Source: Planctomyces sp. SH-PL62 (GTDB taxonomy: Bacteria; Planctomycetota; Planctomycetia; Planctomycetales; Planctomycetaceae). Taken from it: a stretch of DNA of 64,000 nt. The position numbers and the translations under genes are program-made. Of this stretch, positions 1 to 64,000 are shown in pieces (within the stretch, counting starts at the first letter, position 1; each line of letters starts with the position of its first letter). Location of the stretch: the NCBI GenBank assembly GCA_945893045.1, contig CAMDEA010000002.1:62001-126000 (forward strand), read 5' to 3'. The notes under the pieces are model-generated. The model made no database searches, was not told the origin of the DNA, and saw only the letters and a list, made by a program, of their open reading frames with translations.

Positions 1-240
1 CCGGTGGCACAACCGGTCTCCGCACCTCCGCCAGTTCCCAACGCGGCGACATGGCACGCGGCGATCGGCGGGCAATCATCCGGGCCGCACACGTTGGCTC
101 AGATTCAGACGGCGATTCAAGCGGGACAGCTTGATCGTTCGACGCTCGTGTGGTGCGTGGGCATGAGCAACTGGCAACCGGCGGGCGAAGTGCCTCAAAC
201 GGCCGGCCTGTTCGGAGCCGCTCCGCCTCCTCTGCCGTGA
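1..240 (+). CDS. C-terminal part of a GYF_2 (DUF4339) domain protein
   Basis: The window opens inside this gene; about 79 codons are visible and the true start lies upstream. After a proline-rich linker the residues follow the GYF_2 pattern (a W, then SGP.T, a helix, LVW..GM..WQPA), followed by a short proline-rich tail and a TGA stop. GYF_2 domains bind proline-rich peptides and are often found at the C-terminus of membrane-associated proteins. The next gene is a double zinc-ribbon membrane protein, and pairs of an SPFH/GYF protein with such a zinc-ribbon protein are common in bacteria. I therefore infer, without seeing the N-terminus, that this is the end of an SPFH-type protein. Confidence 0.7.
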   Translation, partial: PVAQPVSAPPPVPNAATWHAAIGGQSSGPHTLAQIQTAIQAGQLDRSTLVWCVGMSNWQPAGEVPQTAGLFGAAPPPLP

Positions 241-285
241 TTGAAGGATTGATAGCCGTGGTCGTGGCCGCAGTCACCGGAAGCA

Positions 286-362
286 CTTCGCACACGGATG
301 CGAGGGGCGCACACGGATGAGATTCGTCAATCCGAGTGTGCCTCTCGCATCCGTGTGCGAAG
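286..362. repeat. inverted repeat element (unique type)
   Basis: The 22-nt arms 286-307 and 341-362 are complementary with one mismatch (core CGCACACGGATGCGAG) around a 33-nt loop. The element lies in the 166-nt gap between the GYF gene and the zinc-ribbon gene and is one of about forty comparable elements in the window. Confidence 0.9.
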
Positions 363-406
363 GTCGTCAGGCAAGTCGATCAGCAGCATTAGCAGGGTGT
401 TCGTGA

Positions 407-1540
407 ATGGCTGACACTTCCAAACCCGCCCAGCCTGGTGAGTCCGTCGATGACGGCAAGGGGCGCATCTTTCCGTGCGAGCAGTGCGGTGCGGACTTGG
501 AGTTCAGCATCGGGCAGCAAGACCTCAAGTGCCCGTACTGCGGGCATGAGAAGCGGATTGAACTCGCCGACGACGCGGACATCGGCGAGCAAGATTTTCA
601 CGCAATCCTCGTGAAGGTCCGCGAGTGGCGCGAGAAGTCCGATGGCCAGGAGCAATCCGGTCAGAGCGAAGTACGTTGCGTCGGCTGCGGCGGGAACGTC
701 GTCTTCGTCGGTTCGCTGACCAGCAGCGATTGCCCGTACTGCGGCTCGCCGATTCAGCTCGACAAGGTGCATGACTCGCCGAAACGGATTCCCGTGCATG
801 GCGTGTTGCCGTTTCAGATCGAGAAGGAGAAAGCTCGGCTGAACCTGACGGCGTGGGTGCAGTCGCGCTGGTTCGCTCCCAGTGAGTTCGCGCTGCGCGG
901 CGTGGAGGGGCGTTTCAACGGCGTCTATCTGCCGTTTTGGACGTACGACTCCATGACCTTCAGCCGCTATTGGGGCGAACGGGGCGACCATTACTACGTC
1001 ACGGTCACGGAGAACAATCAGACGAAGCAAGAACGCCGCACGCGCTGGTCGGCGGTCAGCGGGAGTCATCAGCGATTCTTCGACGACGTGCTGATCCTCG
1101 GAGCGAAGGGGATGCGTCGCGACATGATGGATGCACTGGAGCCGTGGCCAATCGAAAGCATTCAGCCGTTCTCGCAAGAGTTGCTGGCCGGATTCCTGGC
1201 TCGGACGTATGAGGTGGAACTCGACGAAGGCTTTCCGATCGCGAAAGAGAAGATGGACGCCGGCATTGCGTCCGACGTACGCTTCCTCATCGGCGGCGAC
1301 GAGCAGCGTGTCAGCGAGATCAAGACGCGCTACGACGCGATCACCTTTAAGCATCTGCTGTTGCCGGTGTGGCTGCTGGCGTACCGCTATCGCGATAAGT
1401 CGTATCAGATCTTTATCAACGCCGTGACGGGGGAAGTGCAGGGCGAGCGGCCTTATAGCTTCTGGAAGATTTTCCTAAGCGTGCTGTTGGCGGTGGGTAT
1501 CGTGGGGACCGTGGTGGTGGTGAGCAAACTGATGAAGTGA
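407..1540 (+). CDS. double zinc-ribbon protein with C-terminal membrane anchor
   Basis: A 377-residue protein. The N-terminus carries two four-cysteine zinc ribbons: C24, C27, C42, C45 and C91, C94, C109, C112, each ending in CPYCG. The middle region (about 125-340) is rich in aromatic residues, and a single transmembrane segment lies near 350-373 (IFLSVLLAVGIVGTVVVVS). This is the family usually labelled TFIIB-type zinc ribbon or primosomal-N'-like protein; nothing in it looks like a helicase. The upstream GYF gene suggests a membrane-associated complex. The ATG is used because the reading frame and first ribbon begin directly after it. The biochemical role is unknown. Confidence 0.85.
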   Translation: MADTSKPAQPGESVDDGKGRIFPCEQCGADLEFSIGQQDLKCPYCGHEKRIELADDADIGEQDFHAILVKVREWREKSDGQEQSGQSEVRCVGCGGNVVFVGSLTSSDCPYCGSPIQLDKVHDSPKRIPVHGVLPFQIEKEKARLNLTAWVQSRWFAPSEFALRGVEGRFNGVYLPFWTYDSMTFSRYWGERGDHYYVTVTENNQTKQERRTRWSAVSGSHQRFFDDVLILGAKGMRRDMMDALEPWPIESIQPFSQELLAGFLARTYEVELDEGFPIAKEKMDAGIASDVRFLIGGDEQRVSEIKTRYDAITFKHLLLPVWLLAYRYRDKSYQIFINAVTGEVQGERPYSFWKIFLSVLLAVGIVGTVVVVSKLMK

Positions 1541-1546
1541 TGTGAC

Positions 1547-1649
1547 GGGGTCGGGAGTCTTTTTCAGGTCGGGTCGATGGTGATTGAACGTCTGCTGGCG
1601 AGTTGTTTGTCGAAGGCTCAACGCCGACCTGAAAAAGACTCCCGACCCC
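1547..1649. repeat. REP-like inverted repeat, family R9 (GGGGTCGGGAGTC)
   Basis: Perfect 26-nt arms, 1547-1572 and 1624-1649, begin and end with GGGGTCGGGAGTCTTTTTCA and its complement, around a 51-nt loop. The same arms recur at 16390-16471 and 56015-56098. The ATG assigned to the next gene lies in the loop, and the right arm is read as coding sequence. Confidence 0.95.
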
Positions 1650-2881
1650 TTGCCCGGTGGTGGGCCGTCGCGGGACTGTCGCTGTTCGCCGCGACTTGGA
1701 AGCTGTGGACTCCGCAGACGGAGTTCCCGCAAGTGCCGTTGTTCGGCTGGGCAGGATCGCTGCCGCGGTTTGTCGATTGGCTGGCGTTCGGCGTGCTGTT
1801 GGTGTCGCTCGCAAGAGTGGTCTGGAATGCGGATTCGCGACGCGGTTGGTTGGCGTTTGTCATCGCTCTGAGCGTGTTGATCATTCTCGATCAGCACCGA
1901 CTTCAGCCGTGGGCGTGGCAACTGCTGTTGATGGCGATCTGTTGGAGTTCGGCCGACGTGGGGCAGGTTTTCAACCTGCCCGGCCGTTTCAAAGACGGGC
2001 AGTTTGAAAACCTGCCCCACGTGCTGCTGACCCTCAGCATCTATTTCTGGTCGGCCATGTCGAAGTTCGATGCGGGCTTCTATGCCTCGCACGGACAGAC
2101 ATTGGTCGAGGCTTTGTTTCAGTCCGCGAGCATCAATGCGGCAGGTTGGCCGGCAAGCGTGAAGTGGTGGTTGGCGTTCTCACTTCCTTTGGGTGAGTTG
2201 CTCGTGGCCGCCGGCCTGTGCTGGCCGCACACGCGGCGAGTGGCGCTGGTCGCGGCAACGGCGCTGCATGTTGGACTGATCCTCGCCTTGGGACCGACGG
2301 GATTGGGGCATCGGCCCGGTGTGTTGTTGTGGAATGTCGCCTTCATCGGCCACGACTGGCTTCTGTTCGGCGCACGACCGAGCGGCGCTTCCAAAATAAC
2401 CCGAAGCGTCAGCGCGGGAGTGACGTCACCGACTTTTGTCACTTCCTCGCTAACGCTTCGGGTTACTTTCATTGGCTTCGCGTGCGTGTGGCCAATCACA
2501 GCGCGGTGGGGGCTGTGCGATCATTGGCTGGCGTGGAGTGTTTATTCGACGCGGATCGAGCGCGTCAGTGTGACGCTGACCGACGAAGGTGTGCGGCGCT
2601 TGCCGGAGTCGGCTCGACGACTCGTGGTGGATAGTGAGCTGTGGCTGGATCGCTGGTCGCTCACGGCGTTGGATGTGCCGGTCTATCCACAGTTGCGGTT
2701 TCAACTCGGTGTTGTGGAAGGACTGCGACAACGCTGTGGCGCGGACAATGTTGTCGAGGTCAATGTGCGGCACTCGTTCCAGGACGGAGGCATATTCGAG
2801 CGTCTTTCGGTTGAGCAAATCGACGAACGGAGGCGTGAATTCTGGATTAACACTCAGCCGCGGTTGTTGCCGACTCCGTAG
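1577..2881 (+). CDS. multipass membrane protein, HTTM/gamma-carboxylase-like
   Basis: A 434-residue protein with several hydrophobic segments (about 28-40, 58-75, 93-125, 153-162, 190-215, 222-262, 305-325) and a soluble C-terminal tail. The stretch YFWSAMSKFDAGF resembles the conserved Y.SG..K motif of HTTM / vitamin-K-dependent gamma-carboxylase-like membrane proteins; the match is weak. Two repeat elements are read through in frame, at about residues 127-149 (family R8) and 274-297 (family R7), both between hydrophobic segments. The assigned ATG lies in the loop of the R9 element at 1547-1649, so the first 24 or so residues may be repeat-derived and the true start may be later. The TAG stop is the GTAG foot of the next element. 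Confidence 0.6.
   Translation: MVIERLLASCLSKAQRRPEKDSRPLARWWAVAGLSLFAATWKLWTPQTEFPQVPLFGWAGSLPRFVDWLAFGVLLVSLARVVWNADSRRGWLAFVIALSVLIILDQHRLQPWAWQLLLMAICWSSADVGQVFNLPGRFKDGQFENLPHVLLTLSIYFWSAMSKFDAGFYASHGQTLVEALFQSASINAAGWPASVKWWLAFSLPLGELLVAAGLCWPHTRRVALVAATALHVGLILALGPTGLGHRPGVLLWNVAFIGHDWLLFGARPSGASKITRSVSAGVTSPTFVTSSLTLRVTFIGFACVWPITARWGLCDHWLAWSVYSTRIERVSVTLTDEGVRRLPESARRLVVDSELWLDRWSLTALDVPVYPQLRFQLGVVEGLRQRCGADNVVEVNVRHSFQDGGIFERLSVEQIDERRREFWINTQPRLLPTP
1956..2022. repeat. REP-like inverted repeat, family R8 (CGTGGGGCAGGTT), inside a CDS
   Basis: Arms 1956-1982 and 1996-2022 are complementary over 27 nt with one mismatch. Each half also folds on itself (GGCAGGTT / AACCTGCC). It is translated in frame as VGQVFNLP...ENLPHV in the multipass membrane protein. 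Other copies: 8878-8974, 18851-18935, 63339-63412 and a half copy at 25603-25623. Confidence 0.95.
2397..2465. repeat. REP-like inverted repeat, family R7 (GTAACCCGAAGCGTCAGCG), inside a CDS
   Basis: Arms 2397-2424 and 2438-2465 pair with about three mismatches; the outer 18 nt (TAACCCGAAGCGTCAGCG) has one. It is translated in frame as a segment beginning KITRSVSAGV. A second, perfect copy ends tmk at 17162-17222. Confidence 0.93.
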
Positions 2882-2935
2882 ACCGGATGCCTACGTCCGG
2901 TCCGTCGGGAGTTCGGACGTAGGCGTCCGAACTAC
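2878..2935. repeat. REP-like element, family R2 (GTAG..CGGACGCCTACGTCCG), shared by two gene ends
   Basis: Outer ends are GTAG (2878) and CTAC (2935). Each half is a local hairpin: the left stem is GACCGGA/TCCGGTC, the right stem (minus strand) GTTCGGACG/CGTCCGAAC. The left GTAG supplies the TAG stop of the membrane protein (+). The M28 peptidase (-) reads through the right half and stops at a TAG in the left hairpin loop. Confidence 0.95.
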
Positions 2936-3793
2936 GTGGTGGATCGCTCGCAGACAACCGGCGGTGACTTGGCGCAGGAAGTTGATGTCGAGTGTCTCGA
3001 TGGTGTCGCTGCCGCGGTGATAGTGTGGGTTGCGCAGGAAGCTGGTGTCGGTGATCATCACGGCGGGGAAGCCGGCGTCCCAGAACGGGCTGTGGTCGCT
3101 CAGCCGAGTCGCTTGCAGAAAGTTGCCGTTCTCCGGGACTTGCAGTGTTTCGGTTGGCAGACTGGCGATCTCATTCAGGCCGTCGCGGAACAGTTCGATC
3201 AGCGCAGTCGAGTTCTGGTTGCCGATCACGGCGATGAAGTTGCCTGTCGTCGGATACTTGCCGACCAGCGGCTTCGGGAGCATCTGCGTGTGCGGCCGCT
3301 GATCGCAGTAGCCGATCATCTCCAGCGCGACCATGCCGATCAGTCGCTCTGGCCGTGAGAGCCACATGCGAGCGTGCTCGGTTCCGCCCAACATGCCTTC
3401 CTCTTCGAGATCGGTGACGACCAGTTCGACCTCCGCGCCGTGGGCCGGTCGCCAGTCCGGCCAGCAGCGGGCGATTTCCAACAGGCCGACCACTCCGCTG
3501 GCGTTGTCGTCCGCTCCGGGAGTTTCGAATCGTGAATCGAGATGCGCGGCGACACAAAGCCAGGACTTCGCGTGCGAGGATGATGGCAACGTCGCGATCA
3601 ATTGGATTCCGGTCAGCCGGTCGCCGATCCCGTTCACGGCTTCAAACTCGTGACGGCGGACATGCCAGCCAAACTGCTGAAGCTGATCGGTCACGTAGGT
3701 CCGCAGCGATTCCAATTCCGCGCTGCCGTTGGGACGCGGGCGCACGATCGCCGTCAGATGCCGTTGCAAGCGGTCGGCTTCGATGTCGGTCAT
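2891..3793 (-). CDS. M28-family zinc aminopeptidase-like protein
   Basis: A 300-residue metallopeptidase of the M28 fold. The di-zinc motifs are visible: HLDSR and GADDNASG (His/Asp ligands), EEEGMLGG (catalytic Glu plus ligand), an internal Asp in the DHSPFWD stretch, and a late His in NPHYH. No signal peptide is visible, so it is probably cytoplasmic. The start MTDIEADR is chosen because its ATG overlaps the upstream TPR gene's stop as ATGA (3790-3793), implying translational coupling; a longer in-frame reading would cover most of that gene. The last 14 or so residues (VVRTPTSELPTDRT) and the TAG stop are encoded by the R2 element, so the ancestral C-terminus was probably near AIHH. Confidence 0.88.
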   Translation of the reverse strand: MTDIEADRLQRHLTAIVRPRPNGSAELESLRTYVTDQLQQFGWHVRRHEFEAVNGIGDRLTGIQLIATLPSSSHAKSWLCVAAHLDSRFETPGADDNASGVVGLLEIARCWPDWRPAHGAEVELVVTDLEEEGMLGGTEHARMWLSRPERLIGMVALEMIGYCDQRPHTQMLPKPLVGKYPTTGNFIAVIGNQNSTALIELFRDGLNEIASLPTETLQVPENGNFLQATRLSDHSPFWDAGFPAVMITDTSFLRNPHYHRGSDTIETLDINFLRQVTAGCLRAIHHVVRTPTSELPTDRT

Positions 3794-4332
3794 GACTTCT
3801 CTTGAGTCTTCTTCTTCGGTTCGGAAAGTTGCATCAAGTAGAGAAACTCTTGATCGTTGCGGATCGAGTCGAAGTCGGTTTCGCGCGGCACACGATGACG
3901 GTACGAACCGTCCATGCGAATGGCTCGGCCCAGCCAGGAGAGGGCTTCTTCCTTCTCTCCCGCCAGCGCGTAGTAGCAGGCAAGGTTGTAGAGCACGACC
4001 GCGGTCTTCGGTGAATCGCGATACGCCGCCTTCATCGACTCGATGGCTTTGTCCAACCGGCCGATCCGTTTGAAACACCACGCCATGCTCATGCGCAATT
4101 CGACATGATTACCTTCGTCCGTCGGCACACGCTCGAAGTGTTTGAGTGCTCGCTCGTAGTCGTCTTTCTGCCGATAGACCTCGCCACGCAGTTGTTCGAC
4201 GGCGGGGGGCGTGGACTCGGCGGCGTCGAAGATGCCCAGTCGCCGCAGCGCGGCGTCGGGCAGTTCGAGCACCAAGTAGCCCTGCGCCGCTTCGATTGCG
4301 CGTTGCTTCTGGATTTCGGTGACGTCAGACAT
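3790..4332 (-). CDS. tetratricopeptide (TPR) repeat protein
   Basis: A 180-residue soluble protein with three consecutive TPR-like helix pairs (about residues 48-75, 80-108 and 112-142, with A..Y...G....A spacing), then a charged tail ending KKKTQEKS. TPRs mediate protein-protein contacts. The ATG follows a GAGGA ribosome-binding site, and the R2 element at 4348-4403 lies just upstream. Its stop overlaps the M28 peptidase start (ATGA), so the two are one transcription-translation unit. A partner for this protein is not evident. Confidence 0.8.
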   Translation of the reverse strand: MSDVTEIQKQRAIEAAQGYLVLELPDAALRRLGIFDAAESTPPAVEQLRGEVYRQKDDYERALKHFERVPTDEGNHVELRMSMAWCFKRIGRLDKAIESMKAAYRDSPKTAVVLYNLACYYALAGEKEEALSWLGRAIRMDGSYRHRVPRETDFDSIRNDQEFLYLMQLSEPKKKTQEKS

Positions 4333-4347
4333 CGAGAGATCCTCTTC

Positions 4348-4403
4348 CGTAGTTCGGACGCCTACGTCCGAACGGCTGCCCGGACGTAGGGGTCCGGGCT
4401 ACG
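4348..4403. repeat. REP-like element, family R2
   Basis: Arms 4348-4370 and 4381-4403 match 20 of 23 positions and are bounded by GTAG/CTAC. The left hairpin stem is TTCGGACG/CGTCCGAA, the right (minus strand) CCCGGAC/GTCCGGG. The right GTAG foot gives the TAG stop of the Ldh gene. With the copy at 2878 it brackets the TPR-M28 pair. Confidence 0.95.
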
Positions 4404-5457
4404 CAACGCTGGGCACTGCGACGTTCAATTCGCCAGCCAACTTCACGAGCGCTTGCCAGTTGCCATCGTCGAGCGGAATGCCCTTTGAGGAACGATCGGC
4501 GAGGACGCGGCGTTCGGGATCGCCCGGCAGCGTGACCTCTTTGACGCCATCAATCAGCGGCACGCTGCGGACGAATTCCTCCAGGCCGGTCACTTGTTGG
4601 AACAAGTGCTCGACGCCGCAAAACAGCTTCGGGTCGATGACGATGAAGATCGCTTCGTTACCCAACGGCGGCGGCGGATTCGGACCGACGCACGGGCCGC
4701 CCGACAGGCCGCCGCAAAACATCTCGATCAGAAACGACAGGCCAAATCCTTTGTAAGCCTGATCGCCTCCCATCGGCAGGATCGTGCCGGGCGGATCGCC
4801 GTAGAGAGCGGCAGGATTCGTCGTCGGCTTGCCGTCTGGGTCAAGTACCCAACCCAGCGGGATCGGCTGACCGGCAATGTGTTTGACGCGGACTTTGCCT
4901 TCGGCCGTCGCGCTCGTGCCGAAGTCGAGCACGAACGGATCACCGTTCGCGCGCGGCATCCCCATACACAACGGATTCGTGCCGAGTCTCGGCCGTTTGC
5001 CGCCAACGGGCGCGACACGCGGCGCGCCGCCGTGCGTGTTGGCCACGATGATCGAAGCCATTTGTTTCGCGGCCGCCATCTCGGCGTATTCACCGAGCCG
5101 TCCGATATGTGCGGACTGACGCAGTGCGCCACACGCGATGCCGGTACTCGCTGCCTTCGCGATCAGACGGTTGGTCAAGTCGCGCGCGAGCACTTGTCCG
5201 AAGCCCCAGTCACCGTCGACGACGAGCACGCTGGGTGTCTCGCGAAGAATCGTCAGCCGCGCGCCGGCGTGCAGCCGGCCGCTCTTCACGTTCTGCAAAT
5301 AAAATGGAATCCGCATCACTCCATGCGAGTCATGCCCGCGCAAATTTGCGCCAACGAGACTGTCGGCAACGGTGGCGGACTCTTCGGCATCGGCTCCACC
5401 TTTGGAAAGCAGTTGTGAGGCAAACTCAATCAATGTGGCAGAGGCGATGACGGGCAC
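4399..5457 (-). CDS. Ldh family NAD(P)-dependent oxidoreductase
   Basis: A 352-residue member of the malate/L-lactate dehydrogenase (Ldh_2, YlbC/ComC-like) family, which reduces 2-oxoacids using NAD(P)H and is unrelated to classical Rossmann LDH. Family signatures are RGHDSHG near residues 35-41, AHIGRLGEYAEMA, GTNPLCMGMPR and the GFGLSF stretch. The length is normal for the family. The start is GTG, chosen because AAGGAG precedes it by 6 nt. The gene lies upstream of the TPR-M28 pair on the same strand. Its TAG stop is provided by the GTAG foot of the R2 element. The substrate cannot be told from the sequence. Confidence 0.88.
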   Translation of the reverse strand: MPVIASATLIEFASQLLSKGGADAEESATVADSLVGANLRGHDSHGVMRIPFYLQNVKSGRLHAGARLTILRETPSVLVVDGDWGFGQVLARDLTNRLIAKAASTGIACGALRQSAHIGRLGEYAEMAAAKQMASIIVANTHGGAPRVAPVGGKRPRLGTNPLCMGMPRANGDPFVLDFGTSATAEGKVRVKHIAGQPIPLGWVLDPDGKPTTNPAALYGDPPGTILPMGGDQAYKGFGLSFLIEMFCGGLSGGPCVGPNPPPPLGNEAIFIVIDPKLFCGVEHLFQQVTGLEEFVRSVPLIDGVKEVTLPGDPERRVLADRSSKGIPLDDGNWQALVKLAGELNVAVPSVA

Positions 5458-5482
5458 GGTGTGGCTCCTTCAGAGTTGGTTA

Positions 5483-5609
5483 GGGGTCAGGTCTTCAAAT
5501 TTCATTTTTGGCCTCACGAATGAGGCGCGATGTGAATTGGAGCGGCGATGTGGAATTTGAGTCTGTGGTGGATCGGGGAGCCAAAGATGAAATTTGAAGA
5601 CCTGACCCC
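5483..5609. repeat. inverted repeat, GGGGTC family R10
   Basis: The 30-nt arms 5483-5512 and 5580-5609 have one mismatch. They begin GGGGTCAGGTCTTCAAATTT and end with its complement, around a 67-nt loop. Termini resemble 10191-10285, 14490-14549 and 62331-62424. Confidence 0.95.
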
Positions 5610-5898
5610 GGAGGGTACATCAGGCAAAGTCGGCAAAGTTTTCGCGAGGCTCAGCGTCCGACTTAACAACAGTTTTCCGCGACGGTTTCAGATCGCTGAA
5701 CAGGGGCGGCATGGTAGCGATTTTGTTTGCGATGCGGATTCATCGCGACTCGAAAAATTCCGACGAGACCGGTTCGTCTGCTGAGTCGTATCGTGCGGGG
5801 CGAGCCTGCGATGTCGGTTGCTCGGCGGCGCGACGAAGGATCGCAGGTTCGCGGCGTCAACGCCGATACCCACTCGGCTTCCTTGGGGAGAACACCGA
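5610..5898. other. gene-free stretch with one weak hairpin
   Basis: No convincing coding potential. A 13-nt imperfect inverted repeat (5800-5812 with 5840-5852, core GCGA.CCTGCGAT) lies in the middle, possibly a decayed element. The promoter for the small gene at 5899 is presumably here but I cannot identify it. Confidence 0.5.
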
Positions 5899-6204
5899 AT
5901 GAGTGACATCGTGCCGGGCATTCGCAACCTCGACGACCTGGTGTCGTACGTGCGCACGAGGCTTTGTGAAAAAGAGAATCTGCTCTTGGAACAGTCCAAG
6001 GTGCGGCAAGCCCCGCTGATCAAGCAGGGAAGGCTCTGCGGGTATCAATTCTCTGTGCAAGGGCCTCGGCAAGTTCGCCTGGGAGCCGTCTGGGCCAGCG
6101 ACCACAACGACATTTACTTCTACGACACACGCGGCAACCGATACCACAAAGTGCATCTGCCCCATCAAATTGCCCTCCCGGAACAATCGGCCGTCCCGGC
6201 ATAA
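5899..6204 (+). CDS. small hypothetical protein
   Basis: A 101-residue protein with no motif I recognise and no signal peptide or membrane segment. It is polar, with an N-terminal amphipathic stretch (IRNLDDLVSYVRTRL) and a basic centre. The ATG follows GGGGAG at 5884-5890, a good ribosome-binding site, which is why I prefer it over longer in-frame readings. It is flanked by repeats on both sides and looks like a single-gene unit. Confidence 0.55.
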   Translation: MSDIVPGIRNLDDLVSYVRTRLCEKENLLLEQSKVRQAPLIKQGRLCGYQFSVQGPRQVRLGAVWASDHNDIYFYDTRGNRYHKVHLPHQIALPEQSAVPA

Positions 6205-6246
6205 CTGACTGCACACTCGAGCTCGACGTTCCCTTGGAATGCGAGC

Positions 6247-6322
6247 CGAACCGACCGCGGGTCTGGTGGCGTTCACCCTCGAGTTTCGACTCGAACGGCT
6301 CAGCCATGAGACCCGCGGTTCG
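6247..6322. repeat. degenerate inverted repeat after the small gene
   Basis: 6247-6270 and 6303-6322 pair imperfectly (CGAACC...CGCGGGTCT with AGACCCGCGGTTCG, a 4-nt insertion on the left). The loop contains a second small hairpin (CGAGT/ACTCG). It could also act as a terminator between the convergent genes at 5899 and 6344. Confidence 0.6.
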
Positions 6323-6343
6323 GGTTGTTCGCGGGACTGCGGA

Positions 6344-7075
6344 TCAGTTCCCCGACACCGCCTCGATGGTCGCCGGCTGACAATACGGGCACAGCGTGCT
6401 GTAGATGATCCGGTGACAGCGCGGGCACTCATGCGGCCCCAGGCTCAGCGGCTGCGGCTGCAAGCGCTTGTAGGTCAGGAACGAGAACAAGACCGCGATC
6501 ATGACCACCAGAATCCAACCCGGTTCTCCCAAGCGATTGATCGATTCATACGAGAGCGCCGCTGCGCAAACGACGTAGATCGCCAACGTCTCGGCAAAGT
6601 TGCGCCGTGACATCAAGGCTTTGGTCGCCTGGTTCAGCTCTTCCGAGACCTCTTCGTGAATGAGTGCCTGGCGTTCCTTGCGCACGGTCTCGGCTTCGGC
6701 GGCTCCGACCGCTTTCAGCAGGCGTTCGACACTGTCGAGGATGCGGTACGTGTCCTCGAAATTGAACTGTTGCTGATGTGCCCAACGATTCCGGTACTCG
6801 CGCAGTTCGCTGACCAGACTGCGTTCGAGATGTCCCAGCTTGTGACGAAAGACTCCGTTCCACTGGTCCCACATCACGGTCAACAGCGAGTGCGTGTCCC
6901 AGCGAATCGCGTCGCCTTTATTGATCGCGATGCCGCGATCGTCGCGAAAGCTGCTGCGGGCCGCCTCTTTCCAGTTGTCGCGATAGCACGCTTGCAGTTC
7001 GCGTTCGATAAACGGCGACACCCCTTGAGTCAGCAAGTCCAAGGCTCGATTGATACGGTCTTGAGGGCTGGGCAT
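6344..7075 (-). CDS. membrane HEPN (Swt1-like) protein with C-terminal zinc ribbon
   Basis: A 243-residue protein in three parts. Residues 1-125 resemble the Swt1-type HEPN domain: a long helical region and the motif REYRNRWAHQ, matching the HEPN R-x4-H signature. Then come two adjacent transmembrane segments (ETLAIYVVCAAALSYES and WILVVMIAVLFSFLTY). The C-terminus is a four-cysteine ribbon (CPRC...CPYC). HEPN domains are often RNases or RNA-binding modules; the R and H are retained here. The start MPSPQDR is chosen over an upstream in-frame ATG because the domain begins there. The adjacent gene on the same strand encodes a DUF2238 membrane protein. Confidence 0.7.
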   Translation of the reverse strand: MPSPQDRINRALDLLTQGVSPFIERELQACYRDNWKEAARSSFRDDRGIAINKGDAIRWDTHSLLTVMWDQWNGVFRHKLGHLERSLVSELREYRNRWAHQQQFNFEDTYRILDSVERLLKAVGAAEAETVRKERQALIHEEVSEELNQATKALMSRRNFAETLAIYVVCAAALSYESINRLGEPGWILVVMIAVLFSFLTYKRLQPQPLSLGPHECPRCHRIIYSTLCPYCQPATIEAVSGN

Positions 7076-7178
7076 GGCGGTTCGCTGCGGAGACCGGAGG
7101 GGGTGGGCGAGGGCGAGGTATTTCAGCGAGACGCGATGGGCATGTCTACGCATTTCCACATCCGGCCATACGCGAAGC

Positions 7179-7625
7179 TCAATCCGGTCGGTCCCCCCGC
7201 CGAATTCGCTTTGAGCACAGGTGAGCTCCGAAGATCCAAATGGCCCCTCCCAACAGCCCCATCAGCAAGTCCAACAGAGTGTCCGCCAAGCTGGGCTGTG
7301 AGTGCGTTCCGAACTGCTGGTCCGCGATGAATTCGGCGAATTCCCAAACGACAGCGGCCAGGCTGGTCAGCCCCAAGATCATCGGCGGAAACACCACGGC
7401 GGACGGCTCGCCCAACAACTTTAATTCAGCGGCGGCGCGGTAACTCAGCCCGATGAAATACGCGATGGCGACTCCGCCGATGAAGTGCATCGGGATGTCG
7501 AAATCGGGGAAGTGCTGATAGATGTCGAAGCCCAAAAGTGCGACGAGATGAATGCTGAAAACCAGCACCGGAGCCCACGCGGCACGACGCAACGACGTGA
7601 TCCCCCAGGACAACCAGACGGCCAT
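7179..7625 (-). CDS. DUF2238 (YjdF-like) integral membrane protein
   Basis: A 148-residue protein with four or five hydrophobic segments and the conserved polar motifs of the DUF2238 family: DFDIPMHFIGG, VVWEFAEF and DTLLDLLMGLLGG. The conserved Asp, His and Glu in the membrane suggest metal or substrate binding, but no function is established. The start is the second in-frame ATG because GGAAGAAGG precedes it by 6 nt. An R1 repeat lies immediately upstream. Confidence 0.8.
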   Translation of the reverse strand: MAVWLSWGITSLRRAAWAPVLVFSIHLVALLGFDIYQHFPDFDIPMHFIGGVAIAYFIGLSYRAAAELKLLGEPSAVVFPPMILGLTSLAAVVWEFAEFIADQQFGTHSQPSLADTLLDLLMGLLGGAIWIFGAHLCSKRIRRGDRPD

Positions 7626-7643
7626 TGAATTTCCTTCTTCCAA

Positions 7644-7697
7644 GTAGGTTAGGACTCTGTCCCGACTTCGACGGGTCGGGACAGAGTCCCAACCTAC
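7644..7697. repeat. REP-like element, family R1 (GTAGGTTGGGACTC)
   Basis: 23-nt arms 7644-7666 and 7675-7697, one mismatch, 8-nt loop, bounded by GTAG/CTAC. Each half can form a local stem (GTTGGGAC/GTCCCGAC, one wobble). Other copies: 11831-11879 and 60339-60389. It lies between the vWA gene and the DUF2238 gene. Confidence 0.95.
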
Positions 7698-7712
7698 AAA
7701 TTGCTCCGTCCG

Positions 7713-10181
7713 TCAACTCGCATCGTCATCAGAGGTCGCATGTCCGCCGCGCACCAGTTTGCGAGTCATCAATACCTCGCCCACCAACAGCGAGAGGAAC
7801 GCCAGAAACAGGAACTGCCAGAGTTCATGACGCGGCAATTCGTTGGAAGCGGCGGCCTGAATCTCACGCCCCTCGCGAATGAATTGCAACCGCTCGTCAG
7901 CGGTGATCAACGTGATTTGCTCATTGGTCAACGGCGTGAGATTGGACTCGGCCCGATCGGCGTTGACGACGAACAACTCACGCCCCGGCGCGGCGAGCGG
8001 CTGCGCGGGTTTGTGCTTCTCGGGCGCGACCGCCTGCCCCGACAGACGCTGTTCATCAGCCGGCTCTTTGCGTCGCAACGAGTAAACGCCCGGCAACGAC
8101 GTGTCATCGAGGATCAACAACTGCGACGCTCCCTCGCCTCTGAGTTTCGCTGCGCGCGGCTCACCGTCCGGTCCTTCAAAGACGAAGCCCGTTGGAGTTC
8201 CGTCGTCCGCCGGCTTCACAGAGGACGGGAGCGTTCCAATCAACGGTTGCCCCACCGCGACGTTTCGTTCGCCGCGACGCGACGCGAGCTGAAACAACCA
8301 CTCATGCACGAACGCGACGAAATCCGGCTTGGCGAGCAGCGTGCTCCAATCGGCATCCAATGGCGAGGTCAGCAACATCACGTTCCCGCGACCGTACTGG
8401 CCACCAATCAGATAGGGCGCTCCGGTCTGTAGCCTCGCGAGTACGACCGCCGGCTGGCGTTCGGGATTGTCCGTCTCTGACTCGTCGTCCGGCTGGAGTT
8501 CCTCCACCTCTTTCGGCGGTTTATCTTCCGCCATCTTCACTTTCCACCAGCGACTGAATCGCGCCGTCGTAAACGCCGCGCCGCGTTCGGCGCGGAAACG
8601 TTGCAGCCACGGCGATTCGAGCGTTGCGTTGGCGATGAACACTCCTTGCTCGCGATGCTCAGCCGGTTCGGATTCGATCTCGACCAGCGACACGCCCAGC
8701 AAGCCGGCCTCATCCGCGAAGAGCTGGCTGTTGTAACGATCCTTCTCGACCCGATTGCCCAGCGCGAGTCCGACTCCACCACCGCGCTTCGCGTAATCAG
8801 CCAGCGCGGCGAATTGAACGTCGGAAAGTTGCGGCACATTCGCCAGCAAGACCGCCGCATACTTATCGAGATCATTCACGTGGGGCAGGTTTTCAACCTG
8901 CCCGGACTGATTCGCGTTCGGTTTCGGGTTTGTTGGTTTGGGATCGGCGGGCAGGTTGAAAACCTGCCCCACGTTCCATTCGGACCATTTCACGACGGTC
9001 GGCTTGACCCACGGCGTGTCATTGCCGCTCGCGGCCAGCGCGGCACGCACGAAGAACGTTTCGCTCTGCACTGGATCGGGACGCGGATCGCCATCCACCA
9101 GCAACACCGGCAGCGCTTTGGTAACGACAATCACCGCTTCGCTGGTGTTGTCAGTCGGCAAGTCATCGGCATCCAATGCGACTCGGACGAGATGCGCGCC
9201 CGTGCTTTCGAAGCGATGCTCGAACTCGACGTTCGCTTCGCCGCCCGGCGCGAGCGTGACGGAAACCGTGCGCTCGGCGAGCCGCTGCCCATCGACCTCG
9301 AAATGCACTTGCCGAGTTACGCTGGTCGAACCGCCGCTGAAGTGGACTCGCGATTGAACCCGCACCGGAAAGCCGGGCACCGACAACTCGCGCGATGGCT
9401 GCAATCGCGCGACGTGAAAGTTCAATCGTTCGCCCGAAGGGGGCAATTCCTGGTCATCGCCAGCACCGGCGGCGAGCACGTTGACGACCCACAAATGCGG
9501 AGTGACCGACGACTGCTTTCGCAGATCGTCCAGCCGCAGCCAGAGATTCGAATCCTCGGCGAACCAACCCTGCGCCTGCCCATCGGTCAGCAGGATGACC
9601 TCGCGCCGCAAATGATTCGTGCGGCTGAGCAGCTTGACCGCGTGAGCCAACGCCTCCGGAAAATTCGCCGTTCCGGTCGGCGGCGGTAGTCGCTTAAGCA
9701 CATCGCGCACGCGGTTCAGATCCCGTGTCGGCGGGTCGATCAACGTGCGAACTTGCTCGCGAGCTTCCAGCAGCGTGACCGTGTCACCCGGCCGAAGCTG
9801 ACTCAAGAACTTGTCGATCCACCGCACGGACAACTCTTGCGGCGTGACCGAAGTCGCCTCCCACGCCGTGCTGTACGAGCCGTCGAGAATGATGACCACA
9901 TCCCGATTCGGTTGCGGCCCGATATCGCCCAACCACCTCGCGCTGACCCACGGCCGAGCCATCGCGATCGCCAACCACACAATCAATGCCATGCGCAACA
10001 GCAGCAGCCACAAGTCTTCCAGCCACACACGCCGCCGAGTCTCCTGGCCCAGCTTCAGAAACTGCATCGCGCCCCAAGAGACGATGTCGTACTTCTTCTT
10101 GCTGAGCAGATGCGCGATCACCGGCAAGGCAACTCCCGCCAAGCCTGCCAGCATCCAGGGATTGAGCAGTTCAAAAGACAT
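7713..10181 (-). CDS. BatA/vWA-domain membrane protein
   Basis: An 822-residue protein. The N-terminus is a BatA-type region with two transmembrane helices (LLNPWMLAGLAGVALPVIAHLL and LWLLLLRMALIVWLAIAM). A von Willebrand A domain follows (about 95-245) with the metal-site motif D-G-S-Y-S and a later TDGQAQG. The middle has beta-rich and glutamine-amidotransferase-like regions, and a C-terminal transmembrane segment lies near 795-815. Such proteins usually accompany MoxR ATPases in planctomycetes; none is next to it. An R8 repeat (8878-8974) is translated in frame at about residues 403-435. The start MSFELLNP fits the family; no ribosome-binding site is visible, and a GGGGTC-type element begins 10 nt upstream. 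Confidence 0.82.
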   Translation of the reverse strand: MSFELLNPWMLAGLAGVALPVIAHLLSKKKYDIVSWGAMQFLKLGQETRRRVWLEDLWLLLLRMALIVWLAIAMARPWVSARWLGDIGPQPNRDVVIILDGSYSTAWEATSVTPQELSVRWIDKFLSQLRPGDTVTLLEAREQVRTLIDPPTRDLNRVRDVLKRLPPPTGTANFPEALAHAVKLLSRTNHLRREVILLTDGQAQGWFAEDSNLWLRLDDLRKQSSVTPHLWVVNVLAAGAGDDQELPPSGERLNFHVARLQPSRELSVPGFPVRVQSRVHFSGGSTSVTRQVHFEVDGQRLAERTVSVTLAPGGEANVEFEHRFESTGAHLVRVALDADDLPTDNTSEAVIVVTKALPVLLVDGDPRPDPVQSETFFVRAALAASGNDTPWVKPTVVKWSEWNVGQVFNLPADPKPTNPKPNANQSGQVENLPHVNDLDKYAAVLLANVPQLSDVQFAALADYAKRGGGVGLALGNRVEKDRYNSQLFADEAGLLGVSLVEIESEPAEHREQGVFIANATLESPWLQRFRAERGAAFTTARFSRWWKVKMAEDKPPKEVEELQPDDESETDNPERQPAVVLARLQTGAPYLIGGQYGRGNVMLLTSPLDADWSTLLAKPDFVAFVHEWLFQLASRRGERNVAVGQPLIGTLPSSVKPADDGTPTGFVFEGPDGEPRAAKLRGEGASQLLILDDTSLPGVYSLRRKEPADEQRLSGQAVAPEKHKPAQPLAAPGRELFVVNADRAESNLTPLTNEQITLITADERLQFIREGREIQAAASNELPRHELWQFLFLAFLSLLVGEVLMTRKLVRGGHATSDDDAS
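8878..8974. repeat. REP-like inverted repeat, family R8, inside the vWA gene
   Basis: Perfect 27-nt arms, 8878-8904 and 8948-8974 (ACGTGGGGCAGGTTTTCAAC and so on), with a 43-nt loop. Read in frame on the minus strand as VGQVFNLP ... GQVENLPHV, the same peptide seen in the membrane protein at 1577. Confidence 0.96.
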
Positions 10182-10190
10182 AGCGAATGC

Positions 10191-10285
10191 GGGGTCGGGT
10201 GTGCGAATTTCAGACTTCGCCGGAGGAATCTTGGGAAGTGGAGGAGACGGTGACGGCGAAATCTGAAATTCGCACCCCCGACCCC
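10191..10285. repeat. inverted repeat, GGGGTC family R10 variant
   Basis: 32-nt arms 10191-10222 and 10254-10285, two mismatches, starting GGGGTCGGGTGTGCGAATTT. It fills the gap between the propeller gene and the vWA gene on the minus strand. Confidence 0.95.
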
Positions 10286-10297
10286 TGTGGGACAAAC

Positions 10298-11380
10298 TTA
10301 CGGAGACTCGTGCAGCCAGACTTCCGAGTGCATCGTGTAAAGCCGAGTCCGCTCGCCATCGCGGATCAGGATGCCACTCGAACGATTGAGTTCGCGCGGC
10401 AGTATCGGATTGCCGTCGTACTTCTTCCACGAACGAAGATCGTCGGAGACGGCGATGCAGGTGCTCCACAACGACGGCGTCTCGCCCTTGGCCGAGCCGT
10501 GGTAGTACGTGTAGTAACGCCCTTTGTGCTTCACGATCTGATTCATCGCGATCAAGTCGCGGTCGTGAAGACCTTGGCCCGGACGCAGCACCGGTTCGTC
10601 GCTGACGTTGGTCCAGACTTTGAGGTCGGGCGACGTCGCCAACCAGACGCCGGCATCGCTGCGCTCGTAGAACAAATGCCAAACACCTTCCAGCCACGCG
10701 GTCGGAGTGCCATACGGTCCCGGCTCAATCGGCTGGCCGTTGACCTTTCGAACATCGAGTTGTCCCGCTCGCTGCCACTTCACGCCGTCCCGGCTGGTCA
10801 GCAATTGAGCTTGATCGTCTTTGCCTTCGGCGAACATGTGCCAGATCAAAAGCTGGCTTCCCGGCTGCTGCGAACCGCCGGGGAGCGAACGAGACGCTCG
10901 CCCTCCGGCCGGCACAACCATGACGTCTTCGACCCAGTGTTGATCGGAGATGGGATTGTCCTTGTGCCGCGTCCAAGCGATACCGTCAGGCGATGTCGCC
11001 AAACCCAGCCGCTTGATCCCTTCGCGAGTCCCGTCGTAGCCGGTGTACCACATCCGATACCTTGGCTTTGCATTGGCTTCATTCGCCGTCGGATCGAGAT
11101 GAATCCAACCCCGCTCGCGAATCTTGACCTCCCACGTGCCCGGCCCCGCAGCCGTGAAGACCGGCTTGTCGCCGTGCTGCTTGAACTTCACCAACTCCGT
11201 CGGAAAGTCCTCGGCCAGAGTGGCTGACGGACACCCAATCCACAACGCGACGAGAACACAGGCCAAATACCTCTGTGCTCGATCCGCGAAATCCGTGTCG
11301 TCCGTGTTCTTCCTGGCCGCACAATTGGAACACGGATGACACGGATTTCGCGGATGAAAAACGGAGCTGGATCGCATCAT
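10298..11380 (-). CDS. secreted five-bladed-propeller glycosidase-like protein
   Basis: A 360-residue protein whose repeated Trp/Asp-rich blades (RYRMWYTGYDG, LATSPDGIAW, VWHLFYERSDAG, LATSPDLKVWT, YYTYYHGS) are typical of the GH43/GH130/GH32 beta-propeller fold. The catalytic acids cannot be assigned with confidence. The start is fixed by an ATGA overlap with the stop of the TIM-barrel gene (11377-11380). The signal peptide is unusual: a short MMRSSSVF, then about 25 residues encoded by a repeat hairpin (11282-11355), then the hydrophobic core YLACVLVALWIG with a probable cleavage after TLA. The gene is translationally coupled to the upstream isomerase-like gene, suggesting carbohydrate catabolism. 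Confidence 0.75.
   Translation of the reverse strand: MMRSSSVFHPRNPCHPCSNCAARKNTDDTDFADRAQRYLACVLVALWIGCPSATLAEDFPTELVKFKQHGDKPVFTAAGPGTWEVKIRERGWIHLDPTANEANAKPRYRMWYTGYDGTREGIKRLGLATSPDGIAWTRHKDNPISDQHWVEDVMVVPAGGRASRSLPGGSQQPGSQLLIWHMFAEGKDDQAQLLTSRDGVKWQRAGQLDVRKVNGQPIEPGPYGTPTAWLEGVWHLFYERSDAGVWLATSPDLKVWTNVSDEPVLRPGQGLHDRDLIAMNQIVKHKGRYYTYYHGSAKGETPSLWSTCIAVSDDLRSWKKYDGNPILPRELNRSSGILIRDGERTRLYTMHSEVWLHESP
11282..11355. repeat. inverted repeat, family R12 (ATCCGCGAAATCCGTGT), inside a signal peptide
   Basis: 28-nt arms 11282-11309 and 11328-11355, one mismatch, 18-nt loop. Encodes residues 9-33 (with NTDDTDFAD) of the propeller protein, between its first residues and the hydrophobic core. 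Confidence 0.95.
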
Positions 11381-12240
11381 AGCCTCGACAAGAAATCAAA
11401 CGATTCGCGCAGCACATCGGGAGCCATGTGGCTGTGCCGGCTGAGTTCCACATTCACGCAGCCGGTGTATCCGATCTTGCGGAGAGCGGCCATTACCGGC
11501 GGGAAGTCGATTTCTCCCTCGCCGAAACGCAGATGCTCGTGAACGCCGCGCCGCATATCTTCGATGTGAATGTTGCAGAGACGCCCCGCCCACTGCCGCA
11601 GATGATCGGCGATCGAACCGGTCTCGACGCATTGCACATGGCCGATGTCGATGGTCAGTCCGAAGCGCGGTGAACCAACTTGCTTGGCGAGTTGCCCGTA
11701 TTGCTCCAGCGTCTCGACCAACATGCCCGGCTCCGGCTCGAAGGCGAGCTGCATGTTTTTCCGTTCGGCGTTGTCGGTGACTTGCCGACAGCCATCAAGC
11801 AGCCATTGCCACGCGATGTTGTTGGTGTCCGTAGGTTGGGACTCCGTCCCGACCGGGTCGGGACAGAGTCCCAACCTACTCACGCCCGACCAAAACGAGA
11901 CCGCGTCGGAATTCAGTTCCTTCGCGATTTCGATGCAGCGACAGAGAAAATCGACGCGGCGCGAACGGCCCTCGGCCGTTGGCGAGATCAACGTCGGCTC
12001 GTGCTTCTGACGCGGGTCCAGCAAGAACCGCGCGCCGGTCTCGATCACCGAGCGCAGCCGCAGCCGTTCGAGCGTGCGGCGCATCTCATCAAGTTCGCTT
12101 GCAAAGTTCGGCGCGAACGGGTTGAGGCAATGCTGATCGACGGTGATCGCGACTGATTGGTAGCCGACCTCCGCCAGCAGTTCGAGGCCGTCTTGCCAGC
12201 GATGAAATGCCAAGCCATTGGTGTTGTAACCGAGCAGCAT
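11377..12240 (-). CDS. sugar phosphate isomerase/epimerase-like TIM barrel
   Basis: A 287-residue xylose-isomerase/AP-endonuclease-2 type TIM barrel. Characteristic strands and metal ligands are visible: GYNTNGLAFH at the N-terminus, AFEPEPGM (Glu ligand), LTIDIGHVQC (Asp and His), NIHIEDM (His) and VNVELSRH near the C-terminus (Glu). An R1 repeat (11831-11879) is translated in frame at about residues 121-137 as SRLGLCPDPVGTESQPTD, directly after the strand DAVSFWSG, in a loop at the catalytic end of the barrel. Its stop overlaps the start of the propeller gene. The substrate is probably a sugar or cyclitol (inference). Confidence 0.83.
   Translation of the reverse strand: MLLGYNTNGLAFHRWQDGLELLAEVGYQSVAITVDQHCLNPFAPNFASELDEMRRTLERLRLRSVIETGARFLLDPRQKHEPTLISPTAEGRSRRVDFLCRCIEIAKELNSDAVSFWSGVSRLGLCPDPVGTESQPTDTNNIAWQWLLDGCRQVTDNAERKNMQLAFEPEPGMLVETLEQYGQLAKQVGSPRFGLTIDIGHVQCVETGSIADHLRQWAGRLCNIHIEDMRRGVHEHLRFGEGEIDFPPVMAALRKIGYTGCVNVELSRHSHMAPDVLRESFDFLSRL
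11831..11879. repeat. REP-like element, family R1, inside the TIM-barrel gene
   Basis: 23-nt arms 11831-11853 and 11857-11879, one mismatch, 3-nt loop, bounded by GTAG/CTAC. Translated in frame on the minus strand (RLGLCPDP...). The GTAG is out of phase here, so it does not stop translation. Confidence 0.96.
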
Positions 12241-12274
12241 GACGAGGCCGCGACAAAAAACGGTATAACGGCTG

Positions 12275-12324
12275 TCGGCTCTCGGCCATCGGCGTTCGGC
12301 CGGAAGCCGATGGCCGAAAGCCGA
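12275..12324. repeat. inverted repeat, family R11 (TCGGCYTTCGGCCATCGGC)
   Basis: 19-nt arms 12275-12293 and 12306-12324, one mismatch. It lies between the DUF1080 gene and the TIM-barrel gene. Related copies: 22331-22397, a variant at 31553-31616, and a fragment near 51000-51040. Confidence 0.92.
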
Positions 12325-12348
12325 TCGCCGGTATCACAACTCCGCCGG

Positions 12349-12984
12349 TTAGTCGGCCAGCGGCTTCACGCGGATGTTGCGGAAGTAACAGACGCTCTTC
12401 GGATCGTGAGCTTGAATCGCGAACGAGCCGGAGCTGACTTTGCGACCGGGGAATTTCTCGTCTTTGAAATCTTCCGGCTGTTCCCAATCGACGGTCGTCT
12501 TGCCGTTGATCTTGATGGTGATGTGCCGGCCGACCACCTTGATGTAGGTCTCGTACCACTCGTCGTCTTTGACTTCGACCTGCTCGACGTTCTTCACACC
12601 GTACAGGCTGCCGGTCCTGATCTTGTCGGTGTGCGAAACATTGACCTGAGCTTCATAACCCAGAGCCGGCCAGCCGTCCGCCTGGTACTTCGTGTGGAAG
12701 TACAAACCGGAATTGCTTCCCTTGGTCGTCTTGCACTCGACTTTGTATTCGAAGTTTTTGAATTCCTTCTCGGTAAAGAGGTGTGCTCGGTTGCCGCTGA
12801 CTTTGATCGCGCCGTCCGCGACCTCGAACTTGCCGTCTTCGTTCTTCTTCCAGCCGGACAGATCCTTGCCGTTAAAGAGGCTGATCCAGCCTTCGCCATC
12901 CTTTTTGTCTTCCGCTTGCGAACCGATCATCGCGACGCAGGACAACATTGCTGCGACTGCCATCATCCACCATTGCCGTCTCAT
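12349..12984 (-). CDS. secreted DUF1080 (3-keto-disaccharide hydrolase-like) protein
   Basis: A 211-residue protein with a signal peptide (MRRQWWMMAVAAMLSCVAMIGSQA) and a single DUF1080 concanavalin-like domain. Hallmarks are GWISLFNGKDLSGWKK, GNRAHLFTEKEFKNFEYKVE, NSGLYFHT and the C-terminal CYFRNIRVKPL. Members of this family hydrolyse 3-keto-glycosides or bind glycans and are abundant in planctomycetes. The ATG follows GAGGAG. It is upstream of the TIM barrel and propeller genes on the same strand, a plausible carbohydrate-processing group. Confidence 0.88.
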   Translation of the reverse strand: MRRQWWMMAVAAMLSCVAMIGSQAEDKKDGEGWISLFNGKDLSGWKKNEDGKFEVADGAIKVSGNRAHLFTEKEFKNFEYKVECKTTKGSNSGLYFHTKYQADGWPALGYEAQVNVSHTDKIRTGSLYGVKNVEQVEVKDDEWYETYIKVVGRHITIKINGKTTVDWEQPEDFKDEKFPGRKVSSGSFAIQAHDPKSVCYFRNIRVKPLAD

Positions 12985-13123
12985 GGCTGTTCTCTCCTCA
13001 AGAAGTTCGGAAAACCCCCGCGCTGTCAGCCGCTACTCATCGGGCACCGATCGCGCCGGGAAGTTAGTTGACTCGGCCAATCTAAGGCCCTTGCCGCGGG
13101 ATGGAAAGGACGCCGCCTGCCTT

Positions 13124-13223
13124 CATCCGTGCTCCGGCTTTGCCATCCGTGCGGTTCCAATAAGGAGTTGAAGAATCCTGAAAGGCTTGGTGCCGCACGG
13201 ATGGCAAAGCCGGAGCACCGATG
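13124..13223. repeat. inverted repeat (GCTCCGGCTTTGCCATCCGTG type)
   Basis: 31-nt arms 13124-13154 and 13193-13223, one mismatch, 38-nt loop. Lies in the 317-nt gap between the DUF1080 gene (promoter side) and the next gene. Within the arm the word CATCCGTGC occurs twice. Confidence 0.95.
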
Positions 13224-13301
13224 GGGACAGACGGATCCTCGCCTATCGCATCTTCGTGTTGATGTTGGACAGGTTCTTGGAGCATCGAACAAAATGAAAT
13301 C

Positions 13302-14471
13302 TCAGTCGCAGGAGCGACTGAGCGACGTAGGCGAGTCGCTCCTGCGACTCGCATTCGGTCGGACGCTCTCAGACGCGGAGAAAAGTATCACTCGTGACGT
13401 GTGCGTCGGGGGCGTGCCTCCGATCAGCGGCGGCGTGAGTTCGATCTGGCGAGTCACATCGCCGGCCCACTCGTCACGTCGTCCATGCTGCCAGACACCC
13501 CGTTCGCCGGGCCGCAGCCATCTTCGGAAGCCGAGTGCCAGACGTCCCATCGTGTAGCGGGCGTTGATGTCTTGCAGAGGTCGCGCGAGTGCGCGTCCCG
13601 TCGAGTCCTCATAGATCGCAGCGTCGATACCCAGCGGGCCGAAGTAGCCGAGCTGTTGCAGCCGCCACGCCGTTTGTTGAGTGACATCGACCGCGTATTG
13701 CCATTCGGTCGGAACGATCGCGTCCAACGAGAATTCGCTGCCGCGATATCCTCCCTGCTTGTCGGTCAGCAGCGGCGTGATGCCTTGCAGTTCGGGTTGG
13801 CCGTGTCCTGACTTCGGCAGCGTCCATTGAATGCCGACTTCCGCGCGACGCCGCAGCCACGGCTCGAAGAACACCGCGCCGTCCGATTGAAGTCGTCGTT
13901 GCAGCCAACGCTCGTTCGTGATCGTCAGCATTGGTCCTCGGCCGAGCACTCGCTCACGGGCCGCCATGCCGAAGTTCGCTTTGATGACCCAAGCATGTTC
14001 GGCATCCGGTTCACCGAATTGGCTGGAAGAACGGCGGACGACATCGGCGACTTCTTCGATTCGTTCGATCCGCGCGGCTCCCGGCAACGCGACGCCCAGT
14101 TGCCGCTCCAACTCGAATGACCATTCGCGCGAGTTCCCCAATCGTACCGCGTCATCACTCGGTTGCGGCGTGTGACCGCCAAGCTTTCGCGTACTCAGCG
14201 ACCAACCCCACGGAACCAGCTCGAATTCTTCCGCCGGTCGTTGGCTCAAGCTGCGCACTCGCGGCAGCCCTTGCGCGGCAAGCGATTCCCAAAAGGAATC
14301 GGCGATCGGCTCTGGCGTCCAGATCAGGTCACCCTCTTCGGCGAGCGCGATCCATGAGGGCACACGCTCGGCCGACATTCGTTGCAACGACGCGGCCGGA
14401 TTCCAGCCGCGTGCGGCGGCCAATTCGGACTCGAAATGAAAGTTGCTGATGAAGAGGCGACGCATTGGCAT
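13302..14471 (-). CDS. ATP-grasp-fold protein of unknown substrate
   Basis: A 389-residue protein. The central and C-terminal parts look like an ATP-grasp ligase: AWVIKANFGMAARERVLGRG (lysine and glycine-rich loop, about 160-180), EPWLRRRAEVGIQWTL (hinge and strand), GPLGIDAAIY and LQDINARYTMGRLAL, where D-I-N-A-R matches the metal-binding acidic/Asn-Arg motif. A second ATP-grasp gene is at 22438 but the two are only distantly alike. The last 15 or so residues and the TGA stop come from a small inverted repeat (13304-13349). No good ribosome-binding site is visible; an alternative ATG lies two codons in. Confidence 0.7.
   Translation of the reverse strand: MPMRRLFISNFHFESELAAARGWNPAASLQRMSAERVPSWIALAEEGDLIWTPEPIADSFWESLAAQGLPRVRSLSQRPAEEFELVPWGWSLSTRKLGGHTPQPSDDAVRLGNSREWSFELERQLGVALPGAARIERIEEVADVVRRSSSQFGEPDAEHAWVIKANFGMAARERVLGRGPMLTITNERWLQRRLQSDGAVFFEPWLRRRAEVGIQWTLPKSGHGQPELQGITPLLTDKQGGYRGSEFSLDAIVPTEWQYAVDVTQQTAWRLQQLGYFGPLGIDAAIYEDSTGRALARPLQDINARYTMGRLALGFRRWLRPGERGVWQHGRRDEWAGDVTRQIELTPPLIGGTPPTHTSRVILFSASESVRPNASRRSDSPTSLSRSCD
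13304..13349. repeat. small inverted repeat (AGTCGCAGGAGCGACT)
   Basis: Perfect 16-nt arms 13304-13319 and 13334-13349. Each arm is itself close to palindromic (AGTCGC..GCGACT). It forms the coding end and stop of the ATP-grasp-like gene. Confidence 0.88.
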
Positions 14472-14489
14472 GTTCCGAATTTTCGCTCA

Positions 14490-14549
14490 GGGGTCAGGAA
14501 TTTCGGAATTGGCCTCGGCCAATTCCGAAATTCCGAAGTGCCTGACCCC
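14490..14549. repeat. inverted repeat, GGGGTC family R10 variant
   Basis: Outer 9 bp GGGGTCAGG (14490-14498) pairs with CCTGACCCC (14541-14549); inner perfect 16-bp stem 14499-14514 / 14517-14532 (AATTTCGGAATTGGCC) with a 2-nt loop; 8 nt are bulged on the right. It occupies the divergent promoter region between the ATP-grasp-like gene and mtaB. Confidence 0.93.
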
Positions 14550-14608
14550 GGCGGATACCTTCTTCTGCCCATCGCCATATACTCCGCCGCCTCATTTTCT
14601 GGAAATGG

Positions 14609-15958
14609 ATGGGACGACGAGCCGTGCGGACATGTCGCTTGGTCACGCTGGGTTGCAAGGTCAACCAATACGAGACGCAACAAATCAAAGAAGCGTTGCT
14701 GCGCGCGGACTTTCGCGAAGCAGCCCAGTCCGAGCCGGCCGACCTCTGCGTCGTCAACACCTGCACGGTGACGGAGAACGCTGACTCGCGCGGCCGGCAG
14801 GTCGTGCGGCAGCTCGCACGCGAGAACCCGAATTGTCAGACCATCGTGACTGGCTGCTATGCGACTCACGATCCTGATTCCGTCGCGCGGCTGCCGAACG
14901 TCATCGAAGTCGTGCCCGACAAACGCGAACTTCCGGACGTGCTGCTGCGGTTGGGGGTCGCCGAGTTTCCGACCGGCATCAGCCGCTTCGACGGCCACAA
15001 GCGCGCGTTCGTGAAGATTCAGGACGGCTGCATTCTGCGCTGCTCGTACTGCATCATTCCGCATGTGCGGCCGCGATTGGAGAGTCGTTCTCCAGAAGAC
15101 ATCGCAGACGAGATCCGCCGGCTGATCGACTTCGGCTACGAAGAAATCGTGCTGACGGGTATTCATGTCGGCCATTACGGAGTCGATACGACGCGCGGCC
15201 GATCGGGGCGAACGCCGTTTCGGCTGTGGCATCTGCTGCAACGGCTGGACCACATTCCCGGCCGCTGGCGGCTGCGGCTGTCGAGCATCGAAGCGGCCGA
15301 AGTGAGCGACGATTTCATCTCGGCCGCCGCGGCCTGCGAGCATCTCTGCCCGCACTTTCACCCGGCGTTGCAGAGCGGTTCGGATACGGTCCTCGCGCGG
15401 ATGCGGCGGCGTTATCGGGTCACGCAGTTCCTCGAATCGGTCGCCAAGCTCCACGACCGATTGCCGAACCCGGCCCTCTCGACCGACATCATTGTGGGCT
15501 TTCCCGGCGAGACCGATGCGGAGTTTGAGCAAACACTCGACACCTGCCGACAGGCGCGGTTCATGAAGATCCACGTCTTCCCGTTCAGCCGACGCCGAGG
15601 AACTCGCGCGGCACTGATGCCGAATTCCGTCACCGCGCCGGTCAAAAAGGCGCGCTGCCAGGAACTCACGCGGCTGGAAACGGAACTGACTCGGCAGTAC
15701 GCCGCGACGCTGGCGGGTCGCGAAGTCGAGGTGCTCGTCGAGGGCTTGTCCACGACTCGGCCGGGGTTCGTGCAGGGGACGGACCGCCGCTATGTCTCGG
15801 TCGAGTTGCCGGGCAACTCGCGAGACTTCGGACACTTGGTCACGGGCCGCGCACTTCCCACCGGGGAAAAGGATTTGGTCGCGAGCCGACTTTCTGCCCC
15901 TCATCTGGCGAGCGTCTTCGATTCGGACTGCTTAGAATCTCGACCCTCTTCGGCCTGA
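14609..15958 (+). CDS. mtaB: tRNA t6A37 methylthiotransferase MtaB
   Basis: A 449-residue methylthiotransferase, which adds a methylthio group to N6-threonylcarbamoyladenosine at tRNA position 37. The N-terminal domain has three cluster-binding cysteines, C16 (LGCKVNQYE, the MtaB-type signature), C52 (NTCTVT) and C83 (TGCYA). The radical-SAM motif is C141-x3-C145-x2-C148 (GCILRCSYC). A TRAM-like beta domain closes the protein (GREVEVLVEG...). The length is normal. The promoter region is shared with the divergent ATP-grasp-like gene and holds a repeat. It is probably a stand-alone unit or co-transcribed with the STAS gene. Confidence 0.95.
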   Translation: MGRRAVRTCRLVTLGCKVNQYETQQIKEALLRADFREAAQSEPADLCVVNTCTVTENADSRGRQVVRQLARENPNCQTIVTGCYATHDPDSVARLPNVIEVVPDKRELPDVLLRLGVAEFPTGISRFDGHKRAFVKIQDGCILRCSYCIIPHVRPRLESRSPEDIADEIRRLIDFGYEEIVLTGIHVGHYGVDTTRGRSGRTPFRLWHLLQRLDHIPGRWRLRLSSIEAAEVSDDFISAAAACEHLCPHFHPALQSGSDTVLARMRRRYRVTQFLESVAKLHDRLPNPALSTDIIVGFPGETDAEFEQTLDTCRQARFMKIHVFPFSRRRGTRAALMPNSVTAPVKKARCQELTRLETELTRQYAATLAGREVEVLVEGLSTTRPGFVQGTDRRYVSVELPGNSRDFGHLVTGRALPTGEKDLVASRLSAPHLASVFDSDCLESRPSSA

Positions 15959-16011
15959 TGTTCACCAGCCGGCCGGCTCGCGACGAAACTCGAATTGTCG
16001 AGGTGCGATTT

Positions 16012-16380
16012 ATGCCTCTTCCCGATCAGTCGACTTATCTCACGCTCCACGAACACGGCGACGTGTTGGTCGTCGGTTTCACCATGCGGATGCTCAACGA
16101 TGAGGAAAACATCGAGCAATTGGGTCAGGAACTCTTCTCGCTCGTCGAGCAGTTCAACTGGTTGAAGCTGGTGCTCGACATGACGAACGTGGAATACCTC
16201 ACCAGTTCCGTCTTGGGAAAGCTGATCACTTTGCACCGCAAGCTGCACCGCAGCCAAGGCAAACTGGTGCTCTTCGGTCTGTCGCCAGGAGTCGATTCAA
16301 TTCTCCGCACCGCCAAATTGCTGACGTATTTCTCTGTGGCCGAAAGTTGCGACGCGGCGCTTGCTCAGTTGGCGTCGTGA
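16012..16380 (+). CDS. STAS-domain anti-sigma-factor antagonist-like protein
   Basis: A 122-residue single STAS domain: a central strand-helix pattern (LKLVLDMTNVEYLTSSVLGKL) with the SS pair at the position phosphorylated in SpoIIAA-type antagonists, followed by GKLVLFGLSPGVDSILRTAKL. Such proteins bind anti-sigma factors or sit in stressosomes. The start MPLPDQ is chosen because AGGTG precedes it; an upstream in-frame ATG lacks a ribosome-binding site. Its TGA lies inside GCGTCGTGAAC, the same 11 bp that begins tmk 104 bp later, so the ancestral stop of this gene and start of tmk probably overlapped as GTGA. Confidence 0.85.
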   Translation: MPLPDQSTYLTLHEHGDVLVVGFTMRMLNDEENIEQLGQELFSLVEQFNWLKLVLDMTNVEYLTSSVLGKLITLHRKLHRSQGKLVLFGLSPGVDSILRTAKLLTYFSVAESCDAALAQLAS

Positions 16381-16486
16381 ACCGTGAAAGGGTCGGGAGT
16401 CTTTTTCAGGCCGCCCGATTCCGCTTGGTAAGACCAGCCAGACGCCGCGGCCTGAAAAAGACTCCCGACCCCCTCGCGTCGTGAAC
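16372..16486. repeat. 11-bp direct repeat flanking an R9 element
   Basis: GCGTCGTGAAC occurs at 16372-16382 and again at 16476-16486, on either side of the R9 hairpin. The left copy contains the TGA stop of the STAS gene; the right copy contains the GTG start of tmk. It looks like a target-site duplication. Confidence 0.8.
16390..16471. repeat. REP-like inverted repeat, family R9
   Basis: Perfect 25-nt arms 16390-16414 and 16447-16471 (GGGTCGGGAGTCTTTTTCAG then GCCGC) around a 32-nt unique loop. Flanked by the 11-bp direct repeat. Confidence 0.96.
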
Positions 16487-17209
16487 GGACAAGACACCGT
16501 GGCTCCGCTAATCGTGATCGAAGGCATCGACGGCTCCGGCAAGGGAACGCAAGCCAAGCAACTGACCGAGCGGCTAACCGCTGCCGGGCACCGCACCCAA
16601 CTGCTCAGCTTCCCGCGTTATCGCGAGACCCTCTTCGGCCACGCGATCGGCGACTTCCTGAACGGCCACTTCGGGCAACTGCACGAAGTGCATCCGTTTC
16701 TCGCGTCCGTGCTGTACGCCGCCGACCGGTTTGAATCCAAGAGCGTTCTCGCCGACGCGCTTCAGCAATCGGACTTCGTCATCTGCGATCGCTATGTCCC
16801 GTCCAACCTCGCTCATCAAGGAGCCAAGCTGGACGGTCCCGCTCGCGACGAATTGCTGCGGACCATCGAACGCATCGAGTTCGACGTGTTCGCTCTGCCG
16901 CGTCCCTCGCTGATCGTGCTGCTGGACGTGCCGGTCGAGATCGCTCAACGCAACATCGCCGCCAAGCAAGCCCGCAGCTACACCGACAAGGCCGCCGACC
17001 TGCAAGAAGCCGACGCCGTCTATCTCCAAAAAGTCCGCGACGTGTATCTGCAACTCGCCGCCAGTGAACCGAACTGGATTCGCATCGACTCCGTTCGCGC
17101 TGCCGAACAACGCTCCGTCTCAGACATCGCTGCCGACATCTTCGCCCGCGTCACCTCGAATGTAACCCGAAGCGTCAGCGAGGGAGTCAGCACCTTCCTC
17201 CCTCGCTGA
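16481..17209 (+). CDS. tmk: thymidylate (dTMP) kinase
   Basis: A 242-residue kinase that phosphorylates dTMP to dTDP in dTTP synthesis. The P-loop is at residues 15-22 (GIDGSGKG). DRYVPSNLAHQGAKL carries the DR(Y) nucleotide-binding motif and PRPSLIVLLDVPVE follows; the LID region has arginines (KQARSYTDKA). Typical length is 205-215; the excess is the C-terminal 15 or so residues (NVTRSVSEGVSTFLPR) encoded by the R7 element, whose right arm also gives the TGA stop. The start is GTG, within the duplicated GCGTCGTGAAC. Confidence 0.93.
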   Translation: MNGQDTVAPLIVIEGIDGSGKGTQAKQLTERLTAAGHRTQLLSFPRYRETLFGHAIGDFLNGHFGQLHEVHPFLASVLYAADRFESKSVLADALQQSDFVICDRYVPSNLAHQGAKLDGPARDELLRTIERIEFDVFALPRPSLIVLLDVPVEIAQRNIAAKQARSYTDKAADLQEADAVYLQKVRDVYLQLAASEPNWIRIDSVRAAEQRSVSDIAADIFARVTSNVTRSVSEGVSTFLPR

Positions 17210-17222
17210 CGCTTCGGGTTAC
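17162..17222. repeat. REP-like inverted repeat, family R7, at the end of tmk
   Basis: Perfect 24-nt arms 17162-17185 and 17199-17222 (GTAACCCGAAGCGTCAGCGA...). tmk runs through the left arm and loop and stops in the right arm. Confidence 0.96.
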
Positions 17223-17292
17223 TTATCGTCACACACGCTCTTGCCGCCCGCCCGATGGCCGGCATAACATCGGATCAACCCGGAGGCCCATC

Positions 17293-17520
17293 ATGGTCAA
17301 GACCATTCGCAAAGTGGGCAACAGCAATGCCCTGTTGCTCGACAAGCCCATCCTCGAACTGCTCGGCCTGCAAGAAGGCGGGCAAGTGAATCTAACCGTG
17401 ACGAACGGTTCGCTGGTCGTGACGCCGGTGGCGCTGAGCGCCGATCCAGAGAAGTTTCAGAAGAGCCTCGATCAGGTCGTGCGAACTCGCCGCAAGTTGC
17501 TGGAGAAGCTATCGCAATGA
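17293..17520 (+). CDS. AbrB/MazE-type antitoxin
   Basis: A 75-residue swapped-hairpin DNA-binding protein: the N-terminal pattern MVKTIRKVGNSNALLLDKPI ... GLQEGGQVNLTV, with a helical C-terminus that probably clamps the toxin. GGAGG at 17282 is an excellent ribosome-binding site. The last codons overlap the Doc start (ATGA), the classical toxin-antitoxin arrangement. It probably represses its own operon, as MazE-type antitoxins do; I see no operator to name. Confidence 0.9.
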   Translation: MVKTIRKVGNSNALLLDKPILELLGLQEGGQVNLTVTNGSLVVTPVALSADPEKFQKSLDQVVRTRRKLLEKLSQ

Positions 17521-17987
17521 ACGAACCGCTCGCGTTCTTGTCCGTCGATCAGTTGCTGGAGATTCATCGCCGCGGGATCGAAGAACACGGTGGTAGCCCG
17601 GAGTTGCGCGATCGTGGTCTCCTGGAGTCCGCCGCTGCGATGCCGAAAGCACAGTTCGGCCGTCAGTTCCTGCACGACGGCCTGCCGGCGATGGCTGCCA
17701 CCTACTTGTTTCATCTCTGCAAGAATCATCCATTCGTGGACGGTAACAAGCGTGTCTCCGTGGCTGCCGCCGAAACATTCGTCTTGGTCAACGATCATGA
17801 ACTCGACGCAACTGACAAAGAATTGGAAGTGCTCACGCTGGGCATCGCCGACAGTTCGCTCACCAAAGAGGACGCGATTGCGTTCTTTCGCAAGCATGTT
17901 CGGAAAGCAAAGTCCGCTGGCTCGCGACGTTACGCACCCGTGAAGCCGGCCAAAAGAGCATCGCCCCGACGCAAGAAAAAAGGCTGA
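17517..17987 (+). CDS. doc: Doc/Fic-family death-on-curing toxin
   Basis: A 156-residue Fic-fold protein. The core motif HPFVDGNKR matches the Doc signature HxFx(D/A)GNKR, which in P1 Doc phosphorylates EF-Tu. Upstream elements are IHRRGIEEHGGSPELRDRGLLESA. The C-terminal 30 residues are a basic tail (KPAKRASPRRKKKG) longer than in classical Doc (about 126 residues), perhaps for nucleic-acid binding. The start overlaps the antitoxin stop by 4 nt. All catalytic residues appear intact. Confidence 0.92.
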   Translation: MNEPLAFLSVDQLLEIHRRGIEEHGGSPELRDRGLLESAAAMPKAQFGRQFLHDGLPAMAATYLFHLCKNHPFVDGNKRVSVAAAETFVLVNDHELDATDKELEVLTLGIADSSLTKEDAIAFFRKHVRKAKSAGSRRYAPVKPAKRASPRRKKKG

Positions 17988-17995
17988 GGCACGCC

Positions 17996-20551
17996 TTACA
18001 GAATCGCCAGCGGATTGCGGCGCTCTTCCAGCGTTCCGCGTGTCACGCCGACTCGGTTCGCAGCGTTGAGCTTCTTCCAAACGTCGTGGCCGGCGACGGT
18101 GCCGGACAACAACTCGCGGTACGAATCGAGGATCATCCAAATCTCGTCCGGCGATTCGTCGAGTAACTCGATGCGGACATTCCGCACTCCGCGAGCGAGC
18201 AATTCCGGCACAGCCTCGGCCGCACTCTGTGGGATCGCGTTGAACAGCGTGTTGCGGCAGCCGACGTCGGCGGTCAAGCGGTGTTCGACGTTCAATCGAT
18301 CCCGCAGATGCACGTCATGCCGATCGCAGGGGCGGCCGCAGTTCGTCGGATTCGTCCCAGGCGAGAGCACCGCGCAGAACACGCAATGCTCCATGTGGAA
18401 CATCGGCATGTGCTGGTGGATGACAACCTCCAACCATTCCGGCGGACATGCGGCGACCAGATCGAGCAGTTGATCGCGGTTGAGATCGTAAGAAGCTGTG
18501 ACTCGCTGCGCTCCCCGTTCGATCACGAACTGAGCGGTCAGCTCGTTCGTCACGTTCAGTGAGAAGTCCGCTACGAACGGCACGCCCTCGTTCGCGAAGA
18601 ACCACAAGCCGCCGAGATTGCGCACCAGAATTCCGTCAGCCCCGTGCTTCAGCAGCGCGCGAAACAAACCGATCTCTTCGGGCTTCTGGATGCGCGGTGT
18701 CGCCAACCAAATCTTGGCACCGGCTTCGTGGGCGAGAACGACCGCTTCGCGGTATTCGCGAATGTCCTGAAAATCGACAGCGATCTGTCGTTCGCCGTGC
18801 GCGAGCACGACTCGCAATTGATCGAGCGTGCGGCAGAGGACATGCAGCGTCGTGGGGCACGTTTCCAACGTGCCGGACCGTTGCGCTGGAGACGGTTCGG
18901 CCTGCAGGCCGGGCACGTTGAAAACGTGCCCCACGAGAGCGGTCAACACCGACTCGCTGGCGATGCGTCGCATCGGCACGCGCGCGGCGGACGACTCCAA
19001 CTGTCGAATCATCTCGTGCCGCAGTTCACTCAACACGCTCAGCGGAATCATCGGCGAGCCGTCGATCGCCGCGTCGAGGTTTCGCAGTTCGTAAACCGTC
19101 TGTCCCAATCGGCCGAGTTGCGAACGCAGGAAGTCGTCCGTCACCGGATGCTTCCTCGCCACTTCCAGCGGCAACGGCGACGACACATCACAGGCCGCGC
19201 CGTTCGTTGAGCAACCGACGATTCGCAACGGCTGGCCGGCACGCACTTCGACTCGCAGGTCCAGAGGCACGCGCCGCAGCGGGTCGGCGCTCGTGAACGA
19301 TTTCCGCAATCGAGCGGTCAGCTTCGGGTCGTCGGTCTTCCACAATTGCTGGCCAGGCCAGAGTCGCTCGAAATCAATCGAGCCGCGTTGAAAGGACAAC
19401 TCGACAAGTCCGCTGGAGACCGGCCGATCTAACCGTTGGCCTCGCTGCCACACTTCAAAGACACGGCCTCCTTGCTCGTCGTTATCCGCGCGGTTGCCTT
19501 CAAAGACGAGCCCATCTCCGGCCGCGATGCCGCACGCAAGTTGTACCGCGACCCGGCCGCGAGCTGCGGATTGCACGGTGCCGAGAAACACGCCGCGCTT
19601 CGACGACGAGATCGCCGGCACGAGCATCTTATGATCGTCGCCTCGCAACCAACCGGGCGAGAAGCCGCGCGAGAACGACAACTGCATCTCTTCGACGTCT
19701 TGCTTCGAGAACTCGATCGGCTGCTTCGCGAACGCGGCGTCGATCGCGCGGCGGTAATGCCGAGTCATGTTCGCAACGTACTCCGCCGTCTTCAGCCGAC
19801 CCTCGATCTTGAACGAGATCACCCCCGCGTCGATCAACTCCGGAGTCAGCTCATACGCCGCCAAGTCCTGCGGGCTGAGCAAGTATTTTTGATCGCCGAG
19901 GTCCACATCTTCCCCGTCACACACCAACTCGTAAGGCAACCGGCAGGCCTGAGCACACTGCCCACGATTCGCACTCCGTCCGCCGAAGGACTCGCTCGTC
20001 AAACACTGTCCGGAATACGCAACGCAGAGAGCCCCATGCACAAACGCCTCCAGCGGCATGTCGGTCTGCGAAGAGATCTTGCTGATCTGCTCTAGCGAGA
20101 GTTCGCGAGCCAGGACGACTCGCTCGACGCCCAATTCCTTTGCGATCTGAATCCCTTCCGCGCTCGTCAGAGTCATTTGCGTCGAGGCATGAATCGGCAA
20201 GTCGGGACACGTCGCGCGAATCAACCGGGCCGCACCGAGATCTTGCACGAGTACCGCATCGACTCCAGTTTCGGCCGCGACGCGGATGACTCGCTCGACT
20301 TCTGGCAACTCGTTGGTGAAGACCAGCGTGTTGAGCGTTAGATATCCCTTCACGCCCCGCTCGTGCAGCAACCGCATCAATTCAGGAAGCTGTTCCTCGG
20401 TGATGTTCGTCGCGCGAGCCCGCGCGTTGAAGCCGGTGTCGAGTCCGAAGTAAACGGCATCCGCCCCGTTCTCCACCGCCGCGCGAGCACACTCCAAGTC
20501 GCCGGCAGGGGCGAGCAATTCTGGTCGATGGCGAGAGATGGGCTGACTCAC
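17996..20551 (-). CDS. U32-family peptidase-like protein (RlhA/YdcP type)
   Basis: An 851-residue protein. The N-terminal U32 domain starts with the TIM-barrel motif ELLAPAGDLECARAAVENGADAVYFG and has the family signature EAFVHGALCVAYSGQCLTS followed by a cysteine-rich segment (GQCAQACRLPY). A DUF3656-like middle and a second U32-like half (VIHQHMPMFHMEHCVFC, NCGRPCDRHD) follow. In E. coli a homologue of this architecture (RlhA) hydroxylates 23S rRNA. The cysteines suggest an iron-sulphur cluster. An R8-like repeat (18851-18935) is read in frame at about residues 539-567, in the linker before the second half. It starts with GTG overlapping the stop of the methylene-H4MPT dehydrogenase (GTGA). 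Confidence 0.85.
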   Translation of the reverse strand: MSQPISRHRPELLAPAGDLECARAAVENGADAVYFGLDTGFNARARATNITEEQLPELMRLLHERGVKGYLTLNTLVFTNELPEVERVIRVAAETGVDAVLVQDLGAARLIRATCPDLPIHASTQMTLTSAEGIQIAKELGVERVVLARELSLEQISKISSQTDMPLEAFVHGALCVAYSGQCLTSESFGGRSANRGQCAQACRLPYELVCDGEDVDLGDQKYLLSPQDLAAYELTPELIDAGVISFKIEGRLKTAEYVANMTRHYRRAIDAAFAKQPIEFSKQDVEEMQLSFSRGFSPGWLRGDDHKMLVPAISSSKRGVFLGTVQSAARGRVAVQLACGIAAGDGLVFEGNRADNDEQGGRVFEVWQRGQRLDRPVSSGLVELSFQRGSIDFERLWPGQQLWKTDDPKLTARLRKSFTSADPLRRVPLDLRVEVRAGQPLRIVGCSTNGAACDVSSPLPLEVARKHPVTDDFLRSQLGRLGQTVYELRNLDAAIDGSPMIPLSVLSELRHEMIRQLESSAARVPMRRIASESVLTALVGHVFNVPGLQAEPSPAQRSGTLETCPTTLHVLCRTLDQLRVVLAHGERQIAVDFQDIREYREAVVLAHEAGAKIWLATPRIQKPEEIGLFRALLKHGADGILVRNLGGLWFFANEGVPFVADFSLNVTNELTAQFVIERGAQRVTASYDLNRDQLLDLVAACPPEWLEVVIHQHMPMFHMEHCVFCAVLSPGTNPTNCGRPCDRHDVHLRDRLNVEHRLTADVGCRNTLFNAIPQSAAEAVPELLARGVRNVRIELLDESPDEIWMILDSYRELLSGTVAGHDVWKKLNAANRVGVTRGTLEERRNPLAIL
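18851..18935. repeat. REP-like inverted repeat, family R8 variant, inside the U32 gene
   Basis: Arms 18851-18876 and 18909-18935 pair with one mismatch and one single-base gap (CGTGGGGCACGTTT... ). Relative to other R8 copies the stem reads GGCACGT/ACGTGCC rather than GGCAGGT/ACCTGCC, a paired change. Translated as GHVFNVP ... GTLETCPTT. Confidence 0.93.
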
Positions 20552-21405
20552 AAAGATTGTCCGATGGCATAGATCGCGGCCGTATCGAGCACTTGATCGT
20601 TGGACTCGAACAGGCGGGCGACGGCGGCTCGGTGGATTTTCATCTTGGTGCCGCCGATGCCGATCGCTCCGTAGCAGAGTTGGCCGTCGCGGTCCTTCGC
20701 CTTGTCCATGACCTCGATGCCGCCGATGCCCAGCGGCGGCACGGCGTTCAAATCGACGGCGACGCGCAGCGACTTCAAACTCGCTCGGAGTTCGGCGGAG
20801 AGCAGTTCAATTCCGGCCGCTCCGGCGGCGATGATCAGCGAGACGCCGTCGCAGGCTTCGCCGAGCTCGGCATCCGTGCCGGTCGCCACCGGAATCACTC
20901 GCGCGGCGCAGAGGACTTTCGCAATCGCGAAACACGTCTGCTCGGCCTTGTCGCGCGTGCGCGAGCCGACTCGGACTTCGGCTCCCTCGGCGGTGAGGAT
21001 TTGAGCGGCTCGATGCCCGACCGGACCGGTGCCGGCGAGGATCAATACGCTCGCTCCAGTGAGCGGCACATGCTTGCGACACGCAAGCACCGCAGCGGCG
21101 GCCGTCGTGTTCGAGCCGTTGGAGTCCATCATCGTCGAGACTCGCATCGGGCCGAAGAATGTCTTCTGCACTTTCGCGAGAAGTTGCTCGCCGGCCGCGA
21201 CGTTGCTGCCTCCGATGAAGATCGCGGTGTTCTTCAGGTCCGGCACACCACGCGTGAAGATCGCTCCGTGAATGAGACCGACGACGTTCTCCGGAGTGAC
21301 ACCGCCGTAGGAAAATAACTCATCGACGCCGGAGTCGATGGCGACGACTCGATCAAAGACGGACGGCTGCGGATCGGTGTCGAGCTGGATCAGAATCTTT
21401 CGCAT
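20548..21405 (-). CDS. methylene-tetrahydromethanopterin dehydrogenase (MtdB/MtdC family)
   Basis: A 285-residue NAD(P)-dependent dehydrogenase that oxidises methylene-H4MPT to methenyl-H4MPT in formaldehyde oxidation. Features are the N-terminal KILIQLDTDPQPSVFDRVVAID, the substrate-side FFGPMRVSTMMDSNGSNTTAAA, and the Rossmann motif LILAGTGPVGHRAAQIL. The C-terminus ends DTAAIYAIGQSL. MtdB and the planctomycete class MtdC cannot be separated by eye. It is downstream of fae on the same strand and overlaps the U32 gene (GTGA). Confidence 0.9.
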   Translation of the reverse strand: MRKILIQLDTDPQPSVFDRVVAIDSGVDELFSYGGVTPENVVGLIHGAIFTRGVPDLKNTAIFIGGSNVAAGEQLLAKVQKTFFGPMRVSTMMDSNGSNTTAAAAVLACRKHVPLTGASVLILAGTGPVGHRAAQILTAEGAEVRVGSRTRDKAEQTCFAIAKVLCAARVIPVATGTDAELGEACDGVSLIIAAGAAGIELLSAELRASLKSLRVAVDLNAVPPLGIGGIEVMDKAKDRDGQLCYGAIGIGGTKMKIHRAAVARLFESNDQVLDTAAIYAIGQSL

Positions 21406-21455
21406 CGCGGAACTCGCTGAAATAGCTCTTCGCCAATCGTGTTGAGAACGAATTC

Positions 21456-21520
21456 GTGAGCCGCAAGGCGCTAGCTGCGGGTCGATGAAACCAACCCGCG
21501 GCTAGCGCCTTGCGGCTCAC
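21456..21520. repeat. inverted repeat (GTGAGCCGCAAGGCGCTAGC)
   Basis: 27-nt arms 21456-21482 and 21494-21520, one mismatch, 11-nt loop. It sits in the leader between fae and the dehydrogenase gene. Confidence 0.95.
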
Positions 21521-21569
21521 TCGCGTTTCTCTGAGCTGGCGAAAAATGTCGGGCGGAAGATGGAGGCAG

Positions 21570-21605
21570 GAAAAACGAAACCCGGCCTCATCGCGAAGCC
21601 GGGTT
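21570..21605 (-). terminator. Rho-independent terminator after fae
   Basis: On the minus strand AACCCGGC (21605-21598) pairs with GCCGGGTT (21586-21579) around an 11-nt loop, followed by TCGTTTTT. It lies 28 nt after the fae stop, so fae can be transcribed more strongly than mtd downstream. Confidence 0.8.
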
Positions 21606-21632
21606 CCGAAAGATCTCATCACTCAGCCGAAA

Positions 21633-22130
21633 CTAGCCCGCGAAGAACGGGTGCTTGGCGGTGTCTTTCTTGGCGAGCATTTCGTCAGCGCTCGGCTCAT
21701 TCTTCATGGCGCGAGCGATCGCCAGCAGCGTGGCGTCGTAGTTGTATTGGAAGATTTTCTTGTCGTCGTTGGCCTGCCAGTGAATGAACACGCCGCAAAT
21801 GATGACCAGCTTCTCGGCCTGGTCCTTGGGGATGACTCCCTTCTCGACGCTGTCGGCGACAGCCTTGGCGACGGCGTACTGAGCCGGGCCGAACATGTGG
21901 ACGGCTTGCTTGGCTCCCTTGATCGTGACCTTGGTGATCATCACGGTCGATGGTTTGACGGCGAGGTTCGCGGTCAACACGGCCAGCAGATTACTGTGGC
22001 CTTGGCTTTGCCGGGACAGAGCATTCGCGAACGCGACGCCTACCGGGCCATCTTTGTCACCGATCAGCAAATCGATGTGAGCCACTTCGTTACCTTCACC
22101 GCACAGCGCTTCGCCGACGTACATCGACAT
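21633..22130 (-). CDS. fae: formaldehyde-activating enzyme
   Basis: A 165-residue enzyme that condenses formaldehyde with tetrahydromethanopterin to methylene-H4MPT. The active-site histidine is present in GNEVAHIDLLIG (His18 here, His17 in the methylotroph enzyme); KDGPVGVAFANAL and KHPFFAG at the C-terminus are characteristic. Length matches the family. The start MSMYVGEAL has AAGGAG 10 nt upstream. A terminator follows the gene, and mtd is the next gene on the strand. Confidence 0.96.
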   Translation of the reverse strand: MSMYVGEALCGEGNEVAHIDLLIGDKDGPVGVAFANALSRQSQGHSNLLAVLTANLAVKPSTVMITKVTIKGAKQAVHMFGPAQYAVAKAVADSVEKGVIPKDQAEKLVIICGVFIHWQANDDKKIFQYNYDATLLAIARAMKNEPSADEMLAKKDTAKHPFFAG

Positions 22131-22330
22131 GGTTGCAACTCCTTGAGTTTGCGGGGTCCGAGCACCAGTCGAAGTGCGCACCCCAAACAGAAAATCCTTG
22201 CGACGTGAGACAGCAGACGTTCTGCTTCCGCGTCCCTCACGACCGTCGCGGGAGGGGGGAAGATGTATGCCGTCAGAGCTTAAGAATCAACTAACCCGCT
22301 GAGTCCGCTGGTCCGGCCGAACGCCGTTCT

Positions 22331-22397
22331 CCGATGGCCGAGAGCCGTTGTCCTTTTTGATTTTCCAAAAAGTGTGATAACGGCTTTCGGCCATCGG
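22331..22397. repeat. inverted repeat, family R11
   Basis: 19-nt arms 22331-22349 and 22379-22397 (CCGATGGCCGARAGCCGTT), one mismatch, in the divergent promoter region between fae and the ATP-grasp gene. Confidence 0.92.
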
Positions 22398-22437
22398 CTC
22401 ACGGCTTTCGGCCGGGCACATTGAACATCACCGACCC

Positions 22438-23628
22438 ATGCCACGACACGATTCCCAACGCCTGCTGATCCTCGGTGCGAGCACCCGCGCCGCCGCCGCC
22501 AGTGCCGTGCGAGCCGGTTTCGATCCCCTCTGTGCCGACCGTTTCGGCGACGAGGACTTGCGACGTATCGCCTCGGTCATCGCCGTAGACAATGACCTGC
22601 ACCGCACGCTGGAAGCCGTCAAGAGGTTGCCTCCCACGCCGTGGATTTACACCGGCTCGCTGGAGAACGATCCCAAGTTCATCGCGTCGGTGAACGAGCG
22701 ACATCTGTTACTCGGCAACCCGCGCGAGGTGCTGCGAAAAGTCCGCGATCCGTTTTGGCTGGAACGAACGCTGCGGGCTCACGACCTGCACGCGCTGCGA
22801 GTTCGATCCGTTCGTAGTTCAGACGCCTACGTCCGAACAGACCATCGACCGGACGTAGGCGTCCGGTCTACGAGCGAGCGTTGGCTGCTCAAGCCGACTC
22901 GCGGCGGCGGCGGTTGCCGCATCACGGTTTGGTCCGGGCAGGCTCTACCGACCTCAGAACGATTCCACCTTCAAGAGCAGCGACTCGGCACCCCGATGTC
23001 CGCGCTCTTCATCGGCCGACCAGACTCTGCCGAGTTGATCGGCATCTGCGAACAACTCATCGGCCCCACGTTCGGCGCACCGACCGAGTTCGGCTACGCC
23101 GGTTCGATCGGCCCGATCGCGGTGAGTGATCGAGCTCGCGAGTTGCTGCAACGACTCGGCGACACGTTGACTCGCGAAGCCCAACTGCGCGGCCAGTTCG
23201 GCATCGACTTCATCCTCGCCGACGACATCCCGTGGTTGGTCGAACTCAACCCGCGCTACACGGCCTCAGTCGAAGTCCTTGAACGAGCATTCGGCCGCGC
23301 TCTGCTGGCCGAACACGCGACTGCTTGCGGCCACCGTACTGTCCGCCACGGGCGGATTAGGGAGCGGCCCGCACTGATGCGCATTATCGGCAAACAAATC
23401 GTCTACGCGACCAGAGACCTGACCGCTCCGAGTCTTGATTCACTCTTCGAGCGAGCCGGGCACACCCCAGAATCACCACTCATCGCCGACATTCCCGCGC
23501 CGGGAAGTCGCATCTCCACCGGCTGGCCGATCTGCACAGTGTTCGCTGAGGCGGAATCGGCCGAAGACTGCCGAAAGAGGCTGTCGTCACGGAGCCATGC
23601 GGTCTTCACCGAAATGAAAAAACCGTGA
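22438..23628 (+). CDS. ATP-grasp protein of the H4MPT-cluster type
   Basis: A 396-residue protein. The N-terminal pre-ATP-grasp domain starts LLILGASTRAAAASAVRAGF. The ATP-grasp core has WLLKPTRGGGGCRI (lysine and glycine-rich loop), GQFGIDFIL and LVELNPRYTASVEVLE with the E-x-N-P-R metal-binding motif. Homologues (called Orf17 in methylotrophs) lie in gene clusters for tetrahydromethanopterin biosynthesis and are thought to be ligases; the link here is its divergent position beside fae. An R2 repeat (22813-22872) is read in frame at residues 126-145, in the linker between the two domains. Confidence 0.82.
   Translation: MPRHDSQRLLILGASTRAAAASAVRAGFDPLCADRFGDEDLRRIASVIAVDNDLHRTLEAVKRLPPTPWIYTGSLENDPKFIASVNERHLLLGNPREVLRKVRDPFWLERTLRAHDLHALRVRSVRSSDAYVRTDHRPDVGVRSTSERWLLKPTRGGGGCRITVWSGQALPTSERFHLQEQRLGTPMSALFIGRPDSAELIGICEQLIGPTFGAPTEFGYAGSIGPIAVSDRARELLQRLGDTLTREAQLRGQFGIDFILADDIPWLVELNPRYTASVEVLERAFGRALLAEHATACGHRTVRHGRIRERPALMRIIGKQIVYATRDLTAPSLDSLFERAGHTPESPLIADIPAPGSRISTGWPICTVFAEAESAEDCRKRLSSRSHAVFTEMKKP
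22813..22872. repeat. REP-like element, family R2, inside the ATP-grasp gene
   Basis: 23-nt arms 22813-22835 and 22850-22872, three mismatches, with GTAG/CTAC near the ends. Left stem GTTCAGACG/CGTCCGAAC (one mismatch), right stem (minus) GACCGGACG/CGTCCGGTC. Translated as RSSDAYVRT...DVGVRST; the GTAG is out of phase. Confidence 0.95.
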
Positions 23629-23654
23629 CAAGGCGACATGCCTCGTCACGGTTT
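23614..23654 (-). terminator. Rho-independent terminator of gap
   Basis: On the minus strand AAACCGTGAC (23654-23645) pairs with GTCACGGTTT (23629-23620), followed by TTTCATTTC. It overlaps the last codons of the convergent ATP-grasp gene and may serve both strands. Confidence 0.8.
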
Positions 23655-23680
23655 CAAGAATCAACAATCCGAAAGAGCTT

Positions 23681-25305
<1,625 letters not shown>

Positions 25306-25377
25306 GGCTGGTTCTCCGAGAGAGTGAAATCGGCGGGACTGTAATCGGCGCTTGCCGGAATGACGAATGACACAACC

Positions 25378-25452
25378 TGTAGCCCAGGCCCTTGTGGCCT
25401 GGAGGATTCGCCCGGTATCGAGATCATGCGACCCACAAGGGGTCGAGCTACA
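25378..25452. repeat. REP-like element, family R3 (GTAGCCCAGGCCCTTGTGG)
   Basis: Outer arms 25378-25397 and 25433-25452 match 16 of 20 positions, bounded by TGTAG/CTACA. The left half is a perfect hairpin (CCAGGCC-CTTGT-GGCCTGG); the right half a different hairpin (CGACCC-ACAA-GGGGTCG). Copies at 29469 and 30657 have the same pair of stems. It lies in the 342-nt divergent gap before the DUF11 gene. Confidence 0.93.
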
Positions 25453-25602
25453 GTCATTGTGTATTGCACTCGTCGTCATCTGCCCCGCCCCGAATCCCTG
25501 GAACTCGTCTTCTCCCATTTTCGCCCATCTGCTATGTAACGCCGCGTTTGCCAGGAGTGGCTGGATTCAGTGGGGCGGATTTGGAATCTGTCCTGAGTTC
25601 AC

Positions 25603-25623
25603 GAGCAGGTTGGAAACCTGCTC
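25603..25623. repeat. half element, family R8
   Basis: A single hairpin, GAGCAGGTT/AACCTGCTC style, 25 nt before the start of the DUF11 gene. It matches one half of the R8 elements and may be a solo or decayed copy. Confidence 0.7.
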
Positions 25624-25647
25624 CACGTTTCGGGGGAAGGGAATCCC

Positions 25648-28164
25648 ATGCAAAGCGGCAATTCGATTTGGAAGATGACGGCGTTGGCGGGGTGCGTTGG
25701 TTTGGGCTTGCTGGGACTGCTGCAGTTTCAGCGGAGCATGACTCCTCAGAGCACGGCGAAGACCGAGAACAAAACCAGCCTGGATGGTTTCAAGCCGCTC
25801 GAGGATTTAGATCGCTTTGCGAGCGAACTCCCTGAAGGGAACACCGAACCGCCGCCATTGAGCACGCGGTCGAGCCGAGCCACCACGCTGGAAGAGGATC
25901 TCGCGTTCGACGATCTGCCGGCGAAGAAGACGATCAACAGAACGTCGGCGTCGCGAGCCGTCTTCGACCCGCTTGATGAAGAGGTCTCGTCGATTCAAAC
26001 CGAACCGACGTCTGTCCCGCTCCGCAATCGCGCGCCGCGAGCGGAACTTTCGCTCGACGAATTTCCGAACGATGCCGCGACCGAGGCAACTCCGACCGAC
26101 AACCAGAACAAGAATCTCGAACCGGCCGAGCTGCCCGCGTTCGATGAAGAACCCAAGCCGATCCCGGTCCCGCAGAACGCCAAGAAGCAAGCGCAGAAGG
26201 CGATCCAGCAGGCACGCACGCTGATCGACGCGGGCCAGCTCGAAGAAGCTCGCATCATCGCAGCGGAAGCGGCGGAATTGCCCGTCACGTTCGGGAAGCT
26301 CGAAGACTCACCGGAAGCCGTGTTGAACGAGATCGACCGGCTGACTGCCATCAATCCGCCGAGCAAGAACGATCAAACCTCCGTGACGGTTAAAGAACCG
26401 ATCACGCTCACGTCCGGCACGCGCGAGGCGCGCGGCATCTCGCTCGACCTCGACGAGCCGAGCTTTGATGAGCAGCCGATCCCAGTCACGCCGAAGAAGA
26501 AGAAGTCACCGTTCGACGACGAAGAGAATCTCTTCGCCGACAATCCGCCGAAGTCGATCAACGGCAAGGCACGGCTTCCCGATCCGCCCGTCCCGCCGGC
26601 TGAAGACCCGCCGCTCGATTTGGCATTTCCCGAAGACGGCGACATGCCACCGGCCGAGCCGATCAAAGCGCGGCACAAGACCACCAACGACATAACGCCT
26701 CCGAATCGTCTGAAGACGGCGACTGCCGCGCCGCTCGAAGTCAATGCGGAGTCCATCACCGGCGACGGAACCGTCCGAGCCGATGCACCGCGCGGTCCGC
26801 AGCGACCGGAATTGAAGATCGAGAAAATCGCGCCCCCCAATGCGACGCTCAATCAACCGATGGTCTACACGATCGTGATTCGCAACATCGGCGAGAGCGC
26901 GGCCAACGCGGTTGTCGTCGAAGACCAAGTTCCCATGGGGACCAAACTCTCCGGCACAATCCCGCGCGCCGAACTGACCGGCAAGAAACTGATCTGGCGG
27001 CTGGGCACGATCAAGCCGGGCGAGCAGAAAGAGATTCAAGTCAAAGTCGTGCCGGTCGCCGAGGGCCAAGTCGGCAGCATCGCCACGGTGAACTTCACGG
27101 CCGAGGTCGCGTCGCGCACAACGATCGCTTCGCCCAAGCTCAGCCTGAAGCTGACGGCCGCTCCGCAGGCACGAGTCAACGAGACCGTGACGCTCAACTT
27201 CCAAATCACGAACAACGGCAGCGTCGATGCCAGCCGCGTCGTGCTGCGAAACGTCATCCCTGAGAATCTCAAGCTGGCGGATGTCGCCGAACGTGATCTC
27301 GAATACGAAATCGGCACGATCCCAGCCGGCAAGACGCAGTCGGTCCAATTGCCACTGACCGCGTTGCGTCCCGGCAAAGCGGTGAACCGTGCGACCATCT
27401 CGACCGACGGAGCCTCCGCCGCCGAACAGCAGGTCGAGATCAACGTCATCGGCCAGATCGTCGGCCTTTCGCGACACGGCCAGACCAACTGGTTCGTCGG
27501 TCGCCCCATCGAATTCGAGAACCGCCTGACAAACAACTCGCTCAATCCGACCAACAACACGGTCGTCGTCGAGTCGCTGCCGAGCACCGTGGAATTCGTT
27601 TCGGCCTCCGACGGCGGACGCCTCGATCCGAAGCAACGCACTGTGACTTGGCACATCCCGCATCTCGACCCGAATCAAACACTGGCCCTGAAGATCAAAG
27701 TCGTCCCGAAGGCGATCGGCAACCACGCCGGCTCGGTCCATGTCACCGAGAACAGCCGCAAGGGTGCCGCGACCGATTACCAGTTCAAAGCCATCGGCAC
27801 GTCGGACCTCAAGATCGAATTCGCCGAGAAGGCCGAGGCGTACTCGAAAGGCGAGCAATTCACGACTCGCATGGTGATCCGCAACAAAGGTTCGGGAGCC
27901 GCCTCGAACGTCGCCGTCCGAGTGACCCTGCCGGCCGAGCTGCAATTCGTCTCCGTCCGCGGTCCCGCCAGTCACACGACCAGCGGACGCGAAATCATCT
28001 TCGAGCCGATCAACGAAATCGGCGGCCAAGGGAACGTCCACTTCGACCTGACGCTCAAGGCCATCAACGCCGGCGATTCGAAGCTGCAAGTCGAACTGCA
28101 ATCCGACCAGTTCAAGAAACCGCTGACCCACGAAGAAGCCCTCGTCATCTTCGGCGGGAACTAA
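25648..28164 (+). CDS. membrane-anchored DUF11-repeat protein
   Basis: An 838-residue protein. Residues 8-27 form a single N-terminal transmembrane or signal-anchor segment (MTALAGCVGLGLLGLL). A long acidic, proline-rich low-complexity linker (about 35-390) follows, with a helical patch around AKKQAQKAIQQARTLIDAGQLEEARIIAAEAAE. About four beta-sandwich DUF11 repeats then run to the end (each with I.N.G...A..V.V.D..P and a V.VVP..EG or similar). Such proteins are common at the planctomycete cell surface. The ATG follows a GGGGGAAGGG ribosome-binding region. The role is structural or adhesive by inference only. Confidence 0.82.
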   Translation: MQSGNSIWKMTALAGCVGLGLLGLLQFQRSMTPQSTAKTENKTSLDGFKPLEDLDRFASELPEGNTEPPPLSTRSSRATTLEEDLAFDDLPAKKTINRTSASRAVFDPLDEEVSSIQTEPTSVPLRNRAPRAELSLDEFPNDAATEATPTDNQNKNLEPAELPAFDEEPKPIPVPQNAKKQAQKAIQQARTLIDAGQLEEARIIAAEAAELPVTFGKLEDSPEAVLNEIDRLTAINPPSKNDQTSVTVKEPITLTSGTREARGISLDLDEPSFDEQPIPVTPKKKKSPFDDEENLFADNPPKSINGKARLPDPPVPPAEDPPLDLAFPEDGDMPPAEPIKARHKTTNDITPPNRLKTATAAPLEVNAESITGDGTVRADAPRGPQRPELKIEKIAPPNATLNQPMVYTIVIRNIGESAANAVVVEDQVPMGTKLSGTIPRAELTGKKLIWRLGTIKPGEQKEIQVKVVPVAEGQVGSIATVNFTAEVASRTTIASPKLSLKLTAAPQARVNETVTLNFQITNNGSVDASRVVLRNVIPENLKLADVAERDLEYEIGTIPAGKTQSVQLPLTALRPGKAVNRATISTDGASAAEQQVEINVIGQIVGLSRHGQTNWFVGRPIEFENRLTNNSLNPTNNTVVVESLPSTVEFVSASDGGRLDPKQRTVTWHIPHLDPNQTLALKIKVVPKAIGNHAGSVHVTENSRKGAATDYQFKAIGTSDLKIEFAEKAEAYSKGEQFTTRMVIRNKGSGAASNVAVRVTLPAELQFVSVRGPASHTTSGREIIFEPINEIGGQGNVHFDLTLKAINAGDSKLQVELQSDQFKKPLTHEEALVIFGGN

Positions 28165-28180
28165 AACTAAGGAACCTCTT

Positions 28181-28262
28181 GACCGCTAATTGACGCGAAT
28201 CTTCGCTAATTGGGACTGATGCTCGGCCATCAATTAGCGAAGATTCGCGTCTATTAGCGGTC
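28181..28262. repeat. inverted repeat, family R13 (GCGAATCTTCGCTAAT)
   Basis: 32-nt arms 28181-28212 and 28231-28262, one mismatch, 18-nt loop. A sister element at 29354-29429 shares the TCTTCGCTAAT core; the two bracket the CoA-transferase gene. Confidence 0.95.
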
Positions 28263-28366
28263 CAATTGTTTTTGACTCTGTGAAGATCCGGGTGAAGGCC
28301 TCGCTGAGTTTCCCTTTGCCCGTTGATCCAAAGCGGTACTGACATACCGCACGCCAGGAGAGCACC

Positions 28367-29350
28367 GTGGGACACGCACCGCTCTTTACGAATCCCGATC
28401 CGGATGCCGCTCGCGCATTCTTCCGCAGCAAACCGAAGCAACTGATCGACAAAGTGATGTCGGTGCCGGATGCCGTGCGGCAGTTCGTCCACGACGGCGA
28501 TTATCTCGCGTCCGGAGGCTTCGGAGCGGACCGCATCGCGACCGCTTTACTGCACGAGATCGTGCGTCAACAAAAGCAAAACCTCGGCTTTGCCGGACAC
28601 ACGGCGACGCATGACTTTCAGATTCTGGCAGCAGGCAATCTGACGGGGCGCGGACAGCTTTTGAAACGAGTCGATGCTGCGTACATCGTCGGCCTGGAAG
28701 CTCGCGGCTTGTCGCCTCACGCGCGGCGCGTCGTCGAGAGCGGAGAGGTCGAACTCTGCGAGTGGTCCAACTACGCGCTCGCGCTGCGGTTCCAAGCGGC
28801 GGCGATGGGCGTGTCGTTTCTGCCTGCGCGCAGCATGGCGGGCACCGACACTTTCGAGCACAGCGCGGCCCAGTCGATCACCTGTCCGTTCACGAACGCC
28901 GAATACGTCGCGATCCCCGCGCTCTGGCCGGACGTGGCCATCATTCACGTTCACGAAGCGGACTGCTTCGGCAACGCTCGCATTCGAGGAACGTCGGTCG
29001 CCGACATCGCAGTCGCACGCGCGGCGAAGCATGTCATCCTGAGTTGCGAACGACTGATCTCGAACGACGAGATTCGACGCGACCCGACAGCGACGGTGAT
29101 TCCGTTCTTCTGCGTCGATGCCGTCTGCGAAGTTCCGTTCGGCAGTTATCCCGGCAACATGCCCTACGAGTACTACTCCGACGAAGACCACTTGCGGCAA
29201 TGGCTGACGGTCGAAGAAGACTCCGCCGCGCATTTGGCGTTCCTCGACAAATACGTCTTCGGCTGCCGCGAGTTCAACGAATACCTCAAACTCTGTGGCG
29301 GGACGCCTCGGCTGGAAGAACTGCGGCGGCAGGAATTGTCCCCTTCTTGA
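28367..29350 (+). CDS. CoA-transferase subunit A (glutaconate CoA-transferase-like)
   Basis: A 327-residue family I CoA-transferase A subunit. Hallmarks are VHDGDYLASGGFGADRI, FAGHTATHDFQIL, GLEARGLSPHARR, SITCPFTNAEYVAIPALWPDVAIIHVHEADCFGNARI and SCERLISNDEIRRDP. In two-subunit enzymes the catalytic glutamate is on subunit B, which is absent: the next gene is a deacetylase. The C-terminal region binds no obvious extra domain. GTG start after AGGAGAGC. It is bracketed by two R13 repeats. The enzyme is either paired with a B subunit elsewhere or has another activity. Confidence 0.8.
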   Translation: MGHAPLFTNPDPDAARAFFRSKPKQLIDKVMSVPDAVRQFVHDGDYLASGGFGADRIATALLHEIVRQQKQNLGFAGHTATHDFQILAAGNLTGRGQLLKRVDAAYIVGLEARGLSPHARRVVESGEVELCEWSNYALALRFQAAAMGVSFLPARSMAGTDTFEHSAAQSITCPFTNAEYVAIPALWPDVAIIHVHEADCFGNARIRGTSVADIAVARAAKHVILSCERLISNDEIRRDPTATVIPFFCVDAVCEVPFGSYPGNMPYEYYSDEDHLRQWLTVEEDSAAHLAFLDKYVFGCREFNEYLKLCGGTPRLEELRRQELSPS

Positions 29351-29353
29351 TTC

Positions 29354-29429
29354 GGAACACTAATCGACGCTGATCTTCGCTAATCCCCTTCTGTCCGGAT
29401 TAGCGAAGATCAGCGTCGATCAGTGTTCC
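29354..29429. repeat. inverted repeat, family R13
   Basis: 33-nt arms 29354-29386 and 29397-29429, one mismatch, 10-nt loop (GACGCTGATCTTCGCTAAT core). It begins 4 nt after the CoA-transferase stop and could act as a hairpin at the transcript end. Confidence 0.95.
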
Positions 29430-29468
29430 AGAGCGTTTGCTGGGTGCAAACCATTATTTCCCAACTTC

Positions 29469-29544
29469 TGTAGCCCAGGCCCTTGTGGCCTGGAGGATTC
29501 GTGCCGTTGTTTCAATCAACCGACCCACAAGGGGTCGAGCTACA
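29469..29544. repeat. REP-like element, family R3
   Basis: Same bipartite structure as 25378-25452: left half CCAGGCC/GGCCTGG, right half CGACCC/GGGTCG, bounded by GTAG/CTAC. With the inverted copy at 30657 it brackets the polysaccharide deacetylase gene. Confidence 0.94.
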
Positions 29545-29643
29545 GCGAGACGCAACTCGCCTTGACACTTTCCGACCGCTCGTTGGACATTCCCGCCCCT
29601 TTCCCACCTCCCCCTGTTGCGCATTGTTCGAGAGCCGTGATTC

Positions 29644-30660
29644 ATGGCCGTCGGCGTCCTTTCGATCAGCTTCGATTTCGAGATGGCTTGGGGAACGCGC
29701 CGCAACGCGAGTGACCTCAATCATGCTTCAGGGGTCGAGCGTGTGCGCGAAGTCGTGCGTGGGTTGTTGGAAATCTTCGCGAGACATCGCCTCTCGGCGA
29801 CGTGGGCCACGGTCGGACATCTGATGCTCAAACCAGAGGACTGTCCCAGCGGCCGCTTTCCGAAACAGCTTCCCGCGCCGCGTCCCGATTGGTTCACCGG
29901 CGATTGGTACGACGGCATCCCATCAATGACCGAGCCGCGCGGTCTGCGGTACTACGCTCCCGAATTGGTCGAGGCGATCGTCAACTGCCCGGTGCATCAG
30001 GAACTGGCCAGCCACACGTTCTCGCACGTCGTCATCGGCGAAGACGCCTGTACGCGCGAAGTCGCGCGAGCGGAATTCGATACCTGCCGCGAAGTCGCTC
30101 AGCGCTGGGGGCGCGAGGTCCGCTCGCTGGTCTTTCCGCGCAACAAAGTCGGACATCTCGATGTACTGCGCGAAACAGGGCATACCTGTTTTCGGGGACC
30201 GAACTCGGAGTGGTTTCTACTCGGCACAGCCGCCAAGCCGATCAAGAATCGGCTGCTCAATCGGCTGACGTACAATCTGGTGCGAGTGCTGCGATTCGTG
30301 GACGAGTCGCTCGTCATCTGCCCGCCGCTCGGCAAAGCGCGGCGTGTCGAAGGGTTGTGGGAGTTGCCGCACAGCATGTTCTTTCCCGGCTGCACCGGGC
30401 TGTCAAATTTCGTGCCGCGCGAGTCGCAGGTGCAACGCGCGACCAAAGGCATGACGAAAGCCGCGCGGCTGGGTCGCATCTTCAGCCTCTACACACACCC
30501 GCACAACTTTTTGCCGGACGTGCCGGAACAACTCGCGGCGTTCGAGCAAATCTGCATCGCGGCAGCTCGTCTGCGTGACGCCGGTGAAATCGAAATCAAG
30601 ACGATGGAGGAAATCGCTCATGACCTGTCCGCCGGCCACAACCTGCACTGGGCCGCGTAG
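29644..30660 (+). CDS. polysaccharide deacetylase (NodB-like)
   Basis: A 338-residue carbohydrate-esterase-4-type protein. The first motif SISFDFEMAWG carries the catalytic/metal Asp; HQELASHTFSHVVIG is the H-x3-H metal motif; later FPRNKVGHLDVL and LYTHPHNFLP supply the remaining conserved positions. No signal peptide is present, so it probably acts on a cytoplasmic, lipid-linked sugar. It opens a run with two formyltransferases and a PIG-L deacetylase on the same strand. The TAG stop is the GTAG foot of an R3 element. Confidence 0.85.
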   Translation: MAVGVLSISFDFEMAWGTRRNASDLNHASGVERVREVVRGLLEIFARHRLSATWATVGHLMLKPEDCPSGRFPKQLPAPRPDWFTGDWYDGIPSMTEPRGLRYYAPELVEAIVNCPVHQELASHTFSHVVIGEDACTREVARAEFDTCREVAQRWGREVRSLVFPRNKVGHLDVLRETGHTCFRGPNSEWFLLGTAAKPIKNRLLNRLTYNLVRVLRFVDESLVICPPLGKARRVEGLWELPHSMFFPGCTGLSNFVPRESQVQRATKGMTKAARLGRIFSLYTHPHNFLPDVPEQLAAFEQICIAAARLRDAGEIEIKTMEEIAHDLSAGHNLHWAA

Positions 30661-30730
30661 CCCGACCCCTTGTGGGTCGGTTGATTCCCCCAATGCGGCG
30701 AATCAACCAGGCCACAAGGGCCTGGGCTAC
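30657..30730. repeat. REP-like element, family R3 (inverted)
   Basis: Left half GTAG + CCGACCC/GGGTCGG, right half (minus) GTAG + CCAGGCC/GGCCTGG, the reverse of the 29469 copy. Its left GTAG supplies the stop of the deacetylase; the next gene starts about 4 nt after its right end. Confidence 0.94.
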
Positions 30731-30733
30731 AGG

Positions 30734-31531
30734 TTGCCGCGCGTCGCCGTGCTGATGGGACCGTCAGCCGGTTCGCAATACGTCTTCAGCCGACTCGCGG
30801 CCGAGGTCGATCTCGTCGCCGTCGTGAAGCAACAACGTCCGCGCCGCGAAGTGCTGCGTGCCGTCATTCGTCGCGGCAAGAAACTGCGGCGCGGATATTG
30901 GCTCGACCGGCTGTTGCTTGGCGCGTACACGAAACTGAAACTCAAACGGCAAGCGCTGGCCTGCTCCGAATATCGCGATGTCCGAGCAGCTTCGACATTC
31001 GAGCCTGGTTGCGATGTGCTGCGCGTCGAGTCGATCAACGACCCATCCGTCATCGACCTGTTGCAGCAGACAAAGCCAGAACTTGTCGTTGTGCTCGGCA
31101 CGAGCATCCTCAAAGAACCGGTGCTCGCCGCCGCGCCCTGCTTCGTCAACCTGCACGCGGGGATCACGCCGATGTATCGCGGTGCTCACGGCCAGTTCTG
31201 GGCGGTACACAACCGAGACTTCGACAACGTCGGCGTCACGCTGCATTTCGTCGACAAAGGAATCGACACCGGCGCGATCGTGAAACAAGGCCGCTTCGCG
31301 TTCGATCCGGCGATCGACAATTTGCTGACGCTGCTCGCCAAATCGAGCGTCGCTGGTGCGAAGCTGATCCTGGATTGGATTCGCGACAACCAAGGTCACT
31401 TCCGAGGCTCACCGACACTGACTCCACCGGGGCCGAGTCAGTTGCATTACTCGCCCGGCTTGAGCGACTACCGCCGGTTCGAGCAGGTCGCGCGAGACTT
31501 GCTCACAAGCACTTCCTCGAAAGCCGCCTGA
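30734..31531 (+). CDS. formyltransferase-family protein
   Basis: A 265-residue 10-formyl-THF-dependent formyltransferase fold, like Fmt or sugar N-formyltransferases. The catalytic triad appears complete: Asn and His in FVNLHAGITPMYRG and Asp in HFVDKGIDTGAIV. It lacks the C-terminal tRNA-binding domain of Fmt, so a sugar amine is the likelier acceptor. The start is uncertain: TTG at 30734 is directly after the R3 element, and GTG (30749) or ATG (30755) are alternatives; an in-frame reading that begins upstream of the repeat is not credible because it covers the previous gene. Confidence 0.8.
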   Translation: MPRVAVLMGPSAGSQYVFSRLAAEVDLVAVVKQQRPRREVLRAVIRRGKKLRRGYWLDRLLLGAYTKLKLKRQALACSEYRDVRAASTFEPGCDVLRVESINDPSVIDLLQQTKPELVVVLGTSILKEPVLAAAPCFVNLHAGITPMYRGAHGQFWAVHNRDFDNVGVTLHFVDKGIDTGAIVKQGRFAFDPAIDNLLTLLAKSSVAGAKLILDWIRDNQGHFRGSPTLTPPGPSQLHYSPGLSDYRRFEQVARDLLTSTSSKAA

Positions 31532-31552
31532 CTTGTCCGGCCGATGGCTGAT

Positions 31553-31616
31553 GGCTGAGAGCTGTTGGCTGTCGTCCCAAAAACGAATTTCAATCGACAG
31601 CTAACAGCCCTCAGCC
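31553..31616. repeat. inverted repeat, R11-related (GGCTGARRGCTGTTRGCTGTCG)
   Basis: 22-nt arms 31553-31574 and 31595-31616, two mismatches. Fills the 133-nt gap between the two formyltransferase genes. Flanked on both sides by further copies of GGCTGATGG / CAGCCCACAG words. Confidence 0.9.
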
Positions 31617-31664
31617 CACAGCCCACAGCGTTCAGCCGAACAGAATTTCGTAAAGGCTTCGATC

Positions 31665-32672
31665 GTGTCCGCATCACCGCTTCGCATCGTTCTGGCAGGA
31701 AGCGTCGGCAGCAGCCGGCTGACTTTGCAGGCGCTGTTGCGTCACAAAGCCAACGTGGTCGGGGTGCTGGAACTCGTGCCGGATGATCCGACGGCGATCA
31801 GCGGGTTTGCTCGACTGAATGATGTCGCGGTGGAAGCCAACGTGCCGTGTATCGGGTTTCAGAACATCAACGTGCCGGAGATCGTCGCACAGGTGCGCGA
31901 GTGGCAGCCGGACTTGTTGTTTGTTGTTGGATTATCGCAGCTCGTCAAAGCGGAGTTACTCGCGGTGCCGAAGCTGGCGTGTGTCGGCTTTCATCCGACG
32001 TTGCTGCCGCGCGGTCGCGGACGTGCTCCGGTCGCGTGGCTGGTGTTGGATGGGACTCCCGGAGCGGCGAACTTCTTTGTGATAGATGCCGGCACCGACA
32101 GCGGCCCGATCCTCGTCCAAGAACCGTTCGACGTTTCACCGACCGATGACGCTGAGCAAGTCACGGCTGCTCTCGAACAAGCGATCGTCCGCGCGTTGGA
32201 TCGCTGGCTGCCGAAGCTGCTGGCGGGCGAATGGAATCCGCAACCGCAAGACGAATCGCTGGCGACGTATCACGGCAAGCGTGCTCCCGAAGATGGTTGG
32301 ATCGATTGGACTAAGTCAGCCGTTGAGATTCACGCCTTGATTCGCGCGGCGGGTCGGCCGCATCCCGGAGCGTACTCGTATCTCAGAGACCGCAAGCTGT
32401 TGGTGTGGCGAGCAGAATTGGATACGGCCACTCCGTTTCGTGGCGTCATCGGCCGAGTCCTGCTGAACGATCCGCAGCGTGGTTCGCTTGTGCAAACGGG
32501 AGACGGTTTGATTTGGCTCAGCGAGGTCGCCTGGGGCGACGGCGATGATGCCAAACCGAAGCTGTCCGTCGGGCAACGATTGGGATATGTCGTCGAGGAT
32601 GAAGTCAGCCGGTTGAAAGCGCGGGTTGCGGAGTTGGAAGACTTGGTTCGGACAATAAGGATTGCAGAATAA
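31665..32672 (+). CDS. methionyl-tRNA-formyltransferase-like protein with altered active site
   Basis: A 335-residue protein with an N-terminal formyltransferase domain and a C-terminal Fmt_C-like domain (about 215-310). The active-site loop reads VGFHPTLLPRGRGRAP: the His is kept, but the catalytic Asn of Fmt (N-x-H) is Gly. The catalytic Asp is present in VIDAGTDSGPILV. It follows a first formyltransferase and precedes a PIG-L deacetylase, so sugar or glycolipid modification is more likely than initiator-tRNA formylation. GTG start with AAGG upstream. The final residues and the TAA stop are encoded by the repeat at 32656-32746. Confidence 0.78.
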   Translation: MSASPLRIVLAGSVGSSRLTLQALLRHKANVVGVLELVPDDPTAISGFARLNDVAVEANVPCIGFQNINVPEIVAQVREWQPDLLFVVGLSQLVKAELLAVPKLACVGFHPTLLPRGRGRAPVAWLVLDGTPGAANFFVIDAGTDSGPILVQEPFDVSPTDDAEQVTAALEQAIVRALDRWLPKLLAGEWNPQPQDESLATYHGKRAPEDGWIDWTKSAVEIHALIRAAGRPHPGAYSYLRDRKLLVWRAELDTATPFRGVIGRVLLNDPQRGSLVQTGDGLIWLSEVAWGDGDDAKPKLSVGQRLGYVVEDEVSRLKARVAELEDLVRTIRIAE

Positions 32673-32746
32673 GGATTGCAGAAGGCAGAAGGTCGGCACT
32701 TCGCATTTCCCTTCTTCAATCTTCAATCCTTATTCTGCAATCCTTA
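32656..32746. repeat. inverted repeat (TAAGGATTGCAGAATAAGG)
   Basis: Perfect 23-nt arms 32656-32678 and 32724-32746. The word AAGGATTGCAG is itself tandemly duplicated in each arm. It supplies the TAA stop of the formyltransferase-like gene and ends just before the PIG-L ribosome-binding site. Confidence 0.95.
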
Positions 32747-32761
32747 CTCGTGGAGTTCCCC

Positions 32762-33427
32762 ATGCGAATTGTGGTCATCGCCCCACATCCTGACGACGAA
32801 GTTCTCGGCTGCGGCGGCGTGATGGCTCGGCACGCGGCCGAAGGGGACGAAGTCTTTGTGATCGTCGCTACGCGAGGTGCGCCCAATTTGTATTCCGATG
32901 AGTCGGTCGAGCGGACCCGCGCCGAAGCTCGCAACGCGCACAGAATCTTGGGTGTGAGCGAGACACGGTTTCTCGACTTCCCCGCTCCGAAGTTGGACGT
33001 GACTCCGGAACATCTCATCGCCGATGCGCTGGCGAAGCAGTTTCAAGAACTGCAACCCGAACGGGTTTATCTGCCGCATCACGGCGACCTGCACTCGGAT
33101 CACGGCCGCATCTATCACGCGGCGCTCGTCGCCGCTCGGCCGCTGGCAAGTTGTCCGGTCAAGCAATTGCTCTGCTACGAAACGCTCAGCGAAACCGAAT
33201 GGGCTCCTCCGATCGACAGCGCGGTGTTTTATCCGACCGTGTTCGTGGACATCGCGACGTACTTGCCGAAAAAGCTGGAAGCGATGCAGTGCTTTACCTC
33301 GCAGCTCAAGCCCGCGCCGAATCCGCGCTCGCTGGTGGCGATTGAAGCATTGGCTCGGTATCGCGGCTCGACGGTCAGCGTTCACGCGGCCGAGGCGTTC
33401 GTGCTGGTCCGCGATGTCGTGCGATGA
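32762..33427 (+). CDS. PIG-L/LmbE-family deacetylase
   Basis: A 221-residue zinc deacetylase of the GlcNAc-PI / LmbE family. The metal motif APHPDDEVLGCGG is at residues 7-19, RTRAEARNAHRILG follows, and HHGDLHSDHGRIYHA holds the remaining zinc histidine. It removes an acetyl group from GlcNAc-type substrates. ATG at 32762 is preceded by GGAG with a 6-nt spacer. Placed after two formyltransferases, it suggests a deacetylate-then-formylate sequence on an amino sugar (inference). Confidence 0.9.
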   Translation: MRIVVIAPHPDDEVLGCGGVMARHAAEGDEVFVIVATRGAPNLYSDESVERTRAEARNAHRILGVSETRFLDFPAPKLDVTPEHLIADALAKQFQELQPERVYLPHHGDLHSDHGRIYHAALVAARPLASCPVKQLLCYETLSETEWAPPIDSAVFYPTVFVDIATYLPKKLEAMQCFTSQLKPAPNPRSLVAIEALARYRGSTVSVHAAEAFVLVRDVVR

Positions 33428-33448
33428 GTCGGTCGCTACGATTTCGAC

Positions 33449-34696
33449 ATGTCTTCGGCTTCGATTCACAAAGCTGCTTGGGTCATTCCCGTCGATCGGC
33501 CGCCAATTGAGAACGGCGTGGTCGAAATTCACGACGGCTTTATCACAGCGGTTCGTCCGGCAAAGCGGCACGAGTCGTGTCACGATCTCGGCGACATGGC
33601 GATTCTGCCGGGTTTGGTCAACGCGCACGCGCACTTGGAATTCAGCCTCGTCGAACGACCGTTCCAGCCCGCTCGACCATTCACGGATTGGATTCGCTCG
33701 CTGGTCGCGTATCGCCGCCGCGAGTTCAGTTCGGATCCGAATACCAAACCGGAAGCGTTGAATGCTGGTTGGTATGAAGTCGCTATGGGCGGCTCGACTT
33801 TAGTTGGCGAGATCGCAACCGATGGTTGGTCGGCTTCAGCGTTCAAGGGGAACCCCACCGGCCCGCGCTTGATCGCGTTTCGCGAATTGATCGGGCTGCG
33901 TCCCGAAAGTGTGAGCGAACAGCTTTCGCTCGCGGAAAGATGGCTCAAACGGGAGGGCGAGGCTCCCCCGGCCAAGACGATGCAACCTGTCTACGGCTTG
34001 TCGCCGCACGCACCGTACAGCGTTGCGCCGGAGTTGCTGAGTCGCTCGGTCGAACTGGCGAAGCGATACGGCGCGCCGGTCGCAATGCACCTGGCCGAGA
34101 CGCGCGAGGAGTTGGAATTCCTCGCACATGGCCGTGGTGAGTTCGTCGAGATGCTCAAGTCGTTCGGTGCGTGGCCAGAGGACGGGTTGCCATTAGGACG
34201 TCGGCCGCTCGACATTCTGCGAACACTTACAGACGCGCCGCGAGCGCTGGTTGTGCATGGGAATTATTTGGCGGACGACGAGTTGGATTTCATCGCCGCA
34301 CGGCCACAGATGTCGGCTGTCTATTGCCCGCGCACGCATGAGTTCTTCGGTCACGATCCGCACCCGTGGCGTCAACTGCTGGCGAAGGGAGCGAACGTCG
34401 CGCTTGGTACCGATGGGCGAGGCTCAAATCCGGATCTGATGTTGTGGAAGGAACTCGTTTTTTTGCGCGACCGATTCCCCGACGTCGCGCCGAGCACTTT
34501 GTTGGAGCTTGGCACGCGGGCCGGCGCGCGGGCATTGGGCTTCGAGCACCATTGCGGAACGATCACGCCCGGCAAACGAGCGGACTTGGTGAGGATATTT
34601 CTGGGTCATCCGACGTCCAACGCCGATCCGCTCGAATCGTTGTTTGCGGCAGGCAACTTCCCCTATGGGGTGATTTGCGGTGGTGGGTTGGGATGA
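33449..34696 (+). CDS. amidohydrolase (aminohydrolase/ATZ-TRZ type)
   Basis: A 415-residue metal-dependent deaminase-fold protein. Metal ligands are NAHAHLEFS (HxH), SPHAPY, MHLAETREE (His), VVHGNYL (His) and ALGTDGRGSN (Asp), and the protein closes with GTITPGKRADLVRI. This is the subgroup containing cytosine, S-adenosylhomocysteine and aminodeoxyfutalosine deaminases; the last would fit menaquinone synthesis but no other Mqn gene is near. It starts 21 nt after the PIG-L stop and may be co-transcribed. Confidence 0.82.
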   Translation: MSSASIHKAAWVIPVDRPPIENGVVEIHDGFITAVRPAKRHESCHDLGDMAILPGLVNAHAHLEFSLVERPFQPARPFTDWIRSLVAYRRREFSSDPNTKPEALNAGWYEVAMGGSTLVGEIATDGWSASAFKGNPTGPRLIAFRELIGLRPESVSEQLSLAERWLKREGEAPPAKTMQPVYGLSPHAPYSVAPELLSRSVELAKRYGAPVAMHLAETREELEFLAHGRGEFVEMLKSFGAWPEDGLPLGRRPLDILRTLTDAPRALVVHGNYLADDELDFIAARPQMSAVYCPRTHEFFGHDPHPWRQLLAKGANVALGTDGRGSNPDLMLWKELVFLRDRFPDVAPSTLLELGTRAGARALGFEHHCGTITPGKRADLVRIFLGHPTSNADPLESLFAAGNFPYGVICGGGLG

Positions 34697-34699
34697 CGG

Positions 34700-36601
34700 C
34701 TATGAACTCTCGACTTCCGGCGGTCGGCCGGAGTCGATGGGTTCTCCGAGGCCGATGAGTCGCATCAGCTCGAGCGCGTTGCTGCGGCGGACGACGCCGG
34801 GGCGGAGCAGGTAATCGAACGTCATGCGGCCTTCTTCCAGCCGGTCCTCAAAGTGGACGTTCATGGCGATGTGGCCGAGCTTATCGACGATGTCGGTCAG
34901 CGCGAGATCGTGAGTCGTCACGAGTCCGACCGCGCCGCGGTGCAGCAGTTGGCGGATGATCGCCTCGGCTCCGACGCGGCGGTCGTGCGAGTTTGTGCCG
35001 GGCAGGATTTCGTCGATCAGGAACAGCAACGGTGTCTGGCCTCCCGTGCGTTCGACGATCCCTTTCAGACGCGAGATGACCGCGAAGAACAACGACGCAC
35101 CTTCGAGCAACGAGTCATGCACGCGAATCGACGTCGCGAGCACGAACGGCGAGAGCTTCAGCTTGGTCGCTCGCACCGGAGCACCCGCGAACGCTAGGAC
35201 GACATTGCTGCCGATCGTCCTCAGCAGCGTGCTCTTGCCGGACATATTCGAGCCGCTGACCATCACCAACTGCGGCTGTTTTCCGCAGCGAAAATCGTTG
35301 CGCACACTGCGATCTTCGGGAATCAACGGATGACCGAGGCCGACGGCATCGAACTGCGCCTCCGGGCCGGCGATCTCTGGGAACGGGTCGGCCGGATGCT
35401 CGAAGGCATAACCGGCCAGCGAACTGATCGCCTCGAACTGCCCAACCGCGTCGAGCCATTGCGCGATGCGCGGACCGATGGTCGCTCGCCAGCGTTCGAT
35501 CGCGTGCGAGAGCCAGATCGGCAAGCAAAGCAAGAACGCGAACGGCACAAAAAACTGATTGTGCAACGAACTGTCGAGCCACGCATCCAGCCGATGCAGC
35601 CGCCGAATTTGCCAGGAGGGCGGATGTCGCTGCGTGTCGAGCTGCGAACGCAACGCGGTCAGAAACGGCGTCTGAAATCGCTCGGCTTCCAGCACGTTGA
35701 GCACTTGCGACAGGATGGCCATCCCCGCCTCGGCTCGGTCGATGTCGTGAGCCACTTGCTGCAAAAATCCTCTGAGCGAGAAATGCAGAATAAGTTCGAT
35801 CGTGACCACCAAGGCGAAGTACGCGAGATGCCAGTCGAACAGCAGCCAGCCAAATCCGGTGAGCAACGCCGTGATGCCCAACAACCCCGCCGTCACCAGC
35901 AACGTCCGCGACAACAACCGCGGCGTACGCGACGCCCAGTCCTGCAACAGCGACTGGTCGATCGAGTCGTGGACCGCGGCCGGCAGCAGCGCCAGGTCTT
36001 CACGCAGATCGAGACGGCCGCGCAGCTCGTTGATCGCCCGTTGGCGGAAGTCGATGGCGGACGGACTGGCCGCGGATCGCAACCAATCGGCCAAGGTATC
36101 TTCACCCAGCCGCGTGCGCGCTCGGCAGAGAAGTTGGAACAGCGAACCCTTGCCGAACAGGTCGAGATCGAATTCGTAAGGATGATGCTCGTCAACGTAC
36201 CGTTCACCAATCGGCTGCGCGTCTTGCCAGCGATGCTCCAAGCGGTCGATGTTCACGTCGTGATACGCGATCCCTCGGCGGCAACGATCCAATCGTCGCA
36301 CCACTCGCTCGTGCCACGCGATCGCGATCGCGAACAGACCGAACGGAATCAAACACCACCAGAGAGCGACCTCGCTGGCTGTCAGCGACATGGCTGCCAA
36401 ACCCAGCCCGACGACAAACAGACCCAACCGCGATAACGACACCTTCCGGTCAATCTTGGCCAGCCGCTGCAACTCGATGAAGAATCCGTCTCGCCGTCGT
36501 TGATACTCGGCTCGCGCCGGCGACGAGGACGCAGACGACTCGCCGGTCGCAGGCAGGACGGAGATCGGATCAACGCTGGAAGCCAGTGCGGTCACGGTCA
36601 C
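34700..36601 (-). CDS. MutS-family ATPase with transmembrane segments
   Basis: A 633-residue protein. The C-terminal third is a MutS ATPase: Walker A GSNMSGKSTLLRTIG, the linker FVLATSIRVHDSLLEGASLFFAVISRL, Walker B LLFLIDEILPGTNS and THDLAL. The N-terminal half has hydrophobic pairs (LFVVGLGLAAMSL and WWCLIPFGLFAIAIAW, near 58-95; TLLVTAGLLGITALL and LAYFALVVTIELIL, near 245-285; FFVPFAFLLCLPIW, near 370), and mismatch-recognition and connector domains are not evident. It therefore belongs to the membrane MutS-like group rather than MutS1 or MutS2, with unknown role. The GTG start is tentative. It converges with the amidohydrolase gene. Confidence 0.8.
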   Translation of the reverse strand: MTVTALASSVDPISVLPATGESSASSSPARAEYQRRRDGFFIELQRLAKIDRKVSLSRLGLFVVGLGLAAMSLTASEVALWWCLIPFGLFAIAIAWHERVVRRLDRCRRGIAYHDVNIDRLEHRWQDAQPIGERYVDEHHPYEFDLDLFGKGSLFQLLCRARTRLGEDTLADWLRSAASPSAIDFRQRAINELRGRLDLREDLALLPAAVHDSIDQSLLQDWASRTPRLLSRTLLVTAGLLGITALLTGFGWLLFDWHLAYFALVVTIELILHFSLRGFLQQVAHDIDRAEAGMAILSQVLNVLEAERFQTPFLTALRSQLDTQRHPPSWQIRRLHRLDAWLDSSLHNQFFVPFAFLLCLPIWLSHAIERWRATIGPRIAQWLDAVGQFEAISSLAGYAFEHPADPFPEIAGPEAQFDAVGLGHPLIPEDRSVRNDFRCGKQPQLVMVSGSNMSGKSTLLRTIGSNVVLAFAGAPVRATKLKLSPFVLATSIRVHDSLLEGASLFFAVISRLKGIVERTGGQTPLLFLIDEILPGTNSHDRRVGAEAIIRQLLHRGAVGLVTTHDLALTDIVDKLGHIAMNVHFEDRLEEGRMTFDYLLRPGVVRRSNALELMRLIGLGEPIDSGRPPEVESS

Positions 36602-36815
36602 GGAAACTCAAAATGCGGCAAGGGAGAGCAACGCACGAACTCATAGCGGCGACCCGGTACTCCGGCAACAGACCGCGAAAGAACCGAAAAATCGGCGCGA
36701 CCGAACTCGCGAATTGTCCCCGGCTGCTTTGAGTTGTTAGCATCCGCTGGCTTTGATGCGTTTGGTTGGTCGATAATAAAAATCGTCAGAGCCTCCCACC
36801 TGCGAACTCCCGCCC

Positions 36816-39053
36816 ATGAACTCGCCTGCCTGTGCTTTCCGTTGTTGGCTTGTCAGTCACCGCGCGCGGTGGATTCTGAGCAGCCTCGTCTTACTGAGTT
36901 TCTCGACGACGGCGCACCCATTGGCCGCACAGGAAGCCGCGAAGACGCGGCCGTTTCATTTTGAAACCGATGTGGTCTCGATCTTGTCCCGCTTCGGCTG
37001 CAACGCTTCGGGATGTCACGGCAAAGCGGAAGGGCAGAACGGCTTCAAACTGTCGATCTTCGGATTCGATCCGCAAGCCGATCACGTCGCGTTGACCAGC
37101 GAAGGCCGCGGACGGCGCACGAATCCGACGGTCCCCGAAAAAAGCCTGCTGTTGCAGAAAGCGTGTGGCGACATGCCACATGGTGGCGGCGTTCGCATTC
37201 GCAAAGACACAGACGAGTACCGCACACTGCGGAATTGGATCGCAGTGGGCCTGCCATTCGGCGAGCCAACCGCGCCTCGCGTTGTCTCCATCACCGTTTC
37301 GCCGCGCGAACAATTGATGAAGTTGAAGACGACTCAACCACTGAAAGTCGTCGCCAAGTTCGACAATGGGATTGTGGAGGACGTCACTCGTCACGCCAAG
37401 TTCCAATCGAACAACGACGGCCTCGCGGGAGTTGATGAGCACGGCCTCGTCACGACCGGCGAGACTCCGGGCGACGTCGCGATCATGGCCAATTACCTCG
37501 GCGCGGTGGACGTCTTCCGAGTGCTGATCCCGCGACCGACGGACGCTTCTTCCGTCGCCCCACCGAGAACCGGAGCCAGTGTTGAGGGGAACTTCATAGA
37601 TCCACTCGTCGATGCCAAACTGACCAAGCTCAACATTCAACCGAGCGAACTCTGCTCCGACGAAGATTTTCTCCGCCGAGCTTTCCTCGATGTGATCGGC
37701 ACGCTGCCGAAACCGGTCGAGGTTCGCAAATTCCTCGACGACAAACGCCCCGACCGCCGAGCACGCTGGATCGACGATCTGTTCAAGCGGCCGGAGTACG
37801 CCGACTATTGGGCGCTTAAGTGGTCCGACTTGCTGCGCGTCGAACGGCCGACTCTGGGACATGCCGGAGCACACGCCTACTACCGTTGGATGCGCGACGG
37901 CTTCGCCACGAACAAACCGTTCGACCGCTTCGCTCGCGAGTTGTTGACAGCCGAGGGACTGCTGCGGGATCAACCGGCCGGCTACGTGTTCAAAGCGGTC
38001 AAACAGTCGGGCGAACAAGCCGCGACGATCTCGCAAGTGCTTCTCGGCACCCGCATCGAATGCGCGAAGTGTCATCACCACCCGTTCGACCGCTGGAGCC
38101 AAACCGACTACTTCGGTATGGAAGCGTTCTTCACGCAGGTCTCGTTCAAGCCGACTCCGCAAGGCGAGATGCTGCTGGCGAAAGACTCCGGAGCCACCAA
38201 GCATTCGCGCACCGGTGAGACGGTCTTTGCTCACGCGCTCGGCGAGCCATCGCCCACGCAATCACCCGACGGAGACCGTCGCAAGCTGCTCGCCGACTGG
38301 ATGACCTCGCCGAAGAATCCGTTCTTCGCGCGGAACCTGGTGAACCGGGTGTGGGCACACTTCCTCGGCCGAGGTCTCGTTGAGCCGGTCGATGACATGC
38401 GGCTGACCAACCCGCCAACAAATCCCGAACTGCTCGACGCGCTGGCCTCGCGATTCATCGAATCCGGCTTCGACGTCCATCAACTCATCCGCACGATCAC
38501 CGCCTCGCGAGCCTACCAGCGTTCCGCGCATCCCAACGCCACGAACGAGCGTGACGAACAGAACTATTCGCGAGCGTTGCTCAAGCGGCTGGATGCCGAA
38601 GTCCTCTTCGATGCCGTCTGCCAGGCGACGGGCGTCCCGGAAAAATTCAGCGGCGTTCCCGAAGGCTCACGAGCCATCCAACTCTGGGACAGCCAGGTCA
38701 ATCACTACTTCCTGAAGCTCTTCGGCCGTCCCGTCCGAGCCACCGCCTGCGAATGCGAACGCGCCACCGAACCGAGCGTCTCGCAAGTCCTGCATGTGCT
38801 CAATTCGCCCGAACTGCAATCCAAACTGTCTCACGAATCGGGAACGGTCGCCCGCCTCGTCCGCCGCTACCCGTCCGACAATTCCGCCTTGATCGACGAA
38901 CTCTACCTGACCGTCCAGAGCCGCCTGCCAACCGCCAACGAAAAGGCGGTCGCCACGAAATACCTGCAAGATCACGAATCCACCCGCCGCCAAGCGGCCG
39001 AAGATTTAGCTTGGAGCCTGCTCAATTCGTTGGAGTTTGTGTTCAATCATTGA
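36816..39053 (+). CDS. secreted DUF1549/DUF1553 protein
   Basis: A 745-residue planctomycete surface/periplasmic protein. Signal peptide about 1-39 (WILSSLVLLSFSTTAHPLAA). A cytochrome-like N-terminal segment FGCNASGCHGK has a Cys-x4-Cys-His spacing rather than CxxCH. A bacterial Ig-like domain (about 160-235), DUF1549 (about 255-460, with ECAKCHHHPFDRW, a real CxxCH) and DUF1553 (about 485-735, ending in NSPELQSKLS and LAWSLLNSLEFVFNH) follow. It is paired with a DUF1501 protein after a small gene, the standard planctomycete couple. Function is unknown; degradation of complex glycans is often proposed. Confidence 0.92.
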   Translation: MNSPACAFRCWLVSHRARWILSSLVLLSFSTTAHPLAAQEAAKTRPFHFETDVVSILSRFGCNASGCHGKAEGQNGFKLSIFGFDPQADHVALTSEGRGRRTNPTVPEKSLLLQKACGDMPHGGGVRIRKDTDEYRTLRNWIAVGLPFGEPTAPRVVSITVSPREQLMKLKTTQPLKVVAKFDNGIVEDVTRHAKFQSNNDGLAGVDEHGLVTTGETPGDVAIMANYLGAVDVFRVLIPRPTDASSVAPPRTGASVEGNFIDPLVDAKLTKLNIQPSELCSDEDFLRRAFLDVIGTLPKPVEVRKFLDDKRPDRRARWIDDLFKRPEYADYWALKWSDLLRVERPTLGHAGAHAYYRWMRDGFATNKPFDRFARELLTAEGLLRDQPAGYVFKAVKQSGEQAATISQVLLGTRIECAKCHHHPFDRWSQTDYFGMEAFFTQVSFKPTPQGEMLLAKDSGATKHSRTGETVFAHALGEPSPTQSPDGDRRKLLADWMTSPKNPFFARNLVNRVWAHFLGRGLVEPVDDMRLTNPPTNPELLDALASRFIESGFDVHQLIRTITASRAYQRSAHPNATNERDEQNYSRALLKRLDAEVLFDAVCQATGVPEKFSGVPEGSRAIQLWDSQVNHYFLKLFGRPVRATACECERATEPSVSQVLHVLNSPELQSKLSHESGTVARLVRRYPSDNSALIDELYLTVQSRLPTANEKAVATKYLQDHESTRRQAAEDLAWSLLNSLEFVFNH

Positions 39054-39102
39054 CACCAGCAGACAGTATGATGAGCAACGACCGAAGTTGCGGAAACCAA
39101 TC

Positions 39103-39351
39103 ATGACCGTTCAAACATTCCGAGACCTGCTTACCGCCCAGCCCTTTCAACCATTCCGGGTCGTGATGTCGAGCGGAGAGACTTATGAAGTCAAACATCC
39201 CGAAATGGCGTGGCTGACACGGACGAACATTTTGGTTGGCCTCGATGAAACGCGGCTGGGCGTTCCCGCTCGTTTCAAGATTTGTTCGTTGCTCCATCTG
39301 ACGGCGATTGAGCCGATCGAAGCCCCGGTGGCCGCACGCCGCAAACGCTGA
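39103..39351 (+). CDS. small hypothetical protein (planctomycete type)
   Basis: An 82-residue basic protein, opening MTVQTFRDLLTAQPFQPFRVVMSSGE, with a beta-rich middle and a C-terminal KR tail. No signal peptide or metal motif. It resembles short proteins often found as single genes in planctomycete genomes, none characterised. It lies between the DUF1549/1553 and DUF1501 genes, 49 nt after the former. The start at 39103 gives the compact conserved length; a longer in-frame reading would overlap the previous gene. Confidence 0.65.
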   Translation: MTVQTFRDLLTAQPFQPFRVVMSSGETYEVKHPEMAWLTRTNILVGLDETRLGVPARFKICSLLHLTAIEPIEAPVAARRKR

Positions 39352-39386
39352 CACTCGTTGACCTCGCACTTGCAAGGAATTTGATC

Positions 39387-40736
39387 ATGTCCTCATCCGC
39401 TCGATTTTGTGATGGCATTCAACGTCGTGATTTGTTGAAGGTCGGCTGCGCGAGCACTCTGACCGGGATGCTCTCGCTGCCGGAGTTGCTGGCCGGTCGA
39501 GCACGAGCGGCGGACGCGAACAAGGCCGCGCGGGACAAGGATGATGTGTCGCTCATCATTCTGTTTTTGAAAGGCGGCTTGAGCACGATCGACACGCTCG
39601 ATTTGAAGCCGGACGCGCCGCCGGAGTTTCGTGGCGAGTTCAATTCCATCGACACGACCGTGCCCGGAATGCGGATTTGCGAGCACTTGCCGCTGGTCGC
39701 CAAGCAGGCTCAGCACTTCGCGCTGTTGCGGTCGTTGACGCATCCCAATTCGGATCACGGCGGAGCCGACCATTACATGCTGACGGGCTATCAGCCGTTG
39801 CCGGGGTTTAATCCGAATCTCGTGCCGAACAATCAACGGCCGGCACATGGCTCGGTCGTCGCGAAAATGCTGGGGCCGCGCGGAGCGGTGCCGCCGTATG
39901 TCTGCTTGCCGAAGATGCACCCGTCGGCGGGATCGGCGTACCTCGGTTCGATCGCCGCGCCGTTTGTCGTTGAGGCAGACCCGAACGCTCCGAACTTCAG
40001 CGTGCCGGACCTCGTGCCGCCAGTCGTCGTTGATGGCTCGCGGCTGAACGACCGCCGAGCGTTGATGCGGCAGGTCGATCGCTTTGAGAAGTCGGCCGAG
40101 GTCGCCGCGAACTCGAAGGCGCGCATGACTTCCGCTTTCCGCGACAAGGCGTTTGATCTGATCACCTCGCCCGCAACGAAGGCTGCGTTCGACATTCATT
40201 CCGAAGGCGAAGCGTTGCGAAACGAATACGGCCGGCACTCGCTGGGGCAGAGCTGCTTGATGGCTCGGCGATTGATCGAGTCGGGCGTCCGCTGCGTGAC
40301 GATCGACCATTCCAACTGGGACACGCACAACGACAACTTCCGCGTGCTGAAAAACGAACTGCTGCCGCAACTCGACACGGGGCTTTCCACTCTGCTGAGC
40401 GACTTGGCCACTCGCAGCCTGCTGGGCAAGACGATGGTGGTCGTGATGGGCGAGTTTGGTCGCACTCCGCGCGTCAACAACAATGCTGGGCGAGACCACT
40501 GGGGTCCGGCCAACTGCATCCTGATGGCCGGCGGCGGTGTGCGCGGCGGACTGGTCGTCGGAGCAACAAATCCGAAGGGAGAGAAACCCGCCGCCGATCC
40601 CCGCAGCCCGGAAGACATGACGGCGACGATGTGCCATTGCCTGGGCATTGATCCCGATGCCGAATTCCATACGCCCGAAGGCCGCCCGGTGAAAGTGGTC
40701 AACAACGGCAAGGTGATTCATGAATTGCTGAGTTGA
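39387..40736 (+). CDS. secreted DUF1501 (sulfatase-fold-like) protein
   Basis: A 449-residue protein with a twin-arginine-type leader (QRRDLLKVGCASTLTGMLSLPELLAG) and the DUF1501 pattern: ILFLKGGLSTIDTLDLKPDAPPEFRGEF, LPLVAKQAQHFALLRSLTHPNSDHGGADHYMLTGY, TIDHSNWDTHNDNF, VVVMGEFGRTPRVNNNAGRDHWG, and HCLGIDPDAEFHTPEGRPVKVV at the end. The domain is related to alkaline phosphatase/sulfatase folds. ATG at 39387 is 9 nt after AAGGA. It is co-oriented with the DUF1549/1553 gene, its usual partner. Confidence 0.93.
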   Translation: MSSSARFCDGIQRRDLLKVGCASTLTGMLSLPELLAGRARAADANKAARDKDDVSLIILFLKGGLSTIDTLDLKPDAPPEFRGEFNSIDTTVPGMRICEHLPLVAKQAQHFALLRSLTHPNSDHGGADHYMLTGYQPLPGFNPNLVPNNQRPAHGSVVAKMLGPRGAVPPYVCLPKMHPSAGSAYLGSIAAPFVVEADPNAPNFSVPDLVPPVVVDGSRLNDRRALMRQVDRFEKSAEVAANSKARMTSAFRDKAFDLITSPATKAAFDIHSEGEALRNEYGRHSLGQSCLMARRLIESGVRCVTIDHSNWDTHNDNFRVLKNELLPQLDTGLSTLLSDLATRSLLGKTMVVVMGEFGRTPRVNNNAGRDHWGPANCILMAGGGVRGGLVVGATNPKGEKPAADPRSPEDMTATMCHCLGIDPDAEFHTPEGRPVKVVNNGKVIHELLS

Positions 40737-40883
40737 GCGATGACGCAACCGACAATTCCAGTTGCAACGTGACAGTCGAATCACGACAAGTCGCAATGTC
40801 ATTTGAAATTTCAGATTTCAAATTTGAGATTGGAAATCGGTTCACGGCGCACCCGCCGTCGATAGGACAAGGAGTGATCCCTC

Positions 40884-41492
40884 ATGCTTGGAGCGCATCT
40901 CAACCCGCAACAGTATCTCGCTCGCTGTGCCGAAGAATTTGGGCGGCTGGATCTCAGTCAGACGGCCGGGTTGGCGGACGAAATCTATTCGGCGTATCAG
41001 GACGGCCGGTTTGTGTTCATCTGCGGGAACGGCGGCAGTGGGTCGAACTCGTCACACTTCTGCGAAGACCTCGGCAAGAGCACGCTGCGGCGTGAGGACT
41101 TCACGAACGACAGCGTCAAGCGGTTGAAGGTGCTCAGCCTGACGGACAACACGCCGTACATTTTGGCGTGGGGCAATGACGAGGGTTTCGACCGCGTGTT
41201 CGTTGAACAATTGAAGAACTTCGCCTCACCGGATGACGTGCTGATTGCGATCAGCGGCAGCGGCAACAGCCCGAACATCTTGAATGCGGTCGAGTGGGGA
41301 AATCGCCACAACCTGCGGACGTGGGGCATCACCGGCTACGGCGGCGGCAAGCTGAAATCGCTAGCCAAGAACACCTTGCATGTGCCGTTGGATGACATGG
41401 GGATGGTCGAATCGATTCATCTCGTGTTGTTTCACTGGATCCTCAACGATGTCTACGGCCGGATTAACAAGGTTGGTCGCCACGCCGGCTGA
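40884..41492 (+). CDS. SIS-domain phosphoheptose isomerase-like protein
   Basis: A 202-residue SIS protein close to GmhA (sedoheptulose-7-phosphate isomerase). Sugar-phosphate-binding loops are [21 protein letters not shown] (residues 48-67) and [20 protein letters not shown] (about 115-135), with [10 protein letters not shown] at the C-terminus. The active-site His and Glu of GmhA are probably those in SHFCEDL and VESIH. AAGGAG at 40869 is the ribosome-binding site. Substrate inferred, not proven. A weak hairpin (41509-41525) follows. Confidence 0.85.
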
Positions 41493-41508
41493 CCGTCCTA
41501 AGTATTTT

Positions 41509-41525
41509 CCGGCAGGCTCTGCCGG
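41509..41525 (+). terminator. possible terminator after the SIS gene
   Basis: CCGGCAG and CTGCCGG form a 7-bp stem with a 3-nt loop, 17 nt after the stop, but the following sequence (TTGCGGAGTTTTC) is only moderately T-rich. Confidence 0.35.
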
Positions 41526-41633
41526 TTGCGGAGTTTTCTGATATCTGTGCGCCGCGCAATCCGATGAATCCCGTCATCGGCGTTGCGCGCGATCGGTGAT
41601 CGCGGATCGCTGCTTCCAAGTGGTGTAGCCATC

Positions 41634-42395
41634 ATGTCTCGGCCAACCGCCAAAGAGACGTCAGATCGCGAGCGACTCGCCAGCCGCACTTCGTCACTGT
41701 CGGACGGCCAGTGGCACGAGACCAAAACTGGCGAGCTGTTTCGGATCGATTCCGTCCCACAGCCACGGAACTGGCTGGAGCTGCCGGGTCACTTGTCGGC
41801 GACAGAATTGAAGAGGCGGCTCTGGCACATGAGTCCTGGTCTATTGCCGATCGCGTCGTACATTTATCCGCACAAAGATCCGCTCTCTCCCACGTTTCAG
41901 AAGATCGCGGCCGGCTTGATCGTCGGCATCACGGCGTTGTTGCTGTGGCGCTATAAGACGATCCGTCGGAAAGGTGAGCAGTCGGAGTTAGCGGCGGTGT
42001 TTGGCTACTCGGTGTCGGTGCTGGCGACTTTGTTGTTGCTGCCGAAACATGCCGAGTTGGGGATGCTGGTGTTGTGCGTGCTGGCGTTTGGCGATGGCAT
42101 GGCGACGACTTGCGGGCTGTTGTTTCGCGGACCGACGCTGCCGTGGAATCGAGCGAAGAGTTGGGCGGGCACGTTTGCGTTCGTGGGGTTCGGAGGATAT
42201 CTGGCATCGCTCGCGTATTGGGCCGAATCACAACCGCGGGCAAGCTGGCCGATCGCGTTAACGTGTGGCTTTTCGGCGGCGGTTGTCGCCGCGTTTGCCG
42301 AGTCGCTACCTTCCCGCGTGAACGACAACGTGCGAGTGGGCATCTCTGCGGCTGTGACCGCGATTGCCACGCATGCCTTGGTCGTCGGGATGTGA
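41634..42395 (+). CDS. dolichol/phytol kinase-like membrane protein
   Basis: A 253-residue protein with a polar N-terminus (about 75 residues) and five or six transmembrane segments. FGDGMATTCGLLFRG and WAGTFAFVGFGG match the CTP-dependent lipid-kinase signature (SEC59/phytol kinase/CDP-diglyceride synthetase group), and AAFAESLPSRVNDNVRVGI the conserved end motif. Probably phosphorylates a polyprenol using CTP (family inference). The start at 41634 is the second in-frame ATG; ribosome-binding sites are weak for both. It directly precedes the ABC transporter genes. Confidence 0.75.
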   Translation: MSRPTAKETSDRERLASRTSSLSDGQWHETKTGELFRIDSVPQPRNWLELPGHLSATELKRRLWHMSPGLLPIASYIYPHKDPLSPTFQKIAAGLIVGITALLLWRYKTIRRKGEQSELAAVFGYSVSVLATLLLLPKHAELGMLVLCVLAFGDGMATTCGLLFRGPTLPWNRAKSWAGTFAFVGFGGYLASLAYWAESQPRASWPIALTCGFSAAVVAAFAESLPSRVNDNVRVGISAAVTAIATHALVVGM

Positions 42396-42417
42396 ACGCT
42401 GCGACTGCGAGACTTGG

Positions 42418-43371
42418 ATGAGCTGCCTGGAAGTCGTCGAACTGCGAAAGAGTTATGGCAGCGCGCGGGTCGTGGATGGCGTCAGCTTTACGGTCGAGGC
42501 CGGAGAAATCTTCGGGCTGCTCGGCCCCAATGGAGCCGGCAAGACGACGACCATGTCGATGATCGCCGGACTGCTCGAAGCCGACTCCGGTGACGTTCGC
42601 TTCGATGGCCGGACGCTGAAGTCGATGCCGCGAAACGCTCGTCGATTCTTGGGGATTGCGCCGCAAGACCTCGCGATCTATCCGGAGCTGTCGGCTCGCG
42701 AAAACCTGGAATTCTTCGGAAAGTTGTACGGCTTGCGTGGCGTGGCATTGCGACAGCGCTGCGACGAAGTGCTCGATCAGATCGGCCTCAATGAACATTC
42801 CGAGCGGCATTCGGGGCACTTCTCCGGAGGGATGAAGCGGCGGCTGAATTTCGGCGTCGCACTGATGCACCGGCCGCAGTTGTTGATCCTGGACGAACCG
42901 ACGGTCGGCGTCGATCCGCAGTCCCGATCGCACCTGCTGGAGTGCGTGCGACAAGAAGCCTCGCGGGGCATGGCCGTGATCTACGCCAGTCACTACATGG
43001 AGGAAGTCTCCGCTCTCTGCAGCCGCGTGGCGATCATGGATCACGGCGTCCGCTTGGCGATGGGACGGCTCGACGAACTGCTGGGCCAGATGCAGCAAGA
43101 ATTGGCGTTGCGAGTTCGTGGTCTATCGACGACGGCGTGCGAGCAATTGAGCGGGCTGATCGAAGCGAACGGCTCTCCCAACGGTGACGAATCACGGCTC
43201 GTGCTGCACCGGTCGGAGAGCCATTCGAGTGGCGACGGACTCATCAGGGAATTGCGGCGCGTGCTGGATGTGCTCGATGCGGAGAAGTCGGAACTGGTGT
43301 CCGTCGAAACGAATCAGTCGAACCTCGAACGACTGTTCTTGGAACTGACCGGCCGCAGGTTGCGGGATTGA
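42418..43371 (+). CDS. ABC transporter ATP-binding protein
   Basis: A 317-residue ABC-2-type ATPase. Walker A GPNGAGKTTT (about residue 41), Q-loop APQDLAIYP, signature FSGGMKRRLNFG, Walker B LLILDEPTVGVDP and the switch region IYASHYMEE. A C-terminal extension of about 100 residues is typical of exporters paired with NatB-like permeases. The permease gene starts 13 nt downstream. Start at ATG 42418, 22 nt after the kinase-like gene. The substrate is unknown. Confidence 0.93.
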   Translation: MSCLEVVELRKSYGSARVVDGVSFTVEAGEIFGLLGPNGAGKTTTMSMIAGLLEADSGDVRFDGRTLKSMPRNARRFLGIAPQDLAIYPELSARENLEFFGKLYGLRGVALRQRCDEVLDQIGLNEHSERHSGHFSGGMKRRLNFGVALMHRPQLLILDEPTVGVDPQSRSHLLECVRQEASRGMAVIYASHYMEEVSALCSRVAIMDHGVRLAMGRLDELLGQMQQELALRVRGLSTTACEQLSGLIEANGSPNGDESRLVLHRSESHSSGDGLIRELRRVLDVLDAEKSELVSVETNQSNLERLFLELTGRRLRD

Positions 43372-43384
43372 AGGACGTCGTCTG

Positions 43385-44644
43385 ATGGGCTGGTTTCATC
43401 TCACCTGGAAAGACCTGCGATTGCAGATGCGCGACCGGCGTTCGCTGGCGGTGCTGCTGATCCTGCCGCTGATTTTCATCAGCATCATCGGGCTTTCGAC
43501 GGGCAAGCTGCTCGGCTGGCGAGCCAGCAATCAAGTCATTCAAGTCGCGTGGGTCGATCGAGACGGCGGCGAATTGGCGAAGCGTCTGCAAACGAAGCTC
43601 GCCGAAAAGGGAGACATTCAAGTCATCTCGTATGCCGACGCGGTCTCCGCGAAACGGGACGTCTTCAACGGCAAAGCGACGATGTCGCTGACGATCGGGC
43701 CGGAGTTTCAGAAGCGGATCGACGAACTGGAACTGCGCGACTTCTTCACACGCAAGCTCGGCAAGGGAAAGCTCGCCAAGGGGCTGACCAGTCTCGACGT
43801 TGAGGTTGAAACCAAAGCCTCGTGGAGCTGGGTGAGCAAGTTGGTCTCGAACAACCTGTATTCGATGACAATGGACGAAGTCTTTCCGACCGTCGCGAAG
43901 CGGCACAACCTCGGCCGCGTCTTGATCAGAAACATGGAAGCGGCCGCTGAAGAGGACGACGCGGAGTCTCCGAATCCATCACCGACGGGCGAACCGGTGT
44001 CCGCGAAATTAGAAACCTCCGTCGCCGAGGGACGCTCTGCCAAGGCGACGATTTACGACCGGCTGGTGCCGGGTTTCACGGTGATGTTCACGTTCTTTCT
44101 GGTCAACGTGATGGCTCGCTCGTTCATCGCCGAACGAGACCTTGGCACGTTGCGGCGACTGCGCATCGCTCCGCTCACGCCGGCCGGTCTGCTGATCGGC
44201 AAGACGTTGCCGTATCTGCTGGTCTCGTTGTTGCAGAGCGCGACGTTGTTTGTGTTCGGCCGGTTGACCTACGGCATGACGTGGGGCGAACAACCGCTGT
44301 TGCTTTTGCCGATCATCTTTTGCACGTCGCTGGCGGCCACGAGCCTGGGTCTGTTGATCGCGACGAGCGTGCGAACCGATTCGCAAGTCGCGTCGTACTC
44401 GAACCTGATTGTGATTTCGACGGCCGGGATCGGCGGCTGTTTTGTGCCGCGCGATTGGATGCCGGAGTTGATGAAGGAGATCAGCGTCATCACACCGCAC
44501 TCGTGGTCATTGATCGCCTACCTGGAAGCGATGACGAATCCTCAGCCTGACGTGGCCGTGATCGCGCAGAGTTGCCTTGTGCTGCTGGGATTCTCCGCGC
44601 TCTTTTTCGCCGCCGGTTGCTGGCGATTCCGGTCGTTGGCCTGA
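43385..44644 (+). CDS. ABC-2 type exporter permease
   Basis: A 419-residue permease: one N-terminal transmembrane helix (LAVLLILPLIFISIIGL), a large extracytoplasmic region (about 45-230, charged, with a low-complexity EDDAESPNPSPTGEP patch), then five helices from VPGFTVMFTFFLVNVMA onward and the EXE-like ERDLGTLRRLRIAP motif of ABC2_membrane proteins. Partner of the ATPase gene directly upstream. Together they resemble YhaQP/NatAB-type exporters. Confidence 0.92.
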   Translation: MGWFHLTWKDLRLQMRDRRSLAVLLILPLIFISIIGLSTGKLLGWRASNQVIQVAWVDRDGGELAKRLQTKLAEKGDIQVISYADAVSAKRDVFNGKATMSLTIGPEFQKRIDELELRDFFTRKLGKGKLAKGLTSLDVEVETKASWSWVSKLVSNNLYSMTMDEVFPTVAKRHNLGRVLIRNMEAAAEEDDAESPNPSPTGEPVSAKLETSVAEGRSAKATIYDRLVPGFTVMFTFFLVNVMARSFIAERDLGTLRRLRIAPLTPAGLLIGKTLPYLLVSLLQSATLFVFGRLTYGMTWGEQPLLLLPIIFCTSLAATSLGLLIATSVRTDSQVASYSNLIVISTAGIGGCFVPRDWMPELMKEISVITPHSWSLIAYLEAMTNPQPDVAVIAQSCLVLLGFSALFFAAGCWRFRSLA

Positions 44645-44657
44645 TGCCGCATCGCAT

Positions 44658-44720
44658 CATTCCTCTGGCCCCATTCCTCTGCCGAATGACTTTCGGCAGA
44701 GGAATGGGGCCAGAGGAATG
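44658..44720. repeat. inverted repeat (CATTCCTCTGGCCCCATTCC)
   Basis: Perfect 29-nt arms 44658-44686 and 44692-44720 with a 5-nt loop. Each arm contains the word CATTCCTCTG twice. It lies 14 nt after the permease stop and could form a strong transcript-end hairpin. Confidence 0.97.
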
Positions 44721-44821
44721 TTTGCTGTTGGCGGAATACGGGTCACAATAGACTTCGCCGCGAGTTCCCACCTGTTGATGCCTGCCTCAAAAAAAGTTGC
44801 TTTGCTTAAGGACTGCTTGTG

Positions 44822-47758
44822 ATGCCCAAGCCTGCTCTCGCCGTTTCTCTTTGGAGCGGTTTTGTGATTGGTTGTTTCTTGGGTTCGCCGGTGTTGGCTG
44901 CGGACTCGAAGCCGACGAGCGATCCGTTTGCCGAGCCTGTTGTGAAGCACCCGGTCGTGGCTGGGTTCGAACGATTCTTCGCGGCGGCGGGAGACAACGC
45001 TCCCAAAGATTTGGCACCGGGCGGAAAGCTGTTGCTCGGCGAACTGGGTTGCGTTGCCTGTCATCAAGTTGACGGAGCGACCGCCAAGCAAGTCACGAAG
45101 AAGCAGGCTCCGATTTTGGACGGCGTCGGTTCGCGCGTGCGATTGAGTTTCATCCGCGCCATGCTCGCGAATCCTCAGAAGGCGAAGCCGGGGACAACGA
45201 TGCCGGATGTGTTGGCCGGATTGCCGGAGAACGAACGGAGCGCGGCGGCCGAGGCACTCACGCACTTCCTCGCAACCACCGGCGCTCCGCAAGAAGCGAT
45301 GGCCGAGCACGCTGCGGTCAAAGCCGGCGAGCAACACTTTCATCGGTTCGGGTGCGTCGCCTGTCATACGCCTCGCAAGGCGGCGGGGCCGATTCCGAAG
45401 GTCTCGCAGGCGTTAGTTGATGATGACGATGACACTCCGAAGAAAGCGGTCACGCAGACATTCATTCCGCTCGGCGATCTGCCGGCGAAGTACACGCTGC
45501 CGAGCCTCGCGAAATTTTTGCAAGACCCGCACGCCGTGCGGCCGAGCGGCCGGATGCCGGGGCTGAATTTGAACGAGAAGGAAGCTCGCGAGATCGCCGC
45601 CTATTTCTTTCAAGGGCACAAGGTGCCGCCGAACATGAATTACGCCTACTTTGAAGGTGATTGGAATGACGTTCCGGACTTCGGTGCGCTGAAGCCGGTC
45701 GCGACTGGTACGGTCAGCGGTCTCGATTTGGCGGTCGGCAAACGACAGAACAATTTCGGGATGCGGTTCACCGGCTTCCTGCAAATCGACAAGCCGGGAC
45801 AGTACCAGTTCTGGATCGGCAGCGACGACGGCAGCCAGTTGTTGATCGACGGCAAAGAAGTGGTCAAGAACGGCGGCGTGCATCCGCACTCAGAGAAAGA
45901 GGGCCGCGTCTCGCTGGATGTCGGCCCGCATGAAATCGTCGTCGATTACTTCCAAGGGGGCGGCGAATGGACGCTGACGCTCGACATGCAAGGGCAGGGG
46001 ATCAAGCGAACTTCGGCTGCGGCATTCATCACGATCACTCGCGAACGGCCGAAGCCCGTCGCGACCGACGGCGATGACGAGCCGTTCGTGATTGATCTGT
46101 CGCAGGTCGAGAAAGGCCGCAAGTTCTTTGCGACGCTCGGTTGTGCGTCGTGTCATCAGTTGAAAGAAGACAACAAGCAACTCGCGTCCGAGTTGAAAGC
46201 GAAGCCGCTTTCAAAACTCGGAGCGACCGGCGGTTGCTTGGCGGAGACGACTCGGCGTGGATTGCCGGATTACCAACTGACTCCGTTGCAACGCGCTGCT
46301 ACCACCGCGGCACTCAAATCACTGAGCAATGCGGCCGACCCAACTCCGGCCGAGACGATCACGCACGCGCTGCTCAGCTTCAATTGCTATGCCTGTCACG
46401 AGCGCGGCAAAGTTGGCGGCGTCGAGCCAATTCGCAACGCCTATTTTGAAACACAGATTCCAGAGATGGGTGACGAGGGCCGCATCCCACCCGCGCTCGA
46501 CGGTGTCGGCGACAAGCTGCGTGAAGAGGCGCTGACCGATCTTTTGCAGAACGGTACGAAGGGCGATCCCAAGCAAAAGGACCGGCCTTACATGCACGCT
46601 CGGATGCCGAGGTTTCATGCCGGTTCGCTGGCGAAATCGTTCGCGGCAGTGGACCTCAAAACGGAAGCGAATCTGACAGCCTTCGATGAGTCGCTCGCGA
46701 AAGCCAAGACCGCTGGACGGCAACTGGTTGGCGACAAAGGCTTGTCCTGCGTCAAATGCCATCCGTTCAACGAGCATGCCGCGACCGGCATCCAGGCAAT
46801 CAACCTCAACGCGATGAACCGTCGGCTGCGCGAGGATTGGTACTATCGTTACCTCACCGACCCGCAGGCGTATCGCCGAGGCACCCGCATGCCCAATGCC
46901 TGGCCGAATGGCATGGCGATCATCAAAGAGGTGCTCGATGCGAATTCGCCGAAGCAGATGCAGGCCACCTGGGCATACCTCGCCGACGGCGGCAGCGCGG
47001 CGATCCCCGCCGGCATCGTGCGCGAAGCGATTGTGCTCACGCCGGACAATGAACCGATCCTGTATCGCAACTTCCTGCAAGGCCCGAAGTCGGACGGCGG
47101 CAACATTACCGCTCCGCGCGGCTTTGCGGTCGGATATCCCGAAGGGGTGAACCTCGCGTTCGACTTCGATCGCTTCGCGCTGCTCTGGATTTGGCAGGGC
47201 CAATTCATCGACGCCTCAAAGCACTGGGTCGGCCGCGGCCCCGGCTTTCAAAATCCGCTCGGCGACAATGTGCTGCCGCTGCCGGCCGAAGTGCCGTTCG
47301 CCGTGCTGGCCGATGCGAGCACCGCATGGCCTAGCCAGCCGGCTCGCGATCAAGGCTATCAGTTCAAAGGCTATCGCTTCGACGAAGCTCGCCGGCCAAT
47401 CTTGCAGTACTCGTTTGGGCGAATCGCCATTGACGATCATCCGCGCGCGATTCGGAAGGGGAAGGACGGAAAGGACTCAAAGGACGGAAAGGAGTTGTCG
47501 CTCGATCGCACGCTGACGTTGTCGGTCACTCCCAGTGATCCGGTGTCGCTCAACCTCTTCTTCCGAGCCGTCACCGCTCAGAAGATCGAATCCGGCCCCG
47601 ACGGCTGGTTCACAATCGACGGCACGCTCAAACTGCGAATCGTTTCGAGTTCCGCGAAACCACCTCTTGTCCGCCAAGCCGGCAACCGGTTTGAATTGCT
47701 CGTGCCGGTGGAGTTGACGAACGGCTCGGCGAAGGTCGAAGTGAAATACGTTTGGTAG
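44822..47758 (+). CDS. secreted multi-haem c-type cytochrome with PA14 domain
   Basis: A 978-residue protein with a signal peptide (WSGFVIGCFLGSPVLA). Five CxxCH haem motifs are visible: CVACH (GCVACHQVDGA) and CVACH (FGCVACHTPRK) in the first 200 residues, CASCH near 443, CYACH near 523 and CVKCH near 645. A PA14 domain lies between the second and third (about 275-400, with GSDDGSQLLIDGKEVV). The C-terminal 300 residues are beta-rich. PA14 domains bind glycans, so a carbohydrate-linked redox role is plausible. ATG at 44822 follows AAGGA; a GTG one codon earlier is possible. It heads a tight gene run to 51724. Confidence 0.9.
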   Translation: MPKPALAVSLWSGFVIGCFLGSPVLAADSKPTSDPFAEPVVKHPVVAGFERFFAAAGDNAPKDLAPGGKLLLGELGCVACHQVDGATAKQVTKKQAPILDGVGSRVRLSFIRAMLANPQKAKPGTTMPDVLAGLPENERSAAAEALTHFLATTGAPQEAMAEHAAVKAGEQHFHRFGCVACHTPRKAAGPIPKVSQALVDDDDDTPKKAVTQTFIPLGDLPAKYTLPSLAKFLQDPHAVRPSGRMPGLNLNEKEAREIAAYFFQGHKVPPNMNYAYFEGDWNDVPDFGALKPVATGTVSGLDLAVGKRQNNFGMRFTGFLQIDKPGQYQFWIGSDDGSQLLIDGKEVVKNGGVHPHSEKEGRVSLDVGPHEIVVDYFQGGGEWTLTLDMQGQGIKRTSAAAFITITRERPKPVATDGDDEPFVIDLSQVEKGRKFFATLGCASCHQLKEDNKQLASELKAKPLSKLGATGGCLAETTRRGLPDYQLTPLQRAATTAALKSLSNAADPTPAETITHALLSFNCYACHERGKVGGVEPIRNAYFETQIPEMGDEGRIPPALDGVGDKLREEALTDLLQNGTKGDPKQKDRPYMHARMPRFHAGSLAKSFAAVDLKTEANLTAFDESLAKAKTAGRQLVGDKGLSCVKCHPFNEHAATGIQAINLNAMNRRLREDWYYRYLTDPQAYRRGTRMPNAWPNGMAIIKEVLDANSPKQMQATWAYLADGGSAAIPAGIVREAIVLTPDNEPILYRNFLQGPKSDGGNITAPRGFAVGYPEGVNLAFDFDRFALLWIWQGQFIDASKHWVGRGPGFQNPLGDNVLPLPAEVPFAVLADASTAWPSQPARDQGYQFKGYRFDEARRPILQYSFGRIAIDDHPRAIRKGKDGKDSKDGKELSLDRTLTLSVTPSDPVSLNLFFRAVTAQKIESGPDGWFTIDGTLKLRIVSSSAKPPLVRQAGNRFELLVPVELTNGSAKVEVKYVW

Positions 47759-47774
47759 TCTCAAGGAGCAGGCC

Positions 47775-48056
47775 ATGACCATTTCCATTCGCGTGATTCC
47801 AACGAACGGGCAATTCACGGCAACGGTCGTCGGTGATCCCGAACTGCGAGTCGTTCGTCCAACTCGCGAGGCGGCTGTCGCGGCGCTCCGACAAGACATC
47901 CAGGAGATGGTGAATCGTGGTGAATTGCTGACCTATGACCTTGAGCCGCAAGGTCTGACGGCGCTCTTTGGCAAGTACCGCGATGATCCGACGCTCGAAG
48001 AGATTTGCCGGCAAGCTTACGCGGCTCGTGACGCGGAGAAGGAAGCCGCGCAATGA
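47775..48056 (+). CDS. putative antitoxin of a PIN toxin pair (HicB-like fold?)
   Basis: A 93-residue acidic protein starting 17 nt after the cytochrome gene. The first half (ISIRVIPTNGQFTATVVGDPELRVVRPTREAAVAALRQDI) has the strand-strand-helix layout of HicB-type antitoxins rather than the AbrB or RHH folds common with VapC; the C-terminus is helical and acidic, suited to binding a toxin. It overlaps the PIN gene by 4 nt (ATGA). Assignment as antitoxin rests on this arrangement. Confidence 0.65.
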   Translation: MTISIRVIPTNGQFTATVVGDPELRVVRPTREAAVAALRQDIQEMVNRGELLTYDLEPQGLTALFGKYRDDPTLEEICRQAYAARDAEKEAAQ

Positions 48057-48472
48057 AAGCGTTTGATTCCGACGTGCTCAGTGATCTCTTGCGTGGTCGT
48101 GCGGACTATTGGGCACGGCTCATCGCGATACCATTTTTGGAGCAGTCGGTTCCGGTTGTCGTGGTCGAAGAAGTCATTCGCGGCCGATTGGACGTCATCC
48201 GACAGGCTCAGGCCGGTAAGGCGAATGTGCCGATCACCGAGGCCTATTCGCTTTTTGAACGAACATTCGCCGACCTGCGCACGCAGCGATTATTGGCTTA
48301 CGATGAGACCGCCAATGAAGTCTTTCGCGACTGGCGCACGCGCGGCATCCGCACTCCGACGAACGATTTGCGAATCGCGGCGACGTGTGTGGCGCATCAG
48401 GCAACTCTCGTTTCCCGCAATCGCAAAGACTTCGAGGGACTTTCCGGCTTAAGTGTCGAATTTTGGGAGTAA
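48053..48472 (+). CDS. PIN-domain toxin (VapC-like)
   Basis: A 139-residue PIN nuclease. Acidic active-site residues are placed as in VapC: Asp in MKAFDSDVLSDLL, Glu in VVVEEVIRGRL, Asp in TNDLRIAATCV and Asp in VSRNRKDFEGL. Such toxins cleave tRNA or rRNA. It is translationally coupled to the upstream antitoxin-like gene and ends 3 nt before the beta-propeller gene, so the pair is embedded in an otherwise metabolic or surface operon. Confidence 0.85.
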   Translation: MKAFDSDVLSDLLRGRADYWARLIAIPFLEQSVPVVVVEEVIRGRLDVIRQAQAGKANVPITEAYSLFERTFADLRTQRLLAYDETANEVFRDWRTRGIRTPTNDLRIAATCVAHQATLVSRNRKDFEGLSGLSVEFWE

Positions 48473-48475
48473 TTC

Positions 48476-49957
48476 ATGTTGATGAAGTCTGGTGTCCTGT
48501 TCTGTTTCATTGCTCTCCTGGACTTGTCGAGCCTCGTTCTCGCCGCCGACAAGGCACCAACCGAGGAGGACTATTTCCCAATCACATCGTTCGCGATCCC
48601 CGACAACATCGTGTTGGAGGCGGGCGGTGTTGAACTCCTGCCGGATGGTAAGCTGGCGATCAGCACGCGGCGCGGAGAGATCTATTTGCTCGACAAGCCG
48701 TTCTCTGCGACGGGCAAGGATGCGAAGTTCTCGCAGTTCGCCAGCGGACTGCACGAGGTGCTGGGCATCGCGTATCGCGACGGTTGGATTTACGCGACGC
48801 AGCGGCCGGAGGTGTCGCGGTTGAAGGATGTGAACGGCGACGGGCGAGCGGACCTCATCGAGACGGTCTCGGATGCTTGGGGCATCAACGGCGATTACCA
48901 CGAGTACGCGTTCGGTTCGAGGTTCGATAAGGACGGCAACATTTGGGTTGTGCTCTGCTTGACCGGCTCGTTTAGCAGCGAGAGCAAGTATCGCGGCTGG
49001 TGCCTGCGGATCTCTCCGGACGGCAAGATGATTCCGACGACGAGCGGCATCCGTTCGCCGGGAGGCATTGGTTTCAATCACCTCGGCGAAGTCTTCTACA
49101 CCGACAACCAAGGACCGTGGAACGGAGCCTGTGCGCTGAAGCATCTGCGGCCCGGCAAGTTCGTCGGGCATCCCGGCGGGTTCAAATGGTACGACGAGCC
49201 AGCCGTCAAAGCGGCGCTCGGCCCGAAGCCGAAGGAACCTGAAAGCGGCGGCCGGCTGATGGCCGAAGCGAAGAAGATTCCCGAACTCGAACCACCGGCT
49301 TGTTACTTTCCGTATCCGAAGATGGGTAAGTCGGCGAGCGGGATCACGTTCGACTCAACCGGCAAGTTTGGGCCGTTCGTGAATCAACTCTTCGTCGGCG
49401 ATCAGTCCGACAGCACGGTCATGCGGGTCTTCCTCGAAAAAGTGAGCGGGCATTATCAAGGGGCTTGCTTCCCCTTCCGCAGCGGGATCGGCTCAGGCAG
49501 CTTGGGTATGTTGATGTCGCCGAGCGGTTCGTTGTTCGTCGGCGGAACGAATCGCGGCTGGGGTTCGCGCGGCCCGAAGCCGCACTCGCTGGATCGGATC
49601 GACTGGTCTGGCAAGGTTCCGTTTGAAATCCACGAGATGCACGCCAAGCCCGACGGCTTCGAACTGAGTTTCACTCATCCGGTGGATGCAGCGGCGGTCA
49701 GCGACGTGAAGTCGTACAAGATGACGACCTACACCTACATCTATCAGGCCAGCTACGGCAGCCCCGAAGTCGATCAGACGACGCCGACGATCGAGTCTGC
49801 GACCGTCTCTGCGGATGGCAAGAGCGTTCGCCTGAAGATCGACGCACTGCAAGAAGGGCACGTTCACGAACTGCATTGTGACGGAGTGAAGTCGGCCGAA
49901 GGTCTGCCGTTGTTGCACAAGCAGGCGTACTACACGTTGAACTATCTGGCGGAGTAG
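48476..49957 (+). CDS. secreted beta-propeller protein (sorbosone-dehydrogenase-like)
   Basis: A 493-residue protein with a signal peptide ([19 protein letters not shown]) and a beta-propeller of the glucose/sorbosone dehydrogenase or PVC DUF7133 type: [55 protein letters not shown] (a calcium-like DxNxDG loop), [48 protein letters not shown]-terminal Ig-like region follows. No PQQ or haem motif is obvious. It probably works with the multi-haem cytochrome two genes upstream (inference from gene order). Confidence 0.82.
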
Positions 49958-49959
49958 TC

Positions 49960-50178
49960 ATGAACGACACCCCTTCGATCTCGAACGACCGAGCCGACGA
50001 GTCCTGGGAGGCGAAAGCCTTGTGGTTTCGCTCGCTCTCATTAGAAGCTCGCATGGCGGTCTTTAACGACCTGACGGATTTGATTTTGTCCCAGCAGCCC
50101 GACGCCATTCGGAACAAGTCCCATGCTGAACCAGTACCAGGACGTATTCAGGTGCTTGCAGAGGAATCCATGGAATGA
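49960..50178 (+). CDS. small hypothetical protein
   Basis: A 72-residue protein with a helical centre (AKALWFRSLSLEARMAVFNDLTDLIL) and a conserved-looking end (KSHAEPVPGRIQVLAEESME). I do not recognise a domain with a known function, though short proteins of this pattern occur in several bacterial phyla. It starts 2 nt after the propeller stop and overlaps the PaaK-like gene start by 4 nt, so it is translated as part of the operon. Confidence 0.65.
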   Translation: MNDTPSISNDRADESWEAKALWFRSLSLEARMAVFNDLTDLILSQQPDAIRNKSHAEPVPGRIQVLAEESME

Positions 50179-51524
50179 CCCGCGAGCAAATTCAACGGCA
50201 TCAGTCCGCTGGCCTCATTAGGCTGTTGCAGCAGCTCGTCCCCGCAAACCGGTTTTGGACGAAGAAGTGGCAACTGGCTGGAGTCGATCTGGCGCATCTC
50301 GACTTCGCTCAATTGCCGCTGACGACGAAAGCGGAACTTGTCGAAGACCATCAGGCTCATCCGCCTTACGGATCGAATTTGACGTTTCACGTCGGAGCCT
50401 ATTCCCGATTCTGTCAGACATCGGGGACGACCGGTCAGCCGCTGCGATGGCTCGACACGCCGGAGTCCTGGCAATGGATGCTCGGCTGTTGGGAGCAGAT
50501 CTTCGAGATGGCCGGCCTGCGCGCGGATGATCGCCTGGCGTTTCCGTTTTCGTTTGGTCCGTTCCTCGGCTTCTGGGCGGCGTTTGAAGGCGCGGCACGG
50601 CTGGGCCGGCTTTGCTTGCCTGGCGGCGGGATGTCGAGCGAAGCGCGGTTGAAGTTCATCGAAGAGAACCAAGCCACCGTCGTCTGCTGCACGCCAACGT
50701 ATGCGCTGCGTCTCGCTGAGGTCGCCGCTGACGAGGCGAAGCAACCAGGCAGCTCGACCGCCTCCGAGATGCTGAAGTCCGTGCGTCTGTTGATCGTGGC
50801 CGGCGAACCGGGTGGCTGTGTACCGTCGATCCGAAATAAGATCGAAGAAGCGTGGGGAGCGCGAGTCATCGACCATTGGGGCATGACCGAAGTCGGACCG
50901 CTCGCCGCCGAATGCGTCGAGAATCCCGGCGGCCTGCACATTCTCGAAACCGAGTGCATCGCTGAAATCATCGACCCTGAAACCGGCCATGCCATTCCGG
51001 CTGATGGCTGTTGGCCGATGGCTGATGGCCGTCAATCACAACCCTCATCACCACCGATTCGCGGCGAACTTGTCATTACGAACCTCGGCCGAATCGGCTC
51101 GCCGATGATCCGTTATCGCACCGGCGACATCGTCGAACTCGACCCACAGCCGTGCCCGTGTGGTCGGCCACTCATGCGGTTGAAAGGCGGAATTCTCGGC
51201 CGCGTCGATGACATGCTGACGATTCGCGGCAACAACGTCTTTCCGACGGCGATCGAAGCGATCCTGCGTGAGTTCCCCGAAGTGATCGAATTCCAATTCC
51301 ACATCGTGACGCGCGACTCGATGCCGCAGCTTCAGATCGAAATCGAAACGACAATGGGCATTCCGGACGTCGAGGAACTCGACGAGTTCCATGCCATGAT
51401 CGACCGCATCGAATCGGCGATCCATGACCGGCTGCACTTTTGCCCGGAAGTCGTTCCCGTTCTTCCGGACAGCTTGCCACGATCCGAGATGAAATCGCGG
51501 CGGATGAATCGAAAGCAAAAATGA
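50175..51524 (+). CDS. phenylacetate-CoA ligase-like (PaaK family) adenylating enzyme
   Basis: A 449-residue adenylate-forming protein. The nucleotide loop is QTSGTTGQPLRW; later motifs are VVCCTPTYALRLAE, HWGMTEVGPLAAEC, IRYRTGDIVEL and GRVDDMLTIRGNNVFPTAIE, matching PaaK-type ligases, which activate a carboxylic acid to acyl-AMP and acyl-CoA. The acid is unknown. Between HAIPADG and PPIRGELV a repeat fragment (about 51000-51040) adds some 14 residues (WPMADGRQSQPSS). Start overlaps the small gene (ATGA), stop overlaps yacG (ATGA). Confidence 0.85.
   Translation: MTREQIQRHQSAGLIRLLQQLVPANRFWTKKWQLAGVDLAHLDFAQLPLTTKAELVEDHQAHPPYGSNLTFHVGAYSRFCQTSGTTGQPLRWLDTPESWQWMLGCWEQIFEMAGLRADDRLAFPFSFGPFLGFWAAFEGAARLGRLCLPGGGMSSEARLKFIEENQATVVCCTPTYALRLAEVAADEAKQPGSSTASEMLKSVRLLIVAGEPGGCVPSIRNKIEEAWGARVIDHWGMTEVGPLAAECVENPGGLHILETECIAEIIDPETGHAIPADGCWPMADGRQSQPSSPPIRGELVITNLGRIGSPMIRYRTGDIVELDPQPCPCGRPLMRLKGGILGRVDDMLTIRGNNVFPTAIEAILREFPEVIEFQFHIVTRDSMPQLQIEIETTMGIPDVEELDEFHAMIDRIESAIHDRLHFCPEVVPVLPDSLPRSEMKSRRMNRKQK
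51000..51040. repeat. R11-like repeat fragment inside the PaaK-like gene
   Basis: GGCTGATGGCTGTTGGCCGA followed by TGGCTGATGGCC: three near-identical words matching one arm of the R11 element at 31553. No clear opposite arm, so this is a partial copy. Confidence 0.6.
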
Positions 51525-51724
51525 ACAAGCCATCGACGTGCCCCGTCTGCAAAAAGCTGCTCGTCGGAGAGGGCGCTCTCCAGTCGGAGTATTTTCCATT
51601 TTGCAGCGAGCGTTGTCGGCACGTCGATCTGTTCCGCTGGTCCGAAGGCAAGTACGCGATCGTCGAACCGCTCACAGAACTGCCGGACACGCTCGCCTCG
51701 ATCGTTGACGACGAAATCGAGTGA
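51521..51724 (+). CDS. yacG: YacG-like zinc-ribbon DNA gyrase inhibitor
   Basis: A 67-residue protein with the YacG layout: CPVCKK (two cysteines), then FCSERCRHVDLFRW (two cysteines plus the conserved D-L-x-x-W). E. coli YacG binds GyrB and blocks DNA binding. The C-terminus ends in acidic residues as usual. Start overlaps the PaaK-like stop (AATGA). Last gene of the run beginning at 44822. Confidence 0.9.
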   Translation: MNKPSTCPVCKKLLVGEGALQSEYFPFCSERCRHVDLFRWSEGKYAIVEPLTELPDTLASIVDDEIE

Positions 51725-51759
51725 GCCGTGACGGCTGAGTTTGTCGTTGCCCGGATGCG

Positions 51760-51833
51760 GTTCATTCGCGCTCCACTTAATTCGCGCGGCAGTTCTTTAA
51801 GAGCCGCGCGAATTAAGTGGAGCGCGAATGAAC
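51760..51833. repeat. inverted repeat (GTTCATTCGCGCTCCACTTA)
   Basis: Perfect 31-nt arms 51760-51790 and 51803-51833, 12-nt loop. Lies between the convergent yacG and HisA-like genes; the latter reads into the right arm for its last codons and TAA stop. Confidence 0.97.
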
Positions 51834-52556
51834 GGCAGGCAACTCTGCGAAACTGATCGCCCCGTTGTGCAACGCAGTGGCGAGGAGCACGCCGTCGATT
51901 CCGGCGGCTTGCAGGGGTCGCAGGTCATCGGCGTTTCGCACGCCGCCGCCGGTGATGAGGCGGGTGTCCGGCGCGAACCGCCGGATGGATTCACACAGCG
52001 CGATCGTGCTCGGCCCGCGTTGTTCGCCGACGCTGGTGAGATCCAGCACGATCAGTTGCGTGAGGCCCAAGCTCACAACGTGTTGAGCAATCCCCAGCGG
52101 CGAAGTCTCCGGCCAATCCGAATGGCCCAGCATCGGACGTCCCGCTTGAAGGTCGAGACTGAAGACGATGCGTGAGGCACCGATTTTCGCCACCAATGCC
52201 GCGAGCAATCGCGCGTCGGGAACCGTTTCCAAACCGACGATGACCCTCGCCGCCCCTGCGTTCAACAGGCGATTCGCGTCGTTGAGCGAACGGACTCCCG
52301 CGTCGATCCAGAACTCGAAGCCGTCATCGGCGAGCTGGCGATAAATCTCATCGTTGGGCTGCTGCCGCAGGATGCCATCCAGATCGGCAACGTACAAAGT
52401 CGTCAAACTCAACCGCTCGCGAAATGCCCGCGCGACGTCCAAGGGTTGCGCTGAGGACGTCAGTACGCTTTCTACTGGACGGTATTCGTTACGACGTCCG
52501 CCAACGCCTCGCACAACCACACCATTGAGCAAATCCAGAACAGGGATGACGAGCAT
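51813..52556 (-). CDS. HisA/HisF-related TIM-barrel protein
   Basis: A 247-residue TIM barrel related to HisA: VIPVLDLLNGVVVRGVGG (with the N-terminal catalytic-type Asp), LYVADLDGI, WIDAGVRSLND, VFSLDLQAGRP and LITGGGVRNADDLRPLQAAGIDGVLLATALHNG. The first motif has VVVRG in place of the HisA G.CVRL, closer to the archaeal HisA/F-related family than to true HisA. Last residues VHSRST and the TAA stop are encoded by the repeat at 51760. It may serve pterin/C1-cofactor biosynthesis rather than histidine synthesis (inference). Confidence 0.75.
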   Translation of the reverse strand: MLVIPVLDLLNGVVVRGVGGRRNEYRPVESVLTSSAQPLDVARAFRERLSLTTLYVADLDGILRQQPNDEIYRQLADDGFEFWIDAGVRSLNDANRLLNAGAARVIVGLETVPDARLLAALVAKIGASRIVFSLDLQAGRPMLGHSDWPETSPLGIAQHVVSLGLTQLIVLDLTSVGEQRGPSTIALCESIRRFAPDTRLITGGGVRNADDLRPLQAAGIDGVLLATALHNGAISFAELPAVHSRST

Positions 52557-52583
52557 GAAAACCGTGGACTCCTGACTTCTGCT

Positions 52584-54332
52584 TCACACCGCCTTCGTGG
52601 GAGAAGCGGCACGCTGACTGATTTCTTCCGGTTTGACGCGACTCAATCCCGATGCCGTGCCAGTTCGGGCACTGCTGTCTTCGCTGGGAGTCGCCACCAC
52701 TTCGAGCCGCAACGGCAGCGAGATGGTGAAGGTGCTCCCTTTGCCGAACTCGCTGACCAGCGTGATCTCACCGCCCAGCAGTTTGGACAATTCTTTGACG
52801 ATCGAGAGGCCCAGACCGGTCCCCTCGAATTGCCGGGTCAGTGCGTCCTCCTGGCCGGGCTGCAAGCGGCCCTGGCGGAACTTTTCAAAGATCCGTTCTT
52901 GTTCTTCCAGCGGGATGCCGATGCCGGTGTCTTCGACTTCGACAAAGAAGCGTGTTTCTTCGCGGCAGCCGGCGCGAACTCGCACGCGGCCCCCTTCGGG
53001 AGTGAACTTGATGGCGTTCGACAGCAGGTTGTTGAGCACCTGTTGCAGCTTGCCGACATCCTGAAACAGCCGCGGCACATCGGGATCAACTTGCCAAGTC
53101 AGCTCGATGTTTTTCTTTTCGGCCTGCGGAGCCATCGCACTGGTTTGCCGCTCGATCAGGTCGGTCAGTGAAGTCTCGACCAAGTGCAGTTCCATCTTGC
53201 CGCTTTCGATCTTGGCGAGGTCCAGGATGTCGTTGACCAGCGACAGCAAATTGCGGCCGGCGACATTGATGTTGCCGACATAGCGCCGCTGCTTGTCGGA
53301 CAGATTGTCCGCCGTGTTCAGCACATCGCTGAACCCGAGGATGCTGTTGAGCGGCGTGCGCAATTCGTGGCTCATCGTCGCCAGGAATTCGTTCTTGATG
53401 TTGTTGAGTTCGTACAGCCGCAGGTTCACGCGAGCCAGCTCATCCACCTTGCCGTCGAGGTCCGCGTTGACGCTGCGCAATTCTTCCTGCACCGTGACGA
53501 GATGCCGCAACATCCGATTGAACGCATGGCTGAGTTCCTCGAACTCGTCGCCGGTGCGGATGTCGGCCCGCATGTCGAGCTTGCCGTGAGCGATCGCGTC
53601 GCTGACTCGCTTCAAGTGCATGACCGGCTTGGTCACGACGTACCGCAACACCAGATAGATGGCGACGATCGCCAGCACGACCTTCAGCAACTCGGCCGAG
53701 ATCACAAATGCGTTGGTGCGGGCCAGCGAGGACTTCACCCGATCGAGCGGCAGCGTGATCTTCGCCACTCCCAGAAAGTCGCCGATCTCGCGTTTAATTT
53801 CGTGGCCGTCGGCATCGACGCTGAATTCCAGGTATTGGTGGTTGTGGCACGAGAAGCAGGATTTGGACGCACGAAACGCAACGTAATACTCGTACTGGTT
53901 AAGTTTGCCGCCAATCTCTTTGACGACTTCCGCCTCCTCCTTACTAGAACTGAGTTTCTGCCAAGCGTCCCAATCGCGATCCTCGGTCGGCCGAAACCTG
54001 TGACCCGCCCCGGACGTCGATGCCTCGGCATGAAACAACTCTCCCTTGAGAGCACGGAGGTCTTCTGGTTGGACTTCAATGTTCAATTCGTCAATCAACG
54101 CCTCGAACCGCTTATCCGGAGCGAACAACTGAAAGTGAGTCTTCAGGAACAGCGACGTTGCCAATGAACGTGCCGTCGAACGTGTTGACTGATCCAGCAG
54201 CTTCGTCGTCCGCGAGCGGTATAAGAAGAACGTCGCAACCGCCAGCACCGTCAGGCCGGTGCCGAACAACACCAAGACCTTCAGCTCAAAGTTGGTCTCG
54301 CCCAACAGACGTTTTAACCGGCGGTACGACAT
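52584..54332 (-). CDS. membrane histidine kinase with haem-binding sensor domain
   Basis: A 582-residue sensor kinase. Transmembrane segment about 17-38; extracytoplasmic DUF3365/Tll0287-like sensor (about 45-205) with a CxxCH motif (CFSCHNH) that suggests covalent haem; a second helix (about 215-237); HAMP (about 240-290); a coiled coil; HisKA with the phosphorylated His in FLATMSHELRTPLNS; and HATPase_c with N box (NNLLSNAIKF), G1 (DTGIGI) and G2 (GTGLGLSIV). A redox or gas-sensing role is likely. No response regulator lies adjacent. It is upstream of the HisA-like gene on the same strand, with 27 nt between them. Confidence 0.9.
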   Translation of the reverse strand: MSYRRLKRLLGETNFELKVLVLFGTGLTVLAVATFFLYRSRTTKLLDQSTRSTARSLATSLFLKTHFQLFAPDKRFEALIDELNIEVQPEDLRALKGELFHAEASTSGAGHRFRPTEDRDWDAWQKLSSSKEEAEVVKEIGGKLNQYEYYVAFRASKSCFSCHNHQYLEFSVDADGHEIKREIGDFLGVAKITLPLDRVKSSLARTNAFVISAELLKVVLAIVAIYLVLRYVVTKPVMHLKRVSDAIAHGKLDMRADIRTGDEFEELSHAFNRMLRHLVTVQEELRSVNADLDGKVDELARVNLRLYELNNIKNEFLATMSHELRTPLNSILGFSDVLNTADNLSDKQRRYVGNINVAGRNLLSLVNDILDLAKIESGKMELHLVETSLTDLIERQTSAMAPQAEKKNIELTWQVDPDVPRLFQDVGKLQQVLNNLLSNAIKFTPEGGRVRVRAGCREETRFFVEVEDTGIGIPLEEQERIFEKFRQGRLQPGQEDALTRQFEGTGLGLSIVKELSKLLGGEITLVSEFGKGSTFTISLPLRLEVVATPSEDSSARTGTASGLSRVKPEEISQRAASPTKAV

Positions 54333-54695
54333 GCGGCGGAGTGTATCGGCAGCAAGGGATGAGAGTCAGGAGTCACGAGCATCGTGATGCCGCGATCCGA
54401 GCCTCATCACTTTCGATCCCAATGCAAATGCCCAAACCCACGAACCAATTGACGCGCAGGCGAACGGGGCGGCGTGAGCCCCCCGGTATTCAATGGCCAT
54501 CGTGCTCACCGGGAGGCTCACGCCGCCCCGCTCGCCAAACTGGTCACCGACATGCCTCCAACATCAACTGCTTGATTCTCGTGGGACATCTCACCAAAGT
54601 TCGGACACAGTTCGAGAAGTTCACACTTTCAGCGGCACATCGCAGCCGTACTCAACTCCGACTTTCCTTGGAATTCTTGTTGGTTGGTGAATCTT
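54333..54695. other. divergent promoter region with one repeat
   Basis: 363 nt between the histidine kinase (-) and homoserine dehydrogenase (+). Holds the 54459-54536 element; otherwise no feature I can name. Confidence 0.5.
54459..54536. repeat. inverted repeat (GGCGARCGGGGCGGCGTGAG)
   Basis: 28-nt arms 54459-54486 and 54509-54536, two mismatches, 22-nt loop. Confidence 0.94.
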
Positions 54696-56009
54696 ATGGC
54701 GAATGCTCCGTTACGAGTCGCGTTAATCGGCATGGGGACCGTCGGGACCGGTGTCGCCCGGATTTTGACGGCTCAGGCGGACCGGATCGCTCGCCGAGCC
54801 GGTCGCCCGATCGAGATTCGGCGCGTGGTCGTGCAGCATCTGGAAAAGCCGCGCGGCGTGACGTTGCCCGACGGCATGATCACCGACAGTCCCGATGCGG
54901 TGTATGCCGACAAAGAGATTGACGTCGCTCTGCATCTGGTCGGTGGGCAGGAGCCGGCGCGGACCATCATGTTGCGGCTGTTGGAGTCGGGTAAAGAGGT
55001 CGTCACCGCCAACAAAGCGTTGCTGTGTGAACACGGCGACGAAGTCTTTCGGCGTGCTCGCGAGCTGGGCCGGACCGTCGCGTTTGAGGCGGCTGTCGCG
55101 GGCGGCATTCCGATCATCGCGGCGATCGGTCAGTCGATGGCCGGCAATCAGATCATTTCGATTCAAGGGATCCTCAACGGGACGAGCAACTTCATCCTGA
55201 CCGAGATGCACGAGAAGGGACGGACCTATTCCGACGTGCTCGCCGAGGCTCAAAAGCTCGGCTATGCCGAGGCCGATCCGACGCTCGATGTGGATGGGAC
55301 CGACGCGGCGCAGAAGCTCGTGCTGCTCAGCCAACTGGCGTTCGGGACGAAGGTGCCGGTCCTGTCGTTTCAACGCGCCGGCATCGACAAGCTGGAACTC
55401 GCCGACCTGCGGAACGCGGCGGGGTTCGGCTATCGCGTGAAGCTGCTGGCAACCGCTCGATTGGTCGCAGGACAACTCGAAATGCACGTGCAGCCGACGC
55501 TCATCAAATTGGACGAACCGCTGGCGAAGACGTCCGGCGCGTTCAACATGGTCGAACTGACCGGCGATGCGGTCGGACGCTTGTGGTACTCCGGCGCGGG
55601 TGCGGGCGAGATGCCGACCGCTTCGGCCGTCGTCGCCGATTTAATCGACATGGCGGTTGGCCGAGCACAGCTCACATTCACGCGGCTCGACATCTGGCGC
55701 GAGCATTCGCCGCTGCCGTTGTTGCCGGCGACTGATGTGCGCCGCCGCTTCTACCTGCGCTACAACGTCGAGGATCGCCCACACGTGCTGGCCGACATCG
55801 CCGACATCCTCGGTCGGCACAACATCAGCATCGCCTCGGTCATTCAGAAGGAAGCCGAATCGGCGACTTCACCGGGTGGACCGCCAACCGTCCCGCTGGT
55901 CATCATGACGCACGAAAGCACGGAAGGAGCGATGCGCGACGCCGACGCGGAACTCGCACAACTCAAAAGCATCCGTCCCCCGCGCGTCCGAATTCCGGTC
56001 GCATCGTGA
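54696..56009 (+). CDS. hom: homoserine dehydrogenase
   Basis: A 437-residue NAD(P)-dependent homoserine dehydrogenase of the aspartate pathway to threonine and methionine. Motifs: ALIGMGTVGTGVARIL (Rossmann), VVTANKALLCEHG, FEAAVAGGIPII, GILNGTSNFIL, and a C-terminal ACT domain (about 345-437, YLRYNVEDRPHVLADIADILG) for amino-acid feedback. Length typical. ATG at 54696 is preceded by GGTTGGTGA; four residues upstream are unlikely to be translated. Confidence 0.95.
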   Translation: MANAPLRVALIGMGTVGTGVARILTAQADRIARRAGRPIEIRRVVVQHLEKPRGVTLPDGMITDSPDAVYADKEIDVALHLVGGQEPARTIMLRLLESGKEVVTANKALLCEHGDEVFRRARELGRTVAFEAAVAGGIPIIAAIGQSMAGNQIISIQGILNGTSNFILTEMHEKGRTYSDVLAEAQKLGYAEADPTLDVDGTDAAQKLVLLSQLAFGTKVPVLSFQRAGIDKLELADLRNAAGFGYRVKLLATARLVAGQLEMHVQPTLIKLDEPLAKTSGAFNMVELTGDAVGRLWYSGAGAGEMPTASAVVADLIDMAVGRAQLTFTRLDIWREHSPLPLLPATDVRRRFYLRYNVEDRPHVLADIADILGRHNISIASVIQKEAESATSPGGPPTVPLVIMTHESTEGAMRDADAELAQLKSIRPPRVRIPVAS

Positions 56010-56014
56010 CGCAA

Positions 56015-56098
56015 CGGGGGCGGGAGTCTTTTTCAGGCCGCGTCTCCCGCCTTCAAATGAACAATCCAATCACCGCGGCCTGAAAAAGACTCCCGACC
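56015..56098. repeat. REP-like inverted repeat, family R9
   Basis: Arms 56015-56040 and 56072-56098 match perfectly except for one missing T on the left (GGGGCGGGAGTCTTTTTCAG). Loop 31 nt, unique. Lies between hom and the PSP1 gene. Confidence 0.95.
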
Positions 56099-56111
56099 CC
56101 TTGGGCACCAC

Positions 56112-56966
56112 ATGGCCAACCACATTGTCCGCTACGGAATCATGCGCATCGTCGGCGAGTTCTCCGCCAAGAACGACGATCCGATCGCGCGGGGGTCGGT
56201 CGTCATCGTACGCTCCGAACGCGGCGTCGAATGCGGAGAGGTGCTGTCTCCCGCCTCCGAGCAAACTCGGAAGTACCTCGGCCGCTCCGATGAGTCGGGC
56301 CGCATCCTGCAAATTGCCACATCCGAGGACTTGCGCAAGCGAGATCAAGTCATCGCCGCGCAGCGACAGGACTTCATCGACTGCGGGCGAATCCTCACCG
56401 AGAGCAAGATGCAGATGCAGTTGATCGACATCGAACGGCTGTTCGGCGGCGAGCGACTCATCATCTATTACCTCTCGGAAAAGCGGATCGACTTTCGCGA
56501 CCTGGTCCGAATTCTGGCCGGGCACTTCAAACTGCGGATCGAAATGCGGCAGATCGGCATTCGCGACGAAGCCAAGCTGCTGGCCGACTACGGTGACTGC
56601 GGCAAACCCGTCTGCTGCAACACACACCTGCGCGAGATGCCGCCGGTCACGATGAAAATGGCCAAGGTCCAAAAGGCGACGCTCGACCCGACGAAGATCT
56701 CTGGACGTTGCGGCCGTCTGAAATGCTGCCTGCGATACGAGTACGACACCTACGAGGAATATCAGCGCGAGCTGCCTCCGGTGGGCGCGACCGTCGTGAC
56801 CAAGGCCGGGCAGGGCCGAGTGATCTCGCAAGAAATTCTGGCGAAGAAAGTGATGATTGCTTACGACGATTCGCGCCGCACCATGACTGACGCGAATGAA
56901 ATCCTGACCGTCATCAACTCGCGCGGGCCCAAGCCGAAAGCCGCGCCGCCGACTGAGAGCGCGTGA
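56112..56966 (+). CDS. PSP1-domain protein (RicT/YaaT-like)
   Basis: A 284-residue PSP1 protein: VRYGIMRIVGEFSA at the start, RGSVVIVRSERGVECGEVL, then the cysteine-rich cluster-binding part YGDCGKPVCCN ... SGRCGRLKCCLRYE. In Bacillus subtilis RicT is part of the RicAFT complex that binds iron-sulphur clusters and affects RNase Y. The other two subunits are not here. The C-terminus is a proline/alanine tail. Confidence 0.88.
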   Translation: MANHIVRYGIMRIVGEFSAKNDDPIARGSVVIVRSERGVECGEVLSPASEQTRKYLGRSDESGRILQIATSEDLRKRDQVIAAQRQDFIDCGRILTESKMQMQLIDIERLFGGERLIIYYLSEKRIDFRDLVRILAGHFKLRIEMRQIGIRDEAKLLADYGDCGKPVCCNTHLREMPPVTMKMAKVQKATLDPTKISGRCGRLKCCLRYEYDTYEEYQRELPPVGATVVTKAGQGRVISQEILAKKVMIAYDDSRRTMTDANEILTVINSRGPKPKAAPPTESA

Positions 56967-56974
56967 CCTTCTTT

Positions 56975-57039
56975 GTAGCCCCGCTTCGCCAGAACGCGGG
57001 CGTGCGACCGCAAACCCACGTTCTGGCGAACGTGGCTAC
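56975..57039. repeat. REP-like element, family R4 (GTAGCC...TTCGCCAGAACG)
   Basis: Arms 56975-57000 and 57015-57039 pair with two changes and one indel, bounded by GTAG/CTAC; local stems are CGC...GCG-like around TTCGCCAGAA. The right foot gives the TAG stop of the D-aminoacylase gene. Confidence 0.92.
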
Positions 57040-58715
57040 CGCTCGCAGCGCAGATGTCGTCCCGGCAGCGTACGCGGCAGGCGATCGGGCGACACCGGTT
57101 GACCCGACTCGATGATTGGCGTGCCGTTCACGAACACACCCTGCATTCCCGTCGTCGGCTGCAACGGTTCTTCGTAGGTCGCTTGGTCCGTAATTGTCTC
57201 CGGATCGAACAGCACGACGTCGGCAAAGTTGCCGGGCTTCAATTCGCCGCGCTGCTTTAAGCCATAGCGAGCGGCCGGCCATCCGGACAGCTTGTGGACG
57301 GCGTCTTCCAGCGAAAACAGTTTCACATCGCGCACGAGTGGGCCAAGTATTCGGCCAGCCGAGCCAAACACGCGCGGATGCGGCCGGCCTTCGAGGCGTA
57401 AGGCTTCCAGTGGCTTATTAGCGTTCATCGCATTCGGCGAAGGATTCGTGATCGGGGCCAGCTTACCCCGGTCGGACGCTCGAACCGGGCTGACGCAACC
57501 GCAGAGAATGCCGTCGGTCCCGACCATCTGCTTGGGATGTTGCAGGAACGGAGTGACCAGCGGATCGTCTCCCTCATTGACGACCAGCAACACCGCGAGC
57601 CGTTCTTCGATCAGCAAATCGGCCAGCGCATCGCCCGGCGACATGTGGCGGCTTTCGACGTAATCGCTCAGCAGTTTTCCTTGATGCCGCGAGTTCTCTT
57701 TGCTGCCAACCCATGCGATGTGGATCTTGTCGATCTCGACCCGATGCTCAGTCAGCCCGCGGTTGAAGCGTTCGCGCACGATTGGATCGCGCAGCCGTTC
57801 GACCGCCGCGATTGGGCCGGATTCCCAGACTTCGTAGGGCAGCAGATAGCTCAGCATCGTCGAGCCGGATTGATACGGATACACGTCGAACGACAGATCG
57901 ACTTCGCGGCACGCCTCGCGGTCGAGATACGCCAGCACTTCGTCCGTCGCTTGCGGCGTTGACGCCTTCAAATGCGAGACGTGCAACTTCGTGCCCGAAC
58001 GCTTCGCGATCTCGACGGCCTCACGCAGCGCGGGCAACAGACCCAGCTTGTAGCGCATGTGCGTGACATACAGCCCGCCGAACTCCGCGACCGGCCGGCT
58101 GGCCTCGACGAGTTCGTCGGTCGTGGCGAAGCACTGCACGATGTAATCGAGACCCGTCGAGAGGCCGACCGCGCCCTCTTCCATCGCTCGGCGGATGTCG
58201 CGGACGATCGACCGCATCTGGAAATCATCCGGCCGTTGCCGACCCCAGCCGCACACGGCCGAGCGGACGTTCGCGTACGGCACTTGCGCGATCACGTTCT
58301 GCACGTTGTTCCCGGCGATGCAGTCCAGGAACTGAGCGATCGAATTCCAGCCGGAGTATTCTTCGAGCGCCAGACCATTCAGCGATCGCAGATAGAAGAT
58401 CCATTCGCGCCACGTCTGCGGAGTGACCGGCGCATAAGAGATGCCGTCGGACATCAGCACCTCGGTCGTGAAACCTTGCAGCGTCTTGGGCAACAGGTGC
58501 GGCGACTTCAGCAGCCAGCCATCGGCGTGCGTGTGAACGTCAATGAATCCGGGAGCCGCGACCAACCCGGTCGCATCAATCGTCTGCTTCGCCTCGGCCA
58601 CCGATAAATCGCCGATCGAGTCGATGCGATCTCCGATGATCCCGATGTCGGCAACAAAGCGCGGCGTGCGAGTTCCATCAATGACCGTGGCGTGGCGAAT
58701 CAAAACGTCGAACAT
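57036..58715 (-). CDS. N-acyl-D-amino-acid deacylase / amidohydrolase
   Basis: A 559-residue amidohydrolase of the D-aminoacylase type, which removes acyl groups from N-acyl-D-amino acids. Motifs: DVLIRHATVIDGT, APGFIDVHTHADGW (HxH), an acidic/histidine site VTHMRYKLG and LHVSHLKAS, and MVGTDGI with the metal-binding Asp. C-terminal ELKPGNFADVVLFD typical. AGGAGG precedes the ATG at 58715. It follows the MATE gene on the same strand with 94 nt between them, filled by an R5 repeat. TAG stop from the R4 element. Confidence 0.88.
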   Translation of the reverse strand: MFDVLIRHATVIDGTRTPRFVADIGIIGDRIDSIGDLSVAEAKQTIDATGLVAAPGFIDVHTHADGWLLKSPHLLPKTLQGFTTEVLMSDGISYAPVTPQTWREWIFYLRSLNGLALEEYSGWNSIAQFLDCIAGNNVQNVIAQVPYANVRSAVCGWGRQRPDDFQMRSIVRDIRRAMEEGAVGLSTGLDYIVQCFATTDELVEASRPVAEFGGLYVTHMRYKLGLLPALREAVEIAKRSGTKLHVSHLKASTPQATDEVLAYLDREACREVDLSFDVYPYQSGSTMLSYLLPYEVWESGPIAAVERLRDPIVRERFNRGLTEHRVEIDKIHIAWVGSKENSRHQGKLLSDYVESRHMSPGDALADLLIEERLAVLLVVNEGDDPLVTPFLQHPKQMVGTDGILCGCVSPVRASDRGKLAPITNPSPNAMNANKPLEALRLEGRPHPRVFGSAGRILGPLVRDVKLFSLEDAVHKLSGWPAARYGLKQRGELKPGNFADVVLFDPETITDQATYEEPLQPTTGMQGVFVNGTPIIESGQPVSPDRLPRTLPGRHLRCER

Positions 58716-58731
58716 GCAAAGCCTCCTGATT

Positions 58732-58813
58732 GTAGGTCAGGCTTTCTAGCCTGACCCGAACGCTCTCGACAACGCCGATGTCAAAACCGGTCAGCCTGGA
58801 AAGGCTGACCTAC
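58732..58813. repeat. REP-like element, family R5 (GTAGGTCAGGCT)
   Basis: Two hairpins: left GGTCAGGCT-TTCT-AGCCTGACC, right GGTCAGCCT-GGAA-AGGCTGACC; ends GTAG (58732) and CTAC (58813). The paired G-to-C and C-to-G differences keep each local stem perfect. The right foot gives the TAG stop of the MATE gene. Confidence 0.95.
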
Positions 58814-60240
58814 TTCGGAGTCGCCTCGATCACTCGCATCTTCTTCCAGTGCCCGGCTTGAAACCTTGCGAAGAAGCCAATCCCCAGCACGATGATGTAG
58901 ATCGTGCAGAACCACCAGCACGCATGCAGTCCGCCTCCGAACCAGCGGATGCTGATCCAAGTCGGCAACACCATGACCGACCAGGCCACGACGCAGGAAA
59001 ACAGCAGCGCAAAGCGAGTGTCCCCCGCGCCACGAATCGCAAAACTGAACACGATCACCATCGCATCGAAGAAACAATAGACCGCCACGAACCGCAGCAA
59101 CTCGACCACGGTGTCGTGCAAGGCGGCAAAATCCTGCGGGTCGGAATACTTCTGGAACGGATACAGGATGACGTCCGGCAGCAGCACAAAGATCACCACG
59201 AAGAAAAACATGTACGCGGCGGAGACTTTGAACGCCGTCCAAGTCGAGCGGACCGCGAGTTCGGGGCGGCCCTCGCCGATGCGCTTTCCGACCAACGTCG
59301 AAACGGCGGTCCCCAAGCCGATCATCGGAATGAACGCCAGCGTGTTGAGCCGGAACGTCAGATTCGTCGCGGCGAGTTCGACCTTCCCCAGCCGGCCAAG
59401 CAGCAGCATGAACACGCTGAAGCTGGCCACGTCCAGAAAGAAATGCACGCCTTGAGGGAACCCGAATTTCAGGAACCGTTTGAATAACACTGGATCGAAC
59501 GCGCGATTCTTCCAGGTGCCGTGATTCGCGCGCAGCTCCGGTTGAAAGATCAGCCAGGCGAGTAACAAGCATTCAACGGTCTGAGCGAGGACCGTCGAAA
59601 TGCCTGCGCCGCGAATGCCCATCTTCGGAAACGGCCCATTCCCGAAGATCAGTAAGTAGTCGCTGAGGATATTCACCGAGACGCCGATGATATTCACGAC
59701 CATGACGATTCGCGTTTTGCCCTGGCCGCTGAAAAAGCAGGTCAGCGCCGCCGTCAACAGCATCGGCACGGACGAAAAGCAGAGCACTCCGAAGTAATCG
59801 GCTTCCAGCACCGCGACCTCTGGATCGTGGCCGATGGCATCAAACAACGGCCGCGCGAACAGCGCCAGCAAATTGAGCAACACACCGCCAACCAACGCCA
59901 GATAAATCGCTTGCCAAACCGCCGCCGCCGCTCGGTCTTGCCGGCCCGCCCCTTCGTATTGAGCTACGAAAGTGTTCGCGTACTGCACGGTCCCAAACAC
60001 GATGCTAATCAGCGTCCATTGCAAGATTCCGGCCGGCACCACAGCCGCCAGCGATGTGGACGAATCCCAAGTCAGAAACACGGCATTCGCCAAGTGCATG
60101 ATGCTGACCGAGCCTGAGCTGATGATCAATGGCACCGCGATGCGCAACAACTCACGCAACGAGCCGGCATGGGACGGGTCTTCTACTACGACAACGCCAC
60201 CGATCGCGATTGGCTCATGCGGAAGTTCAGGCTCAGACAT
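58810..60240 (-). CDS. MATE-family efflux transporter
   Basis: A 476-residue polytopic protein with about 12 transmembrane helices and the two-fold repeat of MATE (NorM) transporters: an N-terminal half starting LRELLRIAVPLIISSGSVSIMHLANAVFL and a second half at RFLKFGFPQGVHFFLDVASFSVFML. It would export cationic compounds against sodium or protons. Start at MSEPELPHEP (60240); no clear ribosome-binding site, and the longer in-frame reading runs into the R1 element at 60339. TAG stop from the R5 element. Confidence 0.9.
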   Translation of the reverse strand: MSEPELPHEPIAIGGVVVVEDPSHAGSLRELLRIAVPLIISSGSVSIMHLANAVFLTWDSSTSLAAVVPAGILQWTLISIVFGTVQYANTFVAQYEGAGRQDRAAAAVWQAIYLALVGGVLLNLLALFARPLFDAIGHDPEVAVLEADYFGVLCFSSVPMLLTAALTCFFSGQGKTRIVMVVNIIGVSVNILSDYLLIFGNGPFPKMGIRGAGISTVLAQTVECLLLAWLIFQPELRANHGTWKNRAFDPVLFKRFLKFGFPQGVHFFLDVASFSVFMLLLGRLGKVELAATNLTFRLNTLAFIPMIGLGTAVSTLVGKRIGEGRPELAVRSTWTAFKVSAAYMFFFVVIFVLLPDVILYPFQKYSDPQDFAALHDTVVELLRFVAVYCFFDAMVIVFSFAIRGAGDTRFALLFSCVVAWSVMVLPTWISIRWFGGGLHACWWFCTIYIIVLGIGFFARFQAGHWKKMRVIEATPK

Positions 60241-60338
60241 CGGCGGGCGCTCGCGGACAAATCGGTGGAGGCGTCGGATTTGAGGACGTGAGCCGCGCGG
60301 ACGCAAGGCAGGCGTTGATCTGTGATCGGCATCGGCTC

Positions 60339-60389
60339 GTAGGTTGGGACTCCGTCCCGAACCCTGGTCGGGACGGAGTCCCAACCGAC
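60339..60389. repeat. REP-like element, family R1
   Basis: 22-nt arms 60339-60360 and 60368-60389 (GTAGGTTGGGACTCCGTCCC), one mismatch that changes the right foot to GTCG. Between the divergent MATE and prenyltransferase-like genes. Confidence 0.94.
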
Positions 60390-60440
60390 AACGCGGGCCG
60401 CTCCCTAACGGTCGCGGTACGGCTACACTCACACGGACTC

Positions 60441-61400
60441 ATGGCAAACGATCAACGAGCAATGACGAACGAACCTTACCTCATCTCTCTCGGTACTCGC
60501 GTCGCCACGGGTCTCGCGCGGCTGGAGCCAGAGCGGCGCGAGCGGCATCGGCGATTCATTCTTTCGCGACAACTGCGCGACGGTGGGTTCAAAGGGCGTG
60601 AGGGGGACTCCGATCTCTATTACACCGGCTTCGCCGTGCGCGGCTTAGCGGTGCTCGGTGGACTCTCGCCGGAAGAGGCTCAGCAAATCGGCCGGTTTGT
60701 CGGCAGTTTCGATTGGCGCTCGCTGCATGTGGTGGATCTCATTAGTTGGCTGTACTCGGCGCTGGTCACGCAGACGTTTGGCGGTCCTGATCCGTTCGCC
60801 AATGAACCGACCGACTGGCCGGATCAGATTGCCGCCAAGCTCGAAAGCGTGCGGACTCCCGACGGCGGTTACGCGAAGTCGGCCGAAGGATCGCTCGGCA
60901 GCACGTATCACTCGTTCCTGACGGTGATGACTTACGAGTTGCTGGGCCGTCAGCCACCCAAGCCGAAGAAGCTGGGACAGTTTTTGTTCGACCGGCAGCG
61001 CGATGATGGCGGCTTCGTCGAGATTGGTCCGATGAAAACCAGCGGCACGAACCCAACCGTTGCGGCCGCCGTGCTGTTACGCCGATTGGGCTTTGCCGAC
61101 GAACAGCTCACGGCCGACCTGCGCGATTTCATGAAGCTGGTTCGCAGCGACGAAGGGGGCTTTCAGGCCAACACACGCATCCCGTTCGCGGACGGACTCT
61201 CGACGTTTACGACGCTGCTCGTCGCTCAAGACTTTGGTCTGACCGAATCGTTGGATGTGGCGGCCATCACTGCGTTCATCACGCAACAACTCGAATTCCC
61301 CACGGGCGGCTTTCGCGGTGCGAGTTGGGACGAACAAGCGGACGTCGAATACACGTTCTACGGACTCGGCGTGCTCGGCTTGCTGAGTGCGGAAAAGTAG
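60441..61400 (+). CDS. prenyltransferase/squalene-cyclase-repeat protein (likely non-catalytic)
   Basis: A 319-residue alpha-alpha toroid similar to the beta subunit of eukaryotic Rab geranylgeranyl transferase: repeated GGF/GGY motifs (RDGGFKGR, PDGGYAKS, DDGGFVEI, DEGGFQAN, PTGGFRGA). The zinc site of true prenyltransferases (Asp-x-Cys and His) appears altered: the segment corresponding to PDVCYSWW reads ADGLSTFT, and DPFHTLFG reads DVEYTFYG, so Cys is Leu and His is Tyr. Probably a binding or pseudo-enzyme. ATG 60441; MTNEPY seven codons later is possible. TAG stop from the R6 element. Confidence 0.78.
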   Translation: MANDQRAMTNEPYLISLGTRVATGLARLEPERRERHRRFILSRQLRDGGFKGREGDSDLYYTGFAVRGLAVLGGLSPEEAQQIGRFVGSFDWRSLHVVDLISWLYSALVTQTFGGPDPFANEPTDWPDQIAAKLESVRTPDGGYAKSAEGSLGSTYHSFLTVMTYELLGRQPPKPKKLGQFLFDRQRDDGGFVEIGPMKTSGTNPTVAAAVLLRRLGFADEQLTADLRDFMKLVRSDEGGFQANTRIPFADGLSTFTTLLVAQDFGLTESLDVAAITAFITQQLEFPTGGFRGASWDEQADVEYTFYGLGVLGLLSAEK

Positions 61401-61450
61401 ACTAGTCACTCCGTGACTCGAATTCTCCGGTCACGGAGTGACCGGTCTAC
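61397..61450. repeat. REP-like element, family R6 (GTAGACYRGTCACTCCGTGAC)
   Basis: 21-nt arms 61397-61417 and 61430-61450, two mismatches; ends GTAG/CTAC; local stems GTCAC/GTGAC. The left foot is the TAG stop of the prenyltransferase-like gene. Confidence 0.95.
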
Positions 61451-61454
61451 TTTG

Positions 61455-61961
61455 CTACCCGCCGTCGATCGAGTTGGTGATGGCGTTCGACGGGCTGGGG
61501 GGCAGGTTGAGGACGTCTTCGGGGAAGAGATCCACGAGGAAGTCCACGATGTCCCGCACCGAGAGCACTCCCACCGGTCGGCCCCCTTGAATGATGGGAA
61601 TGTGGCGATAGCCGCCGACGCTCATCTTGTTGAGCGCGAACGCAATGCTGTCGTCCGCTTCGAGCGTTTCCGGATTCTTGGTCATCACGGATTCGACCGC
61701 CACCGTGTGGCTATCCGCGCGGAAGAAGTCCTTGGTCAGCACGTCACGCTCGGTAAAGATGCCGATCAGCTTGCCTTCGCGGCCCACCAACACGCAACCG
61801 GTGTGATGGTCGTTCATGGATTTCACCGCGTCGGCCACAGTCGATGTGGCACTGACCAAAATCGGATCTCGCAGTGGGAGCTCACTGATTGGGGTTTCCA
61901 GGATCGCTCCACGAATGCGTTGTTGATCATCGTAGGCGTCGTCAAATTCGCTCATGTTCAT
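61455..61961 (-). CDS. two-CBS-domain protein
   Basis: A 168-residue protein with two CBS domains: about 30-85 (LPLRDPILVSATSTVADAVKSMNDHHTGCVLV ... GIFTERDVL) and about 95-150 (VMTKNPETLEADDSIAFALNKMSVGGYRHIPII ... GVLSVRDIV). CBS pairs bind adenosine nucleotides and regulate partners. It lacks any fused domain. Convergent with the prenyltransferase-like gene. Confidence 0.92.
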   Translation of the reverse strand: MNMSEFDDAYDDQQRIRGAILETPISELPLRDPILVSATSTVADAVKSMNDHHTGCVLVGREGKLIGIFTERDVLTKDFFRADSHTVAVESVMTKNPETLEADDSIAFALNKMSVGGYRHIPIIQGGRPVGVLSVRDIVDFLVDLFPEDVLNLPPSPSNAITNSIDGG

Positions 61962-62282
61962 GGCGGACCTCCGCGTGATATAGATGGGACGCGAACGGCT
62001 GTTGCGCGTCGTTGACTGCCGCCCGTCCGATCGCGCATCGGTGATGGGCGTTTCTGCGGAGGCACGGTGCCAACGCGGTTGCAGCTTGTCAAGCCGTGCG
62101 TTGGGAATTACCGCCGCCGATCACAGTCGCCCGGTGCGTTCGCAGGACACATTGCCCCACTTGGGCCGGACTACTAGAAACCCGCCCCCTTCCCCTCCGA
62201 GAACGTCTTGCGTTCCGCAGAAATCCCCTCTTCGCGTGCTCACCATTTCGCGGTCTTCAAATCTTTTGGCGTGGAGTCCCAC
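61962..62282. other. 321-nt gap without recognisable features
   Basis: Divergent region between the CBS gene and the lipoprotein gene. I see no repeat pair, RNA gene or motif I can support. Confidence 0.5.
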
Positions 62283-63335
62283 ATGCCCAAGTCATCGGCG
62301 TTTGAGCCTCGTGGTCGTGTCAAAACCAAAGGGTCGTGCGTTCAAAATTCAAAATTGGCGGACACAGTGTTAGGGCAACTCAAAGCGCGACTTCCGCCAA
62401 TTTTGAATTTTGAACGCACGACCCCGCTCCTGTTGCTCGCTCTGTTTGGATTGAGCGGCTGCGCGACGTTGCCGTATGGCTATGGATCGGCTCAGCGGTA
62501 TCGCACGTCGCCGGAGTTGGAAGCTCGCACCAGTCAGCAGATCGAGCGCGGCCAGCCGCACAAGGTTTTGGATTCCGTTGGTTGGGTCTGGAGCATTCCC
62601 GACAAGATCATTCTTTGGGATCGGCGGATCGGGAATCACCACATCGGTACGCAGACCGAGTCGGCGATCGCGGACTATCTCGCGAAGAATGAGCTGACGT
62701 CGGTCAAGGTGCGGCTCAACCAGTATCACCCCGGCGATGACTGGCGGCGGCTGGGAGCGAACGATTCCGTGGGAGCCGGCTGGCGCTACACGCTCGGCAC
62801 GCTGAGCGTCTTGGGAGAGACGATCTTCCCCGGCCGAGTCTTCGGCGGCGATCACTTCAATCCCTTCACCAACACGGTCCACGTTTATTCCGACGTCCCG
62901 GCCGTCGCGGTCCATGAGGCCGGCCACTCGAAAGACTTCGCGCAGCGCGAATGGAAAGGAACTTACGCGGCGGCTTACCTGATTCCCGGAGTTCCGCTGT
63001 ATCACGAGGCCAAGGCGACCAACGATGCGCTCGGTTATCTGCTGACTGAGTCGGACGAGCGAACTCAACGGGATGCCTACGAGATTCTGTATCCGGCGTA
63101 CGGCACGTATGTCGGCGGCGCGTTCGGCGGAGTCTTTGGCGGCTACGGCACCTACTTCGCGAGCGTCTTAGGCGGGCATGCTTTCGGGCGGATCAAGTCC
63201 GAGCAAATCGCCAACGGCACGTTGCCCGAATCGCAGCACGTTCAGTCACGTTCGGTGTCTGACATCAAGACGACGTCCTCGACCGTCGAGGTTGACGGAC
63301 AAACCATCGAACGGATTGGCGTGGAGTTTCCGTGA
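62283..63335 (+). CDS. lipoprotein with repeat-expanded signal peptide
   Basis: A 350-residue lipoprotein. The lipobox is LLLLALFGLSGC with the lipidated Cys at residue 60. Residues 17-47 (from GSCVQNSKL to NFERTT) are encoded by a perfect hairpin (62331-62424), so the n-region is about 48 residues instead of the usual 5-20; without it the signal would read MPKSSAFEPRGRVKTK then LLLLALFGLSGC. The mature protein has a HEAGH motif (AVAVHEAGHSKDFAQ), typical of zinc metalloproteases, and glycine-rich segments (GGAFGGVFGGYGTYFASVLGG) that could span a membrane. Function unknown. Confidence 0.75.
   Translation: MPKSSAFEPRGRVKTKGSCVQNSKLADTVLGQLKARLPPILNFERTTPLLLLALFGLSGCATLPYGYGSAQRYRTSPELEARTSQQIERGQPHKVLDSVGWVWSIPDKIILWDRRIGNHHIGTQTESAIADYLAKNELTSVKVRLNQYHPGDDWRRLGANDSVGAGWRYTLGTLSVLGETIFPGRVFGGDHFNPFTNTVHVYSDVPAVAVHEAGHSKDFAQREWKGTYAAAYLIPGVPLYHEAKATNDALGYLLTESDERTQRDAYEILYPAYGTYVGGAFGGVFGGYGTYFASVLGGHAFGRIKSEQIANGTLPESQHVQSRSVSDIKTTSSTVEVDGQTIERIGVEFP
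62331..62424. repeat. inverted repeat, GGGGTC family R10 variant, in a signal peptide
   Basis: Perfect 32-nt arms 62331-62362 and 62393-62424 (GGGTCGTGCGTTCAAAATTC...), 30-nt loop. Translated in frame in the lipoprotein signal n-region. Confidence 0.96.
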
Positions 63336-63338
63336 ACG

Positions 63339-63412
63339 ACGTTGGGCGGGTTTTCAACCTGCCAGGGATCAACTCGGCGTTCAGCCGGGCAGGTTGAAAA
63401 CCTGCTCCACGT
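63339..63412. repeat. REP-like inverted repeat, family R8 (diverged)
   Basis: Arms 63339-63365 and 63386-63412 pair with four mismatches (ACGTTGGGCGGGTTTTCAAC with the R8 consensus on the right). It lies between the lipoprotein gene and pyrB. Confidence 0.9.
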
Positions 63413-63465
63413 TGGTACGATCCGGCCGAACTTCGATCTTTGCCTTTCGCCGGACTTGACCGCCC

Positions 63466-64000
63466 ATGACCACCGTGACCGCTTCGGCTTCCGGGGTGCG
63501 TTGGACCAAGAAACATCTGCTCGGCTTGGAAGAGCTTTCCGCCGACGAGATCTCGCTCATTTTGGATCAGGCCGCTGAGTTCAAACGGCTCGCGGCCGAG
63601 GGCGAAACGAAACTGGCGTCTCTCAAAGGGACGGTCGTCGCCAACCTCTTCTTCGAGCCGTCCACGCGCACCCGGACGAGCTTCAGCCTCGCCGCCAAAC
63701 GTCTCAGCGCGGACACCGTGGACTTCACCGCGTCCAGCAGCAGCCTCTCGAAAGGGGAGACGTTTTACGACACGGCTCAAAACATCGAAGCGATGGGAGT
63801 CGATCAAGTCGTCGTCCGGCACAGCACGTCCGGCGCGCCGCATCTGTTGTCGAAGCTGCTGAAGGCCAGCGTGCTCAACGCGGGGGACGGCACTCACGAG
63901 CATCCGACGCAAGGACTGCTCGACATCTTTACGATCCGCGAACATCGCCAGAAGATCGCCGGGCTGACCGTCGCTCTCGTCGGCGACATCCTGCATAGCC
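63466..64000 (+). CDS. pyrB: aspartate carbamoyltransferase catalytic subunit (partial)
   Basis: The first 178 residues of PyrB, open to the end of the window. It catalyses the committed step of pyrimidine synthesis from carbamoyl phosphate and aspartate. The carbamoyl-phosphate motif [12 protein letters not shown] (about 65-76), SLSKGET (about 95-101) and [18 protein letters not shown] (about 145-162) are all canonical. The reading frame is uninterrupted to base 64000. ATG at 63466 begins a short extra N-terminus ([12 protein letters not shown]) before the conserved LLGLEELS. Confidence 0.95.

What the first reader, a model, noticed from the sequence alone, without database searches (positions are those of the whole stretch)
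286..63412. Dense, multi-family REP/BIME-like hairpin system without a visible mobilising enzyme
About forty inverted-repeat elements (45-130 bp) of at least a dozen families occur in 64 kb, often as recurrent copies (R1 three, R2 three, R3 three, R8 four plus a half, R9 three, R7 two, R13 two). Many consist of two local hairpins in opposite orientation. Families R1-R6 begin with GTAG at both outer ends. Known REP elements have a GTAG/GGAG tetranucleotide next to an imperfect palindrome, occur as inverted pairs (BIMEs) and are mobilised by RAYT transposases of the IS200/IS605 type. The sequence architecture is seen directly; relation to REP/RAYT is inference. What seems unusual is the number of families coexisting and their entry into coding sequence.
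Basis: partly seen in the sequence, partly recalled or inferred. Interest (0 to 1): 0.88.

Follow-up and report, generated by a model that had tools for sequence, protein, structure and literature searches.

The report
Dozens of coexisting REP/RAYT palindrome families
This planctomycete-like genome carries dozens of families of small hairpin-forming repeats, about half of them paired with a dedicated transposase gene outside the window, and some copies have slipped in frame into ordinary protein genes; the kind of element is known, but the number of families side by side is unusually high.

Summary
Forty stretches of the window match arms of palindrome families (30 with both arms); simulations give none. 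In 1.66 Mb of the genome (21%) there are 504 elements, in 39 families of three or more copies. The enzyme is only out of view: the genome has at least 13 Y1/RAYT-type genes, one 6.4 kb left of the window. Of 103 RAYT loci fetched from the genus, 35 are bracketed by arms of one family, against 22 of 3000 random own-genome positions; 19 of 39 families have such a partner, 11 of them only in a congener. Whole doublets are present or absent at orthologous sites, and three arms counted reach 140-338 copies. So at least half are REPIN- and TIR-type elements. Eighty-four of 504 lie inside predicted genes; at four comparable window sites the frame is kept apart from one congener, and three carry another palindrome family in a congener. 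Such behaviour is in print for other bacteria. Least explained are families with direct-repeat arms: no RAYT partner (0 of 8), rarely in genes (1 of 58, post hoc).

The parts
286..362 (.). palindromic doublet, direct-repeat-arm family F39
1547..1649 (.). TIR-type doublet F6/c5 (GGGGTCGGGAGTCTTTTTCAGG arms); RAYT partner in congener G004
1956..2022 (.). doublet F2/c3, inside predicted gene 1577-2881; RAYT partners in congeners G007, G001
2393..2469 (.). doublet F0/c2, inside predicted gene 1577-2881; RAYT partner in congener G007
2877..2936 (.). GTAG-type doublet F38
4347..4402 (.). GTAG-type doublet F38
5483..5609 (.). TIR-type doublet F4/c1; copies 87-91% identical flank the RAYT of contig C155 (L009) on both sides
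7644..7697 (.). GTAG doublet F16/c8; absent at the site in congener G002
8878..8974 (.). doublet F2/c3 inside gene 7713-10181; same element in G002, an unrelated palindrome at the same site in G008
10191..10285 (.). TIR-type doublet F10; other families in the same gap of G002 and G008
11282..11355 (.). palindrome F49 (single copy in the sample), shared with G002, absent from G008
11829..11879 (.). GTAG doublet F16/c8 inside TIM-barrel gene 11377-12240; family c31 at the same site in G002
12265..12334 (.). palindrome F52 (single copy in the sample)
13124..13223 (.). direct-repeat-arm doublet F30; c0-type element in the same gap of G004 and G008
14497..14549 (.). palindrome F51/F27; lacking in G004 (which keeps nine bases of the right end) and G008; c19 in G002
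16390..16472 (.). TIR-type doublet F6/c5; shared with G002, absent at the site in G004 and G008
17160..17225 (.). doublet F0/c2 over the end of predicted gene 16481-17209; present in G008, absent from G002
18850..18936 (.). doublet F2/c3 inside U32/TrhP-like gene 17996-20518; c3 in G004 and G007, c0-type in G008, G006, G009, G011; frame kept in 10 of 10 genomes
21456..21520 (.). doublet F3; the RAYT of this family lies 6.4 kb left of the window (C2:55291-55572, L010)
22313..22415 (.). palindrome F50 (single copy in the sample)
22813..22872 (.). GTAG doublet F38 inside ATP-grasp gene 22438-23628; net length 60 or 63 in G004, G007, G008, G003 and 30 in G011, G005
25377..25453 (.). GTAG doublet F19/c20; RAYT of contig C11 (L011) bracketed by this family
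25605..25627 (-). single arm of F2/c3
28181..28262 (.). direct-repeat-arm doublet F29
29354..29429 (.). direct-repeat-arm doublet F29; with 28181-28262 brackets gene 28367-29350
29468..29545 (.). GTAG doublet F19/c20
30655..30732 (.). GTAG doublet F19/c20
31546..31623 (.). direct-repeat-arm palindrome F23
32656..32746 (.). direct-repeat-arm doublet F13
44658..44720 (.). direct-repeat-arm doublet F20 (put in this class by eye)
51756..51837 (.). direct-repeat-arm doublet F15
54459..54538 (.). doublet F1; RAYT partner in congeners G008, G004
56016..56100 (.). TIR-type doublet F6/c5
56975..57039 (.). GTAG doublet F12; RAYT partner in congener G002
58732..58813 (.). GTAG doublet F5/c4; RAYT of contig C27 (L007) bracketed by this family
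60338..60389 (.). GTAG doublet F16/c8 inside predicted gene 60210-61400
61394..61453 (.). GTAG doublet F8
62331..62424 (.). TIR-type doublet F4
63339..63412 (.). doublet F2/c3

Best explanation
Most of the elements are non-autonomous REP doublets (REPINs/BIMEs) and TIR-type relatives, spread by single-strand-acting HUH/Y1 transposases of the RAYT/TnpA-REP kind encoded elsewhere in the genome. Each such family has had its own RAYT, flanked by that family's arms. The RAYT recognises the hairpin ends and moves the whole doublet (two inverted arms plus a variable spacer); surviving copies lie mostly in gaps close behind stop codons. Many lineages of RAYT and doublet have come and gone in this genus, so a genome holds families whose RAYT is present, lost, or seen only in a sister species. 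Insertions also land in genes and survive where the reading frame stays open and the protein tolerates a loop of some 10-47 residues. Shown: association with RAYTs, copy number, presence or absence as a unit, conserved frame. Inferred: the enzymatic step, the direction of each gain or loss, and that RAYT absence means loss.
For: 35 of 103 RAYT-type loci of the genus (36 less one self-match, L006) have arms of one family on both sides within 600 bp, against 22 of 3000 random own-genome positions. The 19 families with a partner hold 298 of the 504 elements (copy numbers). The best-scoring NCBIfam model for five of six partner proteins is 'REP-associated tyrosine transposase'. Arm counts: c3 266 in G000 and 11-407 in the genus; c2 338; c5 140 in G000, 112 in G002, 307 in G004, 0-14 in the other nine congeners and 0 outside the genus; reversed-pattern control 0 everywhere; + and - counts nearly equal where numbers are high. 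At five sites congeners lack arms and spacer together. Spacers between copies are about as alike as shuffled ones in 16 of 18 families assessed. By one definition 67 of 284 elements lie in predicted genes where random 80-bp stretches do so 82% of the time; in the larger sample 84 of 504 lie strictly inside and 352 are intergenic.
Against: 20 of 39 families have no RAYT partner found. The random control is from the own genome, whereas 90 of the 103 loci are in congeners. All six partner proteins score below the curated cut-off (two just pass it), and one is nearer to IS200. Ten of the 80 extra stretches were chosen because they hold Y1 genes, so the reverse scan (7 of 26 intervals bounded by one family's arms hold RAYT-like sequence, one weakly) is largely not independent; only the F26 gene was new there. 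Arm number does not simply follow RAYT presence: c2 has 338 arms in G000 without a partner found and 184 in G007 with one. 24 RAYT loci share no repeat across their two sides and 4 had too little flank. At 14497 congener G004 keeps nine bases of the right end, so some absences may be losses. No excision product or activity was tested. The genome is a draft (89% complete), so 'RAYT absent' is weak. Direct-repeat-arm families do not fit the scheme.
Confidence: 0.85

Rival explanations
1. The palindromes are vertically inherited regulatory hairpins (terminators, mRNA stabilisers) that merely look alike.
For: Most lie in gaps, close behind stop codons (median 3 nt for GTAG families, 10-21 nt for the other classes); many arms fold strongly.
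Against: Present/absent polymorphism between congeners and unrelated families at one site; hundreds of near-identical arms; 84 of 504 in genes; no Rfam match at gathering scores in the window.
Confidence: 0.05
2. They are MITEs of ordinary DDE insertion sequences.
For: Short inverted-repeat doublets with variable interior; families without self-folding arms exist.
Against: The bracketing transposases found are Y1 RAYTs. DDE transposases were not searched for with profiles here, so this is weaker for the 20 families without partner.
Confidence: 0.05
3. The direct-repeat-arm families are a separate class with another origin: another mobiliser, or local template-switch and slippage events that make perfect hairpins.
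For: 0 of 8 families with a RAYT partner against 19 of 31 others (Fisher p 0.003); 1 of 58 copies in genes against 83 of 446 (p 0.0003) (classes defined after seeing the data). Arms consist of a short word repeated in tandem. Among the repeats shared across RAYT loci I saw none of this type (by inspection).
Against: They show the same doublet form, and two tested families are mainly or wholly genus-restricted, as c5 is; a RAYT subgroup outside the fetched loci may serve them.
Confidence: 0.35

Closest known systems
GTAG-tagged REPs and REPtrons (Di Nocera et al. 2013, PMC3733652; passages and sections 5 and 16 read)
   Same: Terminal GTAG next to a hairpin, head-to-head dimers, RAYT genes flanked by the repeats, several families in one genome (the paper names Rhodopirellula baltica and Opitutus terrae among others), copies inside ORFs.
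   Different: Here 11 GTAG families and 28 others of three or more copies in a 21% sample of one genome.
TIR-type repeats and TIRYTs (same paper)
   Same: Long inverted repeats, some sharing a GGGGWSAS motif, around Y1 transposases; families F4, F6, F10, F27 have GGGGTC(A/G)G-like ends, of which GGGGTCAG fits the motif and GGGGTCGG differs at one position.
   Different: Several sub-lineages coexist (9 among 39 elements of four clusters); the paper finds TIR families in a limited number of genomes.
REPINs (Bertels and Rainey 2011, PMC3116915; 2021, PMC8049555; passages read)
   Same: Inverted REP doublets with a highly diverse spacer, the doublet being the replicating unit; genomes with REPINs but no RAYT.
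   Different: The 2011 paper describes groups GI-GIII in strain SBW25; here dozens of families.
REP classes and RAYT loss in Pseudomonas and Stenotrophomonas (Nunvar et al. 2013, PMC3686654; passages read)
   Same: Abundant REPs without cognate RAYT, the RAYT being present in related strains.
   Different: That paper reports at most four RAYTs in a genome and 22 classes over 63 pseudomonads; here at least 13 Y1/RAYT-type genes in one genome.
Rickettsia palindromic elements (as cited in PMC3733652; no paper on them read)
   Same: Palindromes in frame within protein genes, here with recurrent peptides.
   Different: Here the intragenic families also have many intergenic copies and several have RAYT partners.

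Membership tests
REP/REPIN with RAYT | short palindromic unit in many copies | tested here: met
   39 families of 3 or more copies in 1.66 Mb; 140-338 arms genome-wide for the three counted
REP/REPIN with RAYT | GT(A/G)G tetranucleotide beside the hairpin | tested here: inconclusive
   GTAG met in 11 of 39 families, not in the other 28; GTGG/GGAG variants not counted
REP/REPIN with RAYT | each arm folds into its own hairpin | tested here: inconclusive
   23 of 39 families at least 3 kcal/mol below shuffles
REP/REPIN with RAYT | inverted doublet with diverse spacer, gained or lost as one unit | tested here: met
   five sites; spacers of 16 of 18 assessed families near shuffled level, F14 and F19 alike, five families with too few long spacers
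REP/REPIN with RAYT | cognate RAYT flanked by the same repeats | tested here: met
   19 of 39 families, 35 of 103 loci, control 22 of 3000
REP/REPIN with RAYT | RAYT cuts its REP as single-stranded DNA | not testable with these tools
   needs biochemistry
TIR-type repeat of TIRYTs | GGGGWSAS-like end and Y1 transposase between the repeats | tested here: met
   F4, F6, F10 bracket Y1 genes in G000, G004, and G002/G004; F27 has the end but no partner found
REP/REPIN (direct-repeat-arm families) | cognate RAYT flanked by the same repeats | tested here: not met
   0 of 8 families, so these are not filed as REPINs
Rickettsia palindromic element-like behaviour | in-frame insertion in conserved genes | tested here: met
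   frame kept in 10 of 10 genomes at 18850, 7 of 7 at 22813 and 3 of 3 at 11829; 2 of 3 at 8878, G008 being disrupted

The most novel reading that the evidence does not exclude
A second class of genomic palindrome coexists with the REP/RAYT system: doublets whose arms are tandem direct repeats of one short word (F13, F15, F17, F20, F23, F24, F29, F30 and rarer ones). They have no RAYT, avoid coding sequence, sit close behind stop codons, and spread by an unidentified enzyme or by replication-linked copying. Separately, REP-class palindromes act as exchangeable in-frame loop cassettes, a protein linker carrying unrelated families in different species.
Probability: 0.3. Interest if true: 0.65.

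Novelty: new member of a known kind. Interest (0 to 1): 0.47.

Why it matters
A genus in which 19 repeat families of one genome find a RAYT partner, with congeners where that RAYT is present or not found, would let one test how RAYT specificity evolves, how long doublets outlive their enzyme, and how often mobile palindromes become protein loops. The direct-repeat-arm families would, if truly without RAYT, be a mobile palindrome class without a known mover.

Tried and rejected
Chance: rejected by simulations. A window-specific cluster: rejected, since other stretches are similar. Doublets arising from two separate insertions around host DNA: not favoured, since sites without the element lack the spacer too. 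Arms of one element copied from each other: the strong arm-to-arm identity of F4 and F10 comes from lumping several sub-lineages (9 among 39 elements), so no special copying mechanism is claimed. Arm number following RAYT presence: not supported in general. A RAYT beside c3 among 80 of the 98 named c3 loci: the only hits, in 4 loci, came from one query (L143) read in a doubtful frame; partners of this family were found later in G007 and G001. An open-frame explanation of which families enter genes: only partial, since several open-frame families have no intragenic copy; frame bias among open frames is modest (F1 11 of 15, F2 10 of 14).

Limits: family counts depend on threshold (36-39 families of 3 or more at three thresholds). 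Ten of the 80 extra stretches were chosen for their Y1 genes, so density, neighbour enrichment (17 against 7.3 within 2 kb) and the reverse RAYT scan are biased upward; confidence in the best explanation was set at 0.85 with that in mind. For own loci the flanking arms are themselves among the copies counted (F26 has two others). Genes are my own hexamer predictions. The direct-repeat class was defined after seeing the data; F20 was put in by eye and F27 moved to the TIR class. RAYT hits at contig edges, unlisted, or in other genera were not all used: 103 genus loci were examined. Only families found in G000 were used, so congener-specific repeats are missed. Four intragenic window sites had congener sequence; 1956, 2393 and 60338 had none.
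Full report
Observation. The window is G000:C2:62001-126000 of a 7.83-Mb, 251-contig draft genome. A planctomycete genus is therefore inferred. The window has 27 inverted repeats of score 18 or more and none in 20 simulations. With family arms from the whole sample it has 40 matching stretches, 30 with both arms. A sample of 1,662,655 bases (window plus 80 stretches, ten of them chosen for their Y1 genes) holds 504 elements, about 2,400 per genome by extrapolation, in 49 clusters of two or more copies and 39 of three or more; at two other thresholds 36 and 39.

Architecture. Of the 39 families, 11 carry GTAG near the outer end and 23 have arms that fold on their own. Four have GGGGTC-like ends and resemble the TIR repeats of Di Nocera et al. 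By a direct-repeat criterion 11 clusters of two or more copies, 8 of three or more, have arms made of a repeated word; F20 was added by eye and F27 counted with the TIR type. Spacers between copies are about as alike as shuffled ones in 16 of 18 families assessed, with small excesses in many; F14 and F19 are alike. A highly diverse spacer is published for REPINs (PMC8049555, passage). Outside genes, GTAG elements sit a median of 3 nt from stop codons.

The enzyme. PF01797 finds 11 Y1 transposase genes in the genome and NF047646 two more. blastn shows arms of window elements 5483-5609, of the 25377/29468/30655 family and of 58732-58813 flanking the transposase genes of contigs C155, C11 and C27. 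Element 21456-21520 belongs to the family flanking the gene 6.4 kb left of the window. Over 103 RAYT-type loci fetched from the genus (13 own), 36 have one family's arms on both sides within 600 bp, 35 without the self-match L006, against 22 of 3000 random own-genome positions. Nineteen of the 39 families thus have a partner, and these hold 298 of the 504 elements. For F0, F1, F2, F6, F10, F11, F12, F16, F18, F32 and F36 the partner was found only in a congener. In reverse, 26 intervals bounded by one family's arms held RAYT-like sequence in 7 cases, one weak; this is mostly not independent, because five of the stretches had been chosen for their RAYTs, but the F26 gene was new. The partner proteins match the REP-associated tyrosine transposase model mostly just below or well below its cut-off.

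Mobility. Counting single arms in 40 genomes (up to one mismatch): c3 266 in G000 and 11-407 in the genus, elsewhere 0 except 19, 3 and 1; c2 338 in G000, 29-212 in other congeners, 9-92 in five other genera of the family; c5 140, 112 and 307 in G000, G002 and G004, 0-14 in the other congeners, none outside. Reversed-pattern controls are 0 everywhere. Congeners lack elements 7644, 11282, 14497, 16390 or 17162, arms and spacer together, in at least one species, while some of the others share them. At 14497 G004 keeps the last nine bases of the right end, and at 17160 the alignment in G002 is not clean, so gain and loss were not told apart.

Coding sequence. Of the 504 elements, 84 lie at least 60 nt inside predicted genes, 68 touch a gene otherwise and 352 are intergenic. 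Families differ: F2 14 of 33, F1 15 of 35, F16 5 of 10, F0 2 of 40. Intragenic copies encode recurrent peptides, for example VGQVFNLP...GQVENLPH in several c3 copies. At 18850 in a U32/TrhP-like gene ten genomes, G000 included, keep the frame; c3 stands in G000, G004, G007 and c0-type sequence in G008, G006, G009, G011; G005, G003 and G001 show no family known from G000. In the TIM-barrel gene 11377-12240, c8 in G000 is c31 in G002. In the gene at 8878, G008 carries an unrelated palindrome with a net +11 nt, so its frame is disrupted there (an assembly error cannot be excluded). At 22813 the net length is 60 or 63, or 30. Permissive linkers that tolerate repeated insertion are the simplest reading.

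What is left over. The direct-repeat-arm families have no RAYT partner (0 of 8 against 19 of 31), and 1 of 58 copies lies in a gene against 83 of 446 (post hoc). Of 99 RAYT loci with enough flank, 75 share some repeat across their sides; by inspection I saw none of this type. F20/F24 has 42 matches in G000 and 2 outside the genus, F15 69 and none outside. Twelve other families of three or more copies also lack a partner.

Known or new. Several REP families in one genome, including a planctomycete, intragenic REPs, TIR repeats, diverse spacers and RAYT loss are all in print (PMC3733652, PMC3116915, PMC8049555, PMC3686654; passages or sections read). The TnpA-Y1 survey PMC6006769 reports a class found mainly in Planctomycetes, Acidobacteria and Proteobacteria with atypical flanking structures (passages). 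In the passages read I saw no description of direct-repeat-arm doublets or of different families at one orthologous coding site; the literature searches were made, in one open library only, and supplements were not read. Hence: a new and extreme member of a known kind, with one unexplained sub-class.

Noticed in passing
L051:606-1532 (RAYT of contig C155): The RAYT of family F4 has a C-terminal stretch weakly matching the DnaA helix-turn-helix domain (PF08299, E 1.1e-5, below its cut-off).
   Followed up: no
L011 / L030:11214-11519: The Y1 gene bracketed by family F19 has an in-frame TAG and an open frame of only about 101-111 aa, so this RAYT is probably decayed.
   Followed up: no
window 28181-29429, 29468-30732; L020:8666-10216: Single host genes bracketed by doublets of one family on both sides without a transposase between; same-family neighbours are enriched.
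   Followed up: partly
L193, L198, L241 and others: Public MAG records titled 'Candidatus Kuenenia stuttgartiensis' carry this repeat and match contig lengths and numbers of congener G007; the species name looks doubtful (that Kuenenia is a distant anammox genus is recalled).
   Followed up: no
G008, L095 about 14080-14787: The ortholog of window gene 7713-10181 carries a different palindrome at the site of 8878-8974 with net +11 nt, and its open frame is only 460 aa.
   Followed up: partly
L203, L204, L208: The exact 24-mer of c3 also occurs in Phycisphaerales and a Verrucomicrobiales MAG, although 25 of 28 tested genomes outside the genus lack the c3 arm.
   Followed up: no
window 24765-24793 and 50999-51029: Single arms similar to families F34 and F23, without a partner arm; possibly chance or remnants.
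   Followed up: no
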